A DNA stretch of 64,000 nt, taken from the NCBI RefSeq assembly GCF_010729665.1, contig NZ_AP022610.1, positions 5,580,001 through 5,644,000 of the forward strand, in the 5' to 3' direction. The position numbers and the translations under genes are program-made. This stretch comes from Mycolicibacterium madagascariense. GTDB lineage: Bacteria > Actinomycetota > Actinomycetes > Mycobacteriales > Mycobacteriaceae. The notes under the pieces are model-generated. The model searched no databases. It worked only from the letters and a program-made list of their open reading frames with translations, and was not told the DNA's origin. Position 1 is the first letter of the stretch. The number at the start of each line of letters is the position of its first letter. This document shows positions 1 to 64,000 of the stretch, piece by piece.

Positions 1-1
1 C

Positions 2-787
2 ATCGAGACGACGATGCTGCGCGACGGCGGCGACTACGTCATCAACGGGCGCAAGTGGTGGACCTCGGGTGCCAACGATCCGCGCTGCAAGATCCTGATC
101 GTGATGGGCCGGACCAACCCCGATGCGGCGTCGCATCAACAACAGTCGATGATCCTGGTGCCCATCGACACCCCCGGCGTGCAGATCGTGCGGTCGCTTC
201 CGGTGTTCGGCTGGCAGGACCAGCACGGGCACGCCGAGATCGTGTTCGACAACGTGCGGGTGCCGGCGAGCAATCTGCTCGGCGAGGAGGGCGGCGGTTT
301 CGCGATCGCGCAGGCCCGCCTCGGGCCCGGCCGGATCCATCACTGCATGCGTGCCATCGGGGTCGCCGAGCGGGCGCTGGCACTGATGGTGGACCGGGTG
401 AACAAGCGGATCGCGTTCGGCAAGCCGCTGGCCGAGCAGGGCGTCGTGCAGCAGCAGATCGCATTGTCGCGCAACGAGATCGACCAGGCGCGACTGCTGT
501 GCGAGAAGGCCGCCTGGACGATTGACAAGCACGGCAACAAGGAGGCCCGCAACCAGGTCGCGATGATCAAGGCCGTGGCGCCGCAGATGGCGTGCAACGT
601 GCTCGATCGCGCGATCCAGGTGCACGGCGGCGCCGGTGTCACCGATGACTTCCCGCTGGCGCGGCTGTATGGCTGGCACCGTGCCATGCGCCTCTTCGAC
701 GGTCCCGACGAGGTCCACATGCGCAGCATCGCCCGCGCTGAACTCGGCCGGGAGAAGGGCGCTCTCGCAGCCGCGGTGACGTCGTAG
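2..787 (+). CDS. fadE2: Acyl-CoA dehydrogenase, 3' part (FadE2-like)
   Basis: The reading frame is open to the left window edge, so the N-terminus is missing; 261 residues are visible. Flavin-dependent acyl-CoA dehydrogenases introduce the 2,3 double bond into acyl-CoAs in the cytosol. Visible family features are [10 protein letters not shown] in the middle beta domain, the C-terminal helical domain, and the flavin-contact stretch [17 protein letters not shown] near the end. The fragment resembles ACAD10/11-type enzymes. The stop TAG shares one base with the GTG start of ptpB, so the two are probably co-transcribed and translationally coupled. The same pair, fadE2 (Rv0154c) then ptpB (Rv0153c), exists in M. 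tuberculosis, and the gene symbol rests on that context. Substrate chain length cannot be read from the sequence. Confidence 0.85.
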
Positions 788-1623
788 TGGTGTCGAGCGG
801 CACCGGGGTCTCCACCGGTAACGAGCTGTCGGGCGCGTGGAACTTCCGTGACGTCGCCGAGCAGACGGGCATCCGGCCGGGCAGGTTGTTCCGCTCCAGC
901 GAGCTCAGCCGTCTCGACGACGCCGGGCGTGCCGCGTTGGCGACGTTGGGCGTCGGCGACGTCGTCGATCTTCGCTCCGAGCGCGAGGTCGAGCGCCGGG
1001 GCAGCGGGCGGGTGCCCGACGGTGTGTCCGTTCACCAGTTGCCGTTCCACGAGCTGGCCGTCGGTGATGGGACCGACGCCCCGCACGACACCGCGTTCCA
1101 GAAGATGCTGACCGCCGAGACCGACGATGCGGCCGAAGCGGAGGCGGCGGCCGCGGCGGGTCGGTTCATGAACCAGGAGTACGACCAGTTCCCGAGGCTC
1201 CCCGGTGCGCACATCGCTGTGCGGCAGGTGATTTCGCTACTTGCCGACGAGCGGCCGGTCATCGCACACTGCTTCGCGGGCAAGGACCGCACCGGGTTCA
1301 CCGTGGCCCTGGTGCTCGACGCCATCGGCGTCGGGCGCGAGCAGATCATGGCGGACTTCCTCCGCAGCAACGCCGCCGCGCCCCAGCTTCGCGAGCGGAT
1401 CCTCGAGTCGGTCCGCACCAGGGCCGCAGAGTCCGCGACGCCGGAGATCGTCACGTTCGCCGAGGCACGGCTGACCGACGAGGTGATCGGTGTGCGCGAG
1501 GAGTACCTGGACACCGCGTGGCGCGCCATCGAGGCCGACTACGGGTCGACGGCCAATTACCTTGCTGCGCTTGGCGTCAACGACGAACAGGTGATGCGGC
1601 TGCGGACGTCACTGCTGGCCTGA
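787..1623 (+). CDS. ptpB: Protein tyrosine/lipid phosphatase PtpB
   Basis: This 278-residue protein contains the phosphatase P-loop HCFAGKDRTGF with Cys162 as predicted nucleophile, in the form typical of M. tuberculosis PtpB rather than the classical HCX5R loop followed by S/T. The N-terminus GAWNFRDV and LFRSSELSRL also match PtpB. PtpB of M. tuberculosis is a secreted dual- or triple-specificity phosphatase acting on phosphotyrosine and phosphoinositides; no signal peptide is visible here. The GTG start overlaps the fadE2 stop by one base, and a second in-frame GTG follows at once, so the true start could be three bases downstream. The neighbouring gene faces it with a 22-base gap. Confidence 0.9.
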   Translation: MVSSGTGVSTGNELSGAWNFRDVAEQTGIRPGRLFRSSELSRLDDAGRAALATLGVGDVVDLRSEREVERRGSGRVPDGVSVHQLPFHELAVGDGTDAPHDTAFQKMLTAETDDAAEAEAAAAAGRFMNQEYDQFPRLPGAHIAVRQVISLLADERPVIAHCFAGKDRTGFTVALVLDAIGVGREQIMADFLRSNAAAPQLRERILESVRTRAAESATPEIVTFAEARLTDEVIGVREEYLDTAWRAIEADYGSTANYLAALGVNDEQVMRLRTSLLA

Positions 1624-1645
1624 CGTCTCGGAGGCGTCAATTGGG

Positions 1646-1966
1646 TCAGTCGCGGGCAATCTCGATGTCGGAGAACAACACGCGGACGCCGCCGGTCGAC
1701 AACTCTCCCATGGCCTGGAAGAACGCGCCGGCCTCCTGGGTCGCAACGGCTGCGCTGGCGGCGTCGTAGTCGGGGTAGTAGAGGTCGATCATTCGGTAGG
1801 CCGGCGTCGGCGAACCGTCCTCCTTGGGCCACACCTTGGACGTTTCGAATCGGATGTAGCCCGGGATCTTGCGCGCGAGACCCAATTGCTGTGTCTCGTA
1901 GGCAGATTCGAAGGCTTCGGGGTCGGTGGGGTTGTCGTAGATGACGGTGATCTTGGTTTCGGCCAT
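1646..1966 (-). CDS. EthD-family small protein
   Basis: A 106-residue protein with the EthD / dimeric alpha-beta barrel pattern: it begins MAETKITVIYDNPTDPEAF, followed by an HxxL-like helix (YETQQLGLARKIPG) and a C-terminal beta strand. EthD proteins are small dimers with ferredoxin-like folds, some linked to ether or polyketide degradation; the exact reaction is usually unknown. The ATG at 1966 was chosen over one 15 bases upstream because family members begin close to this methionine. The gene runs toward ptpB. Its upstream end lies only 49 bases from the espK stop, which is the left edge of the proposed inversion. In the un-inverted order it would be the last gene of the 20-26 kb operon. 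Confidence 0.7.
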   Translation of the reverse strand: MAETKITVIYDNPTDPEAFESAYETQQLGLARKIPGYIRFETSKVWPKEDGSPTPAYRMIDLYYPDYDAASAAVATQEAGAFFQAMGELSTGGVRVLFSDIEIARD

Positions 1967-2015
1967 GCGACGATCATGCACCTCTGCGTACGTCGGCGCA
2001 GGGCTCTGGCCGAGC

Positions 2016-4169
2016 TCACCCGCCGATGGCCTCCGAGGTCAGCACGCCGACGTGCTGCCAGTAGATCCAGTCGGCAATGGCTGCGCGCTGGGCGCTGGGT
2101 TCGACGGCCCGATACGCCGCGTGCAGGGCGTGTTCCTGTGCGTGCGCGGCGTAGGCGACGAACGCCGTGAGGTGGGTGACGCCGCGGGTCGACGCGGTAC
2201 TCATCAAGGGCTTGGCGAGTTCAAACCAGAGCGCGGCGGACCGGTCCGCGGGGGCGCTCTGGTCTACCGGGGCTGGGGGCAGCAGGTGTGACAGCGCCGC
2301 GTCCGCAGTGGCGCTCAGTCGCTCGGCGACCTCGGGGGCGAGCACCTCCAACCGACTGCGGCCCGTCAGCCGTCCCGTCTCCGGGATGTCCGTGGGCTCG
2401 ATGGCGATCGTGCGGACGCCGGGGTCGACGCCGGCGAACTGTTCGACCGTTGCGATCACGGCCGTCAGTCGTTGCTCGTGCGCTCGGGCCCAACCCTGCA
2501 GGGCCCGAATGGGGTACGTCGCCCAAGTGCCGCGTTCGGTCGGCGCGATGGACTCGTCGGCCGACGCCATCGTCACGTGTGGCGGGAGCTCGACGTCGTC
2601 GGGGATGTAGCCGACGCCGTAGCTGTTGGCGACCACGATCGAGCCGTCCGCGGTCACGCCGGTCGCCCAGAAGAAGCCGTAGACGGGTGCGCCCATGTTG
2701 AGGGCGGCGGCGATGCGGCGCGCCCGGATCAGTGCGGCACCGGGATGGTCGGAGCGCCGCAGCCCGGCAGGCATCGCCGCGGACAGCGCCGCGTCGCGCT
2801 GCCGACGCACGGCTGACACCGGCACAGGCGCCAGACCCGTTGTGGCGTCCGGTTTGCCCGCGGCCAGAACGCCGGCACCCGTCACGGTGGCCGGCGGCGG
2901 GCCGACGCCCGCGACGGGAGGAACCGCCGGCGGCGGCGTGAGCGGCATGGGCGGGTTGAGGGGTGGCGGCGGCTGGCTGGTCGACGCTGGCGGGCCACCG
3001 ACGACGCTCGGTGCACTGCTCGCCGCGGTGACGGACTGATGGCGCGCGCTCGCCGTCGCGGCGGTGTCGGTCGGCATGCTCGGGGCGGGCGGGGGCGGTG
3101 CGGTGGGCGCGTTGGTTGCGGTCGTTGAGGTCGTTGAGGTTGGCGCCGTGGGCGGTGCCGACGCGAAATTCTTGGCGAACTGCTCGACGGGCGCCCTCTC
3201 CAGGCCACCGCCGGCGGTGGCCGCCATGGGCGTCGACTTGAGTTCAATCGCAATGGGTTTGGACGTGAGCGTGGTGGACGGCGGGACGGGGGTGGTGGTT
3301 GGCGATGTGTTGATGGCGGTGGGGGTGGGGGTGGGTGGAGCGGGAGTAGGGGTTGGTGGGGGTGCGTACTGCAACTCGTCGCGAGGGAAAGATTCTGAAT
3401 CGCGGCCGTGTAACGTAACCGCCGAAGCCACCTCGGGGGACAAAGGATTGGCGCCTCGGTCCGCGACAAGTTGCTTGGTCGCCCCTCGGGCCGACGTGGC
3501 GACGGAGCGCGCGCAGACGGGCTGAGTAGGCCCACCGAGCTCTGCCACTTTCGGGCTGACGCCACTTCGCGACTCGGTCGAAATCCTGGTTTCAGGACCC
3601 AGAACGCGCCTCAGAACCTTCGACTGGCTCTTCTCATTCACGCCACTTCCGGCAGCGGGGTAGAGGTGTTCGTTTTCAATCGCCTCTCCCACTGCGCTGA
3701 CGACAGCCGAGTTCTCCTTCTGAACCCGATCGATGATCAGACTGATCTGGCGGTCGCGCTGGGTCTGGCTATAAGTGCCGTCCGAGGCAACTCTTTCAAT
3801 TTCACTATCGGCGCCTCGACACAGGTCATAGATCAATCTCTTTGAATCTATGATCAGCTCTCGAACCACGCAATGAAATTTAATTGCAGTGTTCAGTTGA
3901 TCGAACGAGCCCTCGATCCGACCGACTATGTATCGAGAACGCGCGCTTCCGGCCAGTGCTGCATCACCTTCCCAAATATGGTCGTCGTTGATCGCAGCGT
4001 GAGCTTCCTCCCATGAAACCATTGCTGAATAAACATCGGCTAGGACCCGCCGAAGACGGTCGGCTTGGGATGTATGAGCGTCCTCGTCCGCTGACGGCCA
4101 AGCACCGGGGGGCGCCGTCATTCGACTTGTGTAAAGACCGGAGGGCCTCTGAATACTCGTCGCAATCAC
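2016..4169 (-). CDS. espK: ESX-1 secretion-associated protein EspK
   Basis: A 717-residue protein with three parts: an N-terminal helical domain (about residues 1-170), a long Pro/Thr/Ala-rich linker, and a C-terminal domain of about 265 residues with ARRIAAALN, YGFFW, SIVVANSYG and IPETGRLTGRSRLEV as in M. tuberculosis EspK (Rv3879c). EspK binds EspB and acts as its chaperone in ESX-1 export. The GTG at 4169 is chosen because it overlaps the upstream stop as GTGA, and because SIQRPSGLYTSRM directly after it resembles the EspK N-terminus (SITRPTGSY...). The alternative ATG at 4121 would remove that conserved start, and an in-frame start at 4235 would overlap the upstream gene by 70 bases. The N-terminal half is noticeably richer in A+T than the rest of the window. 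Confidence 0.88.
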   Translation of the reverse strand: MIATSIQRPSGLYTSRMTAPPGAWPSADEDAHTSQADRLRRVLADVYSAMVSWEEAHAAINDDHIWEGDAALAGSARSRYIVGRIEGSFDQLNTAIKFHCVVRELIIDSKRLIYDLCRGADSEIERVASDGTYSQTQRDRQISLIIDRVQKENSAVVSAVGEAIENEHLYPAAGSGVNEKSQSKVLRRVLGPETRISTESRSGVSPKVAELGGPTQPVCARSVATSARGATKQLVADRGANPLSPEVASAVTLHGRDSESFPRDELQYAPPPTPTPAPPTPTPTAINTSPTTTPVPPSTTLTSKPIAIELKSTPMAATAGGGLERAPVEQFAKNFASAPPTAPTSTTSTTATNAPTAPPPPAPSMPTDTAATASARHQSVTAASSAPSVVGGPPASTSQPPPPLNPPMPLTPPPAVPPVAGVGPPPATVTGAGVLAAGKPDATTGLAPVPVSAVRRQRDAALSAAMPAGLRRSDHPGAALIRARRIAAALNMGAPVYGFFWATGVTADGSIVVANSYGVGYIPDDVELPPHVTMASADESIAPTERGTWATYPIRALQGWARAHEQRLTAVIATVEQFAGVDPGVRTIAIEPTDIPETGRLTGRSRLEVLAPEVAERLSATADAALSHLLPPAPVDQSAPADRSAALWFELAKPLMSTASTRGVTHLTAFVAYAAHAQEHALHAAYRAVEPSAQRAAIADWIYWQHVGVLTSEAIGG

Positions 4170-5296
4170 CTGCCTGCCGCACTGCAGGCTGCGGAGACAA
4201 GGTTCGCGAACTTGAATGCGACGGAACTCAACCATCCGTCAGCGGCGTCATACTCATCGCCCACAGTGAGATAGGCCATCAAGTAGCGTCCGGTGGAGAA
4301 CGCGAAGTCGCTCAGAACCGGGTTAAAGCTGCGCCTGGCCGCTTCGTCTACCTCGTTTGCGTAGGCCTCGAGAAGAGGCTGGACCGACTGCTCCAGCACC
4401 CTTCTGAGAGGGTTCCACTGTGAAGCCGGTGTTGCCGCGTCGGCAGAAGCCCACAATGCGGTCCGAATATTGAAGTCGTCGAGCCTTTGAATAAACCCGC
4501 TGCACTCAGGATCAGGATCGCTCATGAAAGTGCGTGGAGCGGAGGATTTCTCTGGCTTGGCTACGCCGGACGGCCGAGGCGCCTTCGGAACTGTAATGCC
4601 CCGGCTGGCCGATCCGAACGTGATCGTATTGCAAATCCCGATGACCGCTGAGGCAGCGTTGACGTTAGCGGAAGCGAGCTCATCGTCGATCTGTTCATAA
4701 TCGTAAGTACTGTTGATGTATGCACGCCCGTAAGCACTGAACTGCTCGTATAGCTCTCGGACCACACGGTGAGGCGTCTGCTTAGCGAGCTCGATCGACC
4801 GATCTGCGGCATTCCGCATCGCTCTAACGACGAGATCGATCTCCTCACGTTGCTGTGCGGTCCAGAGGGAGGTTGGCCCCAGCGTTCCTCGCATCTCACC
4901 CCAACCGCCCCTTTCGATTTCGCTCAGCTCGTTGCTTATGCCAACCCAAGCACCACACGTCGGCTCATCCGTAATGATCGACACCGGCCCCGTGTCATTC
5001 GCACTGGCGTAGTCACTGGGCGTACCGGTTGTCAAAGCAGTCGCCCCGCGCCCGCCCTCCCGACCGGTGACGTACAACGTCGCCGCCACGCTCACGCCAA
5101 TCACCACCAGCAGGACCACGGCCATCAGTAGCCACCTTCGGACGCCGCGCCTACGGGTCGGCACGGGCGGCAACGGCCAGGGACCGGGTTGCCAGACTGG
5201 GTCCGACGGACGCGGGGGCCCCGTGGGCGAGTCGCTGCCCTGAGGCGGGCCGGGCCACGGCGGGGGTTGCCCACCGCTGTCAGGCGGTGTACTCAT
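4166..5296 (-). CDS. Unrecognised Pro-rich, single-span membrane protein between espL and espK
   Basis: I do not recognise a named family. The 376-residue protein has a Pro/Gly-rich cytoplasmic N-terminus (residues 1-45), a basic stretch (RRRGVRR), one hydrophobic segment (about residues 54-76, LLMAVVLLVVIGVSVAATLYV) and an exported domain of about 290 residues. Within that domain two similar helical halves may be present, one near TCGAWVGISNELSEIERGGW and one near ECSGFIQRLDDFNIRTALW; both are followed by residues of the type LR.VLEQ / VVRELYEQ and a later cysteine, suggesting an internal duplication with paired cysteines. Upstream is GGAG eight bases before the ATG. The stop forms GTGA with the espK start, so it sits in the espB-espL-espK operon. 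The protein is probably an ESX-1 accessory factor on the outer face of the inner membrane; that is inference from position only. M. tuberculosis has no gene here. Confidence 0.75.
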   Translation of the reverse strand: MSTPPDSGGQPPPWPGPPQGSDSPTGPPRPSDPVWQPGPWPLPPVPTRRRGVRRWLLMAVVLLVVIGVSVAATLYVTGREGGRGATALTTGTPSDYASANDTGPVSIITDEPTCGAWVGISNELSEIERGGWGEMRGTLGPTSLWTAQQREEIDLVVRAMRNAADRSIELAKQTPHRVVRELYEQFSAYGRAYINSTYDYEQIDDELASANVNAASAVIGICNTITFGSASRGITVPKAPRPSGVAKPEKSSAPRTFMSDPDPECSGFIQRLDDFNIRTALWASADAATPASQWNPLRRVLEQSVQPLLEAYANEVDEAARRSFNPVLSDFAFSTGRYLMAYLTVGDEYDAADGWLSSVAFKFANLVSAACSAAGR

Positions 5297-5438
5297 GCGG
5301 CGTCTCCGGCGGCTGCGCGGTCCATTTCTTCACTCCTACAACAGCTTCGAGCCGCATCCGCGGCATCCGGGCTCCCCTTCATCACCCTAGGCGCCCCTCG
5401 CCGCACCCCTTCGCACCAAAATGTCCGCGCAACGGGGA

Positions 5439-5780
5439 CTAGCTGATCACCTCGCGAAGTTCCCGCACCATCTCTGCGACGGTGGTGCCCATGCGCTCTC
5501 GGTCCGCCGCGAGCGACGCCACCGCACGGGCGCCCGCATGATCAAGCGCCTCGTTGATCCGCTCCGCGACCACGTCTGCGCCAAGGCGAAGCAAACCGTC
5601 TTCGATGAAGACGTCGACGAGCCAATGGTGCCCGTTCAGCGTCACCTCGACCGTCTCCGCCTCATCAGTCGCGATGAACGACTCGCCGGCCATCTTGTCC
5701 AGCTGCTCGTCCATCAAGGCCTGGAGCCGTTGGGCGTATCTGAGCACGGCGTCGACACGGGAATGCGGATCGTTCGTCAT
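5439..5780 (-). CDS. espL: ESX-1 accessory protein EspL
   Basis: A 113-residue protein with the EspL (Rv3880c) core: FIATDEAETVEVTLNGHHWL followed by VFIEDGLLRLGADVVAERINEAL. The fold expected is YbaB-like (nucleoid-associated protein family), with helices at both ends and a central beta sheet. In pathogenic mycobacteria EspL stabilises EspE, EspF and EspH and is required for ESX-1 function. The ATG overlaps the espB stop as ATGA, so translation is probably coupled to espB. A 142-base gap follows before the next gene of the operon. Confidence 0.9.
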   Translation of the reverse strand: MTNDPHSRVDAVLRYAQRLQALMDEQLDKMAGESFIATDEAETVEVTLNGHHWLVDVFIEDGLLRLGADVVAERINEALDHAGARAVASLAADRERMGTTVAEMVRELREVIS

Positions 5781-7297
5781 TTCGAGTCCTTGGGGTCCTG
5801 TACGGTCCTGCGTCTGCGCGCACCGATGACTTCCTCGGTGTAGTCCCGGTCCTCGACGTAGAGGGCCTCGTCCGGTGACAGGCCCGGTGTACGTCGCTTC
5901 TCCCGAGCCCCACCCGCACCCTGTCCGTGCATGGGCGCACCTCCGACCCCGCCACCGAGTGGCATCCCGCCCGGGGGAGGCGTCTCGCCCAAGCCCGGGC
6001 TGAGCGGGACCTGCGGGGGTCGTGAGATAGCCGCGGATACGTCACCGAGCCTGTGCGGCGACGGTATCGAGCCGGCGGCCGATCCACCCGAGCCTCCGCC
6101 GCCGCCACCCATTCCGGACTCGGCAGCGGCAGGTCTCACCATCGGTCCTTCGATGGCACCCGCCGAGTCGTCGCGACCGAGGTGGCTCGCCACGTCCCCA
6201 GTCGGCAGTGCACCGGAGGGCGGGCCACCACCCGTCGGAGAGCCCTGTCCTCCCGCGCCCGTGGGGTGTTCCCCGCCAGGCGGTGGCGCGGGCGGGCTCG
6301 TGTCCTTCTGCCGCTGCGGCGACGAACCCCGCACAACGGGTCTTCCCATGCTGCCGGCGACACCGCCTTGGGCGTTCGCCCCAGTTTCCTCGGCACCGCC
6401 GGACGCGGGCGACGGCCGTCGGCCGGTGTTTCCTGCGGCAGGCCCGTCACCCACCGGTGTTGGCGGCTCCAGTCCGGTGATGCGTTGCGGCATGACCGAA
6501 TTCGCATAGTCCGCCCGAATGTGTTCGGACTGATGCTGCAGCTGCTCCATCTGAGTCATGGCGCTCACCTGGTTTCCCAGACCCACGTCGGCCAAGAGCG
6601 TCTCGTACTGCTGGTAGACGGGCGTGTGCGCTCCCGTCGCGGCGAGATGCGCATCGACGATTCGGTGCGCCTCGGCCGCCAGTTGCTGCCAGGCCTGGCC
6701 GAGCTTTGCGAGCCACGCGCCGTACCGAACGAGCTTCTCGTACGCCGCGGTGGCGGCCGCCCCCTCCCAGTGGCGTATCGGTGCCTGCATGCTCGCGGCA
6801 GCCTCCCCCAGGCGCACGCCATTGGCGTACCACGCGGCAGCCGCCGTTTGCAGCGAGACGCCATGGTCCCCGTCGGACAGTCGCTGCTGAGCCACGTCGA
6901 CGTGCAGGGCCTCCTCCCCCGGAGGGAGACCCGCCGCTTCGGGGGACGGGGGTGCCATGGGCTCAGGTATCGAGCCGCTCTCCGGGACGACGGGTTCCGG
7001 CGGTGGACCGGTGCCGTCGAGACTCCTCTTCGCTCCCTCGTCGACCCGGTCGTAGGCGTCGGCGACCGATCTCAGCGTCTCGGCCAGACGGAATGCCTCG
7101 ACCTGCCCGTACGCCTGGTTGGCCACGAGGTAGTCGGCGTCCAGGCGGAGCAATGCGACCGCAGCATGCGTGCTGGCCAGGGCGTCCGGGGGCCGCAGAT
7201 CGGGAACGAGCGTCTCGGCGTCGCCGAGCTCCACGTTCGCAACCTCACTGGCCCGGGTGCGCAGATCTTCCGTATCGACGTCGATGCCGCCGCCCAT
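5777..7297 (-). CDS. espB: ESX-1 secreted protein EspB
   Basis: A 506-residue EspB homologue. The N-terminal part is a fused PE/PPE-like helical bundle: secretion motif YxxxD at Y82-D86 (YDRVD) and a WxG turn at 177-179 (WEG). Residues beyond about 290 are low-complexity Pro/Gly/Ala, ending in DEALYVEDRDYTEEVIGARRRR, which closely matches the C-terminus of M. tuberculosis EspB, where MycP1 cleaves the tail. EspB forms heptameric rings and binds phospholipid. The ATG at 7297 was chosen because AGGAGG lies eight bases before it; the open frame continues far upstream inside eccE1 but only as out-of-frame shadow sequence. The stop overlaps the espL start. Confidence 0.92.
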   Translation of the reverse strand: MGGGIDVDTEDLRTRASEVANVELGDAETLVPDLRPPDALASTHAAVALLRLDADYLVANQAYGQVEAFRLAETLRSVADAYDRVDEGAKRSLDGTGPPPEPVVPESGSIPEPMAPPSPEAAGLPPGEEALHVDVAQQRLSDGDHGVSLQTAAAAWYANGVRLGEAAASMQAPIRHWEGAAATAAYEKLVRYGAWLAKLGQAWQQLAAEAHRIVDAHLAATGAHTPVYQQYETLLADVGLGNQVSAMTQMEQLQHQSEHIRADYANSVMPQRITGLEPPTPVGDGPAAGNTGRRPSPASGGAEETGANAQGGVAGSMGRPVVRGSSPQRQKDTSPPAPPPGGEHPTGAGGQGSPTGGGPPSGALPTGDVASHLGRDDSAGAIEGPMVRPAAAESGMGGGGGGSGGSAAGSIPSPHRLGDVSAAISRPPQVPLSPGLGETPPPGGMPLGGGVGGAPMHGQGAGGAREKRRTPGLSPDEALYVEDRDYTEEVIGARRRRTVQDPKDSK

Positions 7298-7305
7298 CCG
7301 TCCTC

Positions 7306-8715
7306 CTATGGCTCCGCGTGTGCGAGTGTCATCTGGTAGCGGCTCTCTTCGCGCGGAGTGACCAACCGGATCGGCAGCCGCCGATGACGTGGGGTCTCGA
7401 TGTGGCCGTCCCGCAACGTCACTCGACTGATGTCCGGACGCGTCCCGAGGTACGTGGTCGACCGGGGCCACGCGATCGATGGGTCGGTGCCGATCCGGGC
7501 GTTGATGGAGCCGGCGAAGTCGGCGAACTGCGGGCCGAGGGTTACGACGGCGCCTGCGGCAGCCGACCTCACCACGAACTGGGTGAACAGCCGCGCATCG
7601 TCCCCGAGTTCGATGCACGAGTCGACGTCGTCGAACGGTAGGTAGACCGGGCACCGGTTGGCCGTCTCGCCCACCAGGACGCCCGCCGATCCGATCGGAA
7701 GTTCGAAGTGGCGGCCGGCCGTGGGACAGTCCCCACTCAGCGCGGCTCGTTGCCCGCCGTGCAGACACGAAAACCCCTGTGGCGTGGACGGACTGGTGGA
7801 CGTGGTGAGCAGTACCGTCGCCCTGGGCGCCTGCCCCGCACGGATCCGCACCCTCGTCACGACGTGATCCGACCGTGCCGACCACCACGCGTCGGGTCCT
7901 CCCGCGGCGGTGTATGCGGTCGTGAACGATCCCCGTCCCCTCACGTACGACCATGCCTCGCGGTGGAAGTCGATGCCGGTGGCACGGTCGAATTCCTCGA
8001 AACCGTCGGCACACCGCGCATCGACCCCCGAGCTCGCCAGGTGGTCGGCGAGCCGGGTCGCCGACGCGACCAGATAGCGGGCCACCCCGGCCACACCGGT
8101 GTCGCGCCGCAGCGCCCATCTGCGCGCTTCGTCGGGATGGGCGCGCACCACGATCCAGGTGCGGCGGTGGGCGGGGGCCGGTGCCGGACCGACCACCTGT
8201 TCGTAGAGCGCGACGAGGCCTGGCGGCGCAACCCGACCGACCCGATACCCGGCAGACACGACGTCGGCATCGAGGCCTGGGCAGAAGGTCGCGACGATGC
8301 GCTGCACCAGCTCGGTGTTCACCACGTCATCGGTGCGCGCCGCGCCGGCGACGATCACCGTTGGCGTGAACGGCCGCGCCACGAGCTCGACGAGGGCCAC
8401 GAGACGGTCCCCCTGCCAACGCACCGCGACGCGGTCACCCGGCCGCACCGTCGTGCCGATCGAGGGCTCCGACGCCGCGGCCGGGGGTTCACCGCGGCGC
8501 CGCCGCCAGGCGACGACGGCCGCGATCCAGGCGGTCGCGCGTCGACCACGCACCGTGAACGTGATTGCCAATGAACCGATTACGACCGACGTGACCGCCA
8601 GCCAGCTCAGGTGCCGGTCGACGAGGACGACCACCAGCCCGGGGAGTACCGCGGCCGCCGAGGCGAGGTGGCCCGTCGTGACGCGGACGCCGAAGGACGG
8701 CCGAGGGTCGGTCAT
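7306..8715 (-). CDS. eccE1: ESX-1 membrane component EccE1
   Basis: A 469-residue protein with two N-terminal membrane segments (about residues 18-35 and 39-56), then a basic stretch and a large cytosolic domain, the EccE architecture. EccE sits at the outer edge of the EccB-C-D-E inner-membrane complex of type VII systems. Motifs include RTWIVVRAHPDEARRW and GFSCLHGGQ. The ATG at 8715 overlaps the mycP1 stop as ATGA; a longer frame upstream lies inside mycP1. Eight bases separate its stop from the espB start, so mycP1-eccE1-espB-espL form one tightly packed operon. Confidence 0.92.
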   Translation of the reverse strand: MTDPRPSFGVRVTTGHLASAAAVLPGLVVVLVDRHLSWLAVTSVVIGSLAITFTVRGRRATAWIAAVVAWRRRRGEPPAAASEPSIGTTVRPGDRVAVRWQGDRLVALVELVARPFTPTVIVAGAARTDDVVNTELVQRIVATFCPGLDADVVSAGYRVGRVAPPGLVALYEQVVGPAPAPAHRRTWIVVRAHPDEARRWALRRDTGVAGVARYLVASATRLADHLASSGVDARCADGFEEFDRATGIDFHREAWSYVRGRGSFTTAYTAAGGPDAWWSARSDHVVTRVRIRAGQAPRATVLLTTSTSPSTPQGFSCLHGGQRAALSGDCPTAGRHFELPIGSAGVLVGETANRCPVYLPFDDVDSCIELGDDARLFTQFVVRSAAAGAVVTLGPQFADFAGSINARIGTDPSIAWPRSTTYLGTRPDISRVTLRDGHIETPRHRRLPIRLVTPREESRYQMTLAHAEP

Positions 8716-10085
8716 CGACGTCTCAGGGCGCGACGGGCCAGCGCGGCGACGGCGAGCGCGATGGCAAGGCTCGAGCCGATGACGACGACCGTCGTGATCG
8801 GGCCGCGGTCCGGCGGGGTGACGACCACCGGAGGCGGAAGCCGTCGCACCCCGTAGGACACGGTCGCGGGACCGGGCGGGACGTCCCACGTCAACGCGGC
8901 GACGGGGTCGATCACCCCGGCGCCGACGGCGTCGTTAGTGCCGCCTCCGGGATGTCGGGCCGTCGCGGTGATTCGATATCTGATCTGTGCGGGCGTCAGG
9001 CCGGGGAAGCGTTGGCGCAGCAGCGCCGCCAGACCCGAGACGTAGGCCGCGGCGAACGACGTGCCGTTCATCGGAACCGGCCCCTCTTCGCCCTGCAGGG
9101 CGTTCATCGGGTTGCCGCCGCCGCCCAGCGCGACGACGCTCTCGGCGGGTGCGGCGACGTCGACCCACGGTCCGGACATCGAGATGCTGCTCGGCTGACC
9201 GGTCTGCCCGATTCCGCCGACGGTGAGCACCAGCGGCGAGTACCAGGCCGGCGAGACGACGGTCTCCACCCGCTGCCAGCCCCGCGGGTCCAACGGAGCC
9301 GATGCGTCCGGCGGGGGGTTCTGGCCGCAGTCCCCCGCCGCGTTGCCCGCGGCGACGACGATCACCGAACCCCTTGCAGTGACGGCATATTCGATGGCGG
9401 CGCCCAGACTCCTCTCGTCGATCGGCTTGGTGCTCTTGTAGCAGGCCGCCTCGCTGATGTTGATGACCTGGGCGCCCAGGTTGGCGGCATGCACGACGGC
9501 CCTCGCGAGGCTGCGCAACGAACCGGCCGTCGGCGTCGCGTTGGGGTCATCGAGGTCTCTCGGAGCACCGACGGATCGAAAGTGATCCGAGGTCTGTCGC
9601 AACGACAGCAATCTCGCGTCCGGCGCGACCCCGACGAAGGCATCGGTCGGTGCTGATCTACCGGCGATGATCGACGCGGTCAGCGTGCCGTGACCGTCGC
9701 AGTCGGACATCCCGTCACCGGCCGCGTCGACGAAGTCACCTCCGGGCAGCGCGGGTACCCGGCCAGATCCGTTCACCCCGGTGTCGATGACCGCGACGGT
9801 GACGCCCGCCCCAGTGGCGAACTTCTGGGCGTCGCCGATCCGCAGGTACTCACTGGGCCAGGGCGGGTCGGCGAAGGACGCCCCGGGGAAGCTCAGCGGC
9901 GCGGTGCAGCCACCGCCGAACTGCATCGGCTGATCCGGGCCCGTGTGATCGGGTGGCAGCGCCGATCGATCGATGACCGGTGGTTCGACGGCAAACCCGG
10001 GAGGAGCACTCGGCAGCGCGAGGCATAGCACGACCAGTGCCAGGGCGAGCGCACGCCCGCAGCGAGCCGATCGTGGCACCGACAT
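8712..10085 (-). CDS. mycP1: Mycosin-1, membrane-anchored subtilisin-like protease
   Basis: A 457-residue S8 protease with a signal peptide (residues 1-32), catalytic Asp101 (VAVIDTGVNGSG), His132 (DGHGT) and Ser343 (NGTSFAAAYVSG), and a C-terminal transmembrane helix (about 422-445) followed by RRALRRR. Mycosins stabilise the ESX membrane complex, and MycP1 processes EspB. The ATG at 10085 gives a normal signal peptide; a start 19 codons upstream would place an Arg-rich extension before it. Two cysteine pairs typical of mycosins are visible (C60, C129/C215). It is the first gene of the operon running to espK; the 194 bases upstream separate it from ptsH on the same strand. Confidence 0.93.
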   Translation of the reverse strand: MSVPRSARCGRALALALVVLCLALPSAPPGFAVEPPVIDRSALPPDHTGPDQPMQFGGGCTAPLSFPGASFADPPWPSEYLRIGDAQKFATGAGVTVAVIDTGVNGSGRVPALPGGDFVDAAGDGMSDCDGHGTLTASIIAGRSAPTDAFVGVAPDARLLSLRQTSDHFRSVGAPRDLDDPNATPTAGSLRSLARAVVHAANLGAQVINISEAACYKSTKPIDERSLGAAIEYAVTARGSVIVVAAGNAAGDCGQNPPPDASAPLDPRGWQRVETVVSPAWYSPLVLTVGGIGQTGQPSSISMSGPWVDVAAPAESVVALGGGGNPMNALQGEEGPVPMNGTSFAAAYVSGLAALLRQRFPGLTPAQIRYRITATARHPGGGTNDAVGAGVIDPVAALTWDVPPGPATVSYGVRRLPPPVVVTPPDRGPITTVVVIGSSLAIALAVAALARRALRRR

Positions 10086-10279
10086 GTGCCGAGGACCGGG
10101 GCGCCGCGTCAATCTCGTTGCGCGCCCGCCGCATTCCCTCACGTGGAGCCCTCGACCTCGTGCACGCAGGCAATGCTACGGGCGCCCCGCATGCCATCCG
10201 CGCACCAAAAATCAGCGCGGGGGAGGCGCCGTCAGCGTCTCCCCCGGCTCGCGTGCGCGTGTGCCTACCGAGGCCCTAC

Positions 10280-10537
10280 TTAGGCGTCGAGATCCTGCTG
10301 GACGAGCCCGGCGACGGTGTCGAGGGCCGACTCGTCGTCCGACGCGACGGTCACCTGCGCGCCGTTCTCGGCGCCCAGCGTCATGATCATCAGCGCCGAA
10401 CCGGCGTCGACCGGCTCACCGCCGTCGAGGGACAGGGTCACCGGCACTCCGGCGTTGACGACGGCCTCGGCGATGATGGCGGCGGGTCGGGCGTGCAGGC
10501 CGATCGACGAACCGACGATGACGGTCTTGGCGGGCAT
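10280..10537 (-). CDS. ptsH: Phosphocarrier protein HPr
   Basis: An 85-residue HPr. The phospho-accepting histidine is in GLHARPA (His15), and a serine in the position of regulatory Ser46 is present (GSALMIMTLGA). HPr carries phosphate from enzyme I (PtsI) to the EIIA domain of the fructose transporter. AAGGAGAG lies nine bases before the ATG. It is the last gene of the fruR-fruK-fruA-ptsH operon, 31 bases after fruA. The Ser46-kinase HprK is generally absent in mycobacteria, so regulation through that serine is doubtful. Confidence 0.95.
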   Translation of the reverse strand: MPAKTVIVGSSIGLHARPAAIIAEAVVNAGVPVTLSLDGGEPVDAGSALMIMTLGAENGAQVTVASDDESALDTVAGLVQQDLDA

Positions 10538-10568
10538 GGTCTCTCCTTTGGTGGTGGTGTACGGGATG

Positions 10569-12572
10569 TCAGGCGGCGACGAGCTCGGGGGTGGAATCCG
10601 CGTCGGCCTTGGTCTTGGCGAATTGCTTGGCGGCGACGACCGCGACCGCACCGACGATGGTGCCTGCGGCCAGGGCGACGAGGAACCAGATCAGGTTGCC
10701 GATCGCGAAGAAGACGAAGATCCCGCCGTGGGGTGCCTTGAGGGTGACGTCGAACGCCATGATCAGCGCACCGGTCACCGCGCCACCGGCCATCATCGAC
10801 GGGATGACGCGCAGCGGGTCGGCCGCCGCGAACGGTATCGCCCCCTCCGAGATGAACGAGGCTCCGAGAAGCCATGCAGCGCGGCCATTCTCGCGCTCGG
10901 GCTCGGTGAAGAGACCGGGTCGGACGGTGGAGGCCAGCGCCATCGCCAACGGCGGGACCATGCCCGCGGCCATCACGGCGGCCATGATGCGTAGCGACGA
11001 CGGATCGGCGACGTTGAGGCCTGCGGTCGCAAAGGCGTACGCCGCCTTGTTGACCGGCCCGCCGAGGTCGAAGCACATCATCAGGCCGAGGATGATTCCG
11101 AGGAAGATGACCGAGCTGCCGGACAATCCGCTGAGCCAATGCGTCAGACCGGACGTGATCGCGGCGAGCGGACGGCCGAGCAGCAGGAACATCAGCAACC
11201 CGACGACCAGCGATGCGACGAGCGGGATGATCACGACGGGCATCAGGCCCCGCAGCCAGCGTGGGACGTCGATCCGGCTGATCCACAAGGCGGTGAAGCC
11301 CGCGATGAGTCCGCCGACGATGCCGCCGATGAACCCGCCACCGACGAAGACCGCCACCGCACCGGCGGTGAAACCCGGTGCGATGCCTGGCCGATCGGCG
11401 ATCGCGAAGGAGATGTAGCCCGCGAGCGCCGGGACGAGGAACGAGAACGCCAGGCCGCCGAGCGTGAAGAGCACGGCACCGAGGTACTGGGACAGTCCGC
11501 CGCTGGGCAGGTTCGTCAGCGAGTTGCCCGCGGCGATGATGTTGCCCAGCGATTGCGTCCCGCCGTCGGGCTTGTTGGCGATGTCGTAGCCGGCGAGCAG
11601 GAAGCCGAGGGCGATCAGCAGACCGCCGGCGGCCACGAACGGGATCATGTAGCTCACGCCGGTGAGCAGGATCTGCCGGGTGCGGGTGCCCCAGCCGACG
11701 CCGCCCGAGGCGGACGGAGCCGACGCGGCCGCGGCTCCACCGGCGGCGCCCTCGACCTTCGCGGAGTTCGGATCATCTGCGGCGGCAAGGGCTTCGGCGA
11801 CCATCTTGTCGGGTTCGTTGATCGCACGCTTGACGCCGGAGGCGATGACGGGCTTGCCCGCGAACCGGCCGCGGTCCTTGACCCCGACGTCGGTGGCGAA
11901 GATGACGGCGGCGGCCTTGGCGATCGTCTCGGCGGGCAGGGGTGTGCTACCCGAGGAGCCCTGGGTCTCGACCTGCAGGTCGACACCGGCCTTCTTGCCC
12001 GCGGCAACCAGGGAGTCCGCGGCCATGTAGGTGTGCGCAATGCCCGTGGGACAGGCCGTGATTGCGACGATCGTCCGGGTCTGGGCCGGGGGCGCGGCGG
12101 CTGCCGCGGGCGCCGCAGCAGGAGCCGGATTGACGACGCTCTCGACCAGGTCGACGACCTCGGCGGCCGAGCCTGCGCTGCGCAGCGATGCGACGAAGTC
12201 CTTGCGCACCAACGCCCGTGCGAGGCTCGACAGCAGCTTCATGTGCTCGGCGCCACCGGAGTCGGGCGCGGCGATCAGGAACGCGAGATCGGCCGGACCG
12301 TCGGGCGCGCCGAAGTCGACGGGGGGTGACAGCCGGGCGAACCCGATGGTCGGCTGGTCGACGAACGGCGAACGGCAGTGCGGGATGGCGATGCCGCCGG
12401 GAAGTCCGGTGGCGGACTGCGCCTCGCGCGCCATCGCGGCGCCGACGAGGCCGGCTCCGTCGGAGGATCGTCCGGCATCGGCGAGACGTGCGGCGAGCAG
12501 GCCGATCACGGCCTCCTTGTCGCCGCCTGCGTCGACGTCGATGGCGACGAGGTCGGTGGTGATGATGGACAT
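10569..12572 (-). CDS. fruA: Fructose PTS permease, EIIABC fusion
   Basis: A 667-residue fusion in the order IIA-IIB-IIC. IIA spans residues 1-145 with phospho-His65 (GIAIPHCRSP). A Pro/Ala-rich linker follows. IIB spans about 165-270 with phospho-Cys174 (ITACPTGIAHTYMAA). IIC spans about 310-650 and is a multi-span membrane domain (GVSYMIPFVAAGGLLIALGF, ISEGAIPFAAADP). It takes up fructose and releases fructose 1-phosphate into the cell. AGAGGAAGAG precedes the ATG. It lies between fruK and ptsH, so substrate uptake, phosphorylation and carrier genes are together. Confidence 0.96.
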   Translation of the reverse strand: MSIITTDLVAIDVDAGGDKEAVIGLLAARLADAGRSSDGAGLVGAAMAREAQSATGLPGGIAIPHCRSPFVDQPTIGFARLSPPVDFGAPDGPADLAFLIAAPDSGGAEHMKLLSSLARALVRKDFVASLRSAGSAAEVVDLVESVVNPAPAAAPAAAAAPPAQTRTIVAITACPTGIAHTYMAADSLVAAGKKAGVDLQVETQGSSGSTPLPAETIAKAAAVIFATDVGVKDRGRFAGKPVIASGVKRAINEPDKMVAEALAAADDPNSAKVEGAAGGAAAASAPSASGGVGWGTRTRQILLTGVSYMIPFVAAGGLLIALGFLLAGYDIANKPDGGTQSLGNIIAAGNSLTNLPSGGLSQYLGAVLFTLGGLAFSFLVPALAGYISFAIADRPGIAPGFTAGAVAVFVGGGFIGGIVGGLIAGFTALWISRIDVPRWLRGLMPVVIIPLVASLVVGLLMFLLLGRPLAAITSGLTHWLSGLSGSSVIFLGIILGLMMCFDLGGPVNKAAYAFATAGLNVADPSSLRIMAAVMAAGMVPPLAMALASTVRPGLFTEPERENGRAAWLLGASFISEGAIPFAAADPLRVIPSMMAGGAVTGALIMAFDVTLKAPHGGIFVFFAIGNLIWFLVALAAGTIVGAVAVVAAKQFAKTKADADSTPELVAA

Positions 12573-12592
12573 GGTTCTCTTCCTCTGGTGGG

Positions 12593-13570
12593 TTACGGAC
12601 GGGTGGGTGCGGGTGTAATGGCATGCACCCGAACGGCATTCAGATCGATTTGCGAGGGCGCGGGTAGTGCGGAGCCGGGCAGCGCGGCCGCCGCGCTGCC
12701 GTAGGCGACCGCCATCTGCAGCCGTCGCGGCGGCTCGGCCCCGCCGACGGCGGCGCGGAGGTAACCCGCCAACGCGGAGTCGCCCGCGCCGACGGTGCTG
12801 CGCGGCGAGATGGGCGGCGGGGCGGCCCACCAGCTGCCAGACGGGTCGACGAGTACCGCACCAGCGGCGCCGAGCGTGACGAGCACGGTCCTGATGCCGC
12901 GTTCGACGAGTTGGCTCGCGGCCGCTACCACCGGTGTCGGATCACCCTCGGCGGCAGCCACTTCCAGTTCGGCTGGCGATGCGCCGACCAGACCGGCGAG
13001 CTCCTCGGCGTTGGGTTTGATGACGTCGGGTGCGGCGTCGCCGAACGCTGCCGCGAGCGCGTCGAGCGGGCGCTCGGAGGTGTCGACCGCCACCCGACAC
13101 GGCGCAGTGGCCAATTGCGCGACGACGTCGGCGTACCAACGGTCGGGCACGCCGGGCGGCAGCGATCCGGAAAGGACGATCCACGAGGCGGTTTCGGCGT
13201 ACTCGAGCACCGTCCGGGTGAGGGCCTGCAGCGCCGACGCGTCGAGTGGAGCGCCGGGTTCGTTGAGCTTGGTCGTGGTGCCGTCGGCCTCGGTGATCGT
13301 GAGGTTGGTGCGCACGGCCCCGCCGGACGGCACCGTGCGGTAGGCGACGCCCGCCGCGCTCAGCGCCACCAGCATGGGGTCGGCCTCCCCCGCGGGGAGG
13401 ACGGCGACGGTGTCGACGCCGGCGAGCGCCAATGCCCGAGCGACGTTGACGCCCTTGCCACCTGGCTCACCGGTGGCGGAGGTGACGCGGTGCACGGCCC
13501 CGCGGACCAGCGGGGTACCCAGGGCAACCGTTCTGTCGATGCTGGGGTTCGGCGTGACGGTGACGATCAT
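12593..13570 (-). CDS. fruK: 1-phosphofructokinase
   Basis: A 325-residue PfkB-family sugar kinase. It begins MIVTVTPNPSIDRTV, has the first PfkB signature EPGGKGVNVARALA, and the second signature STVGAGDSALAGYL with the catalytic aspartate. In this operon it would convert fructose 1-phosphate made by FruA into fructose 1,6-bisphosphate. The ATG overlaps the fruR stop (ATGA). Twenty bases separate it from fruA. A tagatose-6-phosphate kinase cannot be excluded from motifs alone, but the fruA context argues for FruK. Confidence 0.94.
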   Translation of the reverse strand: MIVTVTPNPSIDRTVALGTPLVRGAVHRVTSATGEPGGKGVNVARALALAGVDTVAVLPAGEADPMLVALSAAGVAYRTVPSGGAVRTNLTITEADGTTTKLNEPGAPLDASALQALTRTVLEYAETASWIVLSGSLPPGVPDRWYADVVAQLATAPCRVAVDTSERPLDALAAAFGDAAPDVIKPNAEELAGLVGASPAELEVAAAEGDPTPVVAAASQLVERGIRTVLVTLGAAGAVLVDPSGSWWAAPPPISPRSTVGAGDSALAGYLRAAVGGAEPPRRLQMAVAYGSAAAALPGSALPAPSQIDLNAVRVHAITPAPTRP

Positions 13571-14346
13571 GCGGGAGCTCCCGTCGAGATGACTTCGACG
13601 CCTTCGTCGGTGAGGGTGCGACGGTCCGCCTCGGAGATCTCGGCGTCGGTGATGAGGGTGTCGACGCTGGAGATCGGTGCGAAGCTGACGAAGTCCTCGC
13701 GGCCGACCTTGCTCGAATCGGCCGCGACGACGACGTAGTTCGCGCACGCGACCATCGCGCGCTTGACCGCGGCTTCCTCGCTATCGGGGGTGGACAGCCC
13801 ATGGCGGGCGCTGATGCCGTTCGCGCCGATGAAGGCGATGTCGACGCGGAGGTTGTCGAGCACGCGCAGCGCCTGCTCGCCGACGGCGGCCTGCGTGACG
13901 CCCCTGACCCGCCCGCCGAGAAGTTGCAGCGTGACCGTGGGCATGGCGGCCAGCCGAGCCGCGATCGGTACCGAGTTGGTGACGACCACCAGCTCCCGGT
14001 CGGTCGGCACCTGGCCGGCGATCCGCGCCGTCGTGGTGCCCGCATCGAGCAGCACGCTGGCGCCCGTCAGCGGGAAGAACTCCCCCGCGGCCTCGGCGAT
14101 GGCGTCCTTGTAGTCGGCGCGGGTGGACTCGCGTTCACCGACACCGGGCTCGACCAGATGCAGGGCGCGGGTGGGGACGGCGCCGCCGTGGACGCGACGG
14201 AGCACGCCCGCCCTGTCGAGGACGGCCAGATCGCGGCGCACCGTTTCGGTGGTGACGTCGTAGGCCTGCGCGAGCTCGGCGACGGAGGCGCGGCCCCGGC
14301 TGATCACCATCTCGGCGATCGCTTGCTGGCGCTCCTCGGCGTACAT
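13567..14346 (-). CDS. fruR: DeoR-family repressor of the fructose operon
   Basis: A 259-residue DeoR protein. Residues 1-57 form the winged helix (RQQAIAEMVISRGRASVAELAQAYDVTTETVRRDL), and the C-terminal DeoR sensor domain contains LDAGTTTARIA and IGANGISARHGL, as in sugar-phosphate-binding regulators. It probably represses the operon until fructose 1-phosphate accumulates (known for the family, inferred here). It is the first gene of the operon and is divergent from ptsI. The shared upstream region holds a palindrome that overlaps both predicted -35 elements. Confidence 0.92.
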   Translation of the reverse strand: MYAEERQQAIAEMVISRGRASVAELAQAYDVTTETVRRDLAVLDRAGVLRRVHGGAVPTRALHLVEPGVGERESTRADYKDAIAEAAGEFFPLTGASVLLDAGTTTARIAGQVPTDRELVVVTNSVPIAARLAAMPTVTLQLLGGRVRGVTQAAVGEQALRVLDNLRVDIAFIGANGISARHGLSTPDSEEAAVKRAMVACANYVVVAADSSKVGREDFVSFAPISSVDTLITDAEISEADRRTLTDEGVEVISTGAPA

Positions 14347-14396
14347 CGCTCTCCGTCTGTGTTGGTCTTGTGGTTTTGGAATGTTGATATGGTTGG

Positions 14397-14441
14397 TTTT
14401 ACCCTTGAGTGTGTTGACTTGTCAATGAATTCTTGTAACCT
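14397..14441. promoter_or_regulatory. Overlapping divergent promoters and palindrome between fruR and ptsI
   Basis: The palindrome TTGACTTGTCAA (14414-14425) supplies a -35 box on each strand. For ptsI, TTGACT (14414-14419), 16 bases, then TAACCT (14436-14441). For fruR, TTGACA (14425-14420), 18 bases, then TAAAAC (14401-14396). The whole 100-base intergenic region is far richer in A+T than its flanks. A regulator bound on the palindrome, most likely FruR, would block both promoters. The geometry is read from sequence; binding is inferred. Confidence 0.5.
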
Positions 14442-14448
14442 GGTTCAC

Positions 14449-16149
14449 ATGAGTGCCACACCGTCATCCACGTCACTGCGCCCCACGGAGACCGTCCTGC
14501 AGGGCATCCCGGCCGTGGCCGGTGTGCAGTACGCGCCGGTGATCCGCCCCGGCGCACGCCCCACCGTCGACGACGGTTCCGCGGCGGCTGCCGTCGACGA
14601 GTCGAACCGCCAGGGTGAGGCGGCGCGGTTCACCACGGCCGCGGCGGCTGTGGCCGAACGGCTGCGGGACCGGGCCGCCCACGCCTCGGGCGCCGCATCG
14701 GAGGTGCTGGCGACAACGGCGACGCTGGCGCAGGATCGCGCCTGGATCGCGGCGACCGAGAAGCGCATCGGTGAGGGCAATCCCGCGGTGCGCGCGGTGA
14801 CGGCCGCCGTCGACCAGTTCGTCACCATGTTCACCCAGCTGGGCGGGTTGATGGCCGAGCGCGTGACCGATCTGCGCGACATCCGCGACCGCGTCATCGC
14901 CGAACTGAACGGGCTCCCCGAACCCGGAGTGCCGGTACCCGAGGTGCCGTCGATTCTGTGTGCCGACGACCTGGCTCCCGTCGACACGGCCGGCCTGGAT
15001 CCCGCACTGGTCGTCGCGCTCGCCACCACGCTCGGCGGCCCGACCAGTCACACCGCGATCATCGCCCGCCAGCTCGGCATCCCGTGCGTCGTCGCGGTCG
15101 GTGGTCTCGACGCGGTGCCCGCGGGCACGATGGTGATGGTCGACGGTTCGTCCGGCACCGTGACGGTCGAACCGGACGAGGCCGTCGCGCGCCGTGCCGT
15201 CGAACTGGCGCGGGGTCAGGCCGAGCTGGCCCGGAGCTGGCACGGTCCGGGAGCTACCGCAGACGGGCACGCCGTCGCAATCCTGGCGAACGTCCAGGAC
15301 GGGGCTGCGGCGCGGGCCGCGAGCCAGACGCCCGCCGAGGGCGTTGGACTCTTCCGCACCGAGCTGTGCTTCCTCAACCGTTCCACCGAGCCGTCCGTCG
15401 ACGAGCAGGCCGAGATCTACGGTGAGGTGCTCGGCGCGTTCGACGGGCGCAAGGTCGTCATCCGGACGCTCGACGCCGGGTCGGACAAGCCGTTGAAATT
15501 CGTGGGCCACCCCGACGAGGCCAATCCCGCGCTCGGCGTGCGCGGCATCCGGATCGCCGACGGCAACCCCGGCATCCTCACCAGGCAGCTGGAGGGCATC
15601 GCCGCCGCGGCACGCGCGACGGGAAGTGCGCCGTGGGTGATGGCACCGATGATCGCCACGCCTGCGGAGGCCAAGGCGTTCGCCGACGAGACCCGTTCGC
15701 ACGGACTGACCCCCGGCGTGATGATCGAGGTGCCGGCCGCGGCGTTGCTCGCCGACCGCATCCTCGAGCACGTCGACTTCCTGTCCATCGGAACCAACGA
15801 CCTGACGCAGTACACGATGGCCGCCGACCGGATGTCTGCCGAACTGGCCACGCTGACCGACCCGTGGCAACCCGCGGTCCTTGCGCTGGTGGCCATCGCG
15901 GCGAAGGCCGGTGTCGCGGTGGGCAAACCCGTCGGGGTGTGCGGTGAGGCTGCCGCCGACCCGCAGCTCGCGTGCGTCCTGGTGGGCCTCGGCGTCTCGT
16001 CCCTGTCCGCGGCCGCGGCAGCGGTGTCCGGCGTCGGGGCGAAGCTCGCCCAGGTCACGCTCGCGCAGTGCCGAGAGGCGGCCGACGCGGCGCTGGCGAC
16101 GGCGACCGCTGCCGACGCCCGCGCGGCGGCGAGCGCGGTCCTGTCCTGA
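14449..16149 (+). CDS. ptsI: PTS enzyme I (phosphoenolpyruvate-protein phosphotransferase)
   Basis: A 566-residue enzyme I with the phospho-His domain (GGPTSHTAIIARQLGIP, His201) and the C-terminal PEP-binding barrel (VGLFRTELCFL, GVRGIRI, MIEVPAAALLADR, FLSIGTNDLTQYTMAADR, GVCGEAAADP). It moves phosphate from PEP to HPr. The ATG at 14449 fits the enzyme I N-terminus (ETVLQGIPAVAGVQYAPV); the long open frame upstream runs antisense through fruR and is not coding. No ribosome site precedes this ATG, and a -10 box ends only seven bases upstream, so the message is probably leaderless. Confidence 0.94.
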   Translation: MSATPSSTSLRPTETVLQGIPAVAGVQYAPVIRPGARPTVDDGSAAAAVDESNRQGEAARFTTAAAAVAERLRDRAAHASGAASEVLATTATLAQDRAWIAATEKRIGEGNPAVRAVTAAVDQFVTMFTQLGGLMAERVTDLRDIRDRVIAELNGLPEPGVPVPEVPSILCADDLAPVDTAGLDPALVVALATTLGGPTSHTAIIARQLGIPCVVAVGGLDAVPAGTMVMVDGSSGTVTVEPDEAVARRAVELARGQAELARSWHGPGATADGHAVAILANVQDGAAARAASQTPAEGVGLFRTELCFLNRSTEPSVDEQAEIYGEVLGAFDGRKVVIRTLDAGSDKPLKFVGHPDEANPALGVRGIRIADGNPGILTRQLEGIAAAARATGSAPWVMAPMIATPAEAKAFADETRSHGLTPGVMIEVPAAALLADRILEHVDFLSIGTNDLTQYTMAADRMSAELATLTDPWQPAVLALVAIAAKAGVAVGKPVGVCGEAAADPQLACVLVGLGVSSLSAAAAAVSGVGAKLAQVTLAQCREAADAALATATAADARAAASAVLS

Positions 16150-16150
16150 C

Positions 16151-16212
16151 CGCGAGCAGACGCGAATGTGCCCCTCTCGCCGGCGTGTCGCGCACTTTGG
16201 CGTCTGCTCGCG
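16151..16212 (+). terminator. Long hairpin after ptsI
   Basis: Perfect 13-base arms, CGCGAGCAGACGC (16151-16163) and GCGTCTGCTCGCG (16200-16212), begin one base after the ptsI stop. Inside the 36-base loop, GAATGTGC and GCACTTTG pair further with mismatches, extending the stem. No T-tract follows, as usual in mycobacteria. Hairpins with a GCGAGCAGACGC arm recur downstream of genes in mycobacterial genomes (recollection), so this is probably a terminator or mRNA stabiliser separating ptsI from the pirin gene. Confidence 0.65.
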
Positions 16213-16278
16213 CAAAGGTCGGAATGATTCGGACCGCAGTCCGGTTGTGTAGGCTATCCCTATCGCTAGGAGACACAC

Positions 16279-17268
16279 ATGCCCGCCATCACCGCCGACA
16301 CCCTCACCCTGCCCCGCATCGTGGGCCCGGGCCCGACCGACCTCCCCCGTCCGGTGCGATCGATCACCACCGGCCCGCGCGGCTACGAGGGCGAGGGGTT
16401 TCCCGTCGTGCGGGCGTTCGCCGGCGTGAGCGCGGCGGCCCTCGATCCCTTCGTCCACATGGACCAGATGGGCGAGGTCGAGTACGAACCGGGCCAGCCC
16501 AAGGGCACCGACTGGCACCCGCACCGCGGGTTCGAGACGGTGACGTACATGATCGACGGCCGCTTCGCACACCAGGATTCGCACGGTGGCGGCGGCTTGA
16601 TCACCGACGGCGCCACGCAGTGGATGACGGCGGGTGCGGGCATCCTGCACATCGAGACACCCCCCGCCGAACTCGTCGAGAGCGGCGGCACATTTCATGG
16701 CATTCAGCTGTGGGTCAACCTGCCGCGCAAGGACAAGTTCGCCGACCCGCGCTACCAGGCGATCGAGGGCGGTCAGGTCGCACTGGTGGCCTCCGACGAC
16801 GGCGGTGCGCTCGTCCGCATCATCGCCGGCGACATTGGCGACCATCGGGGACCCGGCTCCACGTACACGCCAATCACGCTGGCGCACGCCACGATTCAGC
16901 CGGGTGCACTCCTCGACGTGCCGTGGAACCGCGACTTCAACGCCCTGGTGTACGTGCTGGCCGGGCACGGTGCCGTCGGCCCGACCGGGCGACCGGTGAG
17001 CCAGGGTCAGCTCGCCGTTTTGGGGCCCGGTGACCGGATCAGCGTCTCAGCCGGTGCGAGTCAGGACTCCCGCACGCCCGCGCTGGAGGTCTTGCTGTTG
17101 GGCGGCAAGCCGATTCGTGAACCCGTCTTCCACTACGGCCCGTTCGTGATGAACTCCAAGGCCGAGCTGATCGAGGCACTCGAGGACTTCAATGCCGGCA
17201 AGTTCGGCACCATCCCGCCGAATGCGCTGATGCCCCACACCTCGGGGCGCTCGGGGCGTCGAGACTAG
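16279..17268 (+). CDS. Pirin-family cupin protein
   Basis: A 329-residue pirin with two cupin domains. The N-terminal domain carries the metal-binding pattern DWHPHRGFETVTYMIDG...HQDSHG and GAGILHIE. The C-terminal cupin (about 180-290) has WNRDFNALVYVLAGHG. Bacterial pirins are iron proteins of varied role; some have quercetinase activity, others affect metabolism or redox sensing. AGGAG lies ten bases before the ATG. Its stop and that of the facing FUSC gene share the palindrome CTAG, so the genes overlap tail to tail. No functional partner is evident. Confidence 0.88.
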   Translation: MPAITADTLTLPRIVGPGPTDLPRPVRSITTGPRGYEGEGFPVVRAFAGVSAAALDPFVHMDQMGEVEYEPGQPKGTDWHPHRGFETVTYMIDGRFAHQDSHGGGGLITDGATQWMTAGAGILHIETPPAELVESGGTFHGIQLWVNLPRKDKFADPRYQAIEGGQVALVASDDGGALVRIIAGDIGDHRGPGSTYTPITLAHATIQPGALLDVPWNRDFNALVYVLAGHGAVGPTGRPVSQGQLAVLGPGDRISVSAGASQDSRTPALEVLLLGGKPIREPVFHYGPFVMNSKAELIEALEDFNAGKFGTIPPNALMPHTSGRSGRRD

Positions 17269-19418
17269 CTGCCCTGCAGCGCGACGGGCCGGATCGGTTC
17301 GGGGTAGAGCAGCTCCAGTTCGCCGAGATTGGCCGCCACGGTGACCAGCGGCAGGGCCGCCCTGATCGAGAGGTCGTCGTCACCGGCCTCGGTGCGCAGC
17401 GCCAGCACGAAGTCCTCGGCGATCGGACCGAGCTCGTGCACCGGACGCCGTCCCTCGAGCCGTTCGCGGATCGCGTTGGCGTGCCTCTCCAGGACGTTCC
17501 GCACGCGCGGGTAGGCGGTCAACGGCGGCGGCGCGACGTCGGCGATCAACTCGGCGACCGAGCGCACCCGGACCGCGCGATTGGAGGCGCTGATGACGGG
17601 CGCCCGCTGGTCGGTGGAGCCGCCACTCTCCGAAAGATAATGACGCACAGCGTCATCGAGCGTTCTGGTCACCGACATCGCCTCGTGGCCGAGCGCGTAC
17701 ACGCGGTCGTCGGCCGCTTCGGACGCGCCCCGCGTCACGCGCTTGACGGCCGCCACCAGGTAGTCGCCACCGACGGCGACGGCGGCGTCGACCGTTCTGG
17801 TCACGATCGACGCGGCGCCCCGCGGCCACAGCAGCAATGAGACCACGACGCCGACCGCGGCGCCCACCACGACGTCCTCGACCCTGATCAGACCGACCTG
17901 CCAGCCGCTGGGGTTGATGGTGTTGAAGATGATGAGGACCATCATCGTGAACATCGCCTGGCCCGCCGCGAACGAGGCGACCACCGGCACGTACGCCGCA
18001 CCGAAGGCGACCACGGGAAGCGCGATCCACAGCACGACGGGCTCGACGCCCAGTAGTTCGATGAACACGATGCCGATCAGGAAGCCGAGGGTGGTCCCCG
18101 CCACCGCGCGGACGACGCGGGTGCCGGTGGTGACGGCGCTACTGCGCAGCACCGACATCGCGCCGAGCACCACCCAGAAGCCGTGCTGGACGGGAAAGAC
18201 GTGCGTGACGGTGACGGCGAGTGCCAGGCCCAGACCGGTGCGCAGGCTGTTGCGCACGACGACGGCCCTGGTCGCAAGGAACCCGCCCGGCAGCGACGTG
18301 AGTGCCTCGGACTCCGAGAGCAAGCGCTCCGCGGCCCCTGTCTTTGGTAGCCGACGGCCGAGCACGCGCGCCCAGACGGGCCGGGCGTCCGCGGCGGCGG
18401 CGATGCCGATCATGCGGCCCGTGGTGCCGACGCTGCCCGATATCGTCCTGCGCGCCAGCAGCGTTCGCCCCACGCGGACGGCGTTGGCGTCGTTGGGCTC
18501 GGCGAGGATGTCGACGATGTCGTCGCGATAGCGGCTCTGGGCGATCAGCCTCTGCACGGCGAGGGCCGCGGTGAGTCGTTCGCGATGGGCGGCCCGGTCG
18601 GCGCCATCGGCGTCCAGCACCCGGGCGGACTCGCGGAGCACGCGGACGACCGGCTCGCGCATCTCGGCGAGCACGGCGCCGGAGCCCTCGGAGATGCGGT
18701 CCGACAGCCACTGCAGGTCGTCGACCACGCGGACCAGCGCACGACTGCCCGCGGTCAGCCCGACCGGCCGGAAGTCGGCGCCGAGGAAGTTGGCGCGCAG
18801 CGCACCCATCGCCGAGGTGACGTCGTCGGCGGACGCCTCCCCGTCGAGGCGGTCGGCCAGGGTCTGGCACGCCAGCGCGGCATGGCGGCGCAGATCGTCG
18901 TGATGACGTGGGGGCAGCACGAACAACGCGGCGGGCACGGCGAGCGCGAGCGCGATCGCCCAGCCGAGGAGCCGTTCGGGGATGGGGCCGACCGGCGTGC
19001 ACGCGGGCAGCACGAAGATCATCAGCGTCGAGCGTTGGCCCGCCGCGACGATCTCGCTCAGCACGCCGGAGAACGTCACGGCCACCCCGATGACGAACAC
19101 CGTCACCACGGCCACCCACGGGATGGCCGCCACCAGCGTGCCAAGGGTGATGAGGATGAAGCCGTTGAACCCCAGACCCGCGTAGGCCAGCGCGCGGGCC
19201 GATCGGTTGCCGGGAAAGTCGGTGGTGATGAGCAGGGCGACCGAGCCGAAGATCGCGAAAAGTGGTGTCTGCGAACCACTTCCGACCGCAAAGCCGATGG
19301 CGGCCGCCAGTGGCAGCACGATGGCCGCCCGGATTGCCCGCCGTACCGCGTCGTGCTCGGGATCGCGTGCGGCGAGCCGATCCAGCGCCCGGCGCCACAG
19401 GCCAGCCGGGGTCAGCAT
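17265..19418 (-). CDS. FUSC-family transporter (aromatic acid exporter type)
   Basis: A 717-residue membrane protein with two blocks of membrane segments (about residues 27-175 and 385-510), each followed by a soluble helical region, the FUSC/YccS/AaeB layout. The first block contains GSGSQTPLFAIFGSVALLITTDFPG and the second FWVVLGAMSVLRSSAVTTGTRVVRAVAGTTLGFLIG, the FUSC signature. Related proteins export aromatic acids or other small compounds. A TetR gene ends 24 bases upstream on the same strand, so it is probably the local repressor of this exporter. The ligand is not evident. Confidence 0.85.
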   Translation of the reverse strand: MLTPAGLWRRALDRLAARDPEHDAVRRAIRAAIVLPLAAAIGFAVGSGSQTPLFAIFGSVALLITTDFPGNRSARALAYAGLGFNGFILITLGTLVAAIPWVAVVTVFVIGVAVTFSGVLSEIVAAGQRSTLMIFVLPACTPVGPIPERLLGWAIALALAVPAALFVLPPRHHDDLRRHAALACQTLADRLDGEASADDVTSAMGALRANFLGADFRPVGLTAGSRALVRVVDDLQWLSDRISEGSGAVLAEMREPVVRVLRESARVLDADGADRAAHRERLTAALAVQRLIAQSRYRDDIVDILAEPNDANAVRVGRTLLARRTISGSVGTTGRMIGIAAAADARPVWARVLGRRLPKTGAAERLLSESEALTSLPGGFLATRAVVVRNSLRTGLGLALAVTVTHVFPVQHGFWVVLGAMSVLRSSAVTTGTRVVRAVAGTTLGFLIGIVFIELLGVEPVVLWIALPVVAFGAAYVPVVASFAAGQAMFTMMVLIIFNTINPSGWQVGLIRVEDVVVGAAVGVVVSLLLWPRGAASIVTRTVDAAVAVGGDYLVAAVKRVTRGASEAADDRVYALGHEAMSVTRTLDDAVRHYLSESGGSTDQRAPVISASNRAVRVRSVAELIADVAPPPLTAYPRVRNVLERHANAIRERLEGRRPVHELGPIAEDFVLALRTEAGDDDLSIRAALPLVTVAANLGELELLYPEPIRPVALQGS

Positions 19419-19442
19419 GCACGGATCGTAGTCCCGGAGAGG

Positions 19443-20006
19443 TCAGCCGGGGTCGGGCACCGATCCGAAGCGGCCGGAGTCCAGCGTGTCCAACAGCTGG
19501 TCGGCAATCCATCTCAGATCGTCGGGGTCACGGGGCATCGTCGACTGCTCGTACCCGATCAGCAGGTACATCGCCCACGACGCGAACACCTGCGCCTGGC
19601 GTTTGTGCTCGAGGATCTCCAGCGCGGCGTCGAAGAGGACGTCGAACCGCTGCCGGTCCACGGTCGACTGCACGGCGTGCACCTCGGGGTCGATGGCGCT
19701 CCAGACCCGGATCGCGGACTCGGCGCCGTGGGGCAGCTCGAGCGCGTTCTGGATGAGGGCGTCGATGCGCCGGCGCGGGTCGGTCGTGGAGTACGCCGAC
19801 GCCACGCCGACGCTGCGCTCGCGCACCCAGTGGTCGAGCAGATCCTTCGTGTAGGCCGACCAACTGGGGAAGTAGTGGTAGAACGATCCGGTCGTCACAC
19901 CGAGCCGCTGGCACACGACCGCCAGCTTGAGACCGCCGTAGCCCAGGTCGGACAGCACGTCGAGGCCGGCCTCGAAGTACGACTCCCTCGATGCGACGCC
20001 CGCCAT
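19443..20006 (-). CDS. TetR-family regulator of the FUSC gene
   Basis: A 187-residue TetR protein. The N-terminal HTH is degenerate compared with the usual form: SRESYFEAGLDVLSDLGYGGLKLAVVCQRLGVTTGSFYHYFPSW, with the SFYHYF recognition-helix end intact. The C-terminal ligand domain begins near residue 75. It is immediately upstream of the FUSC exporter and divergent from a second TetR gene; the 168-base gap is A+T-rich and probably carries promoters for both. Confidence 0.88.
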   Translation of the reverse strand: MAGVASRESYFEAGLDVLSDLGYGGLKLAVVCQRLGVTTGSFYHYFPSWSAYTKDLLDHWVRERSVGVASAYSTTDPRRRIDALIQNALELPHGAESAIRVWSAIDPEVHAVQSTVDRQRFDVLFDAALEILEHKRQAQVFASWAMYLLIGYEQSTMPRDPDDLRWIADQLLDTLDSGRFGSVPDPG

Positions 20007-20174
20007 GCGAGAACCCTAGTTGCCAACCGTTCCGACGCACACTTCGCGAGCCGCCCAGCTATGTCGGCAATTCGTAAGATTTCGGGTCGACACCCCGATT
20101 GACGGCGATGATGGTTTGCTAGTTTTCGACTTTGATCGACACCGCAACCATTATGGCCGAGCTGGTCAGGTGAC

Positions 20175-21846
<1,672 letters not shown>

Positions 21847-21913
21847 AGCCCTGTTCCCCAACCGGGTGGTTGGTTAGAGTCGTTTCTGTTCCTCGGGTCA
21901 GGAAGGACTCCCC

Positions 21914-23320
21914 GTGACCACAGAAGCCACCGCTCCGCCCAGCTCGGCAGCCCCCGCCGCAGACATCCCCGCGATCGTCGCCCGTCTGCGCAAGACCTTC
22001 AGCACCGGACGTACCCGTGACGTCGCGTGGCGCAAGCGCCAATTGGAGGCCCTCGAGCGGCTGCTCGTCGACAACGAGCCGGCGATCGCCGCCGCTCTCG
22101 AGAAGGACCTCGGGCGCCAGCCGTTCGAGGCGTGGCTGGCCGACATCGCTAGCACCGCGGGAGAGGCGGCCGACGCCGCGAAGAACGTCGGCAAGTGGAC
22201 CAAGCGCAAACACCAGTGGCTAGAGTTCGCGCAGCTGCCCGGCCGCGGCTGGGTCGAGTACGAGCCCAACGGCACGGTGCTCATCATCGGCGCGTGGAAC
22301 TTCCCGTTCGCACTCACGCTCGGCCCCGCGGTCGGGGCGATCGCGGCGGGCAACGCCGTCCTGCTCAAGCCCTCCGAGGTGGCGCCCGCCTCGTCGGCGC
22401 TGATGGCCGAACTGGTGCCGCGCTACCTCGATCCGGACGCGATCGCCGTCGTCGAGGGTGACGGCGCGGTCAGCCAGGAACTCATCGCGCAGGGCTTCGA
22501 CCGGCTCTGCTTCACGGGCGGCACGGAGATCGGCCGCAAGGTGTACGAGAGCGCGGCGGCCCACCTCACCCCCGTCACCCTCGAGCTGGGTGGCAAGAGC
22601 CCGGTCATCGTCGCCGCCGACGCCGACGTCGCGGTCGCCGCCAAGCGGATCGCCTGGACCAAGCTCATCAACTCCGGACAGATCTGCATCGCCCCCGACT
22701 ACGTCCTCGCCGACGCGACCGTGCGCGACGAGCTCGTCGCCAAGATCGGCGAGGCCGTTGCCACCTTCGAGGCGGGCAACTCCGGCAAGCGCATCGTCAA
22801 CGAGCGGCACTTCGATCGGCTGACCACCGCGCTGGCGGCCACCAAGGGCACCGTCGCCGTCGGCGGCGGCTCGAATGCGGCTGCGGTCGAGATCGATCCG
22901 ACCGTCGTCGTCGACCCGGCGCTCGACGAACCGCTGATGACCGACGAGATCTTCGGTCCGATCCTGCCCATCGTCACGGTCCAATCCCTGGACGAGGCAA
23001 TCGATTTCGTGAACGCCCGGCCCAAACCGCTGGCGGCGTACCTGTTCACCAAGAGCAAGGGCGTGCGGGAACGGGTCATCAAGGAGGTGTCCTCGGGCGG
23101 CATGCTCGTCAACCACCTCCTGTTCCAATTCTCGACGACGAAGCTGCCGTTCGGCGGCGTCGGACCGTCCGGGATGGGTGCCTATCACGGCAGATTCGGC
23201 TTCGAGGAGTTCAGCCACCGCAAGTCGGTGCTGACCAAGCCGACCCGACCCGACTTAACCGCCATCATCTACCCGCCGTATACAGAGAAGGCGTGGAAGC
23301 TGGCCCGCAGGCTCTTCTGA
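21914..23320 (+). CDS. Aldehyde dehydrogenase (Rv0147-like)
   Basis: A 468-residue NAD(P)-dependent aldehyde dehydrogenase of the class 3 / fatty aldehyde type, without an N-terminal extension. It shows the cofactor region IIGAWNFPFALTLGP, FTGGTEIGRKV, the general-base glutamate in LELGGKSPVIV, and the catalytic cysteine in NSGQICIAPDYVL. The C-terminus VLTKPTRPDLTAIIYPPYTEKAWKLARRLF resembles membrane-associating fatty aldehyde dehydrogenases. The GTG start follows AGGAAGG by seven bases. It oxidises aldehydes to acids; the natural substrate is unknown. Confidence 0.92.
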   Translation: MTTEATAPPSSAAPAADIPAIVARLRKTFSTGRTRDVAWRKRQLEALERLLVDNEPAIAAALEKDLGRQPFEAWLADIASTAGEAADAAKNVGKWTKRKHQWLEFAQLPGRGWVEYEPNGTVLIIGAWNFPFALTLGPAVGAIAAGNAVLLKPSEVAPASSALMAELVPRYLDPDAIAVVEGDGAVSQELIAQGFDRLCFTGGTEIGRKVYESAAAHLTPVTLELGGKSPVIVAADADVAVAAKRIAWTKLINSGQICIAPDYVLADATVRDELVAKIGEAVATFEAGNSGKRIVNERHFDRLTTALAATKGTVAVGGGSNAAAVEIDPTVVVDPALDEPLMTDEIFGPILPIVTVQSLDEAIDFVNARPKPLAAYLFTKSKGVRERVIKEVSSGGMLVNHLLFQFSTTKLPFGGVGPSGMGAYHGRFGFEEFSHRKSVLTKPTRPDLTAIIYPPYTEKAWKLARRLF

Positions 23321-23360
23321 CCCAGCTCCACCTCACCGCCCATCGAGAGATTGGAAGCCA

Positions 23361-24224
23361 ATGCCCGGAGTGCAGGATCGCGTCATCGTCGTCACCGGAG
23401 CCGGTGGTGGGCTGGGTCGTGAATACGCCCTGACCCTCGCCCGCGAGGGTGCCAGCGTCGTCGTCAACGACCTCGGCGGAGCACGTGACGGGTCGGGCGC
23501 CGGGTCCGCGATGGCCGACCAGGTGGTCGACGAGATCAAGCAGGCCGGCGGGCGCGCCGTCGCCAACTACGACAGCGTCGCCGAGCCCGAGGGCGCCGAG
23601 AACATCATCAAGACCGCACTGGACGAGTTCGGGGCCGTGCACGGCGTGGTCAGCAACGCCGGCATCCTGCGCGACGGCACGTTCCACAAGATGACGTTCG
23701 AGAACTGGGACGCCGTGCTGAAGGTGCACCTCTACGGCGGTTACAACGTGCTGCGCGCCGCGTGGCCGCACTTCCGCGAGCAGAGCTTCGGCCGCGTCGT
23801 GGTCGCGACGTCGACCAGCGGCTTGTTCGGCAACTTCGGGCAGGCCAACTACGGCGCCGCCAAGCTCGGCCTGGTGGGCCTGATCAACACGCTGGCGCAG
23901 GAGGGCGCCAAGTACGACATCAAGGCCAACGCCGTCGCGCCGATCGCGGCCACCCGCATGACGCAGGACATCCTGCCGCCCGAGGTGTTCGAGAAGCTCA
24001 CGCCCGAATACGTGGCTCCCGTCGTGGCCTACCTGTGCACCGAGGAGGTGCCCGACACCGACTCCATCTTCATCGTCGGCGGCGGCAAGGTGCAGCGCAC
24101 CGCGCTGTTCCAGAACGACGGCGTGACGTTCGAGAAGGTGCCCACCGTCGACGACGTCGCGGGCAAGTGGGGCGAGATCACCGACCTGTCCGCAGCCCAG
24201 GCAGCCAGCTTCAAGCTCGGCTGA
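23361..24224 (+). CDS. Short-chain dehydrogenase, HSD17B4-like (Rv0148-like)
   Basis: A 287-residue SDR. The Rossmann motif is TGAGGGLGREYAL, followed by VVNDLGGARDGSG as in the 3-hydroxyacyl-CoA dehydrogenase part of peroxisomal multifunctional enzyme 2. The catalytic Ser-Tyr-Lys set is STSGLFGNFGQANYGAAK. The C-terminus has DSIFIVGGGKVQRTALFQNDG. Such enzymes oxidise (3R)-hydroxyacyl-CoA. It begins 40 bases after the aldehyde dehydrogenase and ends four bases before the next start, so it is part of the same operon. Confidence 0.92.
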   Translation: MPGVQDRVIVVTGAGGGLGREYALTLAREGASVVVNDLGGARDGSGAGSAMADQVVDEIKQAGGRAVANYDSVAEPEGAENIIKTALDEFGAVHGVVSNAGILRDGTFHKMTFENWDAVLKVHLYGGYNVLRAAWPHFREQSFGRVVVATSTSGLFGNFGQANYGAAKLGLVGLINTLAQEGAKYDIKANAVAPIAATRMTQDILPPEVFEKLTPEYVAPVVAYLCTEEVPDTDSIFIVGGGKVQRTALFQNDGVTFEKVPTVDDVAGKWGEITDLSAAQAASFKLG

Positions 24225-24228
24225 CCCC

Positions 24229-25194
24229 GTGAAGGCGCTTGTCGCGCAAAGCCTTTCCGGGCCGGAGGGTCTGGCCTACACCGACGTCGACGAGCCGGCC
24301 GGCGATGGCATGGTCGTCGTCGACGTCGGTGCGGCCGGGGTCGCCTTCCCCGATCTGCTGCTGCTCAAGGGCGAGTACCAACTCAAGCTCGATCCGCCGT
24401 TCATCCCCGGCACCGAGGTCGCCGGCATCGTGCGATCGGCGCCGGAGGGCTCGGGTTTCAGTGTTGGTCGACGGGTCACGGGGCTGAGCATGCTGGGCGC
24501 CTGGGCGCAGCGGGTGGCCCTGGCCCCGGACCGCGTGCTGCCGACGCCGGACGACATCGACGACGGCGCGGCGGTCGCCTTGCTCGGCAACTATTACACG
24601 ATGTATTTCGGCCTGGTCCGACGCGGCGGACTCCGCAGCGGGGAGACCGTGCTGGTGCTCGGGTCGGCCGGTGGTGTCGGCACGGCCGCCATCCAGATCG
24701 CCAAGGCGTTGGGCGCCAGGGTGATTGCGATGGTGCACCGGCCGGACGCCAACGACTTCGTCGAATCACTCGGCGCCGACGTCGTGCTGCCGCTCAGTGA
24801 CGGATGGGCCCAGGCGGTGCGCGACGCCACCGACGGCCGCGGTGTCGACCTCGTCGTCGACCCGATCGGGGGCGCGGCCTTCGACGACGCGATCCGCGTC
24901 CTCGCCACCGAGGGCAGGCTGCTGGTGATCGGCTTCGCCTCGGGCGGCGGCATACCGTCGGTCAAGGTGAACCGGCTGCTGCTCCGCAACGTCAGCGTGG
25001 TCGGTGTCGGTCTCGGCGAGTTCATCAACCGCACCCCCGGCGCGCAGGCCGAGATCGGTGCCGGGCTGAGCGCACTCGTCGACGCAGGCCTGCGGCCGCC
25101 GCCACCCGTGCGCTATTCGCTGGCCGACGGAAGGGCGGCGTTGGAGAGCTTGGCGAGCGGTGGAATCAAGGGAAAGGTCGTGTTGGTGCCGTGA
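24229..25194 (+). CDS. NADPH:quinone oxidoreductase-type MDR protein (Rv0149-like)
   Basis: A 321-residue medium-chain reductase without zinc ligands. It has the GroES-like N-terminal domain (PPFIPGTEVAGIVRSAPEG) and the Rossmann motif VLVLGSAGGVGTAAIQIAKALGA. This family reduces quinones or enoyl-type substrates with NADPH. The GTG start lies four bases after the SDR stop. Its stop TGA opens the first copy of a 32-base tandem repeat. Gene order with the SDR and aldehyde dehydrogenase matches Rv0147-Rv0149. Confidence 0.9.
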   Translation: MKALVAQSLSGPEGLAYTDVDEPAGDGMVVVDVGAAGVAFPDLLLLKGEYQLKLDPPFIPGTEVAGIVRSAPEGSGFSVGRRVTGLSMLGAWAQRVALAPDRVLPTPDDIDDGAAVALLGNYYTMYFGLVRRGGLRSGETVLVLGSAGGVGTAAIQIAKALGARVIAMVHRPDANDFVESLGADVVLPLSDGWAQAVRDATDGRGVDLVVDPIGGAAFDDAIRVLATEGRLLVIGFASGGGIPSVKVNRLLLRNVSVVGVGLGEFINRTPGAQAEIGAGLSALVDAGLRPPPPVRYSLADGRAALESLASGGIKGKVVLVP

Positions 25195-25255
25195 CGAGCG
25201 CTTGCGCGAGGAACCGAAGACTATGACGAGCGCTTGCGCGAGGAACCGAAGACTA
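25192..25255 (+). repeat. 32-base perfect tandem duplication spanning a translation start
   Basis: Two identical 32-base units, 25192-25223 and 25224-25255, abut each other. Each contains GAGCGCTTGCGCGAGGAACC, a GAGGAA ribosome-site-like stretch, and ends just before an ATG. In the first copy the ATG (25223) opens an 11-codon frame that stops at 25256-25258; in the second copy the ATG (25255) starts the HAD gene. The duplication has therefore doubled the ribosome site and start of the HAD gene. It looks recent, because the copies are identical. Confidence 0.9.
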
Positions 25256-25962
25256 TGACCGCACCAAAAGCGTTGGCGTTCGACGTCTTTGGGACCGTCG
25301 TGGACTGGCGCAGCAGCATCATCGGCGAGCTCGAGATGTTCGGTGAGCGCCACGGCATCGCGGAGGACTGGGCGGCGTTCGCCGACGCCTGGCGGGCCGG
25401 CTATCCGAAGGCGATGGACCGGGTCCGCACCGGGGACTTGCCGTGGCTGAAGATCGACGCGCTGCACCGTCTGATCCTCGACGATCTGCTCGACGGGGTG
25501 GGCATCGGGGACGTGCCCGACGCCGACGTCGCCGACCTCAACCTGGCGTGGCACCGGCTGGATCCGTGGCCGGATTCGGTGGCCGGGCTGACCCAGCTCA
25601 AGCGGCGGTTCACCATCACGACGCTGTCCAACGGCAACCTGTCACTGCTGACCGACATGGCCAAACGTGCTGGGCTGCCGTGGGATTGCGTGATCTCCGC
25701 CGAACTGTTTCACCATTACAAGCCCGATCGCGAGGCGTACCTCGGCTGCGCCGATCTCCTCGACGTCGCGCCGGGCGAGCTGATGCTGGTGGCCGCGCAC
25801 CCCAGTGATCTGCGGGCCGCCCGCGACGCCGGCCTGATGACGGGGTACGTCGCGCGGCCGCTGGAACGTGGGCCGGGACATCCGCCGCCGCGGGTCGAGG
25901 ATGGCGAGTTCGACGTCGTCGCGGGAGATTTCTTAGAACTGGCTGACAAACTGGGGGCGTGA
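25255..25962 (+). CDS. HAD hydrolase, haloacid dehalogenase type II
   Basis: A 235-residue HAD protein. Motif I is FDVFGTVVDW with the nucleophile Asp, motif II TLSNGN, the lysine lies in HHYKPDREAYLG, and motif IV-like residues in VAAHPSDLRAARDAG. Residues follow the L-2-haloacid dehalogenase pattern, in which halide is displaced by the Asp nucleophile; phosphatase activity is also possible. The ATG at 25255 is chosen over a TTG at 25234 because it fits the family start and directly follows GAGGAA in the second repeat unit. The stop overlaps the next start (GTGA). Confidence 0.88.
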   Translation: MTAPKALAFDVFGTVVDWRSSIIGELEMFGERHGIAEDWAAFADAWRAGYPKAMDRVRTGDLPWLKIDALHRLILDDLLDGVGIGDVPDADVADLNLAWHRLDPWPDSVAGLTQLKRRFTITTLSNGNLSLLTDMAKRAGLPWDCVISAELFHHYKPDREAYLGCADLLDVAPGELMLVAAHPSDLRAARDAGLMTGYVARPLERGPGHPPPRVEDGEFDVVAGDFLELADKLGA

Positions 25963-26441
25963 CCTCCGTCGGCACCGTGCTCGTCGCGATCGTGATCGCG
26001 ATCGGGCTGATCGGCATCCTGCTGCCACTCATTCCGGGCAGCATCCTGGTGTTCGGTGCGATCGGTGTATGGGCGTACCTCGTGGGGACGATGACGGCCT
26101 GGGTGGCGTTCGGCGTCGCCACCGCGATCCTGCTCGCCGCCCTGCTGATCAAGTACCTCTGGCCGATGAAGCGCATGCGCAACGCCGACGTCGGCACCTG
26201 GACTCTGCTGGTCGGCGGACTGTTCGGCGTCATTGGGTTCTTCGTCGTCCCCGTCCTCGGTCTGGTGCTGGGGTTCGTCCTGGGCGTGTACGTCGCGGAG
26301 TTGGCGCTCCGCAAGAACAATCGGCTGGCGTGGGCCTCGACCGTGCACGCCATCAAGGGCGTGGCGCTGTCGGTCGGCGTCGAGATGGCCGGCGCCCTGC
26401 TGGCGACGCTGGTGTGGGTGGCCGGAGTCCTCGCGAGCTAA
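25959..26441 (+). CDS. DUF456-family membrane protein
   Basis: A 160-residue protein with about five hydrophobic segments (near residues 5-33, 38-64, 81-110, and two toward the C-terminus) and the glycine-rich pattern GLIGILLPLIPGSILVFGAIGVWA seen in DUF456. Function is unknown. The GTG start overlaps the HAD stop, so it ends this operon. Its stop lies 17 bases from the stop of the espJ-like gene, and this short gap is the right edge of the proposed inversion. Confidence 0.8.
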   Translation: MTSVGTVLVAIVIAIGLIGILLPLIPGSILVFGAIGVWAYLVGTMTAWVAFGVATAILLAALLIKYLWPMKRMRNADVGTWTLLVGGLFGVIGFFVVPVLGLVLGFVLGVYVAELALRKNNRLAWASTVHAIKGVALSVGVEMAGALLATLVWVAGVLAS

Positions 26442-26458
26442 CGTTCCGCTCGTGCGGG

Positions 26459-26770
26459 TCAGGGACCGAGCATTCGGCCATACTCCTGCGCCAACTGCGC
26501 ATCGGTACTCGCATACCGGTGGGCCGCCGTGATGACGTTGTCCGCCGTCCTTGTGGCGTCCGCCTTGAGCTGGGGAAGCGCCTGCGCGATGGTGCCCTCG
26601 ACGGCGGGCAACCGCTCGGCGATCGCCAGGCTGATGGCGTCCGTGCCCGTGACCACGAACGGCGGCAGCGGTTCTGGAATGCTGCGCGCGGCGGCCAGCA
26701 GCTGGTGGCCCAGCTTCTCCAACTGTTCCGGATCGACCTTCAACGGCGGCGGCTGATCACCCGTTCCCAT
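26459..26770 (-). CDS. espJ: Short EspJ/EspC-family ESX-1 protein
   Basis: A 103-residue protein matching the N-terminal domain of M. tuberculosis EspJ (Rv3878): LKVDPEQLEKLG at the start, FVVTGTDAISLAIAERLPAVEG in the middle, and LKADATRTADNVITAAHRYASTD, which carries the YxxxD secretion signal (YASTD), near the end. The EspJ family shares this domain with EspC and EspF. M. tuberculosis EspJ has about 170 further residues of Pro/Ala-rich tail, absent here; 103 residues is the usual EspC length. A ribosome site (GAGAGTGAGG) precedes the ATG. It follows eccD1 by 16 bases. Naming as espJ rests on position after eccD1 and on the residue match. Confidence 0.75.
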   Translation of the reverse strand: MGTGDQPPPLKVDPEQLEKLGHQLLAAARSIPEPLPPFVVTGTDAISLAIAERLPAVEGTIAQALPQLKADATRTADNVITAAHRYASTDAQLAQEYGRMLGP

Positions 26771-26786
26771 GCCGGTACCTCACTCT

Positions 26787-28304
26787 CTAGAAGCGGACGT
26801 TGCGTAACAGGTCGTAGACGCCGGCGATCCACAGCAGGATGGGGATCACCGCCGCGATCGCTGCGCCGTCGACGAGTTCGAGGAGCCGCTTGCTCACCGG
26901 CGACACGCGCCGCACCCCACGGGTCGCGCCGACTATCGTGACGGCGACCGCGCAGAGGGCCACGTACGCGCCGAGCACGACCCAGGCGTCCTGCGGAAGC
27001 CAGACGCACCAGCGGATCACCACACCCGTGGGAATCGCGATGGCAGCTGCCAGAAGTGCCCACGCACACCATCTTTCGGCGTACAGCCGCGCCCGGAAGC
27101 CGCACACCAGCGTCACGAGCCCGGCCACGACCAAGCCGTGAACGAAGAAGTGTCCCCGAGTCACGACGCCGACCGCCCCCGCCGCCATCGCCAACGCACC
27201 AGCGGATACGAAACCCACCAGCAGTTGCCTGGCCAGGTGACCACGTTCGGTCAGTCGCACCGCGGACACCGGCACCGAGGCCATGATGGCTTGCCAGGTC
27301 GGCGTCTCCTCGTCGGCGCCGCCGTCGGTCTGAACCGGCTCCAGCAGTTCGTCGTTGCCGATGACCTCACCCGGCGCCGGAACGGGTGGCAGCGCGATGC
27401 GCGCGACGGCGACCGTCAGTTTGGCGGCGTTCGTGACGACGGCCATGCCGAAGGCGACCGCGCCGGCGGGAATCCACGCCTGCCAGCCGTAGCCGTCGGC
27501 CACCGCGGCCGCGGTCGCCGCCACGGTCGTGACGGCCACGAACGACGCGAGCTCGGACCGTCGGCGAGGACCTCCACGGGTGACGAGCACGAGCAGCAGC
27601 ACCAGCACGGCCGCCCCCGCGGCGTTGGCTGCGCCGAGCCCCGCCTCGCCCGCCGGCAGCGGAACGGCAAGTGCCGCAGCGCCACTCAGCGGGAGGATCG
27701 CCGACACCAGAAGGCACTCCGCCGCGCGCGGGCTGCGATGCCGCCTGTCCGCCAGCACGCTCGCGGCGAGCAGGCCGACGCCGAATGACCCGACCGCCAG
27801 CGGCCACCCCGCGCCGTGACCGGTCCGGCCCCAACCGAATACGGCCAGCGCGGTGATGACGGCCGAGACGACCGGAATGCTGGTCCCGATGGCGTCGTGC
27901 AGTGCCTGGCGATCGAAACGCGGCGCCTCGTCGAGCACCGCGATGGCGTCGATGACGTCCTCGACCAGAGGCCGGTACCGCTCGGTGCGACTCACCGGCA
28001 CCACCGTCAGCAAGGCGCCGTCCACGACCCCGGCGTCGTCGAGCGACGTGGTCGTCGCGAGCGGCGGGGCACCCGGGCGGGCGAAGGCCCACGTCCCCTG
28101 CGCGGCGAAGTCGAAGCCGGCCAATGCATCGGCGGGGGCGTCGGCGAGCAGTTCGCCGAGCACGGCGACCGTCTCGGCGACGTAGTCCTCCATGGGTACG
28201 GCCGACGGCAGGACGAGGTCAGTCATCAACCGACCGACGAGGATCGTCACCCTGGTCGTCGGCGGGTGGTCCGGTGTCACCGGCGCGGCGGCGGGCGCCG
28301 TCAT
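26787..28304 (-). CDS. eccD1: ESX-1 membrane channel component EccD1
   Basis: A 505-residue protein with an N-terminal ubiquitin-like cytosolic domain (residues 15-95, TRVTILVGRLMTDLVLPSAVPMEDYV) and about eleven transmembrane helices from residue 140 onward, the EccD architecture. Two EccD copies per protomer form the membrane vestibule in ESX complexes. The ATG at 28304 overlaps the espI stop as ATGA; a longer in-frame extension lies within espI and has no support. It is the last large gene of this half of the locus. Confidence 0.93.
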   Translation of the reverse strand: MTAPAAAPVTPDHPPTTRVTILVGRLMTDLVLPSAVPMEDYVAETVAVLGELLADAPADALAGFDFAAQGTWAFARPGAPPLATTTSLDDAGVVDGALLTVVPVSRTERYRPLVEDVIDAIAVLDEAPRFDRQALHDAIGTSIPVVSAVITALAVFGWGRTGHGAGWPLAVGSFGVGLLAASVLADRRHRSPRAAECLLVSAILPLSGAAALAVPLPAGEAGLGAANAAGAAVLVLLLVLVTRGGPRRRSELASFVAVTTVAATAAAVADGYGWQAWIPAGAVAFGMAVVTNAAKLTVAVARIALPPVPAPGEVIGNDELLEPVQTDGGADEETPTWQAIMASVPVSAVRLTERGHLARQLLVGFVSAGALAMAAGAVGVVTRGHFFVHGLVVAGLVTLVCGFRARLYAERWCAWALLAAAIAIPTGVVIRWCVWLPQDAWVVLGAYVALCAVAVTIVGATRGVRRVSPVSKRLLELVDGAAIAAVIPILLWIAGVYDLLRNVRF

Positions 28305-29500
28305 CGGCGTGCTCCGCGGTCGAAGTCGTCCGACAGCGCCGCCGCGAGTTCGGTGATGCGCCTCCGGAACCGCGGTGCCAGCAGATCGAGCTGAATCTCC
28401 GTACCGGCCGCGACGTGTCGATCCCACGGCAGCACCAGGACGCGCCCGCCGGGAACGTGGCGCTCGAACTGCGCCACGGCGTCATCGACGTCGACGTTCG
28501 GCCTGCCGGGCACGACGTGGTTGATGACGACGCAGGATCGGCCGAGAAGATCCTGATAACCGTTGTGCCGCAACCAATCCATGGTGACCGCCGCCTGCCG
28601 GACACCGTCGATGGAGGCACTGGCCACGATCACCAGACCCGACACCGTCTCGAGGACACCGCGCGAGGCGGGTTGGAACAGTCCGGCGCCACAGTCGGCC
28701 AGGATCAGGTTGTAGTAGCGCGAGACGATGCCGACGGCGCTCCGCCAGTCCTCGTCGTCGAACTCCCGTCGGGCTCCGCTGTACTCCTCGGCGGACAGCA
28801 CCTCCAGGTTGGCCTCGTTCATGCTGGTGTACGCGCGGATGTCGTTGTACCGCGTGAGCTCGTCGTCGGCGAGCAGGTCGGCGACGGTCGCCGCCGACCG
28901 GCGCCCGGCCCGGTCCGCCAGATTGCCGCTCGCGGGGTCGGCGTCCACGGCGAGGATGCGGTCACCGCGGATCTTGCTCAGCGACGAGCCGAGGGCGACG
29001 GTGATGGCCGTCTTCCCCACACCACCCTTGAGGCCGAACACCCCGATCTGATGGGAGTCGCGCGCGTTGCGCCGAATCCTGGTGTGCAGATCCATCTCGA
29101 CCAGCTCGTCGGGCGAAAGCCCCAGGTTGATCCGGGTCAGCGTATGGAGCACGTGGCGCCAACCCCGCTGCGGGGGCATCTTCACCGCGGACCGCACGCC
29201 GACCTGGGCGAGCGTGTCGATGGCGCGATCGCCGTCCCTCGCGGATGCCACCGCGGCCCCGGGTGGAGCGGCGGGCGCGGGTACAGACGCCGGCGCGCGC
29301 GGCGGCGGGACCGCGGGTGTGGCGGGCTGCGGCGTCGGTGGCCGAACACGCTGTGCACCAGCAGAATTCACGACTAGGGGCTGACGCTGCATCGAGCTCG
29401 GCGGCAAGGGTACGTCGACGGTCGCTACGACCAGCTCGCCGTCGGCCGATTCCTCGTCGACGCGCGGCGAATGGAACAGCCGGTCGTAGTCGGCCGACAT
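28301..29500 (-). CDS. espI: EspI-like ParA/MinD-type ATPase of ESX-1
   Basis: A 399-residue protein with a Pro/Ala-rich N-terminus (residues 1-90) and a C-terminal P-loop domain: deviant Walker A GLKGGVGKTA, switch VDADPASGN, and LILADCG. The bridge INLGLSPDELVEMDLHTRIRR between the two parts is characteristic of EspI. M. tuberculosis EspI (Rv3876) is about 666 residues because of a longer N-terminus, and is needed for ATP-dependent down-regulation of ESX-1. It lies 92 bases after esxA and is coupled to eccD1. A second, related ATPase gene lies at 40.9-42.2 kb. Confidence 0.9.
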   Translation of the reverse strand: MSADYDRLFHSPRVDEESADGELVVATVDVPLPPSSMQRQPLVVNSAGAQRVRPPTPQPATPAVPPPRAPASVPAPAAPPGAAVASARDGDRAIDTLAQVGVRSAVKMPPQRGWRHVLHTLTRINLGLSPDELVEMDLHTRIRRNARDSHQIGVFGLKGGVGKTAITVALGSSLSKIRGDRILAVDADPASGNLADRAGRRSAATVADLLADDELTRYNDIRAYTSMNEANLEVLSAEEYSGARREFDDEDWRSAVGIVSRYYNLILADCGAGLFQPASRGVLETVSGLVIVASASIDGVRQAAVTMDWLRHNGYQDLLGRSCVVINHVVPGRPNVDVDDAVAQFERHVPGGRVLVLPWDRHVAAGTEIQLDLLAPRFRRRITELAAALSDDFDRGARR

Positions 29501-29592
29501 GACTTGCCTCCCAGGGTTTCACGGAGCCCGCCGAAACACGCGGTGAGCGGGCGCGGGTTGCGCCTGCCCGCCCACCGCCTCGTGTCGGGCAG

Positions 29593-29880
29593 CTAGACGA
29601 ACATTCCGGTGACGCCGGCCTCGGTTTGCGCCATCGTCTGACCGGACTCGCTGATGGTCTGAGCGAGGTTCTGCAGAGCGGTGTTGAGTTCGGTGGACGT
29701 CTGATCCCACCTCGTCTGCACCTGCTGGTAGGCCTCCGAGCCGGTGCCACCCCAGACCGCCGCGAGCGATGCCAGTGACGCCTTGCCCTCGTCGAGCAGT
29801 CCGGAGGTCTGTCCCACCGCGCCCATGATCTCGCTGGAGCCACTTTCGATTCCCGCGAAGTTCCACGTCTGTTCCGTCAT
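29593..29880 (-). CDS. esxA: EsxA (ESAT-6), WXG100 secreted protein
   Basis: A 95-residue WXG100 protein nearly colinear with M. tuberculosis ESAT-6: [18 protein letters not shown], the turn [10 protein letters not shown] (W-x-G), [19 protein letters not shown], and the ending [10 protein letters not shown]. It forms a 1:1 four-helix dimer with EsxB and is exported through ESX-1. The ribosome site GAAGGA is present upstream and 18 bases separate it from esxB, as in all esxBA pairs. Confidence 0.97.
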
Positions 29881-29898
29881 GTCGATGTCCTTCGTCTC

Positions 29899-30201
29899 TC
29901 AGAGCTGCATCAGGTGGGCGAGGTTTCCGGCTTGGTCGTCGTCGGTCGACGTGTACTGCGCACCGGAGGTGTGGATGTTGGTCGAGATGTCGTTGAGCTC
30001 GTGGATCTGCGTCGCGGCCGCGGCATCGAATCGCTGGAGGGCCGCCTGCGCGGCCACCCCGGCCTGGCCGGTCCACTGCGCCTGCAACGTGCCTGCGGTC
30101 ATGTCGACCGACGCGATGACCTGTTTCAGCTCGTCGGCGATGCGTTCGAAGTTGGCGGCCTCCTTCGCGAGGACCGCCGCATCGGTGTTCATCTGGGGCA
30201 T
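29899..30201 (-). CDS. esxB: EsxB (CFP-10), WXG100 secreted protein
   Basis: A 100-residue WXG100 protein with the W-x-G turn (WTGQAG), QELD-type helix (IHELNDISTNI) and the export signal YxxxD (YTSTD). The last residues are LAHLMQL; in M. tuberculosis CFP-10 the corresponding tail LSSQMGF docks on EccCb1, and the Leu/Met/hydrophobic positions are kept here while the final Phe is Leu. AAAGGAATG lies before the ATG. The esxB-esxA pair follows PPE68, and EsxB carries the partner through the translocase. Confidence 0.97.
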   Translation of the reverse strand: MPQMNTDAAVLAKEAANFERIADELKQVIASVDMTAGTLQAQWTGQAGVAAQAALQRFDAAAATQIHELNDISTNIHTSGAQYTSTDDDQAGNLAHLMQL

Positions 30202-30286
30202 TGCTCATTCCTTTCTCTCCTGTGTCCTCGCCACGGGTGTGGCGAGTTACGTCGGCCGGCGCGGCCGGACGAACCGGGTCCGCGAT

Positions 30287-31576
30287 CTACCAGTCGTCCT
30301 CCTCGTCGTCCTCGGCGGGCAGTGGGGTCGGCGCCCTCAGGCCAGGCCGGCTGCCCGCGCCGCGAGCACGCTCACCCGTCGCTCCCGACGGCCCGACGCC
30401 GCTACCCCCGACCGGAGCAAGGCCGGCGCCGCCCACTCCGGCCGCCGCCGAGGGCGCGGTCGTCGTGGCCTGCTCGCCAAGCAGGCCCGCCATCAACGGG
30501 GTCCTGGTCGACGTCCCACACAAGCCGGGGAGCGACGCCGCGCGCACCAGCCCGGCACCGGCGGCCGCACCGCTGCCCCCGGCGAGTGGATGGTTCGACA
30601 CCGGGCTGGCGCCGACGAGCCCCAGCTGCGTCTCGTCCGAACCGAAGCCGCTACCCAGCTGACCGAAGATCTGCATCACCTGCTGCAACGGCTGGGTGAG
30701 TTGCTGCACCGGCTGCATGACCTGCTGGGGCAGCTGTCCCACCATGGCGCCGAGCTGTGACGCCACCTGGCCCGCCAGCTGTGCACCCTGCTGCACGAGC
30801 TGGTCCGGTCGGCCGGCGTCGCGCCCGTCCTCCTGCGCACGTCCCCCGGCACGCTGCCCGGCCATGTTCGCGGCGCTGACCAACTCACCCGACTCCAGCG
30901 CCGCGGATCGACCCGCACCCTCTGCACTGACGTGTGCGAACGCCGTCTCGCGCAGGAGCGACCCGGGCATCAGGGCCGCGTTTCGGGCGGCGGCCGCCGC
31001 GGCCGTGCTCTCCCCGACGCCCGGCACCACGATCGGCGTCATCGGCGGGATGGGCTCGAAGACCGTGTTGGCACTCGTCGCGGCCTGATAGCCCGCCATC
31101 GCGTCCGCTGCCTGATTCCACATCCGCACGAAGTAGTCGGTCTCGTTGACCGCGATCGGCGCGGTGTTGACGCCGAGGAAGTTGGTGGCCTCCAGCGTGG
31201 CGTGGGTGACGTGGTTGCCCTCGATCTCCGGCAGCGGAGGCGTGGCGGCCAACGCCGCGGCGTAGGCCGCCGCCTGCGCCATGGCCTGCACGGCCCGCTT
31301 CTGCGCCTGCAGTGCCGCGGTGCGCAGCCACATGACCATCGGCGTGGTCGCCTGTACGGCCCGGTCGCTACCGGCACCCTGCCATGTCGCCTGCAGCGCA
31401 ACCAGATTGGCGGCGAGCTCGTCGGCCTGGGTCTCCAGCGAGAGGGCCAGCGCCTCCCAGCCTGCCGCGGCCTGATACATCGGCCCGACCCCCGCACCGG
31501 CCATCAGCCGCCCCGTGTTGACCTCGGGCGGCAACGCACCGTAGAACATCGCCATCATCGCCGGGACCGCAGACAT
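30287..31576 (-). CDS. PPE68: PPE68-like ESX-1 protein
   Basis: A 429-residue PPE protein. The N-terminal domain has ALPPEVNTGRLMAGAG, the W-x-G turn (WQGAGSD) and ATNFLGVNTAPIAVNETDYFVRMWNQAA. The C-terminal region is Gln/Ala/Gly-rich with SNHPLAGGSGAAAGAGL, TRTPLMAGLL, and an acidic end (DDEEDDW), all recognisable in M. tuberculosis PPE68. It pairs with PE35 and interacts with EsxA/EsxB and EspG1. The ATG at 31576 is 11 bases after the PE35 stop; a second ATG pair at 31558/31555 and another at 31549 could be used instead. Upstream in-frame sequence belongs to PE35 in another frame. Confidence 0.93.
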   Translation of the reverse strand: MSAVPAMMAMFYGALPPEVNTGRLMAGAGVGPMYQAAAGWEALALSLETQADELAANLVALQATWQGAGSDRAVQATTPMVMWLRTAALQAQKRAVQAMAQAAAYAAALAATPPLPEIEGNHVTHATLEATNFLGVNTAPIAVNETDYFVRMWNQAADAMAGYQAATSANTVFEPIPPMTPIVVPGVGESTAAAAAARNAALMPGSLLRETAFAHVSAEGAGRSAALESGELVSAANMAGQRAGGRAQEDGRDAGRPDQLVQQGAQLAGQVASQLGAMVGQLPQQVMQPVQQLTQPLQQVMQIFGQLGSGFGSDETQLGLVGASPVSNHPLAGGSGAAAGAGLVRAASLPGLCGTSTRTPLMAGLLGEQATTTAPSAAAGVGGAGLAPVGGSGVGPSGATGERARGAGSRPGLRAPTPLPAEDDEEDDW

Positions 31577-31587
31577 CGTGTCCGCGC

Positions 31588-31884
31588 CTACGCGAAGACT
31601 GCCGCGCCGGAGGAGTCGGTGGCGTCGTAGACCCCGCTCGCCTCGACGTAGGCCGCACCGGTTCGCGAGAGTTCCTCCTGCGCAAGCGCATTGATGGCCA
31701 GCATCTGCATGCCCTCGGTGGCGAAGGCGAGCGCCGCCTGCAGCGACACCTCCTCGGCTCCCGCCGGAGCCAGCGCGCTGACTTCCGCGCCGGCGGCCGT
31801 ACCGACTGCCAGCCCGCGCAGGCCGTTGGCGACGACCGCGGTGCCCACCCCGATGGCGCCCGGATCGTGGTGAAGTGGTTGCAT
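31588..31884 (-). CDS. PE35: PE35-like protein
   Basis: A 98-residue PE protein: helix-turn-helix with LAPAGAEEVSLQAALAFA, then the YxxxD/E signal (YVEAS at the position of YxxxE is imperfect; a Y-V-E-A-S-G pattern is seen) and a short tail. The usual Pro-Glu start is replaced by MQPLHHDPGAIGVG, as in PE35 of non-tuberculous species. A strong ribosome site (AGGAGGAG) precedes the ATG. The 76 bases upstream, after eccCb1, are A+T-rich and likely hold the promoter for PE35-PPE68-esxB-esxA. It is the heterodimer partner of PPE68. Confidence 0.9.
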   Translation of the reverse strand: MQPLHHDPGAIGVGTAVVANGLRGLAVGTAAGAEVSALAPAGAEEVSLQAALAFATEGMQMLAINALAQEELSRTGAAYVEASGVYDATDSSGAAVFA

Positions 31885-31960
31885 GGCTCGACTCCTCCTG
31901 GCATTGAGTGAAAGACATTGCGGGAGAATTGAATTCCGTCTTCGACGGCCAACGAGAATG

Positions 31961-33739
31961 CTACCGACCGCGCGGAGGGGGTCGTGACACTTCTTCTTCG
32001 GGCGGGTCCATGTAGACCGACTGGACGACTTCCTTGCCGTCCGGGGACACCAGCAGCGCCTGGCCAGGCGGTCTGCGCTTCAGCTTGAACTCACTGGTGG
32101 GGAATTCCGCCTTCTCCCCCGACAGGAAGAGGGTCGGCGAACCCGCTCCGAACGCGGCACCCACGAATCTGTCCATCGTCGCGCGATGCGCCTGACTCAT
32201 CTGGCACGTGACGATGACGTGCAACCCGATGTCGGCGGCCGCAGGCAGCAGTGGGGCCAGCGGCGCCATTGGTGAGAGCATTCCGCTCGCGGCGACGATC
32301 ATGTGCCAGTCGTCGACCAGCAGCACGACGTCGGGCCCACTCCACCACGACCGCGACCGCAACTGCGCCGTGGTCAGCTGGGGGTTTGGCAGTCGCTTGG
32401 TCAGGTTCGCGGCGAGGGCCTTGACCGCCTCCTCCAGGCTCGCGGTGTTGCGGTTGACCGCACCCGCCGCCAACAGATGGGTCTGCGGCACCGCGTCGAG
32501 CAGGCCCGAGCGGTAGTCCGCGAGCATGAACCGGACCTGGGACGGGTCGTTGCGGGCGCAGATCGCGGACGCCACCGCATGGGCGATCCGCGTCTTCCCC
32601 GACTTCGGAGCGCCGAAGATCAGCAGGTGCGGTACCGCGTGCATCGGAGTGGACGCCACCGAGAGGTCCGACTCGCGCACCCCGAGGGGCACGGTCCACC
32701 TCGCCCGGTAGTCGGCTTGCGGACCGGGCGGGTCGGGATCGACGTCGCGTAGGTGCACCCGTTCGGGCAGGATCCGCACCTGAGGTGCGCGTTCGACGTG
32801 GCGCGCCGCCACCTGTTCGACGGCGGCGCCGATCGCCTCGACGATGCCGTCGACGTTCGGGACGCCGTCCATCCGGGGAACGCCGACCATCAGGTGGTGC
32901 TTCTCGGAGGAGACGGCCCGCCCCGGCCGATTGGCGGGGATGTCACGCGTGATGCGGTCGACCTGCGTCTCGTTCACGTCGCCGAGCCGAAACTCGACCT
33001 TGGTGCCGAGGTAGTCACGGACCCGGGACTTGAGCTCGGTCCAACGCGGCGTCGAGATGATCGCGTGGACACCGTAGGCCAGTCCCTGCCCGGCCACGTC
33101 CTGGACGACGGGCTCGAGTTCGGGGAACTCGGCGACGAAGGCCGGCCAGCCGTCGATCACCAGGAAGACGTCGCCGAAGGGGTCCGCCGACGCCGGGTGG
33201 GCCGGATCGTCGCGCATCTGCCGGTACGCCGCCACCGACCCGACCCGGTGTCGGGTGAACGCCGCTTCTCGTTGTCGCAGAACGGCTTTGATTTCGGCGA
33301 CCACGCGGTTGACGCGGTCCGGCTCCGACCGGGTGGCGATGCCGCCCACGTGCGGCAGGTCCTGCAGATAGACCAGGCCACCGCCACCCATGTCCACGCA
33401 GTAGAACTGGATCTGCCGCGGGGTGTGGGTCGCCGACGCCGACAACACCAGGGTCTGCAGAAAGGTCGACTTGCCGGTCTGCGGTGCGCCGCCGATCGCG
33501 ACGTTCCCACCCGCGGCGGACACGTCGATGCCCCAGACTTCCTGCCGATGCTTGCGCGGTTCGTCCATGATGCCGAGGGCGAACCGCAACGGGCGGCCCT
33601 CGTCGCGAGCGACGAGCTCGTCGACCGGGGTCGGATTCGTCAACGGCGGCAACCACATTCGGTAGGCCCGCGTCTCGCCGGTACCCAGCTGCTCGAGCAC
33701 GACCTCCCGTAGTACCCGCGGCTCGGGCGACGCGGTCAC
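31961..33739 (-). CDS. eccCb1: ESX-1 FtsK/SpoIIIE ATPase subunit EccCb1
   Basis: A 592-residue protein with the second and third ATPase domains of EccC. The first Walker A is [10 protein letters not shown] (near residue 85) and the second FGAPKSGKT (near 375), with Walker B VFLVIDGW and VVLLVDDW. EccCb1 recognises the C-terminal tail of EsxB. The GTG start overlaps the eccCa1 stop (GTGA). The ESX-1 EccC is split into Ca and Cb, unlike other ESX systems, and this gene pair keeps that ESX-1 hallmark. Confidence 0.95.
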
Positions 33740-35961
33740 GCCGTGGCCGCCTCGGCGATCGGGGCCACCGTGAAGCGTTGCACGCGGGGTCGACGCGGCG
33801 TGGGGCGCGTCGGTGCATGGTGGCCGTCGCGGGGGTCGGCCGTCGCCGGGACGTAGTTCGTCCCGGTGTACACGCTGTGGAACTTGACCGGGTCCTCCAT
33901 ACCGACCCGCAGGAACCCCACCCCGCTCTCCTTGTTCGTGATGTATTGCGCCTCAGGCGTTCCGATGACCGCCTTCGACTCGGCGGAGCTGGTCGTCCGC
34001 AGGGCGATGCGGTAGGTGAGGTTGGGCTCGAGCTTGTCGATGCGAATGCCACCGGTGTTCAGGGACTGGGTGGCGAGCAGCAGGTGCACGCGCAGTGACC
34101 GGCCGACGCGGCAGATGCGATCGAACAGCGCGATGAAGTCCGGATGGCTCTGCAGCAGCTCGGCGAACTCGTCGACGACCACGAACAGCGTGGGCAGCGG
34201 CGCCAGGTCGGCCCCGCGTTCGCGGAACTTCTCGTACTCGGCGACACCGGACAGCGCCCCCGCGGCGCCGACCACGGCCCCGGCCTGTCGCAGGATCGAC
34301 TGGCGCCGATCCAACTCCCCGGAGAGCACCTCACCCATGCGACCGACGAGTTCGGCCTCCTCCTCCATGTTCGTGACCACCGCCGCGGTATGGGGCAGCT
34401 TCTCCATGCCGAGGAACGTCGAACCGCCCTTGAAGTCGGTGAGCAGCAGGTTGACCTGATCGGGGTGATGCGTGGCGGCGAGCGAAAGGATCAGCGTGCG
34501 AAGGAATTCGGACTTCCCGGATCCGGTCGTGCCGATCAACATCCCGTGCGGTCCCGCCCCGAACTCGGCGCCCTCCTTGATGTCGAGGCACATGACGTCG
34601 CCGGTCCTCAGCTCGTGGCCGAAGGGGATCCGCAGGCGGTGGACGTCCTGGTCGGCGAACATCCGCCACCGGTGCGGCGTCACCTCCTCGACGGTCTCGG
34701 CGCCGACGAGCTGGTGCCATTCCGTCGCCACCCGGTCGTGCACCCTGACGCCCTTGTCGACGATGCTGCCGGTGATGGACCAGCCGGCGAGCCTGCGCGC
34801 AAGACGCGCCGCCTGACCGGGGGACATCGCGTCGGCGACGCTGACGACGCGCCGAAAACCCAGGCCGGGCAGCCGATCGTCCGCCGAACCATCCGCGCCG
34901 ACCCGGATGCGGTAGGCCGAACGGTGGTTGCCGAGCGTGACCACCGTGACCCCGGCCCGGCCGTCGACGGGGAACCCGGCCCGACCACCCGTCAGGTCGA
35001 TCACCACGACGTAGGGCCCGGCGGGTGCGGAGTCGGCGACGTGCGGTCCCCGCGCCGCGAGGTCGGCCAGACCGTCGGGGCGCGTATAGACCATCCGCGT
35101 CGCACCGGCGGCATCGCTATCGGCCTGATGCGCGAGGTGCGGCAGCCACTTCACCCACGCCCACGCCGGGTCCTCCGGGTCGTCGGTGAGGATTCGGAGG
35201 GCCAGCACGTCCGGCGGGTGGAATACGGCCAGGTGGCAGACCATGGCCCTCAGCAGGGCCGCCGCCCCCGCGGCCTCCCCTCCGACCGCCACCGTCGGAA
35301 ACGACCGAAGCGCAACCAGTTTGGGACAATCGTGAAGGAGGCCGTGAGTGCGAAGGAACTTGGTCACCCACATGTGACTCACCGGCTCGAGGTGGGGTTG
35401 TGGTGCTGCCTGCGGACCCGCGAGCTCGCCGCCGACCGCGGGCTTGAGCAGCCGATCGACGGCAGGCTCCGTTCCCACCCCGATGCGGGCGGCCGCGCAG
35501 AAGTCGGCGTCCGACGTACGCGACCACTGACGGCGAGTTCCGACGATTGACGCGAGGTCGTCGGGATGCGGTGCGTGGTAACCGAAGAACGCGAACTGGG
35601 CGGTGGCCGATGCCGTCACGCGGGTCCGCAGGCCCGTGAGGTAGCGCAGATACTCCCGACGGTCGGCGTCGATCTCGGGGATCTTCTTGCCGCCGGGGCC
35701 GCCGCCCGCCATGAAGCCGACCGTGCCCATCACCATCATGAGCGGCATCATCAGCATGTAGGGCGACAGCTGCCGAATGCCGGTGAAGATCATGATCGCG
35801 ACCATGCCGAGCATGCCGCCACCCATGACGTAGGGCAGCACCTTCTGCAGGCCCGAGGGAGGGATCTCGACTCCGAGGTCCTCCGGCGGCGCGACGGCGA
35901 TCTCGCCCGGTGTGAGCCGGGGACCGCGCGTGACGATCGGCGTGAACTTGCGTGTCGTCAC
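33736..35961 (-). CDS. eccCa1: ESX-1 membrane ATPase subunit EccCa1
   Basis: A 741-residue protein with two transmembrane helices (about residues 40-85, [13 protein letters not shown] and [19 protein letters not shown]), a stalk domain, and the first FtsK-type ATPase with Walker [11 protein letters not shown] and Walker [12 protein letters not shown]. It assembles with EccCb1 into the motor of the translocon. The GTG start at 35961 overlaps the eccB1 stop as GTGA and gives [20 protein letters not shown], the family N-terminus; open sequence upstream belongs to eccB1 in another frame. Confidence 0.96.
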
Positions 35962-37418
35962 GGCCCGCCCCTCGTCGTACCCGGCCGGCGTGCGTCGGGC
36001 ACTGCCCTCGGATCCGGATCGGGCGGCAGCGTGTCGTGCTCCAGCAGTGCTGCCTCCGCGAGGAGCACCGGACCGTCGACGAGGAGGGCGAGCACCTGCC
36101 ACGGCGCCGTGACCGGCGAGGCCAGGCCCAGCGAGTCGGCGGTGTGCTGGTCGGGCAGTCCGTAGCGCACGCCCTGCGGGTCGACGTAGTACAGGCTCTC
36201 GCCGTAGCGGGGGTCGGAAGACTGCACGCGCACGTACTGTCCACCGGCGATGAACACCGTCGCATCGCCGTCGATCTGCCCAACGCCGGCGCCCGGCACC
36301 GCCATTGGCAGATGCCGTCCGGTGAGCACCGTGGTGACCGGCGCGTGGTCACCGACGTCGCGTCGCCACGACCAGCACAGCGTGGGGCGGTCCGCCCGCG
36401 TCTGAACCTCGAGCGGTTCGGCGGGCAATGGTGAGTCGAACACCCGCTCGGCGATCTTCGCGACGACGCTGGACGCGACCGACGGTGGTGAGACGAGCCC
36501 GTGGGAGTCGGTGGCTCGCAGCGCCGCGGCCGTGGGGCCGTTCACCTTCGCGACGCCGTCGGACAGCACCACGTATTGCTGCGCGCCGGAGTCGGTGACG
36601 GTGTCGAACACGCTGCCGACCACGAGGTTCGCCGGCAGCCCGACGGTGTTCGTCGACCCACTGCCCGACGGTGGCGCCACGGTGAAGGGTCCCGCGTCCG
36701 GCAGCGCGTCGAACAGTGCCCGCGACATGGGTGCGGGTCGCGCCGCGACGGGGATGCCCACGGCCGATGTGACGGCGCGGTCCGCCACGTCGATCGCGTG
36801 TCGCCCGGTGTCGGTGATGAGCCAGTTCGCGTCCCCGTAGGACACCAGCATGCCCTGCCCCGCGGTGAGCGGACTGACGGCCGCATCGGTGAACGGCGGA
36901 CCGACCAGCACCGCCGTCTCGAGGACGGGGGCCACGCTGCCGGACTTCGTCACGGTGTCGCACACGGTCCACGTCGACGCCGGGACGCGGGCGACGGGCG
37001 TGGCGTACGGCGCGGCGGGGATGCCGATCGGGAGCCCCTTCGGCATGCCCTCCAGCTCGTCGGACTTCACCGCGCTCGGGGTGTCGGGATGGCCGAGCAC
37101 CAAGCGCGCCGAGGTGAGGTTGTAGACCGGTCGCAACCGTTCGGTGCCCGGCAGCACGACGTAGAGCTGATTCGTCGTGCGGTCGACGACGAGCGCATCC
37201 TCACCGCGTTTGCCGAGCGGTTTGACGTACGCCAGCAGCGCGCAGCCCAGACACGTCAGGATGGCGATGACCACCCCGAGAACGACTGCCCGACTGTAGA
37301 ACTGGAGCGGGTCGTCGAACATGTGGGTATCGCGCCGCACGATCGCATGCTCGACCCGACGCAGCAGGAAACGCCAACCGCTCACCTGGATCCTGGTGGT
37401 CATCCGCAACCCGGCCAC
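35958..37418 (-). CDS. eccB1: ESX-1 core component EccB1
   Basis: A 486-residue protein: a cytosolic N-terminus [31 protein letters not shown], one membrane helix (about residues 42-66), and a large periplasmic domain with the R-repeats ([34 protein letters not shown]) and a disulphide pair. EccB links the inner-membrane complex to the periplasm. The GTG at 37418 is used because [15 protein letters not shown] aligns with the M. tuberculosis EccB1 start; an ATG six codons later would delete only a few residues. It begins three bases after eccA1 ends. Confidence 0.95.
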
Positions 37419-37421
37419 GCG

Positions 37422-39143
37422 TCACCCGCCCACGTTCAGCCGGGCGTGCACGGCCCGGATCGCACTGGCCATGTCGTCGCCCTCGATCTCGCCGAGCTCC
37501 CGGTTGCCGAGGCTCTCGAGGTCGGTCAGCCGAGCCAGCCGGGTGTCACGGGCCTGTTCCCCGGCCTCGACCAACTGCCGCGCGTAGCGGCCATTGCCCG
37601 CCACGTCGAGCGCCGGCTTGCCGCCCAGCGTGGTCCGGCTCAACAGCGTCGCCGCGGCGAGGACGTTGGCCGCGGCTTGCTGGCTGAGCGACGAATCATT
37701 GGCTTCGGCAAGTACTTTCGCGATGTCGAGGATCTCCCGGGGTTGGTAGGAGTCGAACTCGATCCTGGTGCCGAACCGGGATCGCAGGCCGTCGTTGGTG
37801 TCCAGCAGCCGATCGATGTCCGCGCCGTAACCGGCGATGATGACGACCAGCCGGTCGCGGTCGTTCTCCATCCTGGCCAGCAGCGTGTCGACCGCCTCGG
37901 TGCCGAATGGATCGGCGCGGCCGTCGCGCTCCTGCACCAGGGTGTAGGCCTCGTCGATGAACAGCACGCCACCGATGGCCCTGTCGATGGTGCGCGAGGC
38001 CTTGACCGAGGACTGCCCTTCGTACTCCGCGACGAAGTCCCTGCGCGACGTCTCGACGAGCTTGGGCTCGGCGATCACGCCGAGGCCGGCGAGGATGTTG
38101 GCCACGACGCGGGCGATCGTGGTCTTCCCCGTGCCGGGCGGGCCGGTGAAGATGACGTGGTTCGACGGTTGGGCGACCTTCATCCCGCGGGCCGCGCGCA
38201 CCTTCGCCATGTGCGTTGCGGCCCGGTACCTCTCGATCTGCTCCTTGACCCGGCGCAAGCCGATCTGGCGGTCGAGTTCGGCCTGGGCCTTGGCGAGTAG
38301 CGCGTCGCGCCCCGAGTGGTCCGCCTCGACGCTGGTGGGATCCCAGGGGTCCCGTCGCGCCGCGATGCGCTCCGCGGTGGTGGTGGTCAGTCGAAGGTCC
38401 GGATCACGCAGCGCCGCAGCCACATTCGGGTCCGGATGGGTGGCCTGCAACCATTCCAGCAGCACGTTCGCCGCTGCCTGATCGCCCAGGCTGCGGCGGG
38501 TCATGGCGAGATACCAGGCGATCGTCCGCGCGCATGCCTCGCCGGCCGGTGAGGCGTTCGCCTCGGTGAGTCGGCGTTCGGCCTCGTGGAACAGGCCGAG
38601 GTTGGCCGCCGCGACCCCGTGCGCCACGTTGGCCGCCGCGGCGAGGAACCGATCCGGCCATGCCGCGGCCCCGCGGACCTCGGCGATGACGTCGGTCCAC
38701 CGTTCGGCGGCGCCGAAGACGACCGCCCTCGCCCAGACGATCAGATGATCGGCGGCGCCGGGTGGGACGCCGTGGAGCGCGTCCATCGCATCGGTGAAGT
38801 TGCCCACGGCTGCCTCCCCTACCGCGAACCCGAGGGTCAGCGACAGCGGCGAGTTCACCGGATAGGTGACGTCGCCGAACGCGCCGCCGACCTCGACGCG
38901 GGCGCCGAGGGTGTTCATCGAGACCTCGGCGGCTCCGGCGAGGCGACCGAAGTTGGCGCGCGAGTACCACGCTCGGAAGATCGTCGGCCGGTCGACGTCC
39001 CCGCAGCGGATGCGCCCGACCCAGGCGTCGCAGGCCGCCTCGTCGATGGCGGTGATGTCCACGAACGTCTGCAATGCACGCGAGGGGGCGGTCGGCAGCG
39101 TCGCGACCGCGCTGCCGAACAGTGCGGCCAGCTGGTCAGTCAT
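37422..39143 (-). CDS. eccA1: ESX-1 AAA+ ATPase EccA1
   Basis: A 573-residue cytosolic protein with an N-terminal TPR-like helical domain (residues 1-280) and a CbxX/CfqX-type AAA+ domain with Walker A GPPGTGKTTIA, Walker B GVLFIDEAYTL and sensor arginines in NDGLRSRFGTRIEF. EccA1 is thought to release EspG chaperones from PE-PPE substrates. The ATG overlaps the end of espH by eight bases. It is the third gene of the espG1-led operon. Confidence 0.96.
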   Translation of the reverse strand: MTDQLAALFGSAVATLPTAPSRALQTFVDITAIDEAACDAWVGRIRCGDVDRPTIFRAWYSRANFGRLAGAAEVSMNTLGARVEVGGAFGDVTYPVNSPLSLTLGFAVGEAAVGNFTDAMDALHGVPPGAADHLIVWARAVVFGAAERWTDVIAEVRGAAAWPDRFLAAAANVAHGVAAANLGLFHEAERRLTEANASPAGEACARTIAWYLAMTRRSLGDQAAANVLLEWLQATHPDPNVAAALRDPDLRLTTTTAERIAARRDPWDPTSVEADHSGRDALLAKAQAELDRQIGLRRVKEQIERYRAATHMAKVRAARGMKVAQPSNHVIFTGPPGTGKTTIARVVANILAGLGVIAEPKLVETSRRDFVAEYEGQSSVKASRTIDRAIGGVLFIDEAYTLVQERDGRADPFGTEAVDTLLARMENDRDRLVVIIAGYGADIDRLLDTNDGLRSRFGTRIEFDSYQPREILDIAKVLAEANDSSLSQQAAANVLAAATLLSRTTLGGKPALDVAGNGRYARQLVEAGEQARDTRLARLTDLESLGNRELGEIEGDDMASAIRAVHARLNVGG

Positions 39144-39525
39144 GGCCGTCTCCGTAGCGGGCCGCGAAGACTCGCGCCTGGGCGGCGACGGCCTCAGCCG
39201 GTGACGGGAGGCCGAGGTCCCTGGCCAGGAAGTCGCGGGTGGTGGCGGCGTCGTGGCCCTCCTCGGTCATGCCGTCGAGCACGCCCATGTACTGGGCCGC
39301 CAGGGCGTGCCGGGTCGCCAGCTCCGCGATCGCCACGATCTCGTCGGCGAGGTCGGCCTCGCCCATCGCCGCCACGCGCTGCGCCAGGTCCACGTGCCGG
39401 ATCCGGCCGTCCGCACATGCCGAGACCGTCACGGTCGCAGGGGGATTGGCGACCGTGAACGCCAGATCGGCACGGGCCTCTCGATCGCCGTCGAGGGTGT
39501 CGTCAGGCGGCGGAGTGTCGTCCAC
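39136..39525 (-). CDS. espH: EspH homologue, short N-terminus
   Basis: A 129-residue protein whose core matches M. tuberculosis EspH (Rv3867): FTVANPPATVTVSACADGRIRHVDL, ADLADEIVAIAELATRHALAAQY and LPSPAEAVAAQARVFAARYG. The acidic N-terminal extension of about 60 residues in M. tuberculosis is shortened to about 20. The GTG at 39525 was chosen because AGAGAGG lies eight bases before it and no other start gives a similar product. EspH is needed for export or stability of EspE in M. marinum. It sits between espG1 and eccA1, as in M. tuberculosis. Confidence 0.85.
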   Translation of the reverse strand: MDDTPPPDDTLDGDREARADLAFTVANPPATVTVSACADGRIRHVDLAQRVAAMGEADLADEIVAIAELATRHALAAQYMGVLDGMTEEGHDAATTRDFLARDLGLPSPAEAVAAQARVFAARYGDGHD

Positions 39526-39538
39526 CAGAGGGCCTCTC

Positions 39539-40387
39539 TCAATCGGCGGGGTCGGCGTCGAAGTCGGTGGGGCCGTCGTCGAACCAGACCGTCGACGGCA
39601 GGAAGCGCACCAGTCCATCGAGGGCGCGCTGGAGGTTCTGCTGGGTCCCGGGAAGAAAGCTCCCGTAGAGCTCGCCGTTGACCCGTCGCGGAACCGACAC
39701 GATGCGTCCGTGGCGGGAGTCGAGGACACCGGCCGCGACCGTCGTCCTGGAACGCGTGCCGCCAGGGTGTCGCTCGGCCGCGGTGATCTCCACCCAGCTG
39801 TGCGAGTCCGTGTTCAGCTCGGCGTAGCGCCTCGCCGAGGCCGGATCCACCCCCAGCCGCGCGACGTCCTGCGGTGTCGACGACCGGGTCAGCGCCTCCG
39901 CACTCGCGGTGAGGGGTTCGACGTCGGCGATCTCGGCCGGTCCCAGCACGGCCGTCACCATGGCGGCCAGCCCGACCTGTCCGGCGATGCGCTGCACGAC
40001 GATCATGTCGCCGTCGCGGACGGCGACGACGTGGTGCCGGGCCCGGCGACACACGGCGAAGCGCACCATCCGTCCGCCGGCATCCCTGCGCCACCACCGG
40101 CCCTCGAGCGTCCGGTCAGCGCGACAGCAGACGTCGACCATGGCCGCGACCTCGGGATGGGGAGTGCCCCCGGGATCGAGCACCCCCTGCGCGGCGAGGT
40201 CACGAGCGACCCGCTCCCACACCACGGCGCGCAGTTCGGGCTGGGCGACGTTGTGTCGGATGCCCAGTACCGGAGGGAACTCGACGGAGTCGAGACGGTC
40301 CGCGACGAGGAGCAGCCCGTCGATGGTGAGCTCGACGGCCACGACGTCGTTCAGGTCGGCGATGGCGACAGCCGGGCACGTGGTCAC
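39539..40387 (-). CDS. espG1: EspG1, PE-PPE chaperone of ESX-1
   Basis: A 282-residue cytosolic protein matching EspG1: VAVELTIDGLLLVADRL, DRTLEGRWWRRDAGGRMVRF, MVTAVLGPAEIADVEPLT and GELYGSFLPGTQQNLQRALDGL. EspG proteins bind the tip of PPE proteins and deliver them to EccA and the translocon. The GTG at 40387 was chosen because GAGGTG precedes it and the resulting length equals the M. tuberculosis protein (283); a GTG two codons upstream is possible and a much longer frame is not supported. It is the first gene of this half of ESX-1. Confidence 0.92.
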   Translation of the reverse strand: MTTCPAVAIADLNDVVAVELTIDGLLLVADRLDSVEFPPVLGIRHNVAQPELRAVVWERVARDLAAQGVLDPGGTPHPEVAAMVDVCCRADRTLEGRWWRRDAGGRMVRFAVCRRARHHVVAVRDGDMIVVQRIAGQVGLAAMVTAVLGPAEIADVEPLTASAEALTRSSTPQDVARLGVDPASARRYAELNTDSHSWVEITAAERHPGGTRSRTTVAAGVLDSRHGRIVSVPRRVNGELYGSFLPGTQQNLQRALDGLVRFLPSTVWFDDGPTDFDADPAD

Positions 40388-40920
40388 GGACACCTCGAAC
40401 CCGGTCTCGTCGCCGCCATGGCCGTGTCCCCTCGTCAGTCGTCGTTCGCCCGCGCCGACGCTCGGCGACGGTCTTCGATCTGCCCTCGACCTCGCCGACA
40501 CGGGTTTGCCAGATTGCGGCGGGTCGTGATTGCGGACGGGCCTGTCCCCGTACCGGTTCACAAGAGATTACCAGCGCCTTCACACCTGCCTGCGCACCAA
40601 ATCCTGGCGTCAGATGGCTACCTCCCGCAGCGAAGAACCGGCCCAAATAACCCACTCCATCTGCACATATGCCTGCCGTGAGCCGTTCAATCCCGGGATG
40701 ACCGCAACCCACCGACGCCCCGGCCCGCACCAGCCGGCCGTCCCGCGGGCGCTGCCGGACCCGGCTCCTAGCCGCCTCTCACCACTCCAGAAATCTGTTT
40801 GCTGGAGTCGTTTTGGTGGACGACGTTCACGACGGACCGGAACGCCCCTGGCGTCGTGGTCGATACTGGAGACCTGGCCGGCAGGCGGTCCGTCGATCCC
40901 GTGGAAGGAGCCCTGGTGCC
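40388..40920. other. 533-base intergenic region upstream of espG1 and the second EspI-like ATPase
   Basis: No convincing gene is present. The region contains the start-proximal promoters of two divergent units. The stretch 40560-40700 is clearly richer in A+T (it contains CACATATG and CCCAAATAACCC), as expected for promoters bound by nucleoid proteins such as EspR or Lsr2. An inverted repeat, ACTCCAG (40784-40790) and CTGGAGT (40802-40808), surrounds an A+T-rich 11-base loop and could be an operator or a small hairpin. No single best -10/-35 pair could be chosen. Confidence 0.5.
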
Positions 40921-42237
40921 GTGAGCGAGCGTGACGACGCCCCGATTTCGCCCGAGCCCCGGCTCGACGCCGAGACGCCGCAGGACGATCAGGTGACCCA
41001 GGAGCATCAGGTTCCCCACCCGCCGCCACCGCCGCCTCCTCCCCTGCGGGAGCCGCAGCAGCGCTTCGGCCCGCCGCCCGGCACACCCCGCGACACCGGC
41101 GCGTTTCCCGCGGTGGGCCGCCCGCCGGAGCCGCCCCAGCAGTGGGGACAACCGCCCCAGCCGCAACAGCCGCCTCAGCCCCACCAGCCCCCGTCCGGTT
41201 GGCCGCAGGGCCGGGGAGCTCGCCAGGGTCCGCCGGGACCTCCGCAGTTCGGCTGGCCGCCGCAGCAGGGCCAGGATCCGCGCGCCACACCGCAGCCGCC
41301 GGGCTCCTACGCCGAGCGGATCAGAGCCGATCAACTGGTGCCCAGCCGTCGCGTCATTCCCGGTCGCGGGTGGCGCCGCACGGTCTACAAGATGACCTTC
41401 GGTCTGATCAACCTCGGCCAGTCGCCCGACGAGCTACGGCAGGCCGAGCTCGAGGCCCGCATCAGGGTCGCGTTGCGCGGCCATTACAAGGTCGGGGTGA
41501 TGGGCAAGGGCGGTGTCGGCAAGACCACGGTCTCGGCCAGCATCGGCTCGGTGTTCGCCGAACTCCGCCAGGAGGACCGCGTCGTCGCGATCGACGCCGA
41601 CACCGCGTTCGGCAAGCTCGGCAGCCGCGTCGACCCCAAGGCCGTGGGGTCGTACTGGGAGTTGGCCGGCGATCAGCACCTCGAGACGTTCGCCGACGTC
41701 CGCAACCGCGTCGGCAACAACTCGGCGGGTCTGTTCGTCCTCGCGGGCGAGGCCAGCCCGGCCCGGCGGCGGGTCCTCGATCCCGCGATCTATCGCGAGG
41801 CGCTGTCCCGCCTCGACCGTTACTTCTCCATCACCATCGTCGACTGCAGTTCGACGATGGACACCCCGGTCACGCAGGAAGTCCTCCGCGACCTCGACGC
41901 TCTGGTGATCGTGTCGTCGCCGTGGGTCGACGGCGCGGCCGCCGCGGGCCAGACGATGGACTGGCTGGCCAACCGCGGCCTGACCAACCTGTTGCGCCGC
42001 ACCGTCGTCGTGCTCAACGACTCGGATGGGCACGCCGACAAGCGCACCCGCACGATCCTGGCGCAGCAGTTCGCCGGGCAGGGTCAGGTCGTCGTCGAGG
42101 TGCCCTTCGATCCGCATCTACGGCCCGGCGGCGTCATCGATGGCACCGCCGAGATGTCGGCACCGACCCGGCGCAAGTTCGTCGAGATCGCCGCGGCGCT
42201 GGCCGAGCACTTCCCGGCCGGCCGCGAGCGTCACTGA
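40921..42237 (+). CDS. EspI-like MinD/ParA-type ATPase, Pro/Gln-rich (Rv3860-like)
   Basis: A 438-residue protein: Pro/Gln-rich N-terminus (about residues 1-135), then FGLINLGQSPDELRQAELEARIR and a P-loop ATPase with Walker A GKGGVGKTT, VIDADTAFGKLG and VDCSSTMDTPV. The bridge motif and domain order match espI, so this is a paralogue of that protein. M. tuberculosis has a comparable gene, Rv3860, just before whiB6 (Rv3862c) and ESX-1. GGAAGGAG lies ten bases before the GTG start. It may regulate or position ESX-1 components; that is inference from relationship and location. Confidence 0.82.
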   Translation: MSERDDAPISPEPRLDAETPQDDQVTQEHQVPHPPPPPPPPLREPQQRFGPPPGTPRDTGAFPAVGRPPEPPQQWGQPPQPQQPPQPHQPPSGWPQGRGARQGPPGPPQFGWPPQQGQDPRATPQPPGSYAERIRADQLVPSRRVIPGRGWRRTVYKMTFGLINLGQSPDELRQAELEARIRVALRGHYKVGVMGKGGVGKTTVSASIGSVFAELRQEDRVVAIDADTAFGKLGSRVDPKAVGSYWELAGDQHLETFADVRNRVGNNSAGLFVLAGEASPARRRVLDPAIYREALSRLDRYFSITIVDCSSTMDTPVTQEVLRDLDALVIVSSPWVDGAAAAGQTMDWLANRGLTNLLRRTVVVLNDSDGHADKRTRTILAQQFAGQGQVVVEVPFDPHLRPGGVIDGTAEMSAPTRRKFVEIAAALAEHFPAGRERH

Positions 42238-42240
42238 CGC

Positions 42241-42540
42241 TCAGTACGCGTCGGTGATGTCGGCGTACTCGGGGTGCTTGTCGATGTAGTCCGCGACCAT
42301 CGAGCACGCCGGCACCACGCGCAGGCCCGCGTCCTTCGTGGCCGCCAGCGCCTCGCCGACCAGGATCGTGGCGAGCCCGCGGCCCTGGAACTCCTGGCTC
42401 ACCTCGGTGTGGGGGAAGGTGCGTCGGCCGTCGCGGTCGTGGTAGTCCGCGAGGCCGACGGTCTGCCCGTCGACGGTGATGACGAAGCGGCCGGGCTCGG
42501 AGCTGACGGTGGCCTCTGCGCCGGTGCGATCGGTGGTCAT
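42241..42540 (-). CDS. Small GNAT-fold N-acetyltransferase
   Basis: A 99-residue protein of the small YjdJ-type GNAT group. It contains GRFVITVDGQTVGLADYHDRDG, the acyl-CoA-binding turn EFQGRGLATILVGEAL (Q/RxxGxG/A) and VPACSMVADYIDKHPEY near the end. Substrate unknown. Its stop lies three bases from the stop of the ATPase gene. The ATG at 42540 begins after a GAGGAG-like site (complement of 42541-42548). Confidence 0.85.
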   Translation of the reverse strand: MTTDRTGAEATVSSEPGRFVITVDGQTVGLADYHDRDGRRTFPHTEVSQEFQGRGLATILVGEALAATKDAGLRVVPACSMVADYIDKHPEYADITDAY

Positions 42541-42624
42541 GGGGCTCCTCGGATCGTGGGGTGGGGTCGGCAGTGGTCGGGCGCCGGCTAGGTATTGTTC
42601 ACCTGAGCCAGAGTAGCTCCGGCG

Positions 42625-43038
42625 TCACTGCGTCATCGCGGCCCGAATGACGTCGAAGTCGTGCTGGTCGATCGAGAAGACGCCCGATCGGAACCGGAAC
42701 CCCCACCGCGACGTGTCCTCGATGAAGGTCAGCTGATCGAGCAGCGGTCGAATGGGTGTCTCGGCGCACGGAATGAACTCCATCCGGCGGCGATACGGCT
42801 GAAATTGCGGGTCGAAGTCCTCCTGGTACACCTCGTCGTCGCACACCCGTCCCAGTGCGGTGAAGGCCTGCAGGCGATCGCCGTCGGGGTAGTCGGTCTT
42901 GGGCGAGTAGAAGACGATCCAGTCGTCGCGCTCCATCCGGCGGAGCATGTGCGGTCTGCCATGATTGGCCTGCGTGAAGCCGCCCGCCACGCCGCGCAGC
43001 ACGTGGCCGCGGCTCACGGTGTTGATCCAGTACGTCAT
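42625..43038 (-). CDS. EVE-domain (UPF0310) protein
   Basis: A 137-residue protein beginning MTYWINTVSRGHVLRG, with QANHGRPHMLRRMERDDWIVFYSPKTDY and ending WGFRFRSGVFSIDQHDFDVIRAAM, the pattern of the EVE family (PUA-like fold). Some EVE domains bind modified bases and occur in restriction systems or RNA processing; stand-alone members such as this have no assigned role. The ATG at 43038 gives the family start; an ATG ten codons upstream is also in frame but lies outside the conserved region. No restriction genes are adjacent. Confidence 0.85.
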   Translation of the reverse strand: MTYWINTVSRGHVLRGVAGGFTQANHGRPHMLRRMERDDWIVFYSPKTDYPDGDRLQAFTALGRVCDDEVYQEDFDPQFQPYRRRMEFIPCAETPIRPLLDQLTFIEDTSRWGFRFRSGVFSIDQHDFDVIRAAMTQ

Positions 43039-43317
43039 GGCGCCAAAGCTAGGGGCGCTCACCGACAATCATCGCCCGTCATCCACAGGCTGGCGCGAAG
43101 TCATCCACAGACCACGAAGCCGCCGATGCTGATGCATCGGCGGCTCGGGCGACGGCACCGCCATGGCGCCTCACGGCAGGTGGTCGCTCTAGGCGACGAA
43201 TTTAGTTGGTACCCGGGGCATGTCCGGCACCGTCGGCAATAGCTTAACCACGGATCGGCACCCGGGTATTCCGAACCGCCGTCATTCGAGGTCGGCGGGG
43301 GTGGCCCGCGGACGGAG

Positions 43318-43647
43318 TCAGGCCGTTTCCAGGAACTGTTCGACGAAGACGCGCCGTCGACGGATCGGCTGGCCGTGGCGCTCGGCCAGTTCGCGCAACT
43401 GGCGCAGCGCATGACCGCGGCCCCGCCCCGACTCCGGCACCACGATTCCCGCCCAGAGGCCCTCGGCCCGCGGCAGTTCGACGGCCTCGCGGGCACACAC
43501 CCAGCGCCGCGGGCACGAGCGGCAGATGGCCTTGGCGTCGTCGTCGGCCGTGGTGGTCCATCGCTCGGGGTCCTTCGTGCACTCGCCGAGGGGCAGCCCG
43601 TCGAGGCCGACGGGGGTGGACGCTCGTTCGCCATTCGATGCCTTCAA
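43318..43647 (-). CDS. whiB6: WhiB6-like iron-sulphur regulator
   Basis: A 109-residue WhiB protein with the four cluster cysteines C23, C42, C45 and C51 (C-x18-CxxC-x5-C), PERWTT after the first, and GLWAGIVVPESGRGR as the G[V/I]W-type turn. PLGECTKDPERWTTT and CPRRWVCA match M. tuberculosis WhiB6 (Rv3862c), which controls ESX-1 genes in response to redox signals. The TTG start at 43647 is chosen because AAGGAG lies seven bases before it and the length agrees with WhiB6; upstream starts extend into unconserved sequence. It lies beside ESX-1, as in M. tuberculosis. Confidence 0.88.
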   Translation of the reverse strand: MKASNGERASTPVGLDGLPLGECTKDPERWTTTADDDAKAICRSCPRRWVCAREAVELPRAEGLWAGIVVPESGRGRGHALRQLRELAERHGQPIRRRRVFVEQFLETA

Positions 43648-44021
43648 GACCCTGCTCCTTGTCTCCGGTGAGGCGGCAGCGCAGCCGCGCGGAGGGGAAC
43701 CTATCGACGCAACCGTAGCGATGCAATGGTTGAACGGGGTTGCACACGTGCGGTTGCTCGAGACGTCCGCGGCAACGGGGCCCGTCACCATAACTGGGCA
43801 AACCCGTTGTCGCGCCGCTCATCTCGCCTCGTCGAACCGTGGTGACGTCTGCGGGCGCCGCCATGTTCGCGTGGCATCGACACGGTTCGAAAAGCTCTGC
43901 ATCGGCAGGGTCGGTAGAGCTGCTACGGTTGCTGCGGGCGGTCTGGCCGGCCCTGCGCGACGACGCAGGACGGTGATCGCCCACCGTCCAGCGCACCTGA
44001 TCATCGAGGACTCACCGGACA
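43648..44021. other. 374-base divergent region upstream of whiB6
   Basis: No gene is seen. It separates whiB6 from the double-HTH gene. A promoter for whiB6 is proposed at 43698-43726. An inverted repeat, GCAACCG (43709-43715) and CGGTTGC (43751-43757), lies in the same stretch and could take part in regulation. In M. tuberculosis the corresponding region is bound by PhoP and EspR; such sites cannot be confirmed from this sequence alone. The half nearer the double-HTH gene shows no clear promoter. Confidence 0.45.
43698..43726 (-). promoter_or_regulatory. Predicted whiB6 promoter
   Basis: On the minus strand, TTGCAT (43726-43721), a 17-base spacer and TAGGTT (43703-43698) form a good SigA-type promoter. 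Transcription would begin near 43691, giving a leader of about 44 bases that holds the AAGGAG site used for the TTG start. Confidence 0.45.
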
Positions 44022-44783
44022 ATGACAGCGCCACCGTCGACGTCACGTCATCGGCATGCGGATCCCGGCACCGTCGCGACGGACCCAGGCATGGTGCGGG
44101 CCGGTGCGGCTGCGGCGGCGCGGCGCCGGGAGCTCGACATCAGCCAGCGCAGTCTCGCCGCCGAGGGCATCATCAACGCCGGCGCCCTCATCTCCTTCGA
44201 GAAGGGGCGCAGCTGGCCGCGCGACAAGACCCGGGCCAAGCTCGAGGACGTCCTGCGCTGGCCGCCGGGGACCATCGATCAGATTCGGTCCGGTGCCCCC
44301 GCCGCCCGCACCGACGTCCGGGCCGAATTCGCTGCGGACGCGGCGCACTCGGACGAGGGATCGCTGATCTCGGAGGCGGTGGTGGCCGCGGTCAATGCGC
44401 TGGGATCGGCCATCGCCGCCGTGCCCGCCCGCGACCATCCCGAGTTCATCCCTAGGCTTTCGGCAATCCTGGCGGACCTTCGGCAACTCGAGGGGGTAGC
44501 CACCCGCGCGACCAAGGTCGGCAGGGTCACCCCGGCCTTGATCCGGGCGCTCAGCGCGGTCCGCGGACGGATCGACGACGTCACGCTGCTGGCGGCGACC
44601 TCACCGGACGCCACCCTGGGGCAACGGCTCTACGCCGCCCGTCGACGGGCGAACCTCACGATCGCCGAGACGGCTCGCGCTGCCGGGGTCGCGGAGGAGG
44701 ACGTCGTGTCCGTCGAGTCCGAGCGTGCGATCACCGGCGTGGCAGCCGACCTCCTCGAGCGCCTGCTCGGCCAGCTCGACTGA
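44022..44783 (+). CDS. Protein with two XRE-type helix-turn-helix regions
   Basis: A 253-residue protein. An HTH-like region lies near residues 30-80 (ARRRELDISQRSLAAEGIINAGALISFEKGRSWPRDKT) and a second near 195-240 (LGQRLYAARRRANLTIAETARAAGVAEEDVVSVESER). Between them is a helical region of about 110 residues. The two HTHs suggest a DNA-binding protein that could bridge two sites or self-assemble. Family is not recognised beyond XRE-like HTH. It is divergent from whiB6 and lies beside ESX-1, so a regulatory role there is plausible but inferred. It is not EspR, which is 132 residues and of different sequence. Confidence 0.72.
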   Translation: MTAPPSTSRHRHADPGTVATDPGMVRAGAAAAARRRELDISQRSLAAEGIINAGALISFEKGRSWPRDKTRAKLEDVLRWPPGTIDQIRSGAPAARTDVRAEFAADAAHSDEGSLISEAVVAAVNALGSAIAAVPARDHPEFIPRLSAILADLRQLEGVATRATKVGRVTPALIRALSAVRGRIDDVTLLAATSPDATLGQRLYAARRRANLTIAETARAAGVAEEDVVSVESERAITGVAADLLERLLGQLD

Positions 44784-44789
44784 GGCCGA

Positions 44790-45293
44790 TCAGTTCAGGT
44801 ACTGCGCGGTCGACCCCGCGACCGGCATCTCGCCGAGGCCGAGCTTGCGGTGATCCCAGCTGCGCAGCCGGTCGGCCGCCACGCGCACCGCGATCCGGTT
44901 GTTCATCATCTGATCGACGTAGGGTCTCAGGTCCTCGGTGTACGGCCCGGTGTAGCGCTCCCACACGCTGATTCCCACGCGCAGGAGCAGGTCCGGGTCG
45001 CTGTCGACGATCTCGGCGTGGCCGTCGATCGACACGCCGCGCAGGGTGCCGTAGGTGTCGCCGTCCTCGATCAGCACCGTGAGGGTGGGGTTGCGGCGGA
45101 GGTTGACGGCCTTCTGCGACTTCGCCTTGGTCTCGAACCAAATCTCGCCGTCGATGATCGCGTACCACATGGCGACGAGGTGCGGCTTGCCGTCGGCCGA
45201 CAGCGTCGCCAACGTGGCGGTGCGGCTGTGATCGATGAACTCGACGATCTCCTCGTCGGTCATGACGATCTTCGAGCGCTCGTTTCTTCCCAT
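44790..45293 (-). CDS. Split-barrel (PPOX class) flavin/F420-dependent protein
   Basis: A 167-residue protein of the pyridoxamine oxidase-like split beta-barrel family: FIDHSRTATLATLSADGKPHLVAMWYAI, IWFETKAKSQKAVNLRRNPTLTVLIEDG, and GVSIDGHAEIV. Mycobacterial members use F420 or FMN to reduce varied substrates. The stop is six bases from that of the double-HTH gene. The ATG at 45293 gives a typical family start. Substrate and cofactor are not determined. Confidence 0.85.
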   Translation of the reverse strand: MGRNERSKIVMTDEEIVEFIDHSRTATLATLSADGKPHLVAMWYAIIDGEIWFETKAKSQKAVNLRRNPTLTVLIEDGDTYGTLRGVSIDGHAEIVDSDPDLLLRVGISVWERYTGPYTEDLRPYVDQMMNNRIAVRVAADRLRSWDHRKLGLGEMPVAGSTAQYLN

Positions 45294-45513
45294 CGGTCAT
45301 CCCTACCAGCGGCCCCGGGGCCGGCGACCACCGGGCTTGGGTTCGCCGCGCCGACCGGCCCGTCGCCCGCGCCGGCGGCGTCGCGTTCGCTCGCGGCGGC
45401 GACGAGAGGGTCACCCAACACGCGCTCCCGGCGAGCCGCAGGTCATTGACGACCCCGTCAAAGGCCTACTATGGGGGACGCTTCGACAGCATGACGATGG
45501 GGGTTCGCGAGCT

Positions 45514-45837
45514 GTGGCGAGAAAGACCGTGGTCGAATGGGTCGACGACATCGATGGCAGTGCGGCATCGGAGACGGTGACCTTCACCATCGACGGGTCC
45601 CGGTATGAGATCGACCTGTCCGAGAAGAACGCGGCCAAGCTCCGCGACGTCATGAGCGGTTGGATCGAGGCGAGCCGGCGGTCGACGCATCGCCGATCCC
45701 GCGCATCGGTCCCCAAGCACGACTCCTCGGAGTCGACGGAAGCGCGAAAGTGGGCCATCGACAACGGGTTCGACGTCGGACCTCGCGGCAGGCTGCGCTC
45801 CGAGGTGCTCGACGCCTACCGCTCCCGCTCCGACTAG
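45514..45837 (+). CDS. Lsr2-family nucleoid protein (paralogue)
   Basis: A 107-residue Lsr2-type protein. The N-terminal dimerisation domain is VVEWVDDIDGSAASETVTFTIDGSRYEIDLSEKNAAKLRDVMSGWIEASRR; the C-terminal DNA-binding domain is ARKWAIDNGFDVGPRGRLRSEVLDAYR with the RGR hook that inserts in the A+T-rich minor groove. Lsr2 silences horizontally acquired A+T-rich DNA. The linker lacks the Gly/Arg-rich run of the housekeeping Lsr2 and the sequence differs widely, so this is probably a second copy. The GTG at 45514 yields MARKT, as in Lsr2. It lies 5 kb from the ESX-1 operon. Confidence 0.88.
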   Translation: MARKTVVEWVDDIDGSAASETVTFTIDGSRYEIDLSEKNAAKLRDVMSGWIEASRRSTHRRSRASVPKHDSSESTEARKWAIDNGFDVGPRGRLRSEVLDAYRSRSD

Positions 45838-45933
45838 GACCCTCCCCTCCGACGAAAGCATGCCGATCCATGCATGTGTCGAGGTAGGCTCGGTGGCGTT
45901 ACGTCCGTGCGCACCGAAGGGGGGACCCACCTC

Positions 45934-46875
45934 GTGGGAGACGACACGCACGGCCACGACGGGCACTCCCACGGGGTGACCGCCGACGCGGACCGCACCT
46001 GGCTGACCATCGCCCTGGTCCTCATCGTCGGCTTCATGGCCGCCGAGGTGGTCGTGGGCGTGCTGGCGGGTTCGCTGGCCCTCATCACCGACGCCGGGCA
46101 CATGCTGACCGACGCCGCGTCGATCGTGCTCGCGCTGGCGGCGATCCGGCTCGCCGCCCGGCCCGCCCGCGGCGACTACACCTACGGCCTCAAGCGCGCG
46201 GAGATCCTCTCCGCCCAGGCCAACGGCATCACGCTGCTGCTCCTGGCGGCGTTCTTCGTCTTCGAGGGCGTCCGGCGCCTGTTCGTCCCCGGCGAGGTCG
46301 AGGGTGCGCTGGTCTTCGTCACCGCGCTCGTCGGCATTGCGGTCAACGTCGCGGCGTCCTGGAGCATCAGCAAGGCCAACCGGTCGAGCCTCAACGTCGA
46401 GGGCGCGTTCCAGCACATTCTCAACGACCTCTACGCCTTCATCGCCACCGCGGTCGCAGGGGCCGTCGTGTGGTTCACCGGCTTCGCCCGCGCCGACGCG
46501 ATCGCCGCCCTGATCGTGGCGGCGCTCATGGTCAAGGCGGGGTGGGGCCTGGTCCGGGCGTCCGGCCGCATCTTCCTCGAAGCCGCTCCGCGCGGAGTCG
46601 ACCCCGAGGCGGTCGGTGCGGAACTGGCGGCCGTCGGCGCCGTCGTCGAGGTGCACGACCTGCACATTTGGGAGATCACGTCGGGTGAGGCCGCACTGTC
46701 GGCGCACGTGCTCGTGAGTGAGGGCGTCGACTGCCACGCCGTCCGAAACGGGCTCGAGCAGATCCTGCACGACCGCCACCACATCGACCACACCACGCTG
46801 CAGGTCGACCACGCCTGCGTCGACGATCCCGAAGAACACTGCGTCGAGCCGCACGGGCAGTCCTACCGAGGCTAA
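45934..46875 (+). CDS. CDF-family zinc/cation efflux transporter
   Basis: A 313-residue cation diffusion facilitator. It begins with a His-rich segment (DDTHGHDGHSHG) and has six membrane helices. Metal-site residues are seen in LITDAGHMLTDAAS (TM2, Asp and Asp) and in EGAFQHILNDLYAF (TM5, His and Asp). The C-terminal cytosolic domain (VHDLHIWEITSGEAALSAHVLV) is of ZitB/CzcD type. It exports Zn2+ or similar ions by proton exchange. The GTG at 45934 follows AAGGGGGG; other in-frame starts lie 28-60 bases upstream. TAGGCT at 45885-45890 is a candidate -10, and the inverted repeat GCATG-N6-CATGC (45858-45873) precedes it. Confidence 0.88.
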   Translation: MGDDTHGHDGHSHGVTADADRTWLTIALVLIVGFMAAEVVVGVLAGSLALITDAGHMLTDAASIVLALAAIRLAARPARGDYTYGLKRAEILSAQANGITLLLLAAFFVFEGVRRLFVPGEVEGALVFVTALVGIAVNVAASWSISKANRSSLNVEGAFQHILNDLYAFIATAVAGAVVWFTGFARADAIAALIVAALMVKAGWGLVRASGRIFLEAAPRGVDPEAVGAELAAVGAVVEVHDLHIWEITSGEAALSAHVLVSEGVDCHAVRNGLEQILHDRHHIDHTTLQVDHACVDDPEEHCVEPHGQSYRG

Positions 46876-46883
46876 CGCGGGCG

Positions 46884-48371
46884 CTACGTCCGCACCTTGA
46901 TCCCGTACTGACTCAGCTTGCGGTACAGAGTCGCTCGACTCATGCCGAGTTGGCGCGCCGCCTCGGCCATCGTGGGTCCGCTGCGCGCGGTCAGCACGCG
47001 GACGATCTCGCCCCGCTCAAAAGTCTCGATGCGCGACAGATGTCGGGATGGCCCGGCCAGCACCTCCGGCGGCAGGCTGCCCACGTCGATGACGTCGGTC
47101 CGGTTGGCGGCGTGCGCGACGACCCTGGCGAGTTGGTCGACGTTGCCGGGCCAGCCGTAGTTCTGCAGGGCACGCGACGCGGCGGGGCTCACGACGACGT
47201 CGCGCCCCCGGGCCCGCTTGGCGATGTGGGCGGCGAGTGGGAGTACGTCGTCGGGCCGCTCGCGCAACGGCGGCACCTCGACCACGGCGTCGACGAGACC
47301 CGCCAGGGCCGGGGGGACGTCCTCGAAGCGTTCCGCGGTCACGGCGAACGGCACCGCCGACTCGCGGCGCGAATGCAGGACCAGATCACGCAGTCGGTCG
47401 GCCACCCACGACGGCAGCATGTCGACGTCGCGCACGACGACGGCGGTGTGCTCCTTGCCCAATTCCGGGGCCCACAGCCCGAGCCAGGTCTGGACGTCCG
47501 ATGCGTCGGGGACGCCTGCCGACAGGATGCGGTCGCGCGGATAGGTGTGCCGGGCCGCCTGCGCGAGGAGCGTGGACCGGCCTGCTCCGGGTTCACCGAT
47601 GGCCGCCACCACACTGCCCTCGGCCATCGCCCGCTCGGCCACCCCGACGGCGTCGTTCCAGGCGGCGGAGAGGTCGTGCACACTGCCCGATCCCGGTTCC
47701 AGGCGCGGGACCTCGACGCGGAACACCTGGCCGCGCGGCGTTCTGCGCGGGCGGCGTCCATTCGTCCGCGCCAGCATGAGGGCGGCGGTGTTGCTCGCCG
47801 CCGAGCGCGCCAGCGCGAGCAGCAGCTCGCTCGACGATTGCGACCAGGTCGTCAGGTTGACGCACCCCTCCAGGCGTCCCGTCGAGGCGTCGAGAACCGG
47901 GACCGCGGCGCAGGTGAACGTGCACAGGCTCGCCGCATAGTGCTGGTCGGCACGGACCAGCGTCGGGGTCCGGTCGGCCAGCGCCAACCCGAGACCGTTG
48001 GTGCCAACGGCACGCTCCGAGTACGCGAAACCCGGCGCGAGATGCACGTCGTCGAGGGCCCTCAGCAGGGCGTGGTCACCGCTCATCCGGCTCAGGACCA
48101 CGCCGTCGGAATCGGTCAGCATCAGACTCACCGGCTCGTCGGCCAGCGTGCGGTGCAGGTCGAGCAGCACTTCGTTGCCGCACTCGACGAACAGCGACTC
48201 CACGTTGTCCGTGCCGGTGAAGACGGGTTCGACGCCGTCGGGCGGAACGCCGTAGTCCTCGCTGCGCTGCCAGGACGCTAGCAAGCGCCGGGGCACCTCG
48301 GGTGTCCCGCCGTGCTGCAGCTGGTGCAGCTTCACTCGCTCGGGTAGGCCGTCATTCACGCTGTGATCCAC
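46884..48371 (-). CDS. GAF/AAA/Fis-type activator (MimR/AcoR-like, without GAFTGA)
   Basis: A 495-residue regulator: N-terminal GAF-like sensor (about 70-200, with GFAYSERAVGTNGLGLALADRTP), an AAA domain (about 220-410, Walker A GEPGAGRST), and a Fis HTH at the end (TMAEAARQLGMSRATLYRKLSQYGI). The GAFTGA loop needed to contact sigma-54 is missing, in keeping with the lack of sigma-54 in mycobacteria. MimR, which activates the mim propane/acetone monooxygenase operon of M. smegmatis, has this layout. It is divergent from the amidohydrolase operon; a palindrome lies between them. The GTG at 48371 is an upper limit; a second GTG at 48359 is possible. Confidence 0.85.
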   Translation of the reverse strand: MDHSVNDGLPERVKLHQLQHGGTPEVPRRLLASWQRSEDYGVPPDGVEPVFTGTDNVESLFVECGNEVLLDLHRTLADEPVSLMLTDSDGVVLSRMSGDHALLRALDDVHLAPGFAYSERAVGTNGLGLALADRTPTLVRADQHYAASLCTFTCAAVPVLDASTGRLEGCVNLTTWSQSSSELLLALARSAASNTAALMLARTNGRRPRRTPRGQVFRVEVPRLEPGSGSVHDLSAAWNDAVGVAERAMAEGSVVAAIGEPGAGRSTLLAQAARHTYPRDRILSAGVPDASDVQTWLGLWAPELGKEHTAVVVRDVDMLPSWVADRLRDLVLHSRRESAVPFAVTAERFEDVPPALAGLVDAVVEVPPLRERPDDVLPLAAHIAKRARGRDVVVSPAASRALQNYGWPGNVDQLARVVAHAANRTDVIDVGSLPPEVLAGPSRHLSRIETFERGEIVRVLTARSGPTMAEAARQLGMSRATLYRKLSQYGIKVRT

Positions 48372-48406
48372 GTTACAACCAGCCTGCCGGGCACCGCCTG
48401 CCCCGG

Positions 48407-48425
48407 CCGTCTCAGATTGAGACGG
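48407..48425. promoter_or_regulatory. 19-base palindrome, probable activator-binding site
   Basis: CCGTCTCA, GAT, TGAGACGG: perfect eight-base arms with a three-base centre, placed 36 bases from the regulator start and 103 bases before the amidohydrolase start. Upstream-activating sites of Fis-type regulators commonly are such inverted repeats located about 100 bases before the target gene. Binding by the divergent regulator is inferred from position. Confidence 0.6.
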
Positions 48426-48527
48426 TCGAGGCCACCGCGCATCCCGCGGGCGCCCATAGGCTCCGGTCAGTCGGTGTGACAGCCCTCACACCGAGTCGTG
48501 CACGTACCGCACCCCGGGAGTAACCAC

Positions 48528-49565
48528 ATGTATCGCAAGGACGGCAACAGCTACTTCATCGTCGACGCCCACGTCGCGCTGTGGGACGCCAGGCCCGAGA
48601 ACCAGCGCAACATCCACGGCAAGCAGTTCATCGATTGCTTCTACGACTACCACCGCAACCTCTCCCCCGAGTCCGAGGTGTGGGGTTACGACGAGTACCT
48701 CTACCAGGGCGGTCAGCGGCTGATGGCGGACCTCTTCACCAACGGGTACGTCGACCACGCGATCTTCCAGCCCGCGCACCTCGGCGAGTTCTACTACAAG
48801 GGGTTCGGGCAGACCGACGAGGCCTTCGAGCTCGCCTCCCAGCACCCCGACAAGCTGACCTACAACCACCACTTCGACCCGCGCAACGGCGAAGCCGGAC
48901 TGGACCAGTTCCGCGAGGACGTGGCGAAGTACGGCCTCAAGGGCGTCAAGCTGTACACCGCCGAGTGGCACGGCGAGTCACGCGGCTGGCGGATGGACGA
49001 CCCGTGGGCCTACCGCTACTTCGAGGCCTGTCGCGAGCTCGGCGTCACGAACATCCACGTGCACAAGGGCCCGACCATCCGTCCGCTGGACCGCGATGCC
49101 TTCGACGTCGCCGACATCGACCACGTCGCGTCGGACTTCACGGACCTGAACTTCGTCGTCGAGCACTGCGGCCTGCCGCGGCTGGAGGACTTCTGCTGGA
49201 TCGCCACCCAGGAGCCGAACGTCCACGCCGGCCTCGCGGTCGCGATGCCGTTCATCCACACCAGGCCCAAGTACTTCGGGCAGATCATCGGCGAGCTGCT
49301 CTACTGGATTGGCGAGGACCGCATCCAGTTCTCGTCGGACTACGCGATCTGGACGCCGCGGTGGCTGATCGAGGCGTTCGTCGACTTCGAGATGCCCGCC
49401 GAGCTGTCCGAATACGCGCCGCTGACGACTGATCAGAAGAAGAAGATCCTCGGGCTCAACGCCGCCAAGATGTACGACATCCCGGTGCCCGCCGAGCTTC
49501 GGCTCGCCGACGCCGACGAGACCGCCACCGGTCCACGGGGCGCCGACGACCTCGTCGAGGCCTGA
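48528..49565 (+). CDS. Amidohydrolase of mim/prm-type operon
   Basis: A 345-residue amidohydrolase of the amidohydrolase_2 (decarboxylase/hydrolase barrel) family. It carries YFIVDAHVALWDARPENQ, in which the first metal motif HxH is changed to HxA, the later histidines NIHVHKGPT and VVEHCGLPRLEDF, and the metal-site aspartate region FSSDYAIWTPRW. In M. smegmatis mim and Rhodococcus prm operons the same gene follows the monooxygenase genes; its reaction is not established. The ATG at 48528 fits the family start (MYRKDGNSYFIVDAH). The next gene begins one base after its stop. Confidence 0.85.
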   Translation: MYRKDGNSYFIVDAHVALWDARPENQRNIHGKQFIDCFYDYHRNLSPESEVWGYDEYLYQGGQRLMADLFTNGYVDHAIFQPAHLGEFYYKGFGQTDEAFELASQHPDKLTYNHHFDPRNGEAGLDQFREDVAKYGLKGVKLYTAEWHGESRGWRMDDPWAYRYFEACRELGVTNIHVHKGPTIRPLDRDAFDVADIDHVASDFTDLNFVVEHCGLPRLEDFCWIATQEPNVHAGLAVAMPFIHTRPKYFGQIIGELLYWIGEDRIQFSSDYAIWTPRWLIEAFVDFEMPAELSEYAPLTTDQKKKILGLNAAKMYDIPVPAELRLADADETATGPRGADDLVEA

Positions 49566-49566
49566 C

Positions 49567-50301
49567 GTGCGCCGCGAACTCGTCGTGAAGGCTCTCGACG
49601 CCGTCATCGACCCCGAGCTGGACGAGCCCATCACCGATCTCGGCTTCGTCCATTCGGTGATGGTGACGCCGAGCGGAAACGTGCGGGTCCATCTGCGACT
49701 GCCCACGTCGTTCTGCGCGCCGAACTTCGCCTACCTGATGGCGTCGGATGCGAAAGACGTTCTGCTGGCGCTGGATTGGACGCGGCACGTGGTCGTGGAG
49801 CTCGACGACCACCACGACTCCGACATCATCAACACGGGGCTGGCCGCCGATGCCGGCTACCGGGGCACGTTCGGCCACGAGGCGGAGGACGGCCTCGACG
49901 AACTGCGCGTGACGTTTCGGCGCAAGGCGCACACCGCGGCCATGGAGCGCTGCCTCACGGCGCTGCTGCGCACCGAACCGCAGCGACCGGTCTCCGGACT
50001 CGGCGCGGTCCGCTTGGGGGAGTTGCCCGACGACGACGCCACCGCCTCGCTGCTGCGGCGACGGGCCGCCATCGGGTTGTCCTGCGCACCAGACGATCTG
50101 GTGATGGTCGATCATCACGGCGACGGTTACGCACCCGACGTGGTACCGATGGCGCTGCGCCGGGCGAGGTCCACCAGGATCTCCATCGACGGCAACGCCC
50201 ACTTCTGCCGGGGGCTGCTGCGCACCCGCTACGAAGACGGCGGAAGCGAGACGATCAACGAGCCGGCGGCCTTCATTCCAGTGTCCGCCCTCACCCGCTA
50301 A
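49567..50301 (+). CDS. DUF59 (MIP18-type) iron-sulphur assembly-like protein
   Basis: A 244-residue protein. The N-terminal 90 residues are a DUF59 domain: VKALDAVIDPELDEPITDLGFVHSVMV and LRLPTSFCAPNFAYLMASD, with the conserved cysteine. The remaining 150 residues have no recognised motif but include a cysteine-bearing stretch (GLSCAPDDLVMVDHHGDGY). DUF59 proteins help load iron-sulphur or other metal centres; in mim/prm operons this gene is thought to help mature the di-iron monooxygenase. It starts with GTG one base after the amidohydrolase stop and ends 19 bases before the alcohol dehydrogenase. Confidence 0.82.
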   Translation: MRRELVVKALDAVIDPELDEPITDLGFVHSVMVTPSGNVRVHLRLPTSFCAPNFAYLMASDAKDVLLALDWTRHVVVELDDHHDSDIINTGLAADAGYRGTFGHEAEDGLDELRVTFRRKAHTAAMERCLTALLRTEPQRPVSGLGAVRLGELPDDDATASLLRRRAAIGLSCAPDDLVMVDHHGDGYAPDVVPMALRRARSTRISIDGNAHFCRGLLRTRYEDGGSETINEPAAFIPVSALTR

Positions 50302-50320
50302 CGAGAAGGGAACCCGCGTC

Positions 50321-51355
50321 ATGAGCACCATGCGAGCCGTCCAAGTGGTCGGCTACCACCAGAATCTCGAGCTGGCCGACGTCGAGAAGCCAACGCCGAC
50401 GGGTCCGTTCGACGTCGTCGTCAAGATCGGCGGGGCCGGTGTCTGCCGGACCGACCTCCACATCCTCGAGGGCCAGTGGGCCGAGAAGTCACAGGTCCAA
50501 CTCCCGTACACGATCGGGCACGAGAACGCGGGCTGGGTCGAGGCCATCGGCTCGGCGGTCACCAACGTCGCCGAGGGCGACAAGGTCATCGTGCATCCGT
50601 TGATCACCTGCGGCCTGTGCCGGGCCTGCCGGTCCGGTGACGACGTCCACTGCGAGGCGAACGCCTTCCCCGGCATCGACACCAACGGCGGGTACGCCGA
50701 CTATCTCAAGACCTCGGCGCGCAGCGTCGTGAAGATCGACGATGCGCTGGAGCCGTCCGACGTCGCCGCCCTCGCCGACGCCGGCCTGACCGCGTATCAC
50801 GCCGCCGCCAAGGCCGCCAAGCGCCTCACCCCGCGCGACCGCTGCGTCATCATCGGCGCAGGGGGCTTGGGCCACATCGGGATTCAGGTGCTCAAGGCGC
50901 TGACGCCCGCGGAGCTGATCGTCGTCGACCGCAACCCCGAGGCGCTCAAGCTCGCCGAGGCGATCGGCGCCGACCGTGGCGTGGTCGCCGACGGGACGCA
51001 CGTGGATCAGGTGCTTGACCTCACCGACGGGCACGGGGCGGAGGCCGTCGTGGACTTCGTCGGCGAGGGCGGTGCAACCCGCGAGGGCGTCGCGATGCTG
51101 CGCGGGGCGGGCGACTACTACGTCGTCGGCTACGGCGAGAACATCGACGTGCCGACCATAGACATCGTCTCCAGCGAGATCAACTTCATCGGCAACCTGG
51201 TGGGCTCCTACAACGACCTGTGCGACCTGATGGCACTCGCCGCCAGGGGTTCGGTGAACCTGCACACGCAGAAGTACGAACTCACCGATTTTCAGTCCGC
51301 CATCAGCGATCTCGACAACGGCAACGTCCGCGGTCGCGCCATCCTCATCCCGTAA
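50321..51355 (+). CDS. Zinc-dependent NAD alcohol dehydrogenase
   Basis: A 344-residue MDR alcohol dehydrogenase with catalytic zinc ligands in GVCRTDLH and GHENAGW, the structural zinc motif CGLCRACRSGDDVHC, and the Rossmann motif IIGAGGLGHIGIQVLK followed by VVDRNPEAL (Asp, NAD preference). It oxidises primary or secondary alcohols. In prm/mim operons a similar dehydrogenase (adh1) oxidises the alcohol made by the monooxygenase. AGAAGGG lies 12 bases before the ATG. It ends 12 bases before the next gene. Confidence 0.93.
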   Translation: MSTMRAVQVVGYHQNLELADVEKPTPTGPFDVVVKIGGAGVCRTDLHILEGQWAEKSQVQLPYTIGHENAGWVEAIGSAVTNVAEGDKVIVHPLITCGLCRACRSGDDVHCEANAFPGIDTNGGYADYLKTSARSVVKIDDALEPSDVAALADAGLTAYHAAAKAAKRLTPRDRCVIIGAGGLGHIGIQVLKALTPAELIVVDRNPEALKLAEAIGADRGVVADGTHVDQVLDLTDGHGAEAVVDFVGEGGATREGVAMLRGAGDYYVVGYGENIDVPTIDIVSSEINFIGNLVGSYNDLCDLMALAARGSVNLHTQKYELTDFQSAISDLDNGNVRGRAILIP

Positions 51356-51367
51356 GGAAGCACTGCA

Positions 51368-51688
51368 GTGATATTCATCGTCGTGAAGTGGACGCCCAAG
51401 CCCGAGCACGTCGAGGACTTCCCGAACCTCGTCGCCGACTTCACCAAGGCCACCCGCGCCGAGGCGGGAAACCTCTTCTTCGAATGGTCGCGCAGCCTGG
51501 AGAATCCCGCGGAATACGTTCTGGTCGAGGGTTTTCGGGACGGCGACGCCGGTGGCGAACACGTCAACAGCGAGCACTTCAAGGCGTTCACCGCCGCGGC
51601 GCCCAGCTTCTTGGCTTCGACCCCCGAGATCATCAGCCAGGCGATCGACGCCGACGGCTGGGGTGAGATGGGCGAGATCACGGTCTAG
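51368..51688 (+). CDS. Antibiotic-biosynthesis-monooxygenase (YgiN-like) domain protein
   Basis: A 106-residue ABM-fold protein: MIFIVVKWTPKPEHVEDF, EAGNLFFEWSRSLENPAEYVLVEGFRD, HVNSEHFKAFTA. Members form dimers and act as quinol monooxygenases or simply bind small oxidised metabolites. It is the last gene of the amidohydrolase operon and faces an SDR gene with overlapping stops (four bases, 51685-51688). The GTG start follows GTAAGGAAGC. Confidence 0.85.
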   Translation: MIFIVVKWTPKPEHVEDFPNLVADFTKATRAEAGNLFFEWSRSLENPAEYVLVEGFRDGDAGGEHVNSEHFKAFTAAAPSFLASTPEIISQAIDADGWGEMGEITV

Positions 51689-52419
51689 CCGGGCACGAAG
51701 CCCTCGAGCCGCTCGGCGAGGTAGGCGTTCAGCTCCTCCGAGCTCGCGGCCAGGCGCGACTTGACGTCTCGCGAGTCGTCGTCGGCGTACACCTCGAACG
51801 CACCACTGATGACGCCGTCGAGACCCTGCGCGACGACGCTCGCCGCGCTGACCTTCGGCACGTCCCAACGCGCCGACATCGGCGTGTCCACCATGCCGAC
51901 GATCAGGCCCGTGACACTGGTCTGCTGTGCAGCCAGCTCGCCCCGGGTGGCATTGGTGGCCGACCAGGCGGCGGCCTTCGACGCGGCATAGATCGTCGGC
52001 AGCGGCAGCCACGCAGCGAGCGAGAGCACGTTGAGGAGGGCGCCGCCGCCGTTGGCGGCCAGCACGGGCGCGAAGGATCTCGTCACGCGTAGCGTCCCGA
52101 AGAAGTTGGTCTCGAAGATCCGACTGGCGAGGTCGTCGTCCCAGGCCACGACCGACGCGTCCCCCTCGGGAGCGATGCCGGCGTTGTTGACCAGAAGGTC
52201 GACGTCCGACGCCGTCTTCGCTGCCGCGTCGACGGACGCGGCGTCGGTGATGTCGAGCGCGAGTGACACGACGCGATCGTCGCCCCACGTCCGGGGGGAC
52301 CGGGCTGCCGCGTACACCTTGCTGGCACCGCGATCGAGGGCCTGTCGCACGAATTCCTCTCCGAGTCCACCATTCGCGCCAGTGACGAGCACCGTTCTGC
52401 CGTCGAGTCGTTCCGTCAT
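51685..52419 (-). CDS. Short-chain dehydrogenase
   Basis: A 244-residue classical SDR: Rossmann TGANGGLGEEFVRQAL, NNAG motif LLVNNAGIAP, catalytic LSLAAWLPLPTIYAASKAA (Ser, Tyr-x-x-x-Lys). Substrate unknown. The ATG at 52419 is preceded by GGAGAG. It is divergent from a TetR gene, and two near-identical palindromes in the 89-base gap suggest that TetR represses it. Confidence 0.92.
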   Translation of the reverse strand: MTERLDGRTVLVTGANGGLGEEFVRQALDRGASKVYAAARSPRTWGDDRVVSLALDITDAASVDAAAKTASDVDLLVNNAGIAPEGDASVVAWDDDLASRIFETNFFGTLRVTRSFAPVLAANGGGALLNVLSLAAWLPLPTIYAASKAAAWSATNATRGELAAQQTSVTGLIVGMVDTPMSARWDVPKVSAASVVAQGLDGVISGAFEVYADDDSRDVKSRLAASSEELNAYLAERLEGFVPG

Positions 52420-52440
52420 CGTCTCTCCGCTGTTAGGTTT

Positions 52441-52482
52441 GTGGGGAGTGTCCCCACTTCGATTATGTGGGGAGACTCCCCA
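52441..52482. promoter_or_regulatory. Two palindromic operators between the SDR and tetR
   Basis: Site 1 is GTGGGGAGTGTCCCCAC (52441-52457), a perfect palindrome with seven-base arms. Site 2 is TGGGGAGACTCCCCA (52468-52482), perfect about its central A. Both share GTGGGGAG followed by two bases and TCCCCA, and they begin 26 bases apart. This arrangement is typical of two TetR dimers binding a divergent control region. Binding itself is inferred. Confidence 0.65.
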
Positions 52483-52508
52483 GTTGCGCAAATGTTCGGG
52501 AGGTGGTC

Positions 52509-53084
52509 GTGAGCACACCGCGGGCACGCCCCCTGCGTGCCGACGCCCGTCGCAACCGCGACGCGATCCTCAACGCCGCCCGGGAGATGTTCGACACCGA
52601 GGGCATCTTCGTGCCGATCGATTGCATCGCCACCGCAGCAGGCGTGGGCAACGCCACCCTGTACCGCAACTTCCCCACCAGGAACGACCTGCTCGCCGCC
52701 GTCATCGACGACAGCGTCGGCGACCTGCTCGCCGCTGCCGACGCGCTCGCGCGCGACCTGTCCCCGGCCGACGCATTGCGCGAGTGGCTTCGTCAGCTGG
52801 CCTGGCAACTGCGCATCTGGAACGACCTGCCGACCTGCATCGCGACCGCCGTCGACGACGACGCCTCCCCGGTGCAGGACGTCTCCGCCCGGCTCATCGC
52901 CCGCACCGGGGACTTCCTCCACCGGGCCAGCGCCGCCGGATCGGCCTCGCAGTCGGTGTCGGCCCACGAGCTGTTCGAGCTCGTCGTCGCCCTCTCCTGG
53001 GCGATCGACCGCTTCGGCGACGACCAGGAGCACGCCCGCCACCGGGTCGAACTGGCCACCGCCGGGGTCTTCGCGCCGAGGTAG
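52509..53084 (+). CDS. TetR-family repressor of the divergent SDR
   Basis: A 191-residue TetR protein with HTH ARRNRDAILNAAREMFDTEGIFVPIDCIATAAGVGNATLYRNFPTRNDLLAAVI and a C-terminal ligand domain. The GTG at 52509 was chosen because GGGAGG lies five bases before it; another in-frame GTG is two codons upstream. The facing SDR and the twin palindromes make this a repressor-target pair of a common actinobacterial kind, in which the SDR often acts on the inducer (inference). Confidence 0.9.
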   Translation: MSTPRARPLRADARRNRDAILNAAREMFDTEGIFVPIDCIATAAGVGNATLYRNFPTRNDLLAAVIDDSVGDLLAAADALARDLSPADALREWLRQLAWQLRIWNDLPTCIATAVDDDASPVQDVSARLIARTGDFLHRASAAGSASQSVSAHELFELVVALSWAIDRFGDDQEHARHRVELATAGVFAPR

Positions 53085-53110
53085 GTCGCGCGAGCATCTA
53101 AGCTGACCGG

Positions 53111-53437
53111 GTGCGGCAGATCTGGATGGCAATCGTGGTGGCCTGTTGGGCGGTGGCGTTACCTCTCGCCGGCCCGGCGCGCGCCGACACCGGCGACCAG
53201 CAGTATCTCGACCTGCTCAAGTCCATGGGGCTGAGCTGCGACCAGAACGTCTTCAGCTGCCCCGACGGCGATGCCACGTTGATCTCGTTCGGTCGCCAGA
53301 TCTGTCGGCAGCTCCACGGCGGCAACTCCGCGAGGTCGCTCAGCACGATGATCGTCCGCAGCCAGCCGACCGTGCAGACCGATCAGGCGGTCAAGCTCGT
53401 CGCCGCCGCGAAGACCGCCTACTGCCCCGAGGATTAG
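53111..53437 (+). CDS. Secreted DUF732 protein
   Basis: A 108-residue protein with a signal peptide (residues 1-25, ending AGPARAD) and the DUF732 pattern YLDLLKSMGLSC...GRQICRQLHGG...AAKTAYCPED, with four cysteines likely in two disulphides. DUF732 proteins are small exported mycobacterial proteins of unknown role. TAAGCT (53099-53104) ends six bases before the GTG, and no ribosome site is present, so a leaderless message is likely. Confidence 0.88.
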   Translation: MRQIWMAIVVACWAVALPLAGPARADTGDQQYLDLLKSMGLSCDQNVFSCPDGDATLISFGRQICRQLHGGNSARSLSTMIVRSQPTVQTDQAVKLVAAAKTAYCPED

Positions 53438-53553
53438 CCCGGGCACTCTGGAGGCGGGACCGCTAAGCTACAGGGGCGGTTGAGACGACAGCCTTGCCAC
53501 CTCTGGCGCGTAGCCGGAACGGCATCTCTCCCCGCGAATTCTGATCGGTCATC

Positions 53554-53982
53554 GTGAACGGTTCATCGAGCGACCCTGCACTTCCCCTGCCCCCCGGCTG
53601 CGTCGCGTGCGACGGCACCTGGGTGCGAGCCCACATGCGCAGTGTCGCAGTGGTTCTCGGCATCACCGGGCGGCTTCGGCCCGACGGCGTCGAAGTCTTG
53701 GCCGCCCACCTCGCGCGGTTCACCGCCCTGGGCGATCCGTTGGTCGTCGACGTGGCCGAGCTGCGGATCGAGGACGGCGAGAGCGTGCGGCGACTCGTGT
53801 CGATCCTCGACGCCGAATGCCACCTCCACGCCACCGACTGGGTGCTGGTGGCCGACACCGCTGCGCGCCAGCTACTGGAGGGCGCCGACGAGGCCGTCCT
53901 GCACGCCCGCTCAGTGCCCGACGCGCTGCAGCACTTCATCGGCGCGATCAGCAGCCGCCGCAACCTCCGGCTGGCGACGTAG
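53554..53982 (+). CDS. STAS-domain protein
   Basis: A 142-residue protein resembling a STAS (anti-sigma factor antagonist) domain: VAVVLGITGRLRPDGVEVLAAHLARF, then PLVVDVAELRIEDGESVRRLVSIL, with a helix-strand pattern to the end. The region normally holding a phosphorylatable serine (D-S-S/T-G) is here AELRIEDGES, with only the final Ser as candidate. No anti-sigma or sigma gene is adjacent. The GTG start has no clear ribosome site, so the start is uncertain. Confidence 0.65.
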   Translation: MNGSSSDPALPLPPGCVACDGTWVRAHMRSVAVVLGITGRLRPDGVEVLAAHLARFTALGDPLVVDVAELRIEDGESVRRLVSILDAECHLHATDWVLVADTAARQLLEGADEAVLHARSVPDALQHFIGAISSRRNLRLAT

Positions 53983-53992
53983 CCCGACCGGC

Positions 53993-55183
53993 TCAGCCGA
54001 CCACCTGGGGCACCCGACCGGCCTGCCGACGCCGGACCCCGCGCAAGAACGTGCTGGTCGCCTCGAGGGCGGCCTGCGTACTCCACCGGTCGGTGAGGTC
54101 GAAGCCGTGCCCCGCCGCGGGGATCTCGAGGTAGTGGACCGGCGCCGAGGACACCTCGCGCAACTCGTGGACGAAGGCATGGGCCTCCCGCACCGGGATC
54201 ACCCGGTCGGTCGCGCCGTGCACGACGAGGAACGGCGGCGCGTCGGCGTGGACCCGCTTGATGGGCGAGGCGGCGTCGAACACGTCGGGGTGGCGGCTCG
54301 AGCTCTTGCGCACGACGAACTGCTCGAGGAAGCGCACGAACTCCTCGCCGTCGCGCGTGCTGCGATCGGTCCAGTCGTAGCGGCCGTAGAGGCTGACAAC
54401 GGCGTTCACCGACGGATCCGCGCCGGCGGGCAGTTCGGCGTTGAAGTACTCGTCCTGGGGAGCCAGCCCCACCAGCGACGCCAGGTGGCCACCCGCCGAG
54501 CAGCCGGCAAGCGCCACGAACGAGGGGTCACCGCCGAAGTCGCCGATGTGAGCGCGCGTCCACGCGACGGCGGCGCGCACGTCGCGAATGTGGCGTGGCC
54601 AGCGATGCCGCGGCGCCACCCGGTACTGCACCGATACGCAGACCCAGCCCTGTTCGGCCAGGTGCGACATCAGGCTGTAGCCCTGCAGCTGGCGTCCGCC
54701 GTGCAGCCATCCACCGCCGGGGACGAAGACCAGGACGGGGGCAGGCCCGTCGAGGTCCCGGCGCCGCCAGACGTCGAGCACCTGCTCGGGCGCGTCGCCG
54801 TAGTGCACCGAGCTGCGGTGTAGGTACCGGCTGCGCAATCCGCGGGCCCTGAGGTAGGGGGCGAGCCGGTCGGGCGCCGGCCACGACGTCGCCGGCTCGT
54901 CACTCAAACCCAGCAGTGCCATGTCCGAAAGCGCTTGCAGCTCACCATCTTCCGGCGGAATCCTGGTGTGGCCACGGATTTGCGTGGCGGCACCGTTGAG
55001 CCAGGCCGCCGTGCCGGGCGCATTGCGCCGCAGCCACGCCCCCGCCACCACCGCGGTCCCGAGCGGTTCCAGTCGGCGGCCGACGACCGGCATCGCGGCC
55101 GCCACGTCGCTACACGCGAGCGCGACTCCCAGCGGAGTGATGCGCCGCCTGGCGAAGACGTCGGCCAGCTTCGACATTGTCAT
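53993..55183 (-). CDS. Alpha/beta hydrolase, Lip-family esterase
   Basis: A 396-residue carboxylesterase/lipase of the HSL-like group: oxyanion motif VFVPGGGWLHGG, nucleophile GCSAGGHL, acid in HGATDRVIPV, histidine in AAGHGFDLTDR. An N-terminal extension of about 100 residues precedes the catalytic domain, as in mycobacterial LipM/LipO-type proteins. It hydrolyses short acyl esters; target unknown. The ATG at 55183 gives MTMSKLAD; an ATG two codons later is equally possible. Its stop is 11 bases past that of the STAS gene. Confidence 0.9.
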   Translation of the reverse strand: MTMSKLADVFARRRITPLGVALACSDVAAAMPVVGRRLEPLGTAVVAGAWLRRNAPGTAAWLNGAATQIRGHTRIPPEDGELQALSDMALLGLSDEPATSWPAPDRLAPYLRARGLRSRYLHRSSVHYGDAPEQVLDVWRRRDLDGPAPVLVFVPGGGWLHGGRQLQGYSLMSHLAEQGWVCVSVQYRVAPRHRWPRHIRDVRAAVAWTRAHIGDFGGDPSFVALAGCSAGGHLASLVGLAPQDEYFNAELPAGADPSVNAVVSLYGRYDWTDRSTRDGEEFVRFLEQFVVRKSSSRHPDVFDAASPIKRVHADAPPFLVVHGATDRVIPVREAHAFVHELREVSSAPVHYLEIPAAGHGFDLTDRWSTQAALEATSTFLRGVRRRQAGRVPQVVG

Positions 55184-55263
55184 TGACCGAACGTACTGAC
55201 CGCTTCGGCAACTGTAAAGCGGTGCGGCGCCTGCCGAATGGCTCGTCACCGCTCGTCACGGAC

Positions 55264-56058
55264 CTACCCGAGGACGGGGAACCGGCGCTTGCTGGCAAGT
55301 CGGTCCAAGGCGGCCTGCATGACCCCCCGCACGTACGCGTCGACCTCGTCGACGTCGGGATCGTCGCCGAACCGGGCCCGCACGTCGATGGGCTGCTGGA
55401 CCTCCATGACGATCTTGGTGGGCAGCGGCAGGTTGGGCGGCAGCACCGTGGTCAGCCCGAACGGCACCCCGAAGGTCAGCGGGAGCGCCTTGAGCCGGAT
55501 CCGATGCAGGCCGAGGCGCTTGGCCACTCGATCGCCGCGGGCGAGGAACAGTTGAGCCTCCTGGCCGCCGATCGACACCACGGGCACGATGGGCACGTCG
55601 GTCGCCAGGGCGGTGCGGACGTAGCCCGTCCTGCCCTGGAAGTCGATGGTGTTGGCCGTCCTGGTCGGTCGGAACGCGTCGTAGTCCCCGCCGGGGAAGA
55701 CCAGCACCACGCCCCCGGAATGCAGTGCCTTCGCCGCGTTCTCCCGGGACGCCTCGATGCCTCCGGCGCGGGAGAACACCGCTCCGAGCGGTCCCATCAG
55801 CACCCCGTAGTGGGCCAGGATGTACAGCGGACGGTCATACCCGAAGGCGTCGTAGAAGGCGGGCGCGAAGATCAGCACGTCGGGGGTGAGCACACCGCCG
55901 GAGTGATTGGACACCACCAGCGCCCCACCGCTGCTCGGCAGCGCCGAAAGACCGTTGACCTCCGCGCGGAAGTACTTCTGGACCAGGGGCCCGACGAGGT
56001 TCTTGAACTGCCTGGTGAAGACCGGATCCCACTTGGCGGTTTCCTCGTCGTCGGCCAT
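55264..56058 (-). CDS. Lysophospholipid acyltransferase (PlsC domain)
   Basis: A 264-residue PlsC-type acyltransferase with the catalytic NHSGGVLTPD (H-x-x-x-x-x-x-D spacing of the hydrolase-like variant), VVLVFPGGDYDAFR as the glycerol-phosphate-binding motif, and IVPVVSIGGQEA. It transfers acyl chains to lysophospholipid or a related glycerol/sterol acceptor. The ATG at 56058 follows a GGGAGAA-type site. It is divergent from uppP. Confidence 0.9.
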   Translation of the reverse strand: MADDEETAKWDPVFTRQFKNLVGPLVQKYFRAEVNGLSALPSSGGALVVSNHSGGVLTPDVLIFAPAFYDAFGYDRPLYILAHYGVLMGPLGAVFSRAGGIEASRENAAKALHSGGVVLVFPGGDYDAFRPTRTANTIDFQGRTGYVRTALATDVPIVPVVSIGGQEAQLFLARGDRVAKRLGLHRIRLKALPLTFGVPFGLTTVLPPNLPLPTKIVMEVQQPIDVRARFGDDPDVDEVDAYVRGVMQAALDRLASKRRFPVLG

Positions 56059-56257
56059 GGTTCTCCCAGCTTCGGCGCGACGGCGCGCCGGTCGTTGCGG
56101 CTGAGCGTAGCCACCGGTGACGGCGCAGATCGGCGAATCGGGCCATGCCCCGCCAACACGTTTTGCCCACCGCCGTTCAGCAAACTCTCAGCACGGCACT
56201 GGGAGGATGGCTGGCGCGGACCCGCCGCCACCGACCCCACATGGGAGGAGCTCCCTG

Positions 56258-57223
56258 GTGAGCAGTCTGAGCTATCTCGAAGCGACCGTCGTCGGCGCGT
56301 TCCAAGGCGTCACCGAGCTGTTCCCCGTCAGCAGTCTCGGCCACTCGGTCCTGGTGCCGGCGCTGATCGGGGGTCGCTGGGCGCGAGATCTGAACGTCTC
56401 GGCGCCCGAGTCGCCGTATCTAGCCTTCATCGTCGGCCTGCACGTCGCGACCGCTGCGGCCCTGCTGCTGTTCTTCTGGCGGGACTGGGTGCTGGTCCTA
56501 ACGGGTCTCTACACGTCCGTGCGCTACCGCAGGATCCAGACCACCGGCGAACGTCTGGCCTGGCTGCTCATCGTCGGCACCATCCCGGTCGCGATCGCCG
56601 GGCTCGCGTTGGAGCACACGTTCCGCACGACGCTGGGCAGGCCGATTCCGGCGGCTGCCTTCCTCGTCGTCAACGGGGTGCTGCTGTATGCGGGCGAGCG
56701 GCTGCGCCGCCGCGTCGACGCCGGGCCCGACCGTCGATCGGCCGGTGCGAACCCGATGATGGCCGGCGGCGAGGCGGCGGCCGCTCGACGCCGCGCAGAG
56801 ACCACGACCGCGACCCAGGACAGCGGCATCGACGAGCGGCTCGCCCAGACCCCGCTGGGCCGGGGTGCGCTGATCGGGGCGGCCCAGGCGCTGGCGCTGC
56901 TGCCGGGGATCAGCCGGTCCGGGGTGACGATGACCGCCGGGCTGCTGCGTGGCCTGACGCACGACGAGGCCGCCCGGTTCTCGTTCCTGCTGGCCACGCC
57001 GGTGATCCTGGCGGCGGGGGTGCTCAAGCTGCCCGACCTGTTCGGCCCGCTGGGCGCGGGCATCGGGGGTCCGGTGCTGGCGGGCAGCGTCGCGTCCTTC
57101 GTCAGCGCCTACTTCGCGGTCCGGTTCCTGACGAAGTACTTCCACACCAGGACCCTGACGCCGTTCGCGGTGTACTGCGTGCTGGCCGGGATCGCCAGCC
57201 TGCTGTGGCTGACGTTGCGCTGA
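56258..57223 (+). CDS. uppP: Undecaprenyl-diphosphatase UppP (BacA)
   Basis: A 321-residue membrane protein with both UppP motifs: GVTELFPVSSLGH (Glu-rich first re-entrant loop) and LLPGISRSGVTM (second loop, with catalytic Ser/Arg). Eight or more membrane segments are present. It removes phosphate from C50/C55 prenyl diphosphate to recycle the lipid carrier of peptidoglycan. The inter-helix region 130-200 is longer than usual and basic (RRRVDAGPDRRS). The GTG at 56258 follows GGGAGGAG; other in-frame starts upstream are not supported. Confidence 0.92.
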   Translation: MSSLSYLEATVVGAFQGVTELFPVSSLGHSVLVPALIGGRWARDLNVSAPESPYLAFIVGLHVATAAALLLFFWRDWVLVLTGLYTSVRYRRIQTTGERLAWLLIVGTIPVAIAGLALEHTFRTTLGRPIPAAAFLVVNGVLLYAGERLRRRVDAGPDRRSAGANPMMAGGEAAAARRRAETTTATQDSGIDERLAQTPLGRGALIGAAQALALLPGISRSGVTMTAGLLRGLTHDEAARFSFLLATPVILAAGVLKLPDLFGPLGAGIGGPVLAGSVASFVSAYFAVRFLTKYFHTRTLTPFAVYCVLAGIASLLWLTLR

Positions 57224-57350
57224 CGACGCCAAGTGGCGGCGGGCGGACGGGTCGAACTACGCTGTGAGCTGCATTGGGCCGGGTGTGGTGACCTAGCGAC
57301 CGTCACGGCCGAGCCGAGACCGTCGAGCGTCATCCACCACACTCGCAGCC

Positions 57351-57374
57351 CCATCCGAGGTTCCTCCCGGATGG
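57351..57374. promoter_or_regulatory. Hairpin in the region upstream of the LCP gene
   Basis: CCATCCG (57351-57357) and CGGATGG (57368-57374) can pair around a ten-base loop. It lies in the 182-base gap between uppP and the LCP gene, 32 bases before the LCP start. It could end uppP transcription, form part of the LCP leader, or bind a regulator. Confidence 0.35.
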
Positions 57375-57405
57375 TGGAGTCGGCGATCGAGCGAAGGTGG
57401 CGGTG

Positions 57406-58941
57406 ATGAGTGGACGGCCTCGTCGCCACTCGATGCCGCCGGGGCCCCGCCGCGTACTGGTGTCGCGGATCGTCCGCGGTGCGCTCGCCGTCGCGACGGC
57501 CGTCGTCGTCGCGGCCACCGGCGCTGGCTGGTGGACTCTGCACGGGTTGTTCAACGGCATCACGGTGAGTCAGGCGCTGGGCGCCGACGCGCCGCGTTCG
57601 ACGGGCAGCGCGATCAACATCCTGCTCATCGGCCTGGACTCCCGCAAGGACCAGAACGGCAACGACCTCCCCCAGGAGATGCTCGACCAGTTGCACGCCG
57701 GGGACTCCACGTCCGGTGGCTACAACACCAACACGCTCATCCTCGTGCACCTCGCCGCGGACGGGAACGTCGAGGCCTTCTCCATACCCCGGGACGACTA
57801 CGTCAGCGTCGCCGGCATCGTGCCGGGCTACCACCACATCAAGATCAAGGAAGCGTACGGGCTCACCAAGGCCGACGAGGAGCAGAAGCTCGCCGACGAG
57901 GGCGTCACCGATCAGGCGGTGCTGGAGAAGCAGGGTCGCGAGGCCGGCCGCAAGGCGACGCTGGCCGTCGTGCGATCCCTCACCGGAGTCCCCATCGACT
58001 ACTTCGCCGAGGTCAATCTCGCCGGGTTCTACGACGTCGCCGAGACCCTGGGCGGCGTCGAGGTCTGCCTGAATCATGCCGTCCACGACGACTATTCGGG
58101 TGCCGACCTGCCCGCGGGCCACCAGACGCTCGATGCGCAGCAGGCGCTCGCCTTCGTCCGCCAGCGCCACGGTCTCGACAACGGCGACCTCGACCGCACC
58201 CACCGCCAGCAGGCCTTCCTGATCTCGGTGATCCATCAGCTGCAGGACTCCGGCTCGTTCAGCGACATGGGCAAGCTCGACGCGCTGATGGGTGTCGCGC
58301 GCAAGGACATCGTGTTGTCGGCCGGCTGGGACCAGAGCCTGTTCCGTCGGATCGGCGAACTGGCGGGCGGACAGGTCCGCTATCAGACCCTCCCGGTGGT
58401 GCGGTATGACACCGTCGATGGCCAGGACGTCAACATCATCGACCCCGCGGCGATCCGGTCGCTGGTGGCCAGGACGTTCTCCGACACCGGATCGACCGAC
58501 GCCTCGACCCCGACGGTGACGCCTGCTCTGCCACCCTCGGAGGTCACCGTCGACGTCGTGAACGCAGCGGGCGTCACCGGGCTCGCGACGGAGACGTCGA
58601 ACATGTTGAGCCGCAACGGCTATCGCCAGGGCGAGCTCGATGCGACGCGCACCGGGGAGACGGTGACCGGGGTGGCATATGGGCCGGGGGCGGACGCGTC
58701 CGCGCACGCCATCGCCACGACGCTCGGCATCATCGCCGCGCCGCAGCCGCGCCGCGATCTGGCCCCCGGTCACGTCCGCGTCGTGCTCGGCGACGGTTAC
58801 GAACTGCCCGCCGACGCCACCAGCCTCGCGACGGCACCGTCCGGCGGCGAGTCACTGGGCATCGACGTGGAGGGTTCCACCGATCCCGCTCCCGATCAGG
58901 GCGTGCCGATCAGCGGTGGCGGCATCCCCTGCGTCAACTAG
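57406..58941 (+). CDS. LytR-CpsA-Psr (LCP) family glycopolymer ligase
   Basis: A 511-residue protein with a short cytosolic N-terminus, a membrane anchor (about residues 24-45), the LCP catalytic domain (INILLIGLDSRKD, VEAFSIPRDDYV, YFAEVNLAGFYDVAETLGGVEVCL, ALAFVRQRHGLDNGDLDRTHRQQ) and a C-terminal LytR_C domain (VTVDVVNAAGVTGLATETSNML). LCP enzymes attach arabinogalactan to peptidoglycan outside the membrane. The ATG at 57406 follows GAAGGTGG; a GTG at 57397 is in frame. Its end overlaps that of efeB by eight bases. Confidence 0.93.
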   Translation: MSGRPRRHSMPPGPRRVLVSRIVRGALAVATAVVVAATGAGWWTLHGLFNGITVSQALGADAPRSTGSAINILLIGLDSRKDQNGNDLPQEMLDQLHAGDSTSGGYNTNTLILVHLAADGNVEAFSIPRDDYVSVAGIVPGYHHIKIKEAYGLTKADEEQKLADEGVTDQAVLEKQGREAGRKATLAVVRSLTGVPIDYFAEVNLAGFYDVAETLGGVEVCLNHAVHDDYSGADLPAGHQTLDAQQALAFVRQRHGLDNGDLDRTHRQQAFLISVIHQLQDSGSFSDMGKLDALMGVARKDIVLSAGWDQSLFRRIGELAGGQVRYQTLPVVRYDTVDGQDVNIIDPAAIRSLVARTFSDTGSTDASTPTVTPALPPSEVTVDVVNAAGVTGLATETSNMLSRNGYRQGELDATRTGETVTGVAYGPGADASAHAIATTLGIIAAPQPRRDLAPGHVRVVLGDGYELPADATSLATAPSGGESLGIDVEGSTDPAPDQGVPISGGGIPCVN

Positions 58942-60259
58942 CCGTGAAGAGCTGCTGCGCGAGGTAGTGGCCCTTCTCCGGCGCCGGAGGCACCGCGAAG
59001 ATCGCCGACCCCACGTGGCGGATGTACTCGTTGAGCAGATCGTGTGCGCCGAGGCGGTTCTGCAGCTGGACGAAGTGCTGCGGATCGTTCTGGTAGGCGA
59101 TGAACAGCAGACCGGCGTTGAGTTCGCCGTTGGCGTCCAGTCCGTCGGTGTAGTTGTAGCTGCGGCGGCGAATCATCATGCCGCCGTTGTTCTCTCGCGC
59201 CGCTAGCGCGACGTGCGACACCGGATCGATCACCGGATCGCCGGTCGACGTCTTCGCGGCGAAGTTCGGCGTGTCCATCTCGTGGGCGCCACTGAGTGGG
59301 GAGCCCTCCTCCTTGTGGCGTCCGATGATCTGCTGTTGGTTGCCGACCCGGTCGGTGTCCCACGTCTCCAGCAGCATGCGAATCTTGCGCACCACCTGGT
59401 AGGTGCCGCCCTCCATCCACGGCTGGTCGCCGTTCTGGACCCAGACGAACTCCGAGTACTGCTGGTCGGTCTGGATGTTGCGCGTTCCGTCCTTGAATCC
59501 CAACAGGTTTCGTGGGGTCTGCTGGCCGGGTCCGGCCGAGGCGCGACCGAAGCCGAGCACCGCCCAGAACGGCGTGACGACACTGCGGCCGAGGCGGGCC
59601 AGGTTGCGCACGGCGTGGTAGCAGACCTGCGGGTCGTCGGCGCAGGCCTGCACGGACAGGTCGCCGCCGGTGAACTTCGGGTCGAGCGTGTCCCCGTTCA
59701 GGGTCGGCAGCGCGGAGAACGCCGCCGGCTTGTGGGGCGCGAGGCCGAAGCGGTCGTCGAACAGCGTGGGGCCCAGACCGATCGTCACCGTGAGGCTGGC
59801 GGGACTCAGCCCGGCCGCCTCGCCCGTGTCGCCGGGCGGGGCCACGCCGTTGCTCGGCTGCACCGCACCCACCGAATTGCCTTGCTGCAGAACGGCGGCC
59901 GCGGCCGACCAACGCGCGAGCAGGGTCTGCAGAGAACTCTTGGTCGCGGTGTCCGCCAGCGTGAACGTCATGAAGACCGTGTGACGCTGCGGCTGCGTCT
60001 CGATCCCACCCTGATGGCCCGTCCCGTAGTACGGATAGCTGCGATCCAGGTCGACGGTGTCGGTGTCGTCCACCGTCGCCGCGTCCGACGTCGCCATGGC
60101 CCACGCCGCCGAACCCCCGCCCGCGGCACCGACGACGGCCCCACCCAGGCCGGCGAGCAGGGCCCCGGAGAGCATGCCGCGCCGGCTCACCCCCGGGGGA
60201 GCCGCGGCTCCCCCGGGAACGCCGTCGTCGGTGGGCGTCTGCCCGTGACCCGTCGTCAC
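58934..60259 (-). CDS. efeB: EfeB, Tat-exported DyP-type haem peroxidase
   Basis: A 441-residue dye-decolorising peroxidase with a twin-arginine signal (VSRRGMLSGALLAGLGGAV). The DyP motif GFKDGTRN, the proximal haem His region DPVSHVALAARENN, and RRSYNYTDG follow. EfeB oxidises ferrous iron or removes iron from haem in the EfeUOB system. The GTG start overlaps the efeO stop (GTGA). It is the last gene of the operon. Confidence 0.94.
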   Translation of the reverse strand: MTTGHGQTPTDDGVPGGAAAPPGVSRRGMLSGALLAGLGGAVVGAAGGGSAAWAMATSDAATVDDTDTVDLDRSYPYYGTGHQGGIETQPQRHTVFMTFTLADTATKSSLQTLLARWSAAAAVLQQGNSVGAVQPSNGVAPPGDTGEAAGLSPASLTVTIGLGPTLFDDRFGLAPHKPAAFSALPTLNGDTLDPKFTGGDLSVQACADDPQVCYHAVRNLARLGRSVVTPFWAVLGFGRASAGPGQQTPRNLLGFKDGTRNIQTDQQYSEFVWVQNGDQPWMEGGTYQVVRKIRMLLETWDTDRVGNQQQIIGRHKEEGSPLSGAHEMDTPNFAAKTSTGDPVIDPVSHVALAARENNGGMMIRRRSYNYTDGLDANGELNAGLLFIAYQNDPQHFVQLQNRLGAHDLLNEYIRHVGSAIFAVPPAPEKGHYLAQQLFTAS

Positions 60260-61509
60260 GTCGCCGAGACCACCTTCTGCGCCACGGTCGCGAGGCTCTC
60301 GTGCAGCGGCTGGATGACGGCGGTCAGCTTGGGGGCGTCGGTGCCGCGCAGTTCGGGGGTCCACGTCCGGTAGCCGCCGAGGGCCGCCGGGTCGCGGTAG
60401 CCATCGAGCGTCGTCAGCACCGACTGGAACTGCCCGTCGAGGGTGGCCACCAGCGCCGGGTCGATCTTCTGCAGGCCCGGGCGCAGCGACGCGTATGCCT
60501 GCTGGGCGCCCTCGACGTTGCCGGCGAAGTCGACCAGGTCGATGTGGCTGAAGGCCTCCTCCTCGCCGGTGATCTTGGTGTTCTGCACTTCCTCGATGAG
60601 GTCGGCCGCGCCGTTGGCGAGGTCCTCCGGCTTGAACTGCAGCGGTGCGACGACGTTCACCAGACGGCCCACGTTGCCGACGAGCTCGGTGCTCAGCGCC
60701 TTCGTGGTGGGGGTAATCGCATTGCCCTGGAACAGGTCTCGCTCGATGGCGTGGAAGCCCTTCCAGCCCACCTTGGCGTCGACCGGAGTGGACTCGCGCA
60801 TGTCGATCAGGTAGTCGAGATTGCCCGCGTTGTCGTCGACGGCGAAGCCCGGCAGGACGAAACCGTCGACGCTGGACTCGGCGCGCTCGTAGAAGGGCCG
60901 GGCCTGCGCATAGGCGGCCTTGGCGTCATTGAGTTTGCCTGCCTGGATCGCGGCATCGAGCGCCTTGACGCCGCTGTCGAGCTGGTTCACCTGATCGACC
61001 ACGTACGCCGAGTACTCCTTGGTGCCGCTGGCCAGAATCGTCGGCACCGTACCGGTGGGTGCGGCGGCCGCCTGACCGGTGACGGTGAGGTCGAGGTACT
61101 CGTTGCTCGCGCCAGGGCAGTAGATCCGGTACTGACCGCCGTCGAGGGTGGCGGTGAAGCTCACGGGATCCAGTCCGGGGGCCAGGTTCTCCTTCTCCCC
61201 CACGATGCGCTGGTCCTTGAGCAACTCCATCTCGGTGATGCCGGGCGCGCTGGCGTTGGTGACCTTGAAGGTGACCGGGCCCGCGGGCACGCTCGTCGCA
61301 TCGGCGGCGCAGCCGTCCTTGCCGCCGTCGTTGGCGAGTGTGACGTTGACCGTGTTGACCCCGTTGGTGGTGCTCGGCGCGGAGCTGCTCTTCGCGGCGG
61401 TCGTGCTGGAGCCACAGGCGCTGACGGTCAGCGCGGTCGCGGCCGCCACGGCGGGCACCGCCCACAGGACTTTACGAGACAGTGACCTCGGTGCGGGCAG
61501 GTGATTCAT
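60256..61509 (-). CDS. efeO: EfeO, imelysin-type iron-binding lipoprotein
   Basis: A 417-residue lipoprotein with a lipobox (LTVSAC, Cys near residue 32), a cupredoxin-like N-terminal domain (about 50-150, VTFKVTNASAPGITEMELL and YRIYCPG) and a C-terminal imelysin (M75) domain with the metal motif HAIE (GFHAIERDLF). It binds periplasmic iron for the EfeU permease. It starts inside the end of efeU (38-base overlap) and its stop is coupled to efeB. Confidence 0.94.
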   Translation of the reverse strand: MNHLPAPRSLSRKVLWAVPAVAAATALTVSACGSSTTAAKSSSAPSTTNGVNTVNVTLANDGGKDGCAADATSVPAGPVTFKVTNASAPGITEMELLKDQRIVGEKENLAPGLDPVSFTATLDGGQYRIYCPGASNEYLDLTVTGQAAAAPTGTVPTILASGTKEYSAYVVDQVNQLDSGVKALDAAIQAGKLNDAKAAYAQARPFYERAESSVDGFVLPGFAVDDNAGNLDYLIDMRESTPVDAKVGWKGFHAIERDLFQGNAITPTTKALSTELVGNVGRLVNVVAPLQFKPEDLANGAADLIEEVQNTKITGEEEAFSHIDLVDFAGNVEGAQQAYASLRPGLQKIDPALVATLDGQFQSVLTTLDGYRDPAALGGYRTWTPELRGTDAPKLTAVIQPLHESLATVAQKVVSAT

Positions 61510-63052
61510 GGTGTCGTCGTTCCCTTTCGTTCTTGGAGACAGTGCGGTTCGTGCGGACCGCGGCGAGCACGACCAGTGCGGCGGCGATGGCGAAAACCGT
61601 TGGCAGCCATACCGTCCAGAGCGTTCGTTCGGACCGATCGAGCGCGGATCGCGCGATCTGGGTGGCGATCTGATGATCGTCGTGGGGTGCCGTCGCCCAG
61701 TCGGTGGCGAGACCGCCGACGCTGACGGTCTTCGACCCCGTCAGTCCGCCGCCGCGCAGGGTTGCGACGCGGGTGCTGGCGCGGTCGGCGGTGACCACGG
61801 CGTCACCGTGGGCCAGCACGGTGTAGACGGTGCTGGCGCTCCACTGGGCGTCGAACGGGCCGGGCGCGCGGGCGCCTCCGAGGCCGACGGGAAGCCGGCC
61901 GCCGGCCAGGTTCGCCAACTGCGCCAGGCTGATCGGGTTCGTGGGGACGCCGGGATCGGCGGGGACGGTCGCCTGCCACACGTCGACGTCGACGCCGTCG
62001 ACGGACTGCTGACCCGCGGCCGCCAGGGGCACCCGATCGGCGCCGGCGACGAGCACGCGGTCCGCCCCCTCGGTCCGCAGGGTGGCGCTCACCGCGTCAC
62101 CGGCCGCGGTGGTGGCGGTCCGGGTCGGGCCCGGGGCCGCACCCACGTCGTCCGGGACGAGGAGCGCCATGCCCGCGGCGATGATCGCGAGTCCGGCGGC
62201 CACCCCCCAGGTCAGACGGCGTTTGGCCGTCGACCCCGGCGCCCAGCGGGCGGGCCACAGGAAGACGACCAGCACGGGGATCGCGTACAGCAGCCAGCCG
62301 ATGACCTCGATCAGCCGTGGGTCCGCGGGGATCCCGAACATGCCCGTCACGATCGCGCCGAGGAACGACTGCGTCGGCATCCAGGACGAGAAGTCGAAGG
62401 TGCGCGCCTGGCCGACCTCGATCCAGCCGGCCTCGTGGGCCGTGCGGAGGCTACTCGCGACGAGACCCGCCGCGATGAAGACCAGGAAGACGCCGGTGAC
62501 GCGGAAGAAGCGGCCGAGGTTGAGCTTGAGGCTGCCGAAGTAGATGCCGACGCCGATCGCGACGGCCGTGGCTATCCCCGCGGCGCCGCCGAGGACGGCG
62601 AACCAGCGATTGCCGTGGGACGCCTGGGCCGCCGCCAGCAGGAACACCGCGGTCTCAAAGCCCTCCTTGAGCACCGCGAGGAACGCCATCACGGCCAGGG
62701 CGAACGCACCACCACCGTTGATCGCGCGCGCGGCGTCGCGTTCCAGCTCGCCCTTCATCCGAAAGGCGTTGCGGTTCATCCACAGGATCATCGTGGTCAC
62801 GAAGACCACGGCGATGGCGCCGATGACCGTCTCGAGCATCTCCTGCTGGCGCTGCGGCAGCGACGCGGACAACAACTCCAGTCCGACGCCGACGCCGACG
62901 CTGATCAGCACGGCGAGGCCGACACCAGCGAACATCGGGCGGACGGGGTTGCCGTTGCGGGCGAGGAAGGCACCGATGATGCTGACGATGAGCGCGGCCT
63001 CGAGGCCCTCCCGCAGACCGATGAGGAACGTGCCCACGAAGATGCCCTGCAC
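61472..63052 (-). CDS. efeU: EfeU, FTR1-type iron permease with C-terminal extension
   Basis: A 526-residue protein. The first half (residues 1-300) holds seven membrane helices with the two iron motifs, REGLEAAL (R-E-G-x-E) and KEGFETAV. Iron permeases of this family normally end near residue 280. Here a soluble region of about 180 residues follows (with DRVPLAAAGQQSVDGVDVDVW) and then another membrane helix (about 486-508) and a basic tail. The GTG at 63052 gives MQGIFVGTFLIGLREG. It overlaps efeO by 38 bases. Expression is probably iron-repressed through the IdeR-type box upstream. Confidence 0.93.
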   Translation of the reverse strand: MQGIFVGTFLIGLREGLEAALIVSIIGAFLARNGNPVRPMFAGVGLAVLISVGVGVGLELLSASLPQRQQEMLETVIGAIAVVFVTTMILWMNRNAFRMKGELERDAARAINGGGAFALAVMAFLAVLKEGFETAVFLLAAAQASHGNRWFAVLGGAAGIATAVAIGVGIYFGSLKLNLGRFFRVTGVFLVFIAAGLVASSLRTAHEAGWIEVGQARTFDFSSWMPTQSFLGAIVTGMFGIPADPRLIEVIGWLLYAIPVLVVFLWPARWAPGSTAKRRLTWGVAAGLAIIAAGMALLVPDDVGAAPGPTRTATTAAGDAVSATLRTEGADRVLVAGADRVPLAAAGQQSVDGVDVDVWQATVPADPGVPTNPISLAQLANLAGGRLPVGLGGARAPGPFDAQWSASTVYTVLAHGDAVVTADRASTRVATLRGGGLTGSKTVSVGGLATDWATAPHDDHQIATQIARSALDRSERTLWTVWLPTVFAIAAALVVLAAVRTNRTVSKNERERRHHESPARTEVTVS

Positions 63053-63077
63053 GTGTCTCCCGTCGTTGACTGACCGG

Positions 63078-63106
63078 AGGTTAGGTTAGGCTTGCCGATA
63101 CTTCAA
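63078..63106 (-). promoter_or_regulatory. efeU promoter overlapped by an IdeR-type iron box
   Basis: On the minus strand, TTGAAG (63106-63101), a 17-base spacer and TAACCT (63083-63078) form a SigA-type promoter, with expected start near 63071. The stretch 63081-63099 (TTAGGTTAGGCTTGCCGAT) matches 15 of 19 bases of the mycobacterial IdeR box TTAGGTTAGGCTAACCTAA. It overlaps the spacer and -10, the geometry of a repressor. IdeR with Fe2+ would therefore shut off efeUOB; this is a prediction from the consensus. Confidence 0.7.
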
Positions 63107-63169
63107 CCAACAGGGCAGCGTCGCGATCCGCAGGCGATCCACAGCATTTCGTCCAGGCAAGGCCCAGCG

Positions 63170-63535
63170 TCAGCTCGCCGCGTCGGCGCTCCGGTCCAGG
63201 GCGACGCGCTCGGAGTGCTCGACCTCCATGCCGAACTGCATCAGGGCCCGCACGACGGGCTGGCACGCGTGGCCCAGATCGGTCAGCACGTACTCGCAGC
63301 GCGTCCCGTACGACGCCTGGTAGGGCCGCTTGTACATCAGCCCGGCGGCGACGAACTCCTTGAGTCGAACCGACGCCGTCATGCTCGAGAGTCCCGCCCT
63401 GGCGACGAGGTCGTCGAACCGGCGCGCGCCGAGGAACGCCTCCCGGAGCAGCGTCATCGCCGAACGGGTGCCGATCAACTCCAACGCGACCTCCATGGGG
63501 CACCTCTCGGTACCGGTCGCCCACTCGCCAGCCAT
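63170..63535 (-). CDS. HxlR-family winged-helix regulator
   Basis: A 121-residue HxlR protein: CPMEVALELIGTRSAMTLLREAFLGARRFDDLVARAGLSSMTASVRLKEFVAAGLM, then YVLTDLGHACQPVVRALM. The N-terminal cysteine of thiol- or aldehyde-sensing HxlR proteins is present (TERCPME). Such regulators respond to quinones, aldehydes or oxidants. An NAD(P)H flavin oxidoreductase gene lies 75 bases upstream on the same strand and is the probable target. Confidence 0.9.
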   Translation of the reverse strand: MAGEWATGTERCPMEVALELIGTRSAMTLLREAFLGARRFDDLVARAGLSSMTASVRLKEFVAAGLMYKRPYQASYGTRCEYVLTDLGHACQPVVRALMQFGMEVEHSERVALDRSADAAS

Positions 63536-63610
63536 GCCGCCGAGGCTACGGAGGACACGCCGTCGATCACCCGCCCAAACGGTCGCCCACAGAACACTCC
63601 AAGCGATTGC

Positions 63611-64000
63611 CTATCGGTTGGCCAGCGCCTCGAGTTCCGCACGCGCCCTGGCCAACCCGGCCTGCTGCTCGGCCACGAACTCCCCCATCGCTGGAATGCG
63701 TTGGGCCAGAGTCAGTTCGGCGACCACGAAGGTGACCCGCATGCCGAGCGCCGCGCCGAGCACCTGGTTGAGCACGGGCGTCACGAAGTCCAGCCCGGCG
63801 CCGGGCGTCCCCGGACCGTAGCGGTCGCCACGGCTGCACACGACCACCACCGGCTTGCCCGCCAGCGGCAGCGTGGGTTCGTCATAGGGGGCCGTCACGC
63901 CCGGCACGTGCAGGTAGTCCAGCCACGCCTTCAGGGTCGAGGGCACCGTCCACTGATACATGGGCGCGCCGATGACGATCGTGTCGGCGGCCATCGCCTC
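63611..64000 (-). CDS. Flavodoxin-fold NAD(P)H oxidoreductase, C-terminal part (AzoR-like)
   Basis: The frame is open to the right window edge, so the N-terminus is missing. The visible 129 residues contain the FMN-binding pattern ADTIVIGAPMYQWTVPSTLKAWLDYLHVPG (P-M-Y-x-W), GKPVVVVCSRGD, and a GTPGAGLDF stretch. The family comprises FMN-dependent NADH azoreductases/quinone reductases that protect against quinones. It lies upstream of the HxlR gene on the same strand. Confidence 0.85.
   Translation of the reverse strand, partial: EAMAADTIVIGAPMYQWTVPSTLKAWLDYLHVPGVTAPYDEPTLPLAGKPVVVVCSRGDRYGPGTPGAGLDFVTPVLNQVLGAALGMRVTFVVAELTLAQRIPAMGEFVAEQQAGLARARAELEALANR

Follow-up and report, generated by a model that had tools for sequence, protein, structure and literature searches.

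In the 64,000-nucleotide stretch of Mycolicibacterium madagascariense DNA analysed here (the window), the segment running from espK to DUF456 (2,016-26,441) is inverted relative to its relatives, and this order is derived. ESX-1 is commonly regarded as a single locus, with its integrity considered important for secretion; in M. tuberculosis its order is espG1-eccA1...eccD1-espJ / espK-espL-espB-eccE1-mycP1. The window contains the same genes in the same order inside each half, with core motifs intact. Unlike the M. tuberculosis-type locus, it has codirectional halves separated by 16.6 kb containing PTS and Rv0144-Rv0149-like genes, and its espJ is cut. A preliminary description had placed ESX-1 in two pieces on the minus strand and attributed both broken gene blocks to a single inversion; the profile-identified genes confirmed the strand of both halves, and gene order in relatives supported the single inversion. 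The best explanation, which we hold with high confidence, is a probably inherited inversion between two breaks, accompanied by a deletion at the espJ/espK seam.

Genes were identified by profile search (Pfam, NCBIfam; Table 1). The ESX-1 core components scored above the cutoffs of their NCBIfam models, their assignment to ESX-1 among its paralogs resting on neighbouring genes. Pfam detected WXG100, PPE and EspG domains in the right-flank ESX-1 genes, and the N-terminal domain of EspI reached 27.1 bits, below the 30-bit cutoff. The espK-like ORF had no match in profile searches; its database cluster carries PF27215, and its start is uncertain, the database holding a 606-aa version. The espB ORF is over-extended, with the true start inside it, and for the EthD-like gene the ATG at 1967 is a likelier start than the ORF start at 1981. 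The HPr-like gene was named from position and conservation only. The fadE2-like gene has the same strand and placement relative to ptpB as in relatives.

Table 1. Features of the window and the inversion junctions.
Feature	Coordinates	Strand	Basis	Location
fadE2-like acyl-CoA dehydrogenase (window part only)	14..787	+	Pfam	left flank, not inverted
ptpB, tyrosine phosphatase	787..1623	+	Pfam Y_phosphatase3	left flank
EthD-like gene	1646..1967 (ORF to 1981)	-	Pfam EthD slightly below cutoff	left flank
left inversion junction (espK 3' end / EthD upstream)	~1,968..2,027		junction sequence	
espK	2016..4235	-	position and homology to relatives	inverted segment
espL (YbaB-like fold)	5439..5780	-	Pfam and position	inverted segment
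espB	5777..8119	-	EspB_PE and EspB_PPE	inverted segment
eccE1	7306..8889	-	TIGR03923	inverted segment
mycP1 mycosin	8712..10142	-	TIGR03921	inverted segment
fructose PTS: HPr-like, fruA, pfkB, ptsI	10280..16149	-, -, -, +		inverted segment
tetR, LCM, ALDH, SDR, QOR, HAD, DUF456	20175..26441	+	Pfam	inverted segment
DUF456	25959..26441	+	Pfam	last gene of inverted segment
right inversion junction (DUF456 3' end / cut espJ)	26442..26476		EspJ homology limit	
espJ	26459..26770	-	position and relatives; Pfam PE and EspC barely above cutoff	
eccD1	26787..28427	-	TIGR03920	right flank, not inverted
espI, esxA, esxB, ppe, pe35, eccCb1, eccCa1, eccB1, eccA1, espG1	28301..40561	-		right flank
pe35	31588..31884	-	ORF list only	
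espG1	39539..40561	-	profile match	

Since ESX-1 and Rv0144-Rv0154 lie far apart in M. tuberculosis, the proper comparison is with relatives in which ESX-1 and the Rv0144-Rv0154-like genes adjoin. Twenty relatives were picked from 37 other genomes for the length of their contigs. With ptpB set to the plus strand, the duf456-to-tetR block lay on the minus strand in all 20 (some genes missing in some), and mycP1 on the plus strand in each of the 14 whose stretch includes it. In five of the 20, espK on the plus strand faces espJ on the minus strand, at a distance of at most 0.5 kb in three and of 4.7 and 6.1 kb in two. Genus searches, two of them with matches in 247 and 202 of 396 genomes and about 150 matches listed, provided 149 DUF456, 129 EccD1 and 65 PtpB matches for pairing; twenty listed EccD1 matches were left out, none of their genomes being among the DUF456 matches used. 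Among the matches listed, DUF456 and eccD1 share a strand and are at least 11.4 kb apart in 66/66 genomes carrying them on one contig within 100 kb, whereas in the window they lie on opposite strands about 350 bp apart. Four further listed pairs are separated by 123 kb to 1.2 Mb, and two of these have the genes on opposite strands. DUF456 and ptpB lie no more than 3.7 kb from each other, on opposite strands, in 62 of the 63 same-contig relatives among the matches listed (one of 64 pairs is on two contigs), the sole exception being G006, at 283 kb. We also surveyed eccD1 and mycP1 (149 matches listed for each protein; 134 genomes with both, of which 30 with the genes on two contigs were excluded, leaving 104): a window-like geometry, with both genes on one strand less than 40 kb apart, was found in 0/104 genomes among the matches listed. 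According to the preliminary description, the order would be ancestral for the group if the closest relatives all shared it; the relatives compared carry the opposite order (20/20; 66/66 among the matches listed), and that of the window is therefore derived.

At the right junction, homology to a full-length EspJ query ends at 26,474. The breakpoint interval initially proposed there (26,442-26,458) needs widening, since espJ itself is truncated, and the one on the left (1,967-2,015) has to be extended into espK codons, to about 2,027. EspJ is 103 aa long in the window, against 222-277 aa in 8/8 relatives where it was found (a survey of loci L009-L077 only). It keeps the PE/EspC-like helical domain and lacks a Gly/Met/Pro-rich tail of about 120-170 aa, which had no match anywhere in the genome (E <= 0.01, a search weakened by the low complexity of the tail). 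The C terminus of EspK is about 4 residues short and differs from 10/10 relatives among the matches listed. Roughly 0.4-0.5 kb was lost at the espJ/espK seam, although the loss of espJ sequence may predate or postdate the inversion. Flipping 2,016-26,441 was expected to restore the old order, but with sequence missing at the seam it would do so only incompletely. The canonical contiguous ESX-1, in which espK faces a full-length espJ beside eccD1, is not present in the window. No genomic repeat covers either junction, and the longest inverted match between them is 7 bp, equalled or exceeded in 482 of 1000 random site pairs. An IS- or repeat-mediated inversion would be expected to leave inverted repeats or IS copies at both junctions; neither an above-chance inverted repeat nor an IS was found at either. 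At the level of DNA sequence, the junctions have the features of an end-joining inversion with deletion, namely lost sequence without extended homology. Among the 25 of 67 repeat pairs listed, a weak one (33 nt, 73% complementary, 1575-1607 / 27328-27360) lies near, not at, the junctions.

Alongside the observed order, polarity, breakpoints, seam loss and absence of an above-chance repeat, we propose that two breaks occurred in the chromosome of an ancestor, the first separating DUF456 from EthD, the second falling at the espJ/espK seam within ESX-1. The broken ends would have been rejoined the wrong way round, inverting about 24.4 kb, most likely by non-homologous or short-homology end joining. 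The 0.4-0.5 kb lost would comprise the tail of espJ, the short stretch between espJ and espK, and the final few espK codons, leaving EspJ with its helical domain alone. The EthD gene now lies behind the mycP1-to-espK genes, directly downstream of espK, and the inverted order would have been inherited in the lineage.

The opposite polarity of change, in which the window would keep the ancestral order and its relatives a common derived inversion, is scarcely credible. In the EccD1 tree (the window and 80 genomes hand-picked from the 149 listed EccD1 matches, 24 split and 56 others; 2/81 without a state), the window groups with G066, G035, G334 and G136 (99 support). As eccD1 and mycP1 are convergent in G035, G334 and G136, and in 100/104 genomes at any distance among the matches listed, a single change on the branch of the window is the simplest account; the truncated EspJ found at the junction is a further mark of a derived state in the window. 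IS elements and site-specific recombinases often cause inversions in bacteria, so one of these might have flipped the segment. We consider this very improbable, because the junctions, of about 60 and 35 bp, are too small for an IS, have no above-chance inverted repeat, and no recombinase is found among the identified neighbouring genes. An assembly error, with two contig ends fused in the wrong orientation and no such inversion present in the cell, would be conceivable for a single genome without reads for checking. It is equally improbable: there is no repeat at which to misjoin, the assembly consists of 2 contigs and is 99.94% complete, and a simple misjoin would not produce the loss of espJ/espK sequence, which was not found elsewhere. 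Moreover, a short EspJ (P0002, 71%) and a DUF456 (P0014, 88%) from an independent metagenome each come from a JGI contig of 5,158 nt; given the equal size and source, the two genes apparently share one contig, some 5.2 kb long, from a relative in that metagenome. The shortness of the P0002 EspJ could reflect truncation at a contig end. The preliminary description had left the choice between a lineage- or strain-specific rearrangement and an assembly error; the metagenome pair favours a lineage-specific rearrangement, and the inversion is probably a lineage-level trait. Third-position GC skew, used as a gauge of inversion age, showed a trend in the expected direction (p = 0.18).

The inversion might also be a by-product of ESX-1 disuse, relaxed selection having let the locus break and espJ erode. 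In agreement with this, ESX-1 genes evolved faster than their neighbours relative to outgroups (median 1.57 for 12 genes versus 1.07 for 15 non-ESX genes, Mann-Whitney p = 0.010; 3/30 genes had too few orthologs, some values are based on just two relatives or a single outgroup, and genes are non-independent samples), and the EccD1 end branch of the window measured 0.86 against a median of 0.076. Most ESX-1 proteins tested have changed unusually fast. However, esxA (0.81) and esxB (0.98) were not accelerated, adaptive change or gene replacement could also lengthen a branch, and the ORFs of the core genes are intact, as are their catalytic motifs, including the Walker A motifs of the ESX-1 ATPases and the mycosin D/H/S triad of MycP1. 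Disuse is accordingly a possible but rather unlikely cause. The initial claim of intact ESX-1 core genes holds; the accessory espJ, by contrast, is truncated. Because the core genes keep their motifs, the ESX-1 machine is probably still produced, now from two codirectional clusters that stand apart.

A split ESX-1 is not unique to the window but recurrent. Among the matches listed, eccD1 and mycP1 are at least 40 kb apart in 24/104 other genomes (52 kb to 1.2 Mb) and still convergent in 20/24. As in the window, the eccA1-eccD1 and espL-mycP1 modules are apart in these loci; the window differs in being the only short-range inversion among the 104 listed genomes. Neither espJ nor espK was detected near the two halves in 7/11 split genomes examined, and the EccD1 tree required five changes between split and unsplit, three of them forced. 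We are evenly divided on whether ESX-1 is made of two separable gene modules, with the espJ-espK-espL stretch as a recurrent tolerated breakpoint, at least three independent splits in this genus (the best tree has five), frequently accompanied by espJ/espK damage or loss, and the window as a short-range case in which most ESX-1 proteins have since changed fast. The window represents a natural local split that is probably inherited, has an intact core and a trimmed EspJ, and stands amid repeated independent splits; it allows one to ask which ESX-1 parts must stay together and if espJ and espK are dispensable. In genomes with split loci, searches that demand clustering of the genes will wrongly score ESX-1 as incomplete.

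No title or abstract opening found in the literature reported a split or inverted ESX-1. The accessible parts of two papers describe rapid growers whose ESX-1 lacks espJ and espK, a loss at the same seam as in the window; unlike here, those parts name absent genes and describe no split or inversion (PMC6917791, PMC8217490). An older inversion of eccE and mycP within ESX-1, outlined in the accessible portion of PMC4791881, reversed the same module relative to eccD1; the event in the window reverts it together with some 16 kb of further genes. According to the available text of PMC4521147, EspJ is found chiefly in slow growers and undergoes phosphorylation at Ser70.

At the other junction, EthD-like orthologs (75-87% identity) adjoin DUF456 in 17 relatives among the matches listed, with a gap of 16 to 2,151 bp. 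With a gap this variable, loss of a gene between DUF456 and EthD in the lineage of the window is at most a possibility, and the short gaps in G066 (16 bp) and G111 (111 bp) lend it no support. In G035, a 381-aa DUF3060 gene lies between the two, with only weak partial matches in the genome of the window.

Profile searches of the window (G000:C1:5,580,001-5,644,000, from a genome of 5.94 Mb in 2 contigs) bore out the gene identities proposed in the preliminary description, together with the minus strand assigned to both ESX-1 halves. The names espK and espJ are based on position and homology to relatives, without a named profile.

Gene content of the window and smaller features within it
Feature	Position in window	Strand	Basis or remark
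fadE2-ptpB and EthD-like gene	left end		profile searches
ESX-1 half: espK-espL-espB-eccE1-mycP1	2.0-10.1 kb	minus	profile searches; espK from position and homology
376-aa proline-rich protein	4166-5296		between espL and espK
Fructose PTS, then tetR-LCM-ALDH-SDR-QOR-HAD-DUF456	ending 26.44 kb		profile searches
32-bp unit, 2.1 copies	25192-25259		100% match; covers QOR end and HAD start
ESX-1 half: espJ-eccD1-espI-esxA-esxB-ppe-pe35-eccC-eccB1-eccA1-espG1	to 40.6 kb	minus	profile searches; espJ from position and homology, pe35 from position
98-aa ORF at the pe35 place	31588-31884		overlaps an over-extended 543-aa PPE ORF in another frame

The ptpB region was fetched from 20 relatives. These came from the 37 other genomes that matched PtpB best and were picked because their contigs are long. 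The DUF456-to-tetR block lies beside ptpB in the orientation opposite to the window in all 20, and the mycP1 strand is opposite in 14/14 relatives with mycP1 in the stretch (it was absent from the other 6). espK faces espJ in five relatives, at 0.5 kb or less in G035, G334 and G136 and at 4.7 and 6.1 kb in G255 and G330; in the remaining 15, espK or espJ was missing from the stretch, eccD1 lay outside it (G195, G304, G389) or no eccD1 match was obtained (none at E <= 1e-130 in G151, G158, G148, G354 and G203). Genus searches of 396 genomes placed DUF456 and eccD1 on one contig in at least 70. Among the matches listed, the two genes share a strand, 11.4 to 63 kb apart, in all 66 genomes where they are less than 100 kb apart; in the other 4 of the 70 the distance is 123 kb to 1.2 Mb, and 2 of these have the genes on opposite strands. 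Among the matches listed, 62 of 63 genomes have ptpB no more than 3.7 kb from DUF456 and on the other strand, the exception being G006 (283 kb). In contrast, DUF456 and eccD1 of the window are ~350 bp apart on opposite strands, and ptpB lies 24 kb from DUF456 on the same strand. The gene order of the window is derived and, given these strands and distances, is explained by one inversion of about 2,016-26,441. The single inversion previously proposed to split ESX-1 and to account for two broken synteny blocks holds, as observation and as central explanation. The ptpB-to-mycP1 stretch is kept without an eccD1 match in G158 (L026-L027) and G151 (L022-L023); MycP1 of G158 is partial (residues 30-237), and this genome looks as if most of ESX-1 had been lost.

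Closer to the junctions, the proposed event stands but is refined, in that espJ was cut: EspJ has 103 aa in the window versus 222-277 aa in 8/8 relatives where it was found, and keeps the PE/EspC-like helical domain without the Gly/Met/Pro-rich tail. Full-length EspJ of the relative G035 (251 aa) gave a single match at E <= 0.01 in the window's genome (residues 3-99, window 26,474-26,767), and no EspJ tail was found beside espK or espJ in the window, the low complexity of this tail making the search not fully sensitive. The C-terminal end of EspK is ~4 residues short compared with 10/10 relatives (best matches only). In G035 only 9 bp separate the stop codons of espJ and espK, which puts the sequence lost at this seam at about 0.4-0.5 kb. 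On the other side, DUF456 and EthD appear complete; the gap between them ranges widely in 17 relatives (16 to 2,151 bp) and so gives no basis for claiming a deletion there. In G035, a gene for a 381-aa DUF3060 protein (L019:17427-18572) lies between the two. No genomic repeat was found over either junction, and the longest inverted match between them (7 bp) is equalled or exceeded by 482 of 1000 random site pairs in the window. Judged from the sequence, end joining with sequence loss would fit the inversion best.

We propose that two chromosome breaks were rejoined in the wrong orientation, with ~half a kilobase lost, and that the inverted arrangement was then inherited. The ESX-1 core genes are still present, in two clusters that now point the same way with 16.6 kb between them. 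EspJ is cut down to its helical domain, and EthD, parted from its former neighbours, now follows espK. In other ESX loci, eccE and mycP are codirectional with eccD, a polarity that the inversion would by chance have restored. In ESX-1, eccE and mycP are usually inverted, according to a passage of PMC4791881.

The preliminary description left the choice between a lineage- or strain-specific rearrangement and an assembly error; metagenome proteins now favour a lineage trait. The 103-aa EspJ was searched against 5.8 billion proteins, with length limits that exclude full-length EspJ. The three matches were the window's own cluster (4 members, 2 contigs) and two short EspJ proteins from JGI, P0002 (111 aa, 71%, contig of 5,158 nt) and P0003 (106 aa, 64%, contig of 4,576 nt). 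Either of the latter may end at a contig edge; P0002 ends within ~10 residues of the window EspJ end, and P0003 had no partner contig among the matches listed. P0014, the best JGI match of a DUF456 search (88% identical; best 120 of 2,233), also comes from a contig of 5,158 nt. Their equal contig size, source and rank make it very likely that P0002 and P0014 share one contig. If so, an independent organism has espJ no more than 5.2 kb from DUF456, matching the inverted order; elsewhere the distance between DUF456 and eccD1 is 11.4 kb or more. The inversion is thus probably a lineage trait and not an artefact of the window's assembly.

The end branch of window EccD1 is long (0.86, median 0.076), despite which the protein groups with G066, G035, G334 and G136 (support 99). 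Rates were calculated for each gene by scaling its outgroup distance to that of close relatives; the median was 1.57 for 12 ESX-1 genes versus 1.07 for 15 other genes (p = 0.010, linked genes not being independent), with some values based on just two relatives or a single outgroup. High values included eccE1 (2.96), mycP1 (2.06), espL (2.00), eccCa1 (1.85) and eccD1 (1.79), and the rise was absent from esxA (0.81) and esxB (0.98). Of the 15 comparison genes, 13 are inside the inverted segment. Fast change seems tied to the ESX-1 system and not to chromosomal place; possible causes include relaxed selection, adaptation and gene replacement. Because its core motifs are intact, an ESX-1 machine that works, or recently worked, appears likelier than a dead one.

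At least 104 other genomes carry eccD1 and mycP1 on one contig. Among the matches listed, the two genes face each other in 100 (80 less than 40 kb and 20 at least 40 kb apart) and share a strand in 4, at 243 kb to 1.2 Mb; the window's geometry occurs in 0/104. An EccD1 tree from a quick search (81 rows: the window, on a long branch, plus 80 hand-picked others) called for five changes to the split state, namely in the window, G195, G182, G373 and a single clade of 21; three of them are forced by strongly supported branches. The window inversion is one of several independent ESX-1 splits. In 11 split genomes, 12-20 kb stretches around both halves were examined; seven of the genomes (G101, G220, G300, G231, G078, G373, G341) gave no espJ or espK match at E <= 1e-4. 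In G145 and G277, espK and an espJ-like gene persist next to eccD1, G182 has espJ/espK-like genes at both halves, and G195 has espJ beside eccD1 and, on the mycP1 side, two espK-like copies. Among the papers listed for a split or inverted ESX-1, no title or abstract opening reported a split, nor did the parts consulted of PMC6917791 or PMC8217490, on rapid growers whose ESX-1 lacks espJ/espK, describe one.

In stretches from sampled genomes of the 21-genome clade (L041, L044, L169, L170, L174, L175), an acyl-CoA dehydrogenase ~30% like fadE2 lies near eccD1. The 376-aa protein of the window, with one membrane segment by eye, gave no Pfam or NCBIfam match; homologs (34-45%) sit at the equivalent position in relatives, with two copies in G195, G304 and G330. 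The genome has further copies related to the 32-bp unit, among them an array at C1:4,218,818-4,219,266, and the unit is presumably like the short interspersed repeats of mycobacteria.
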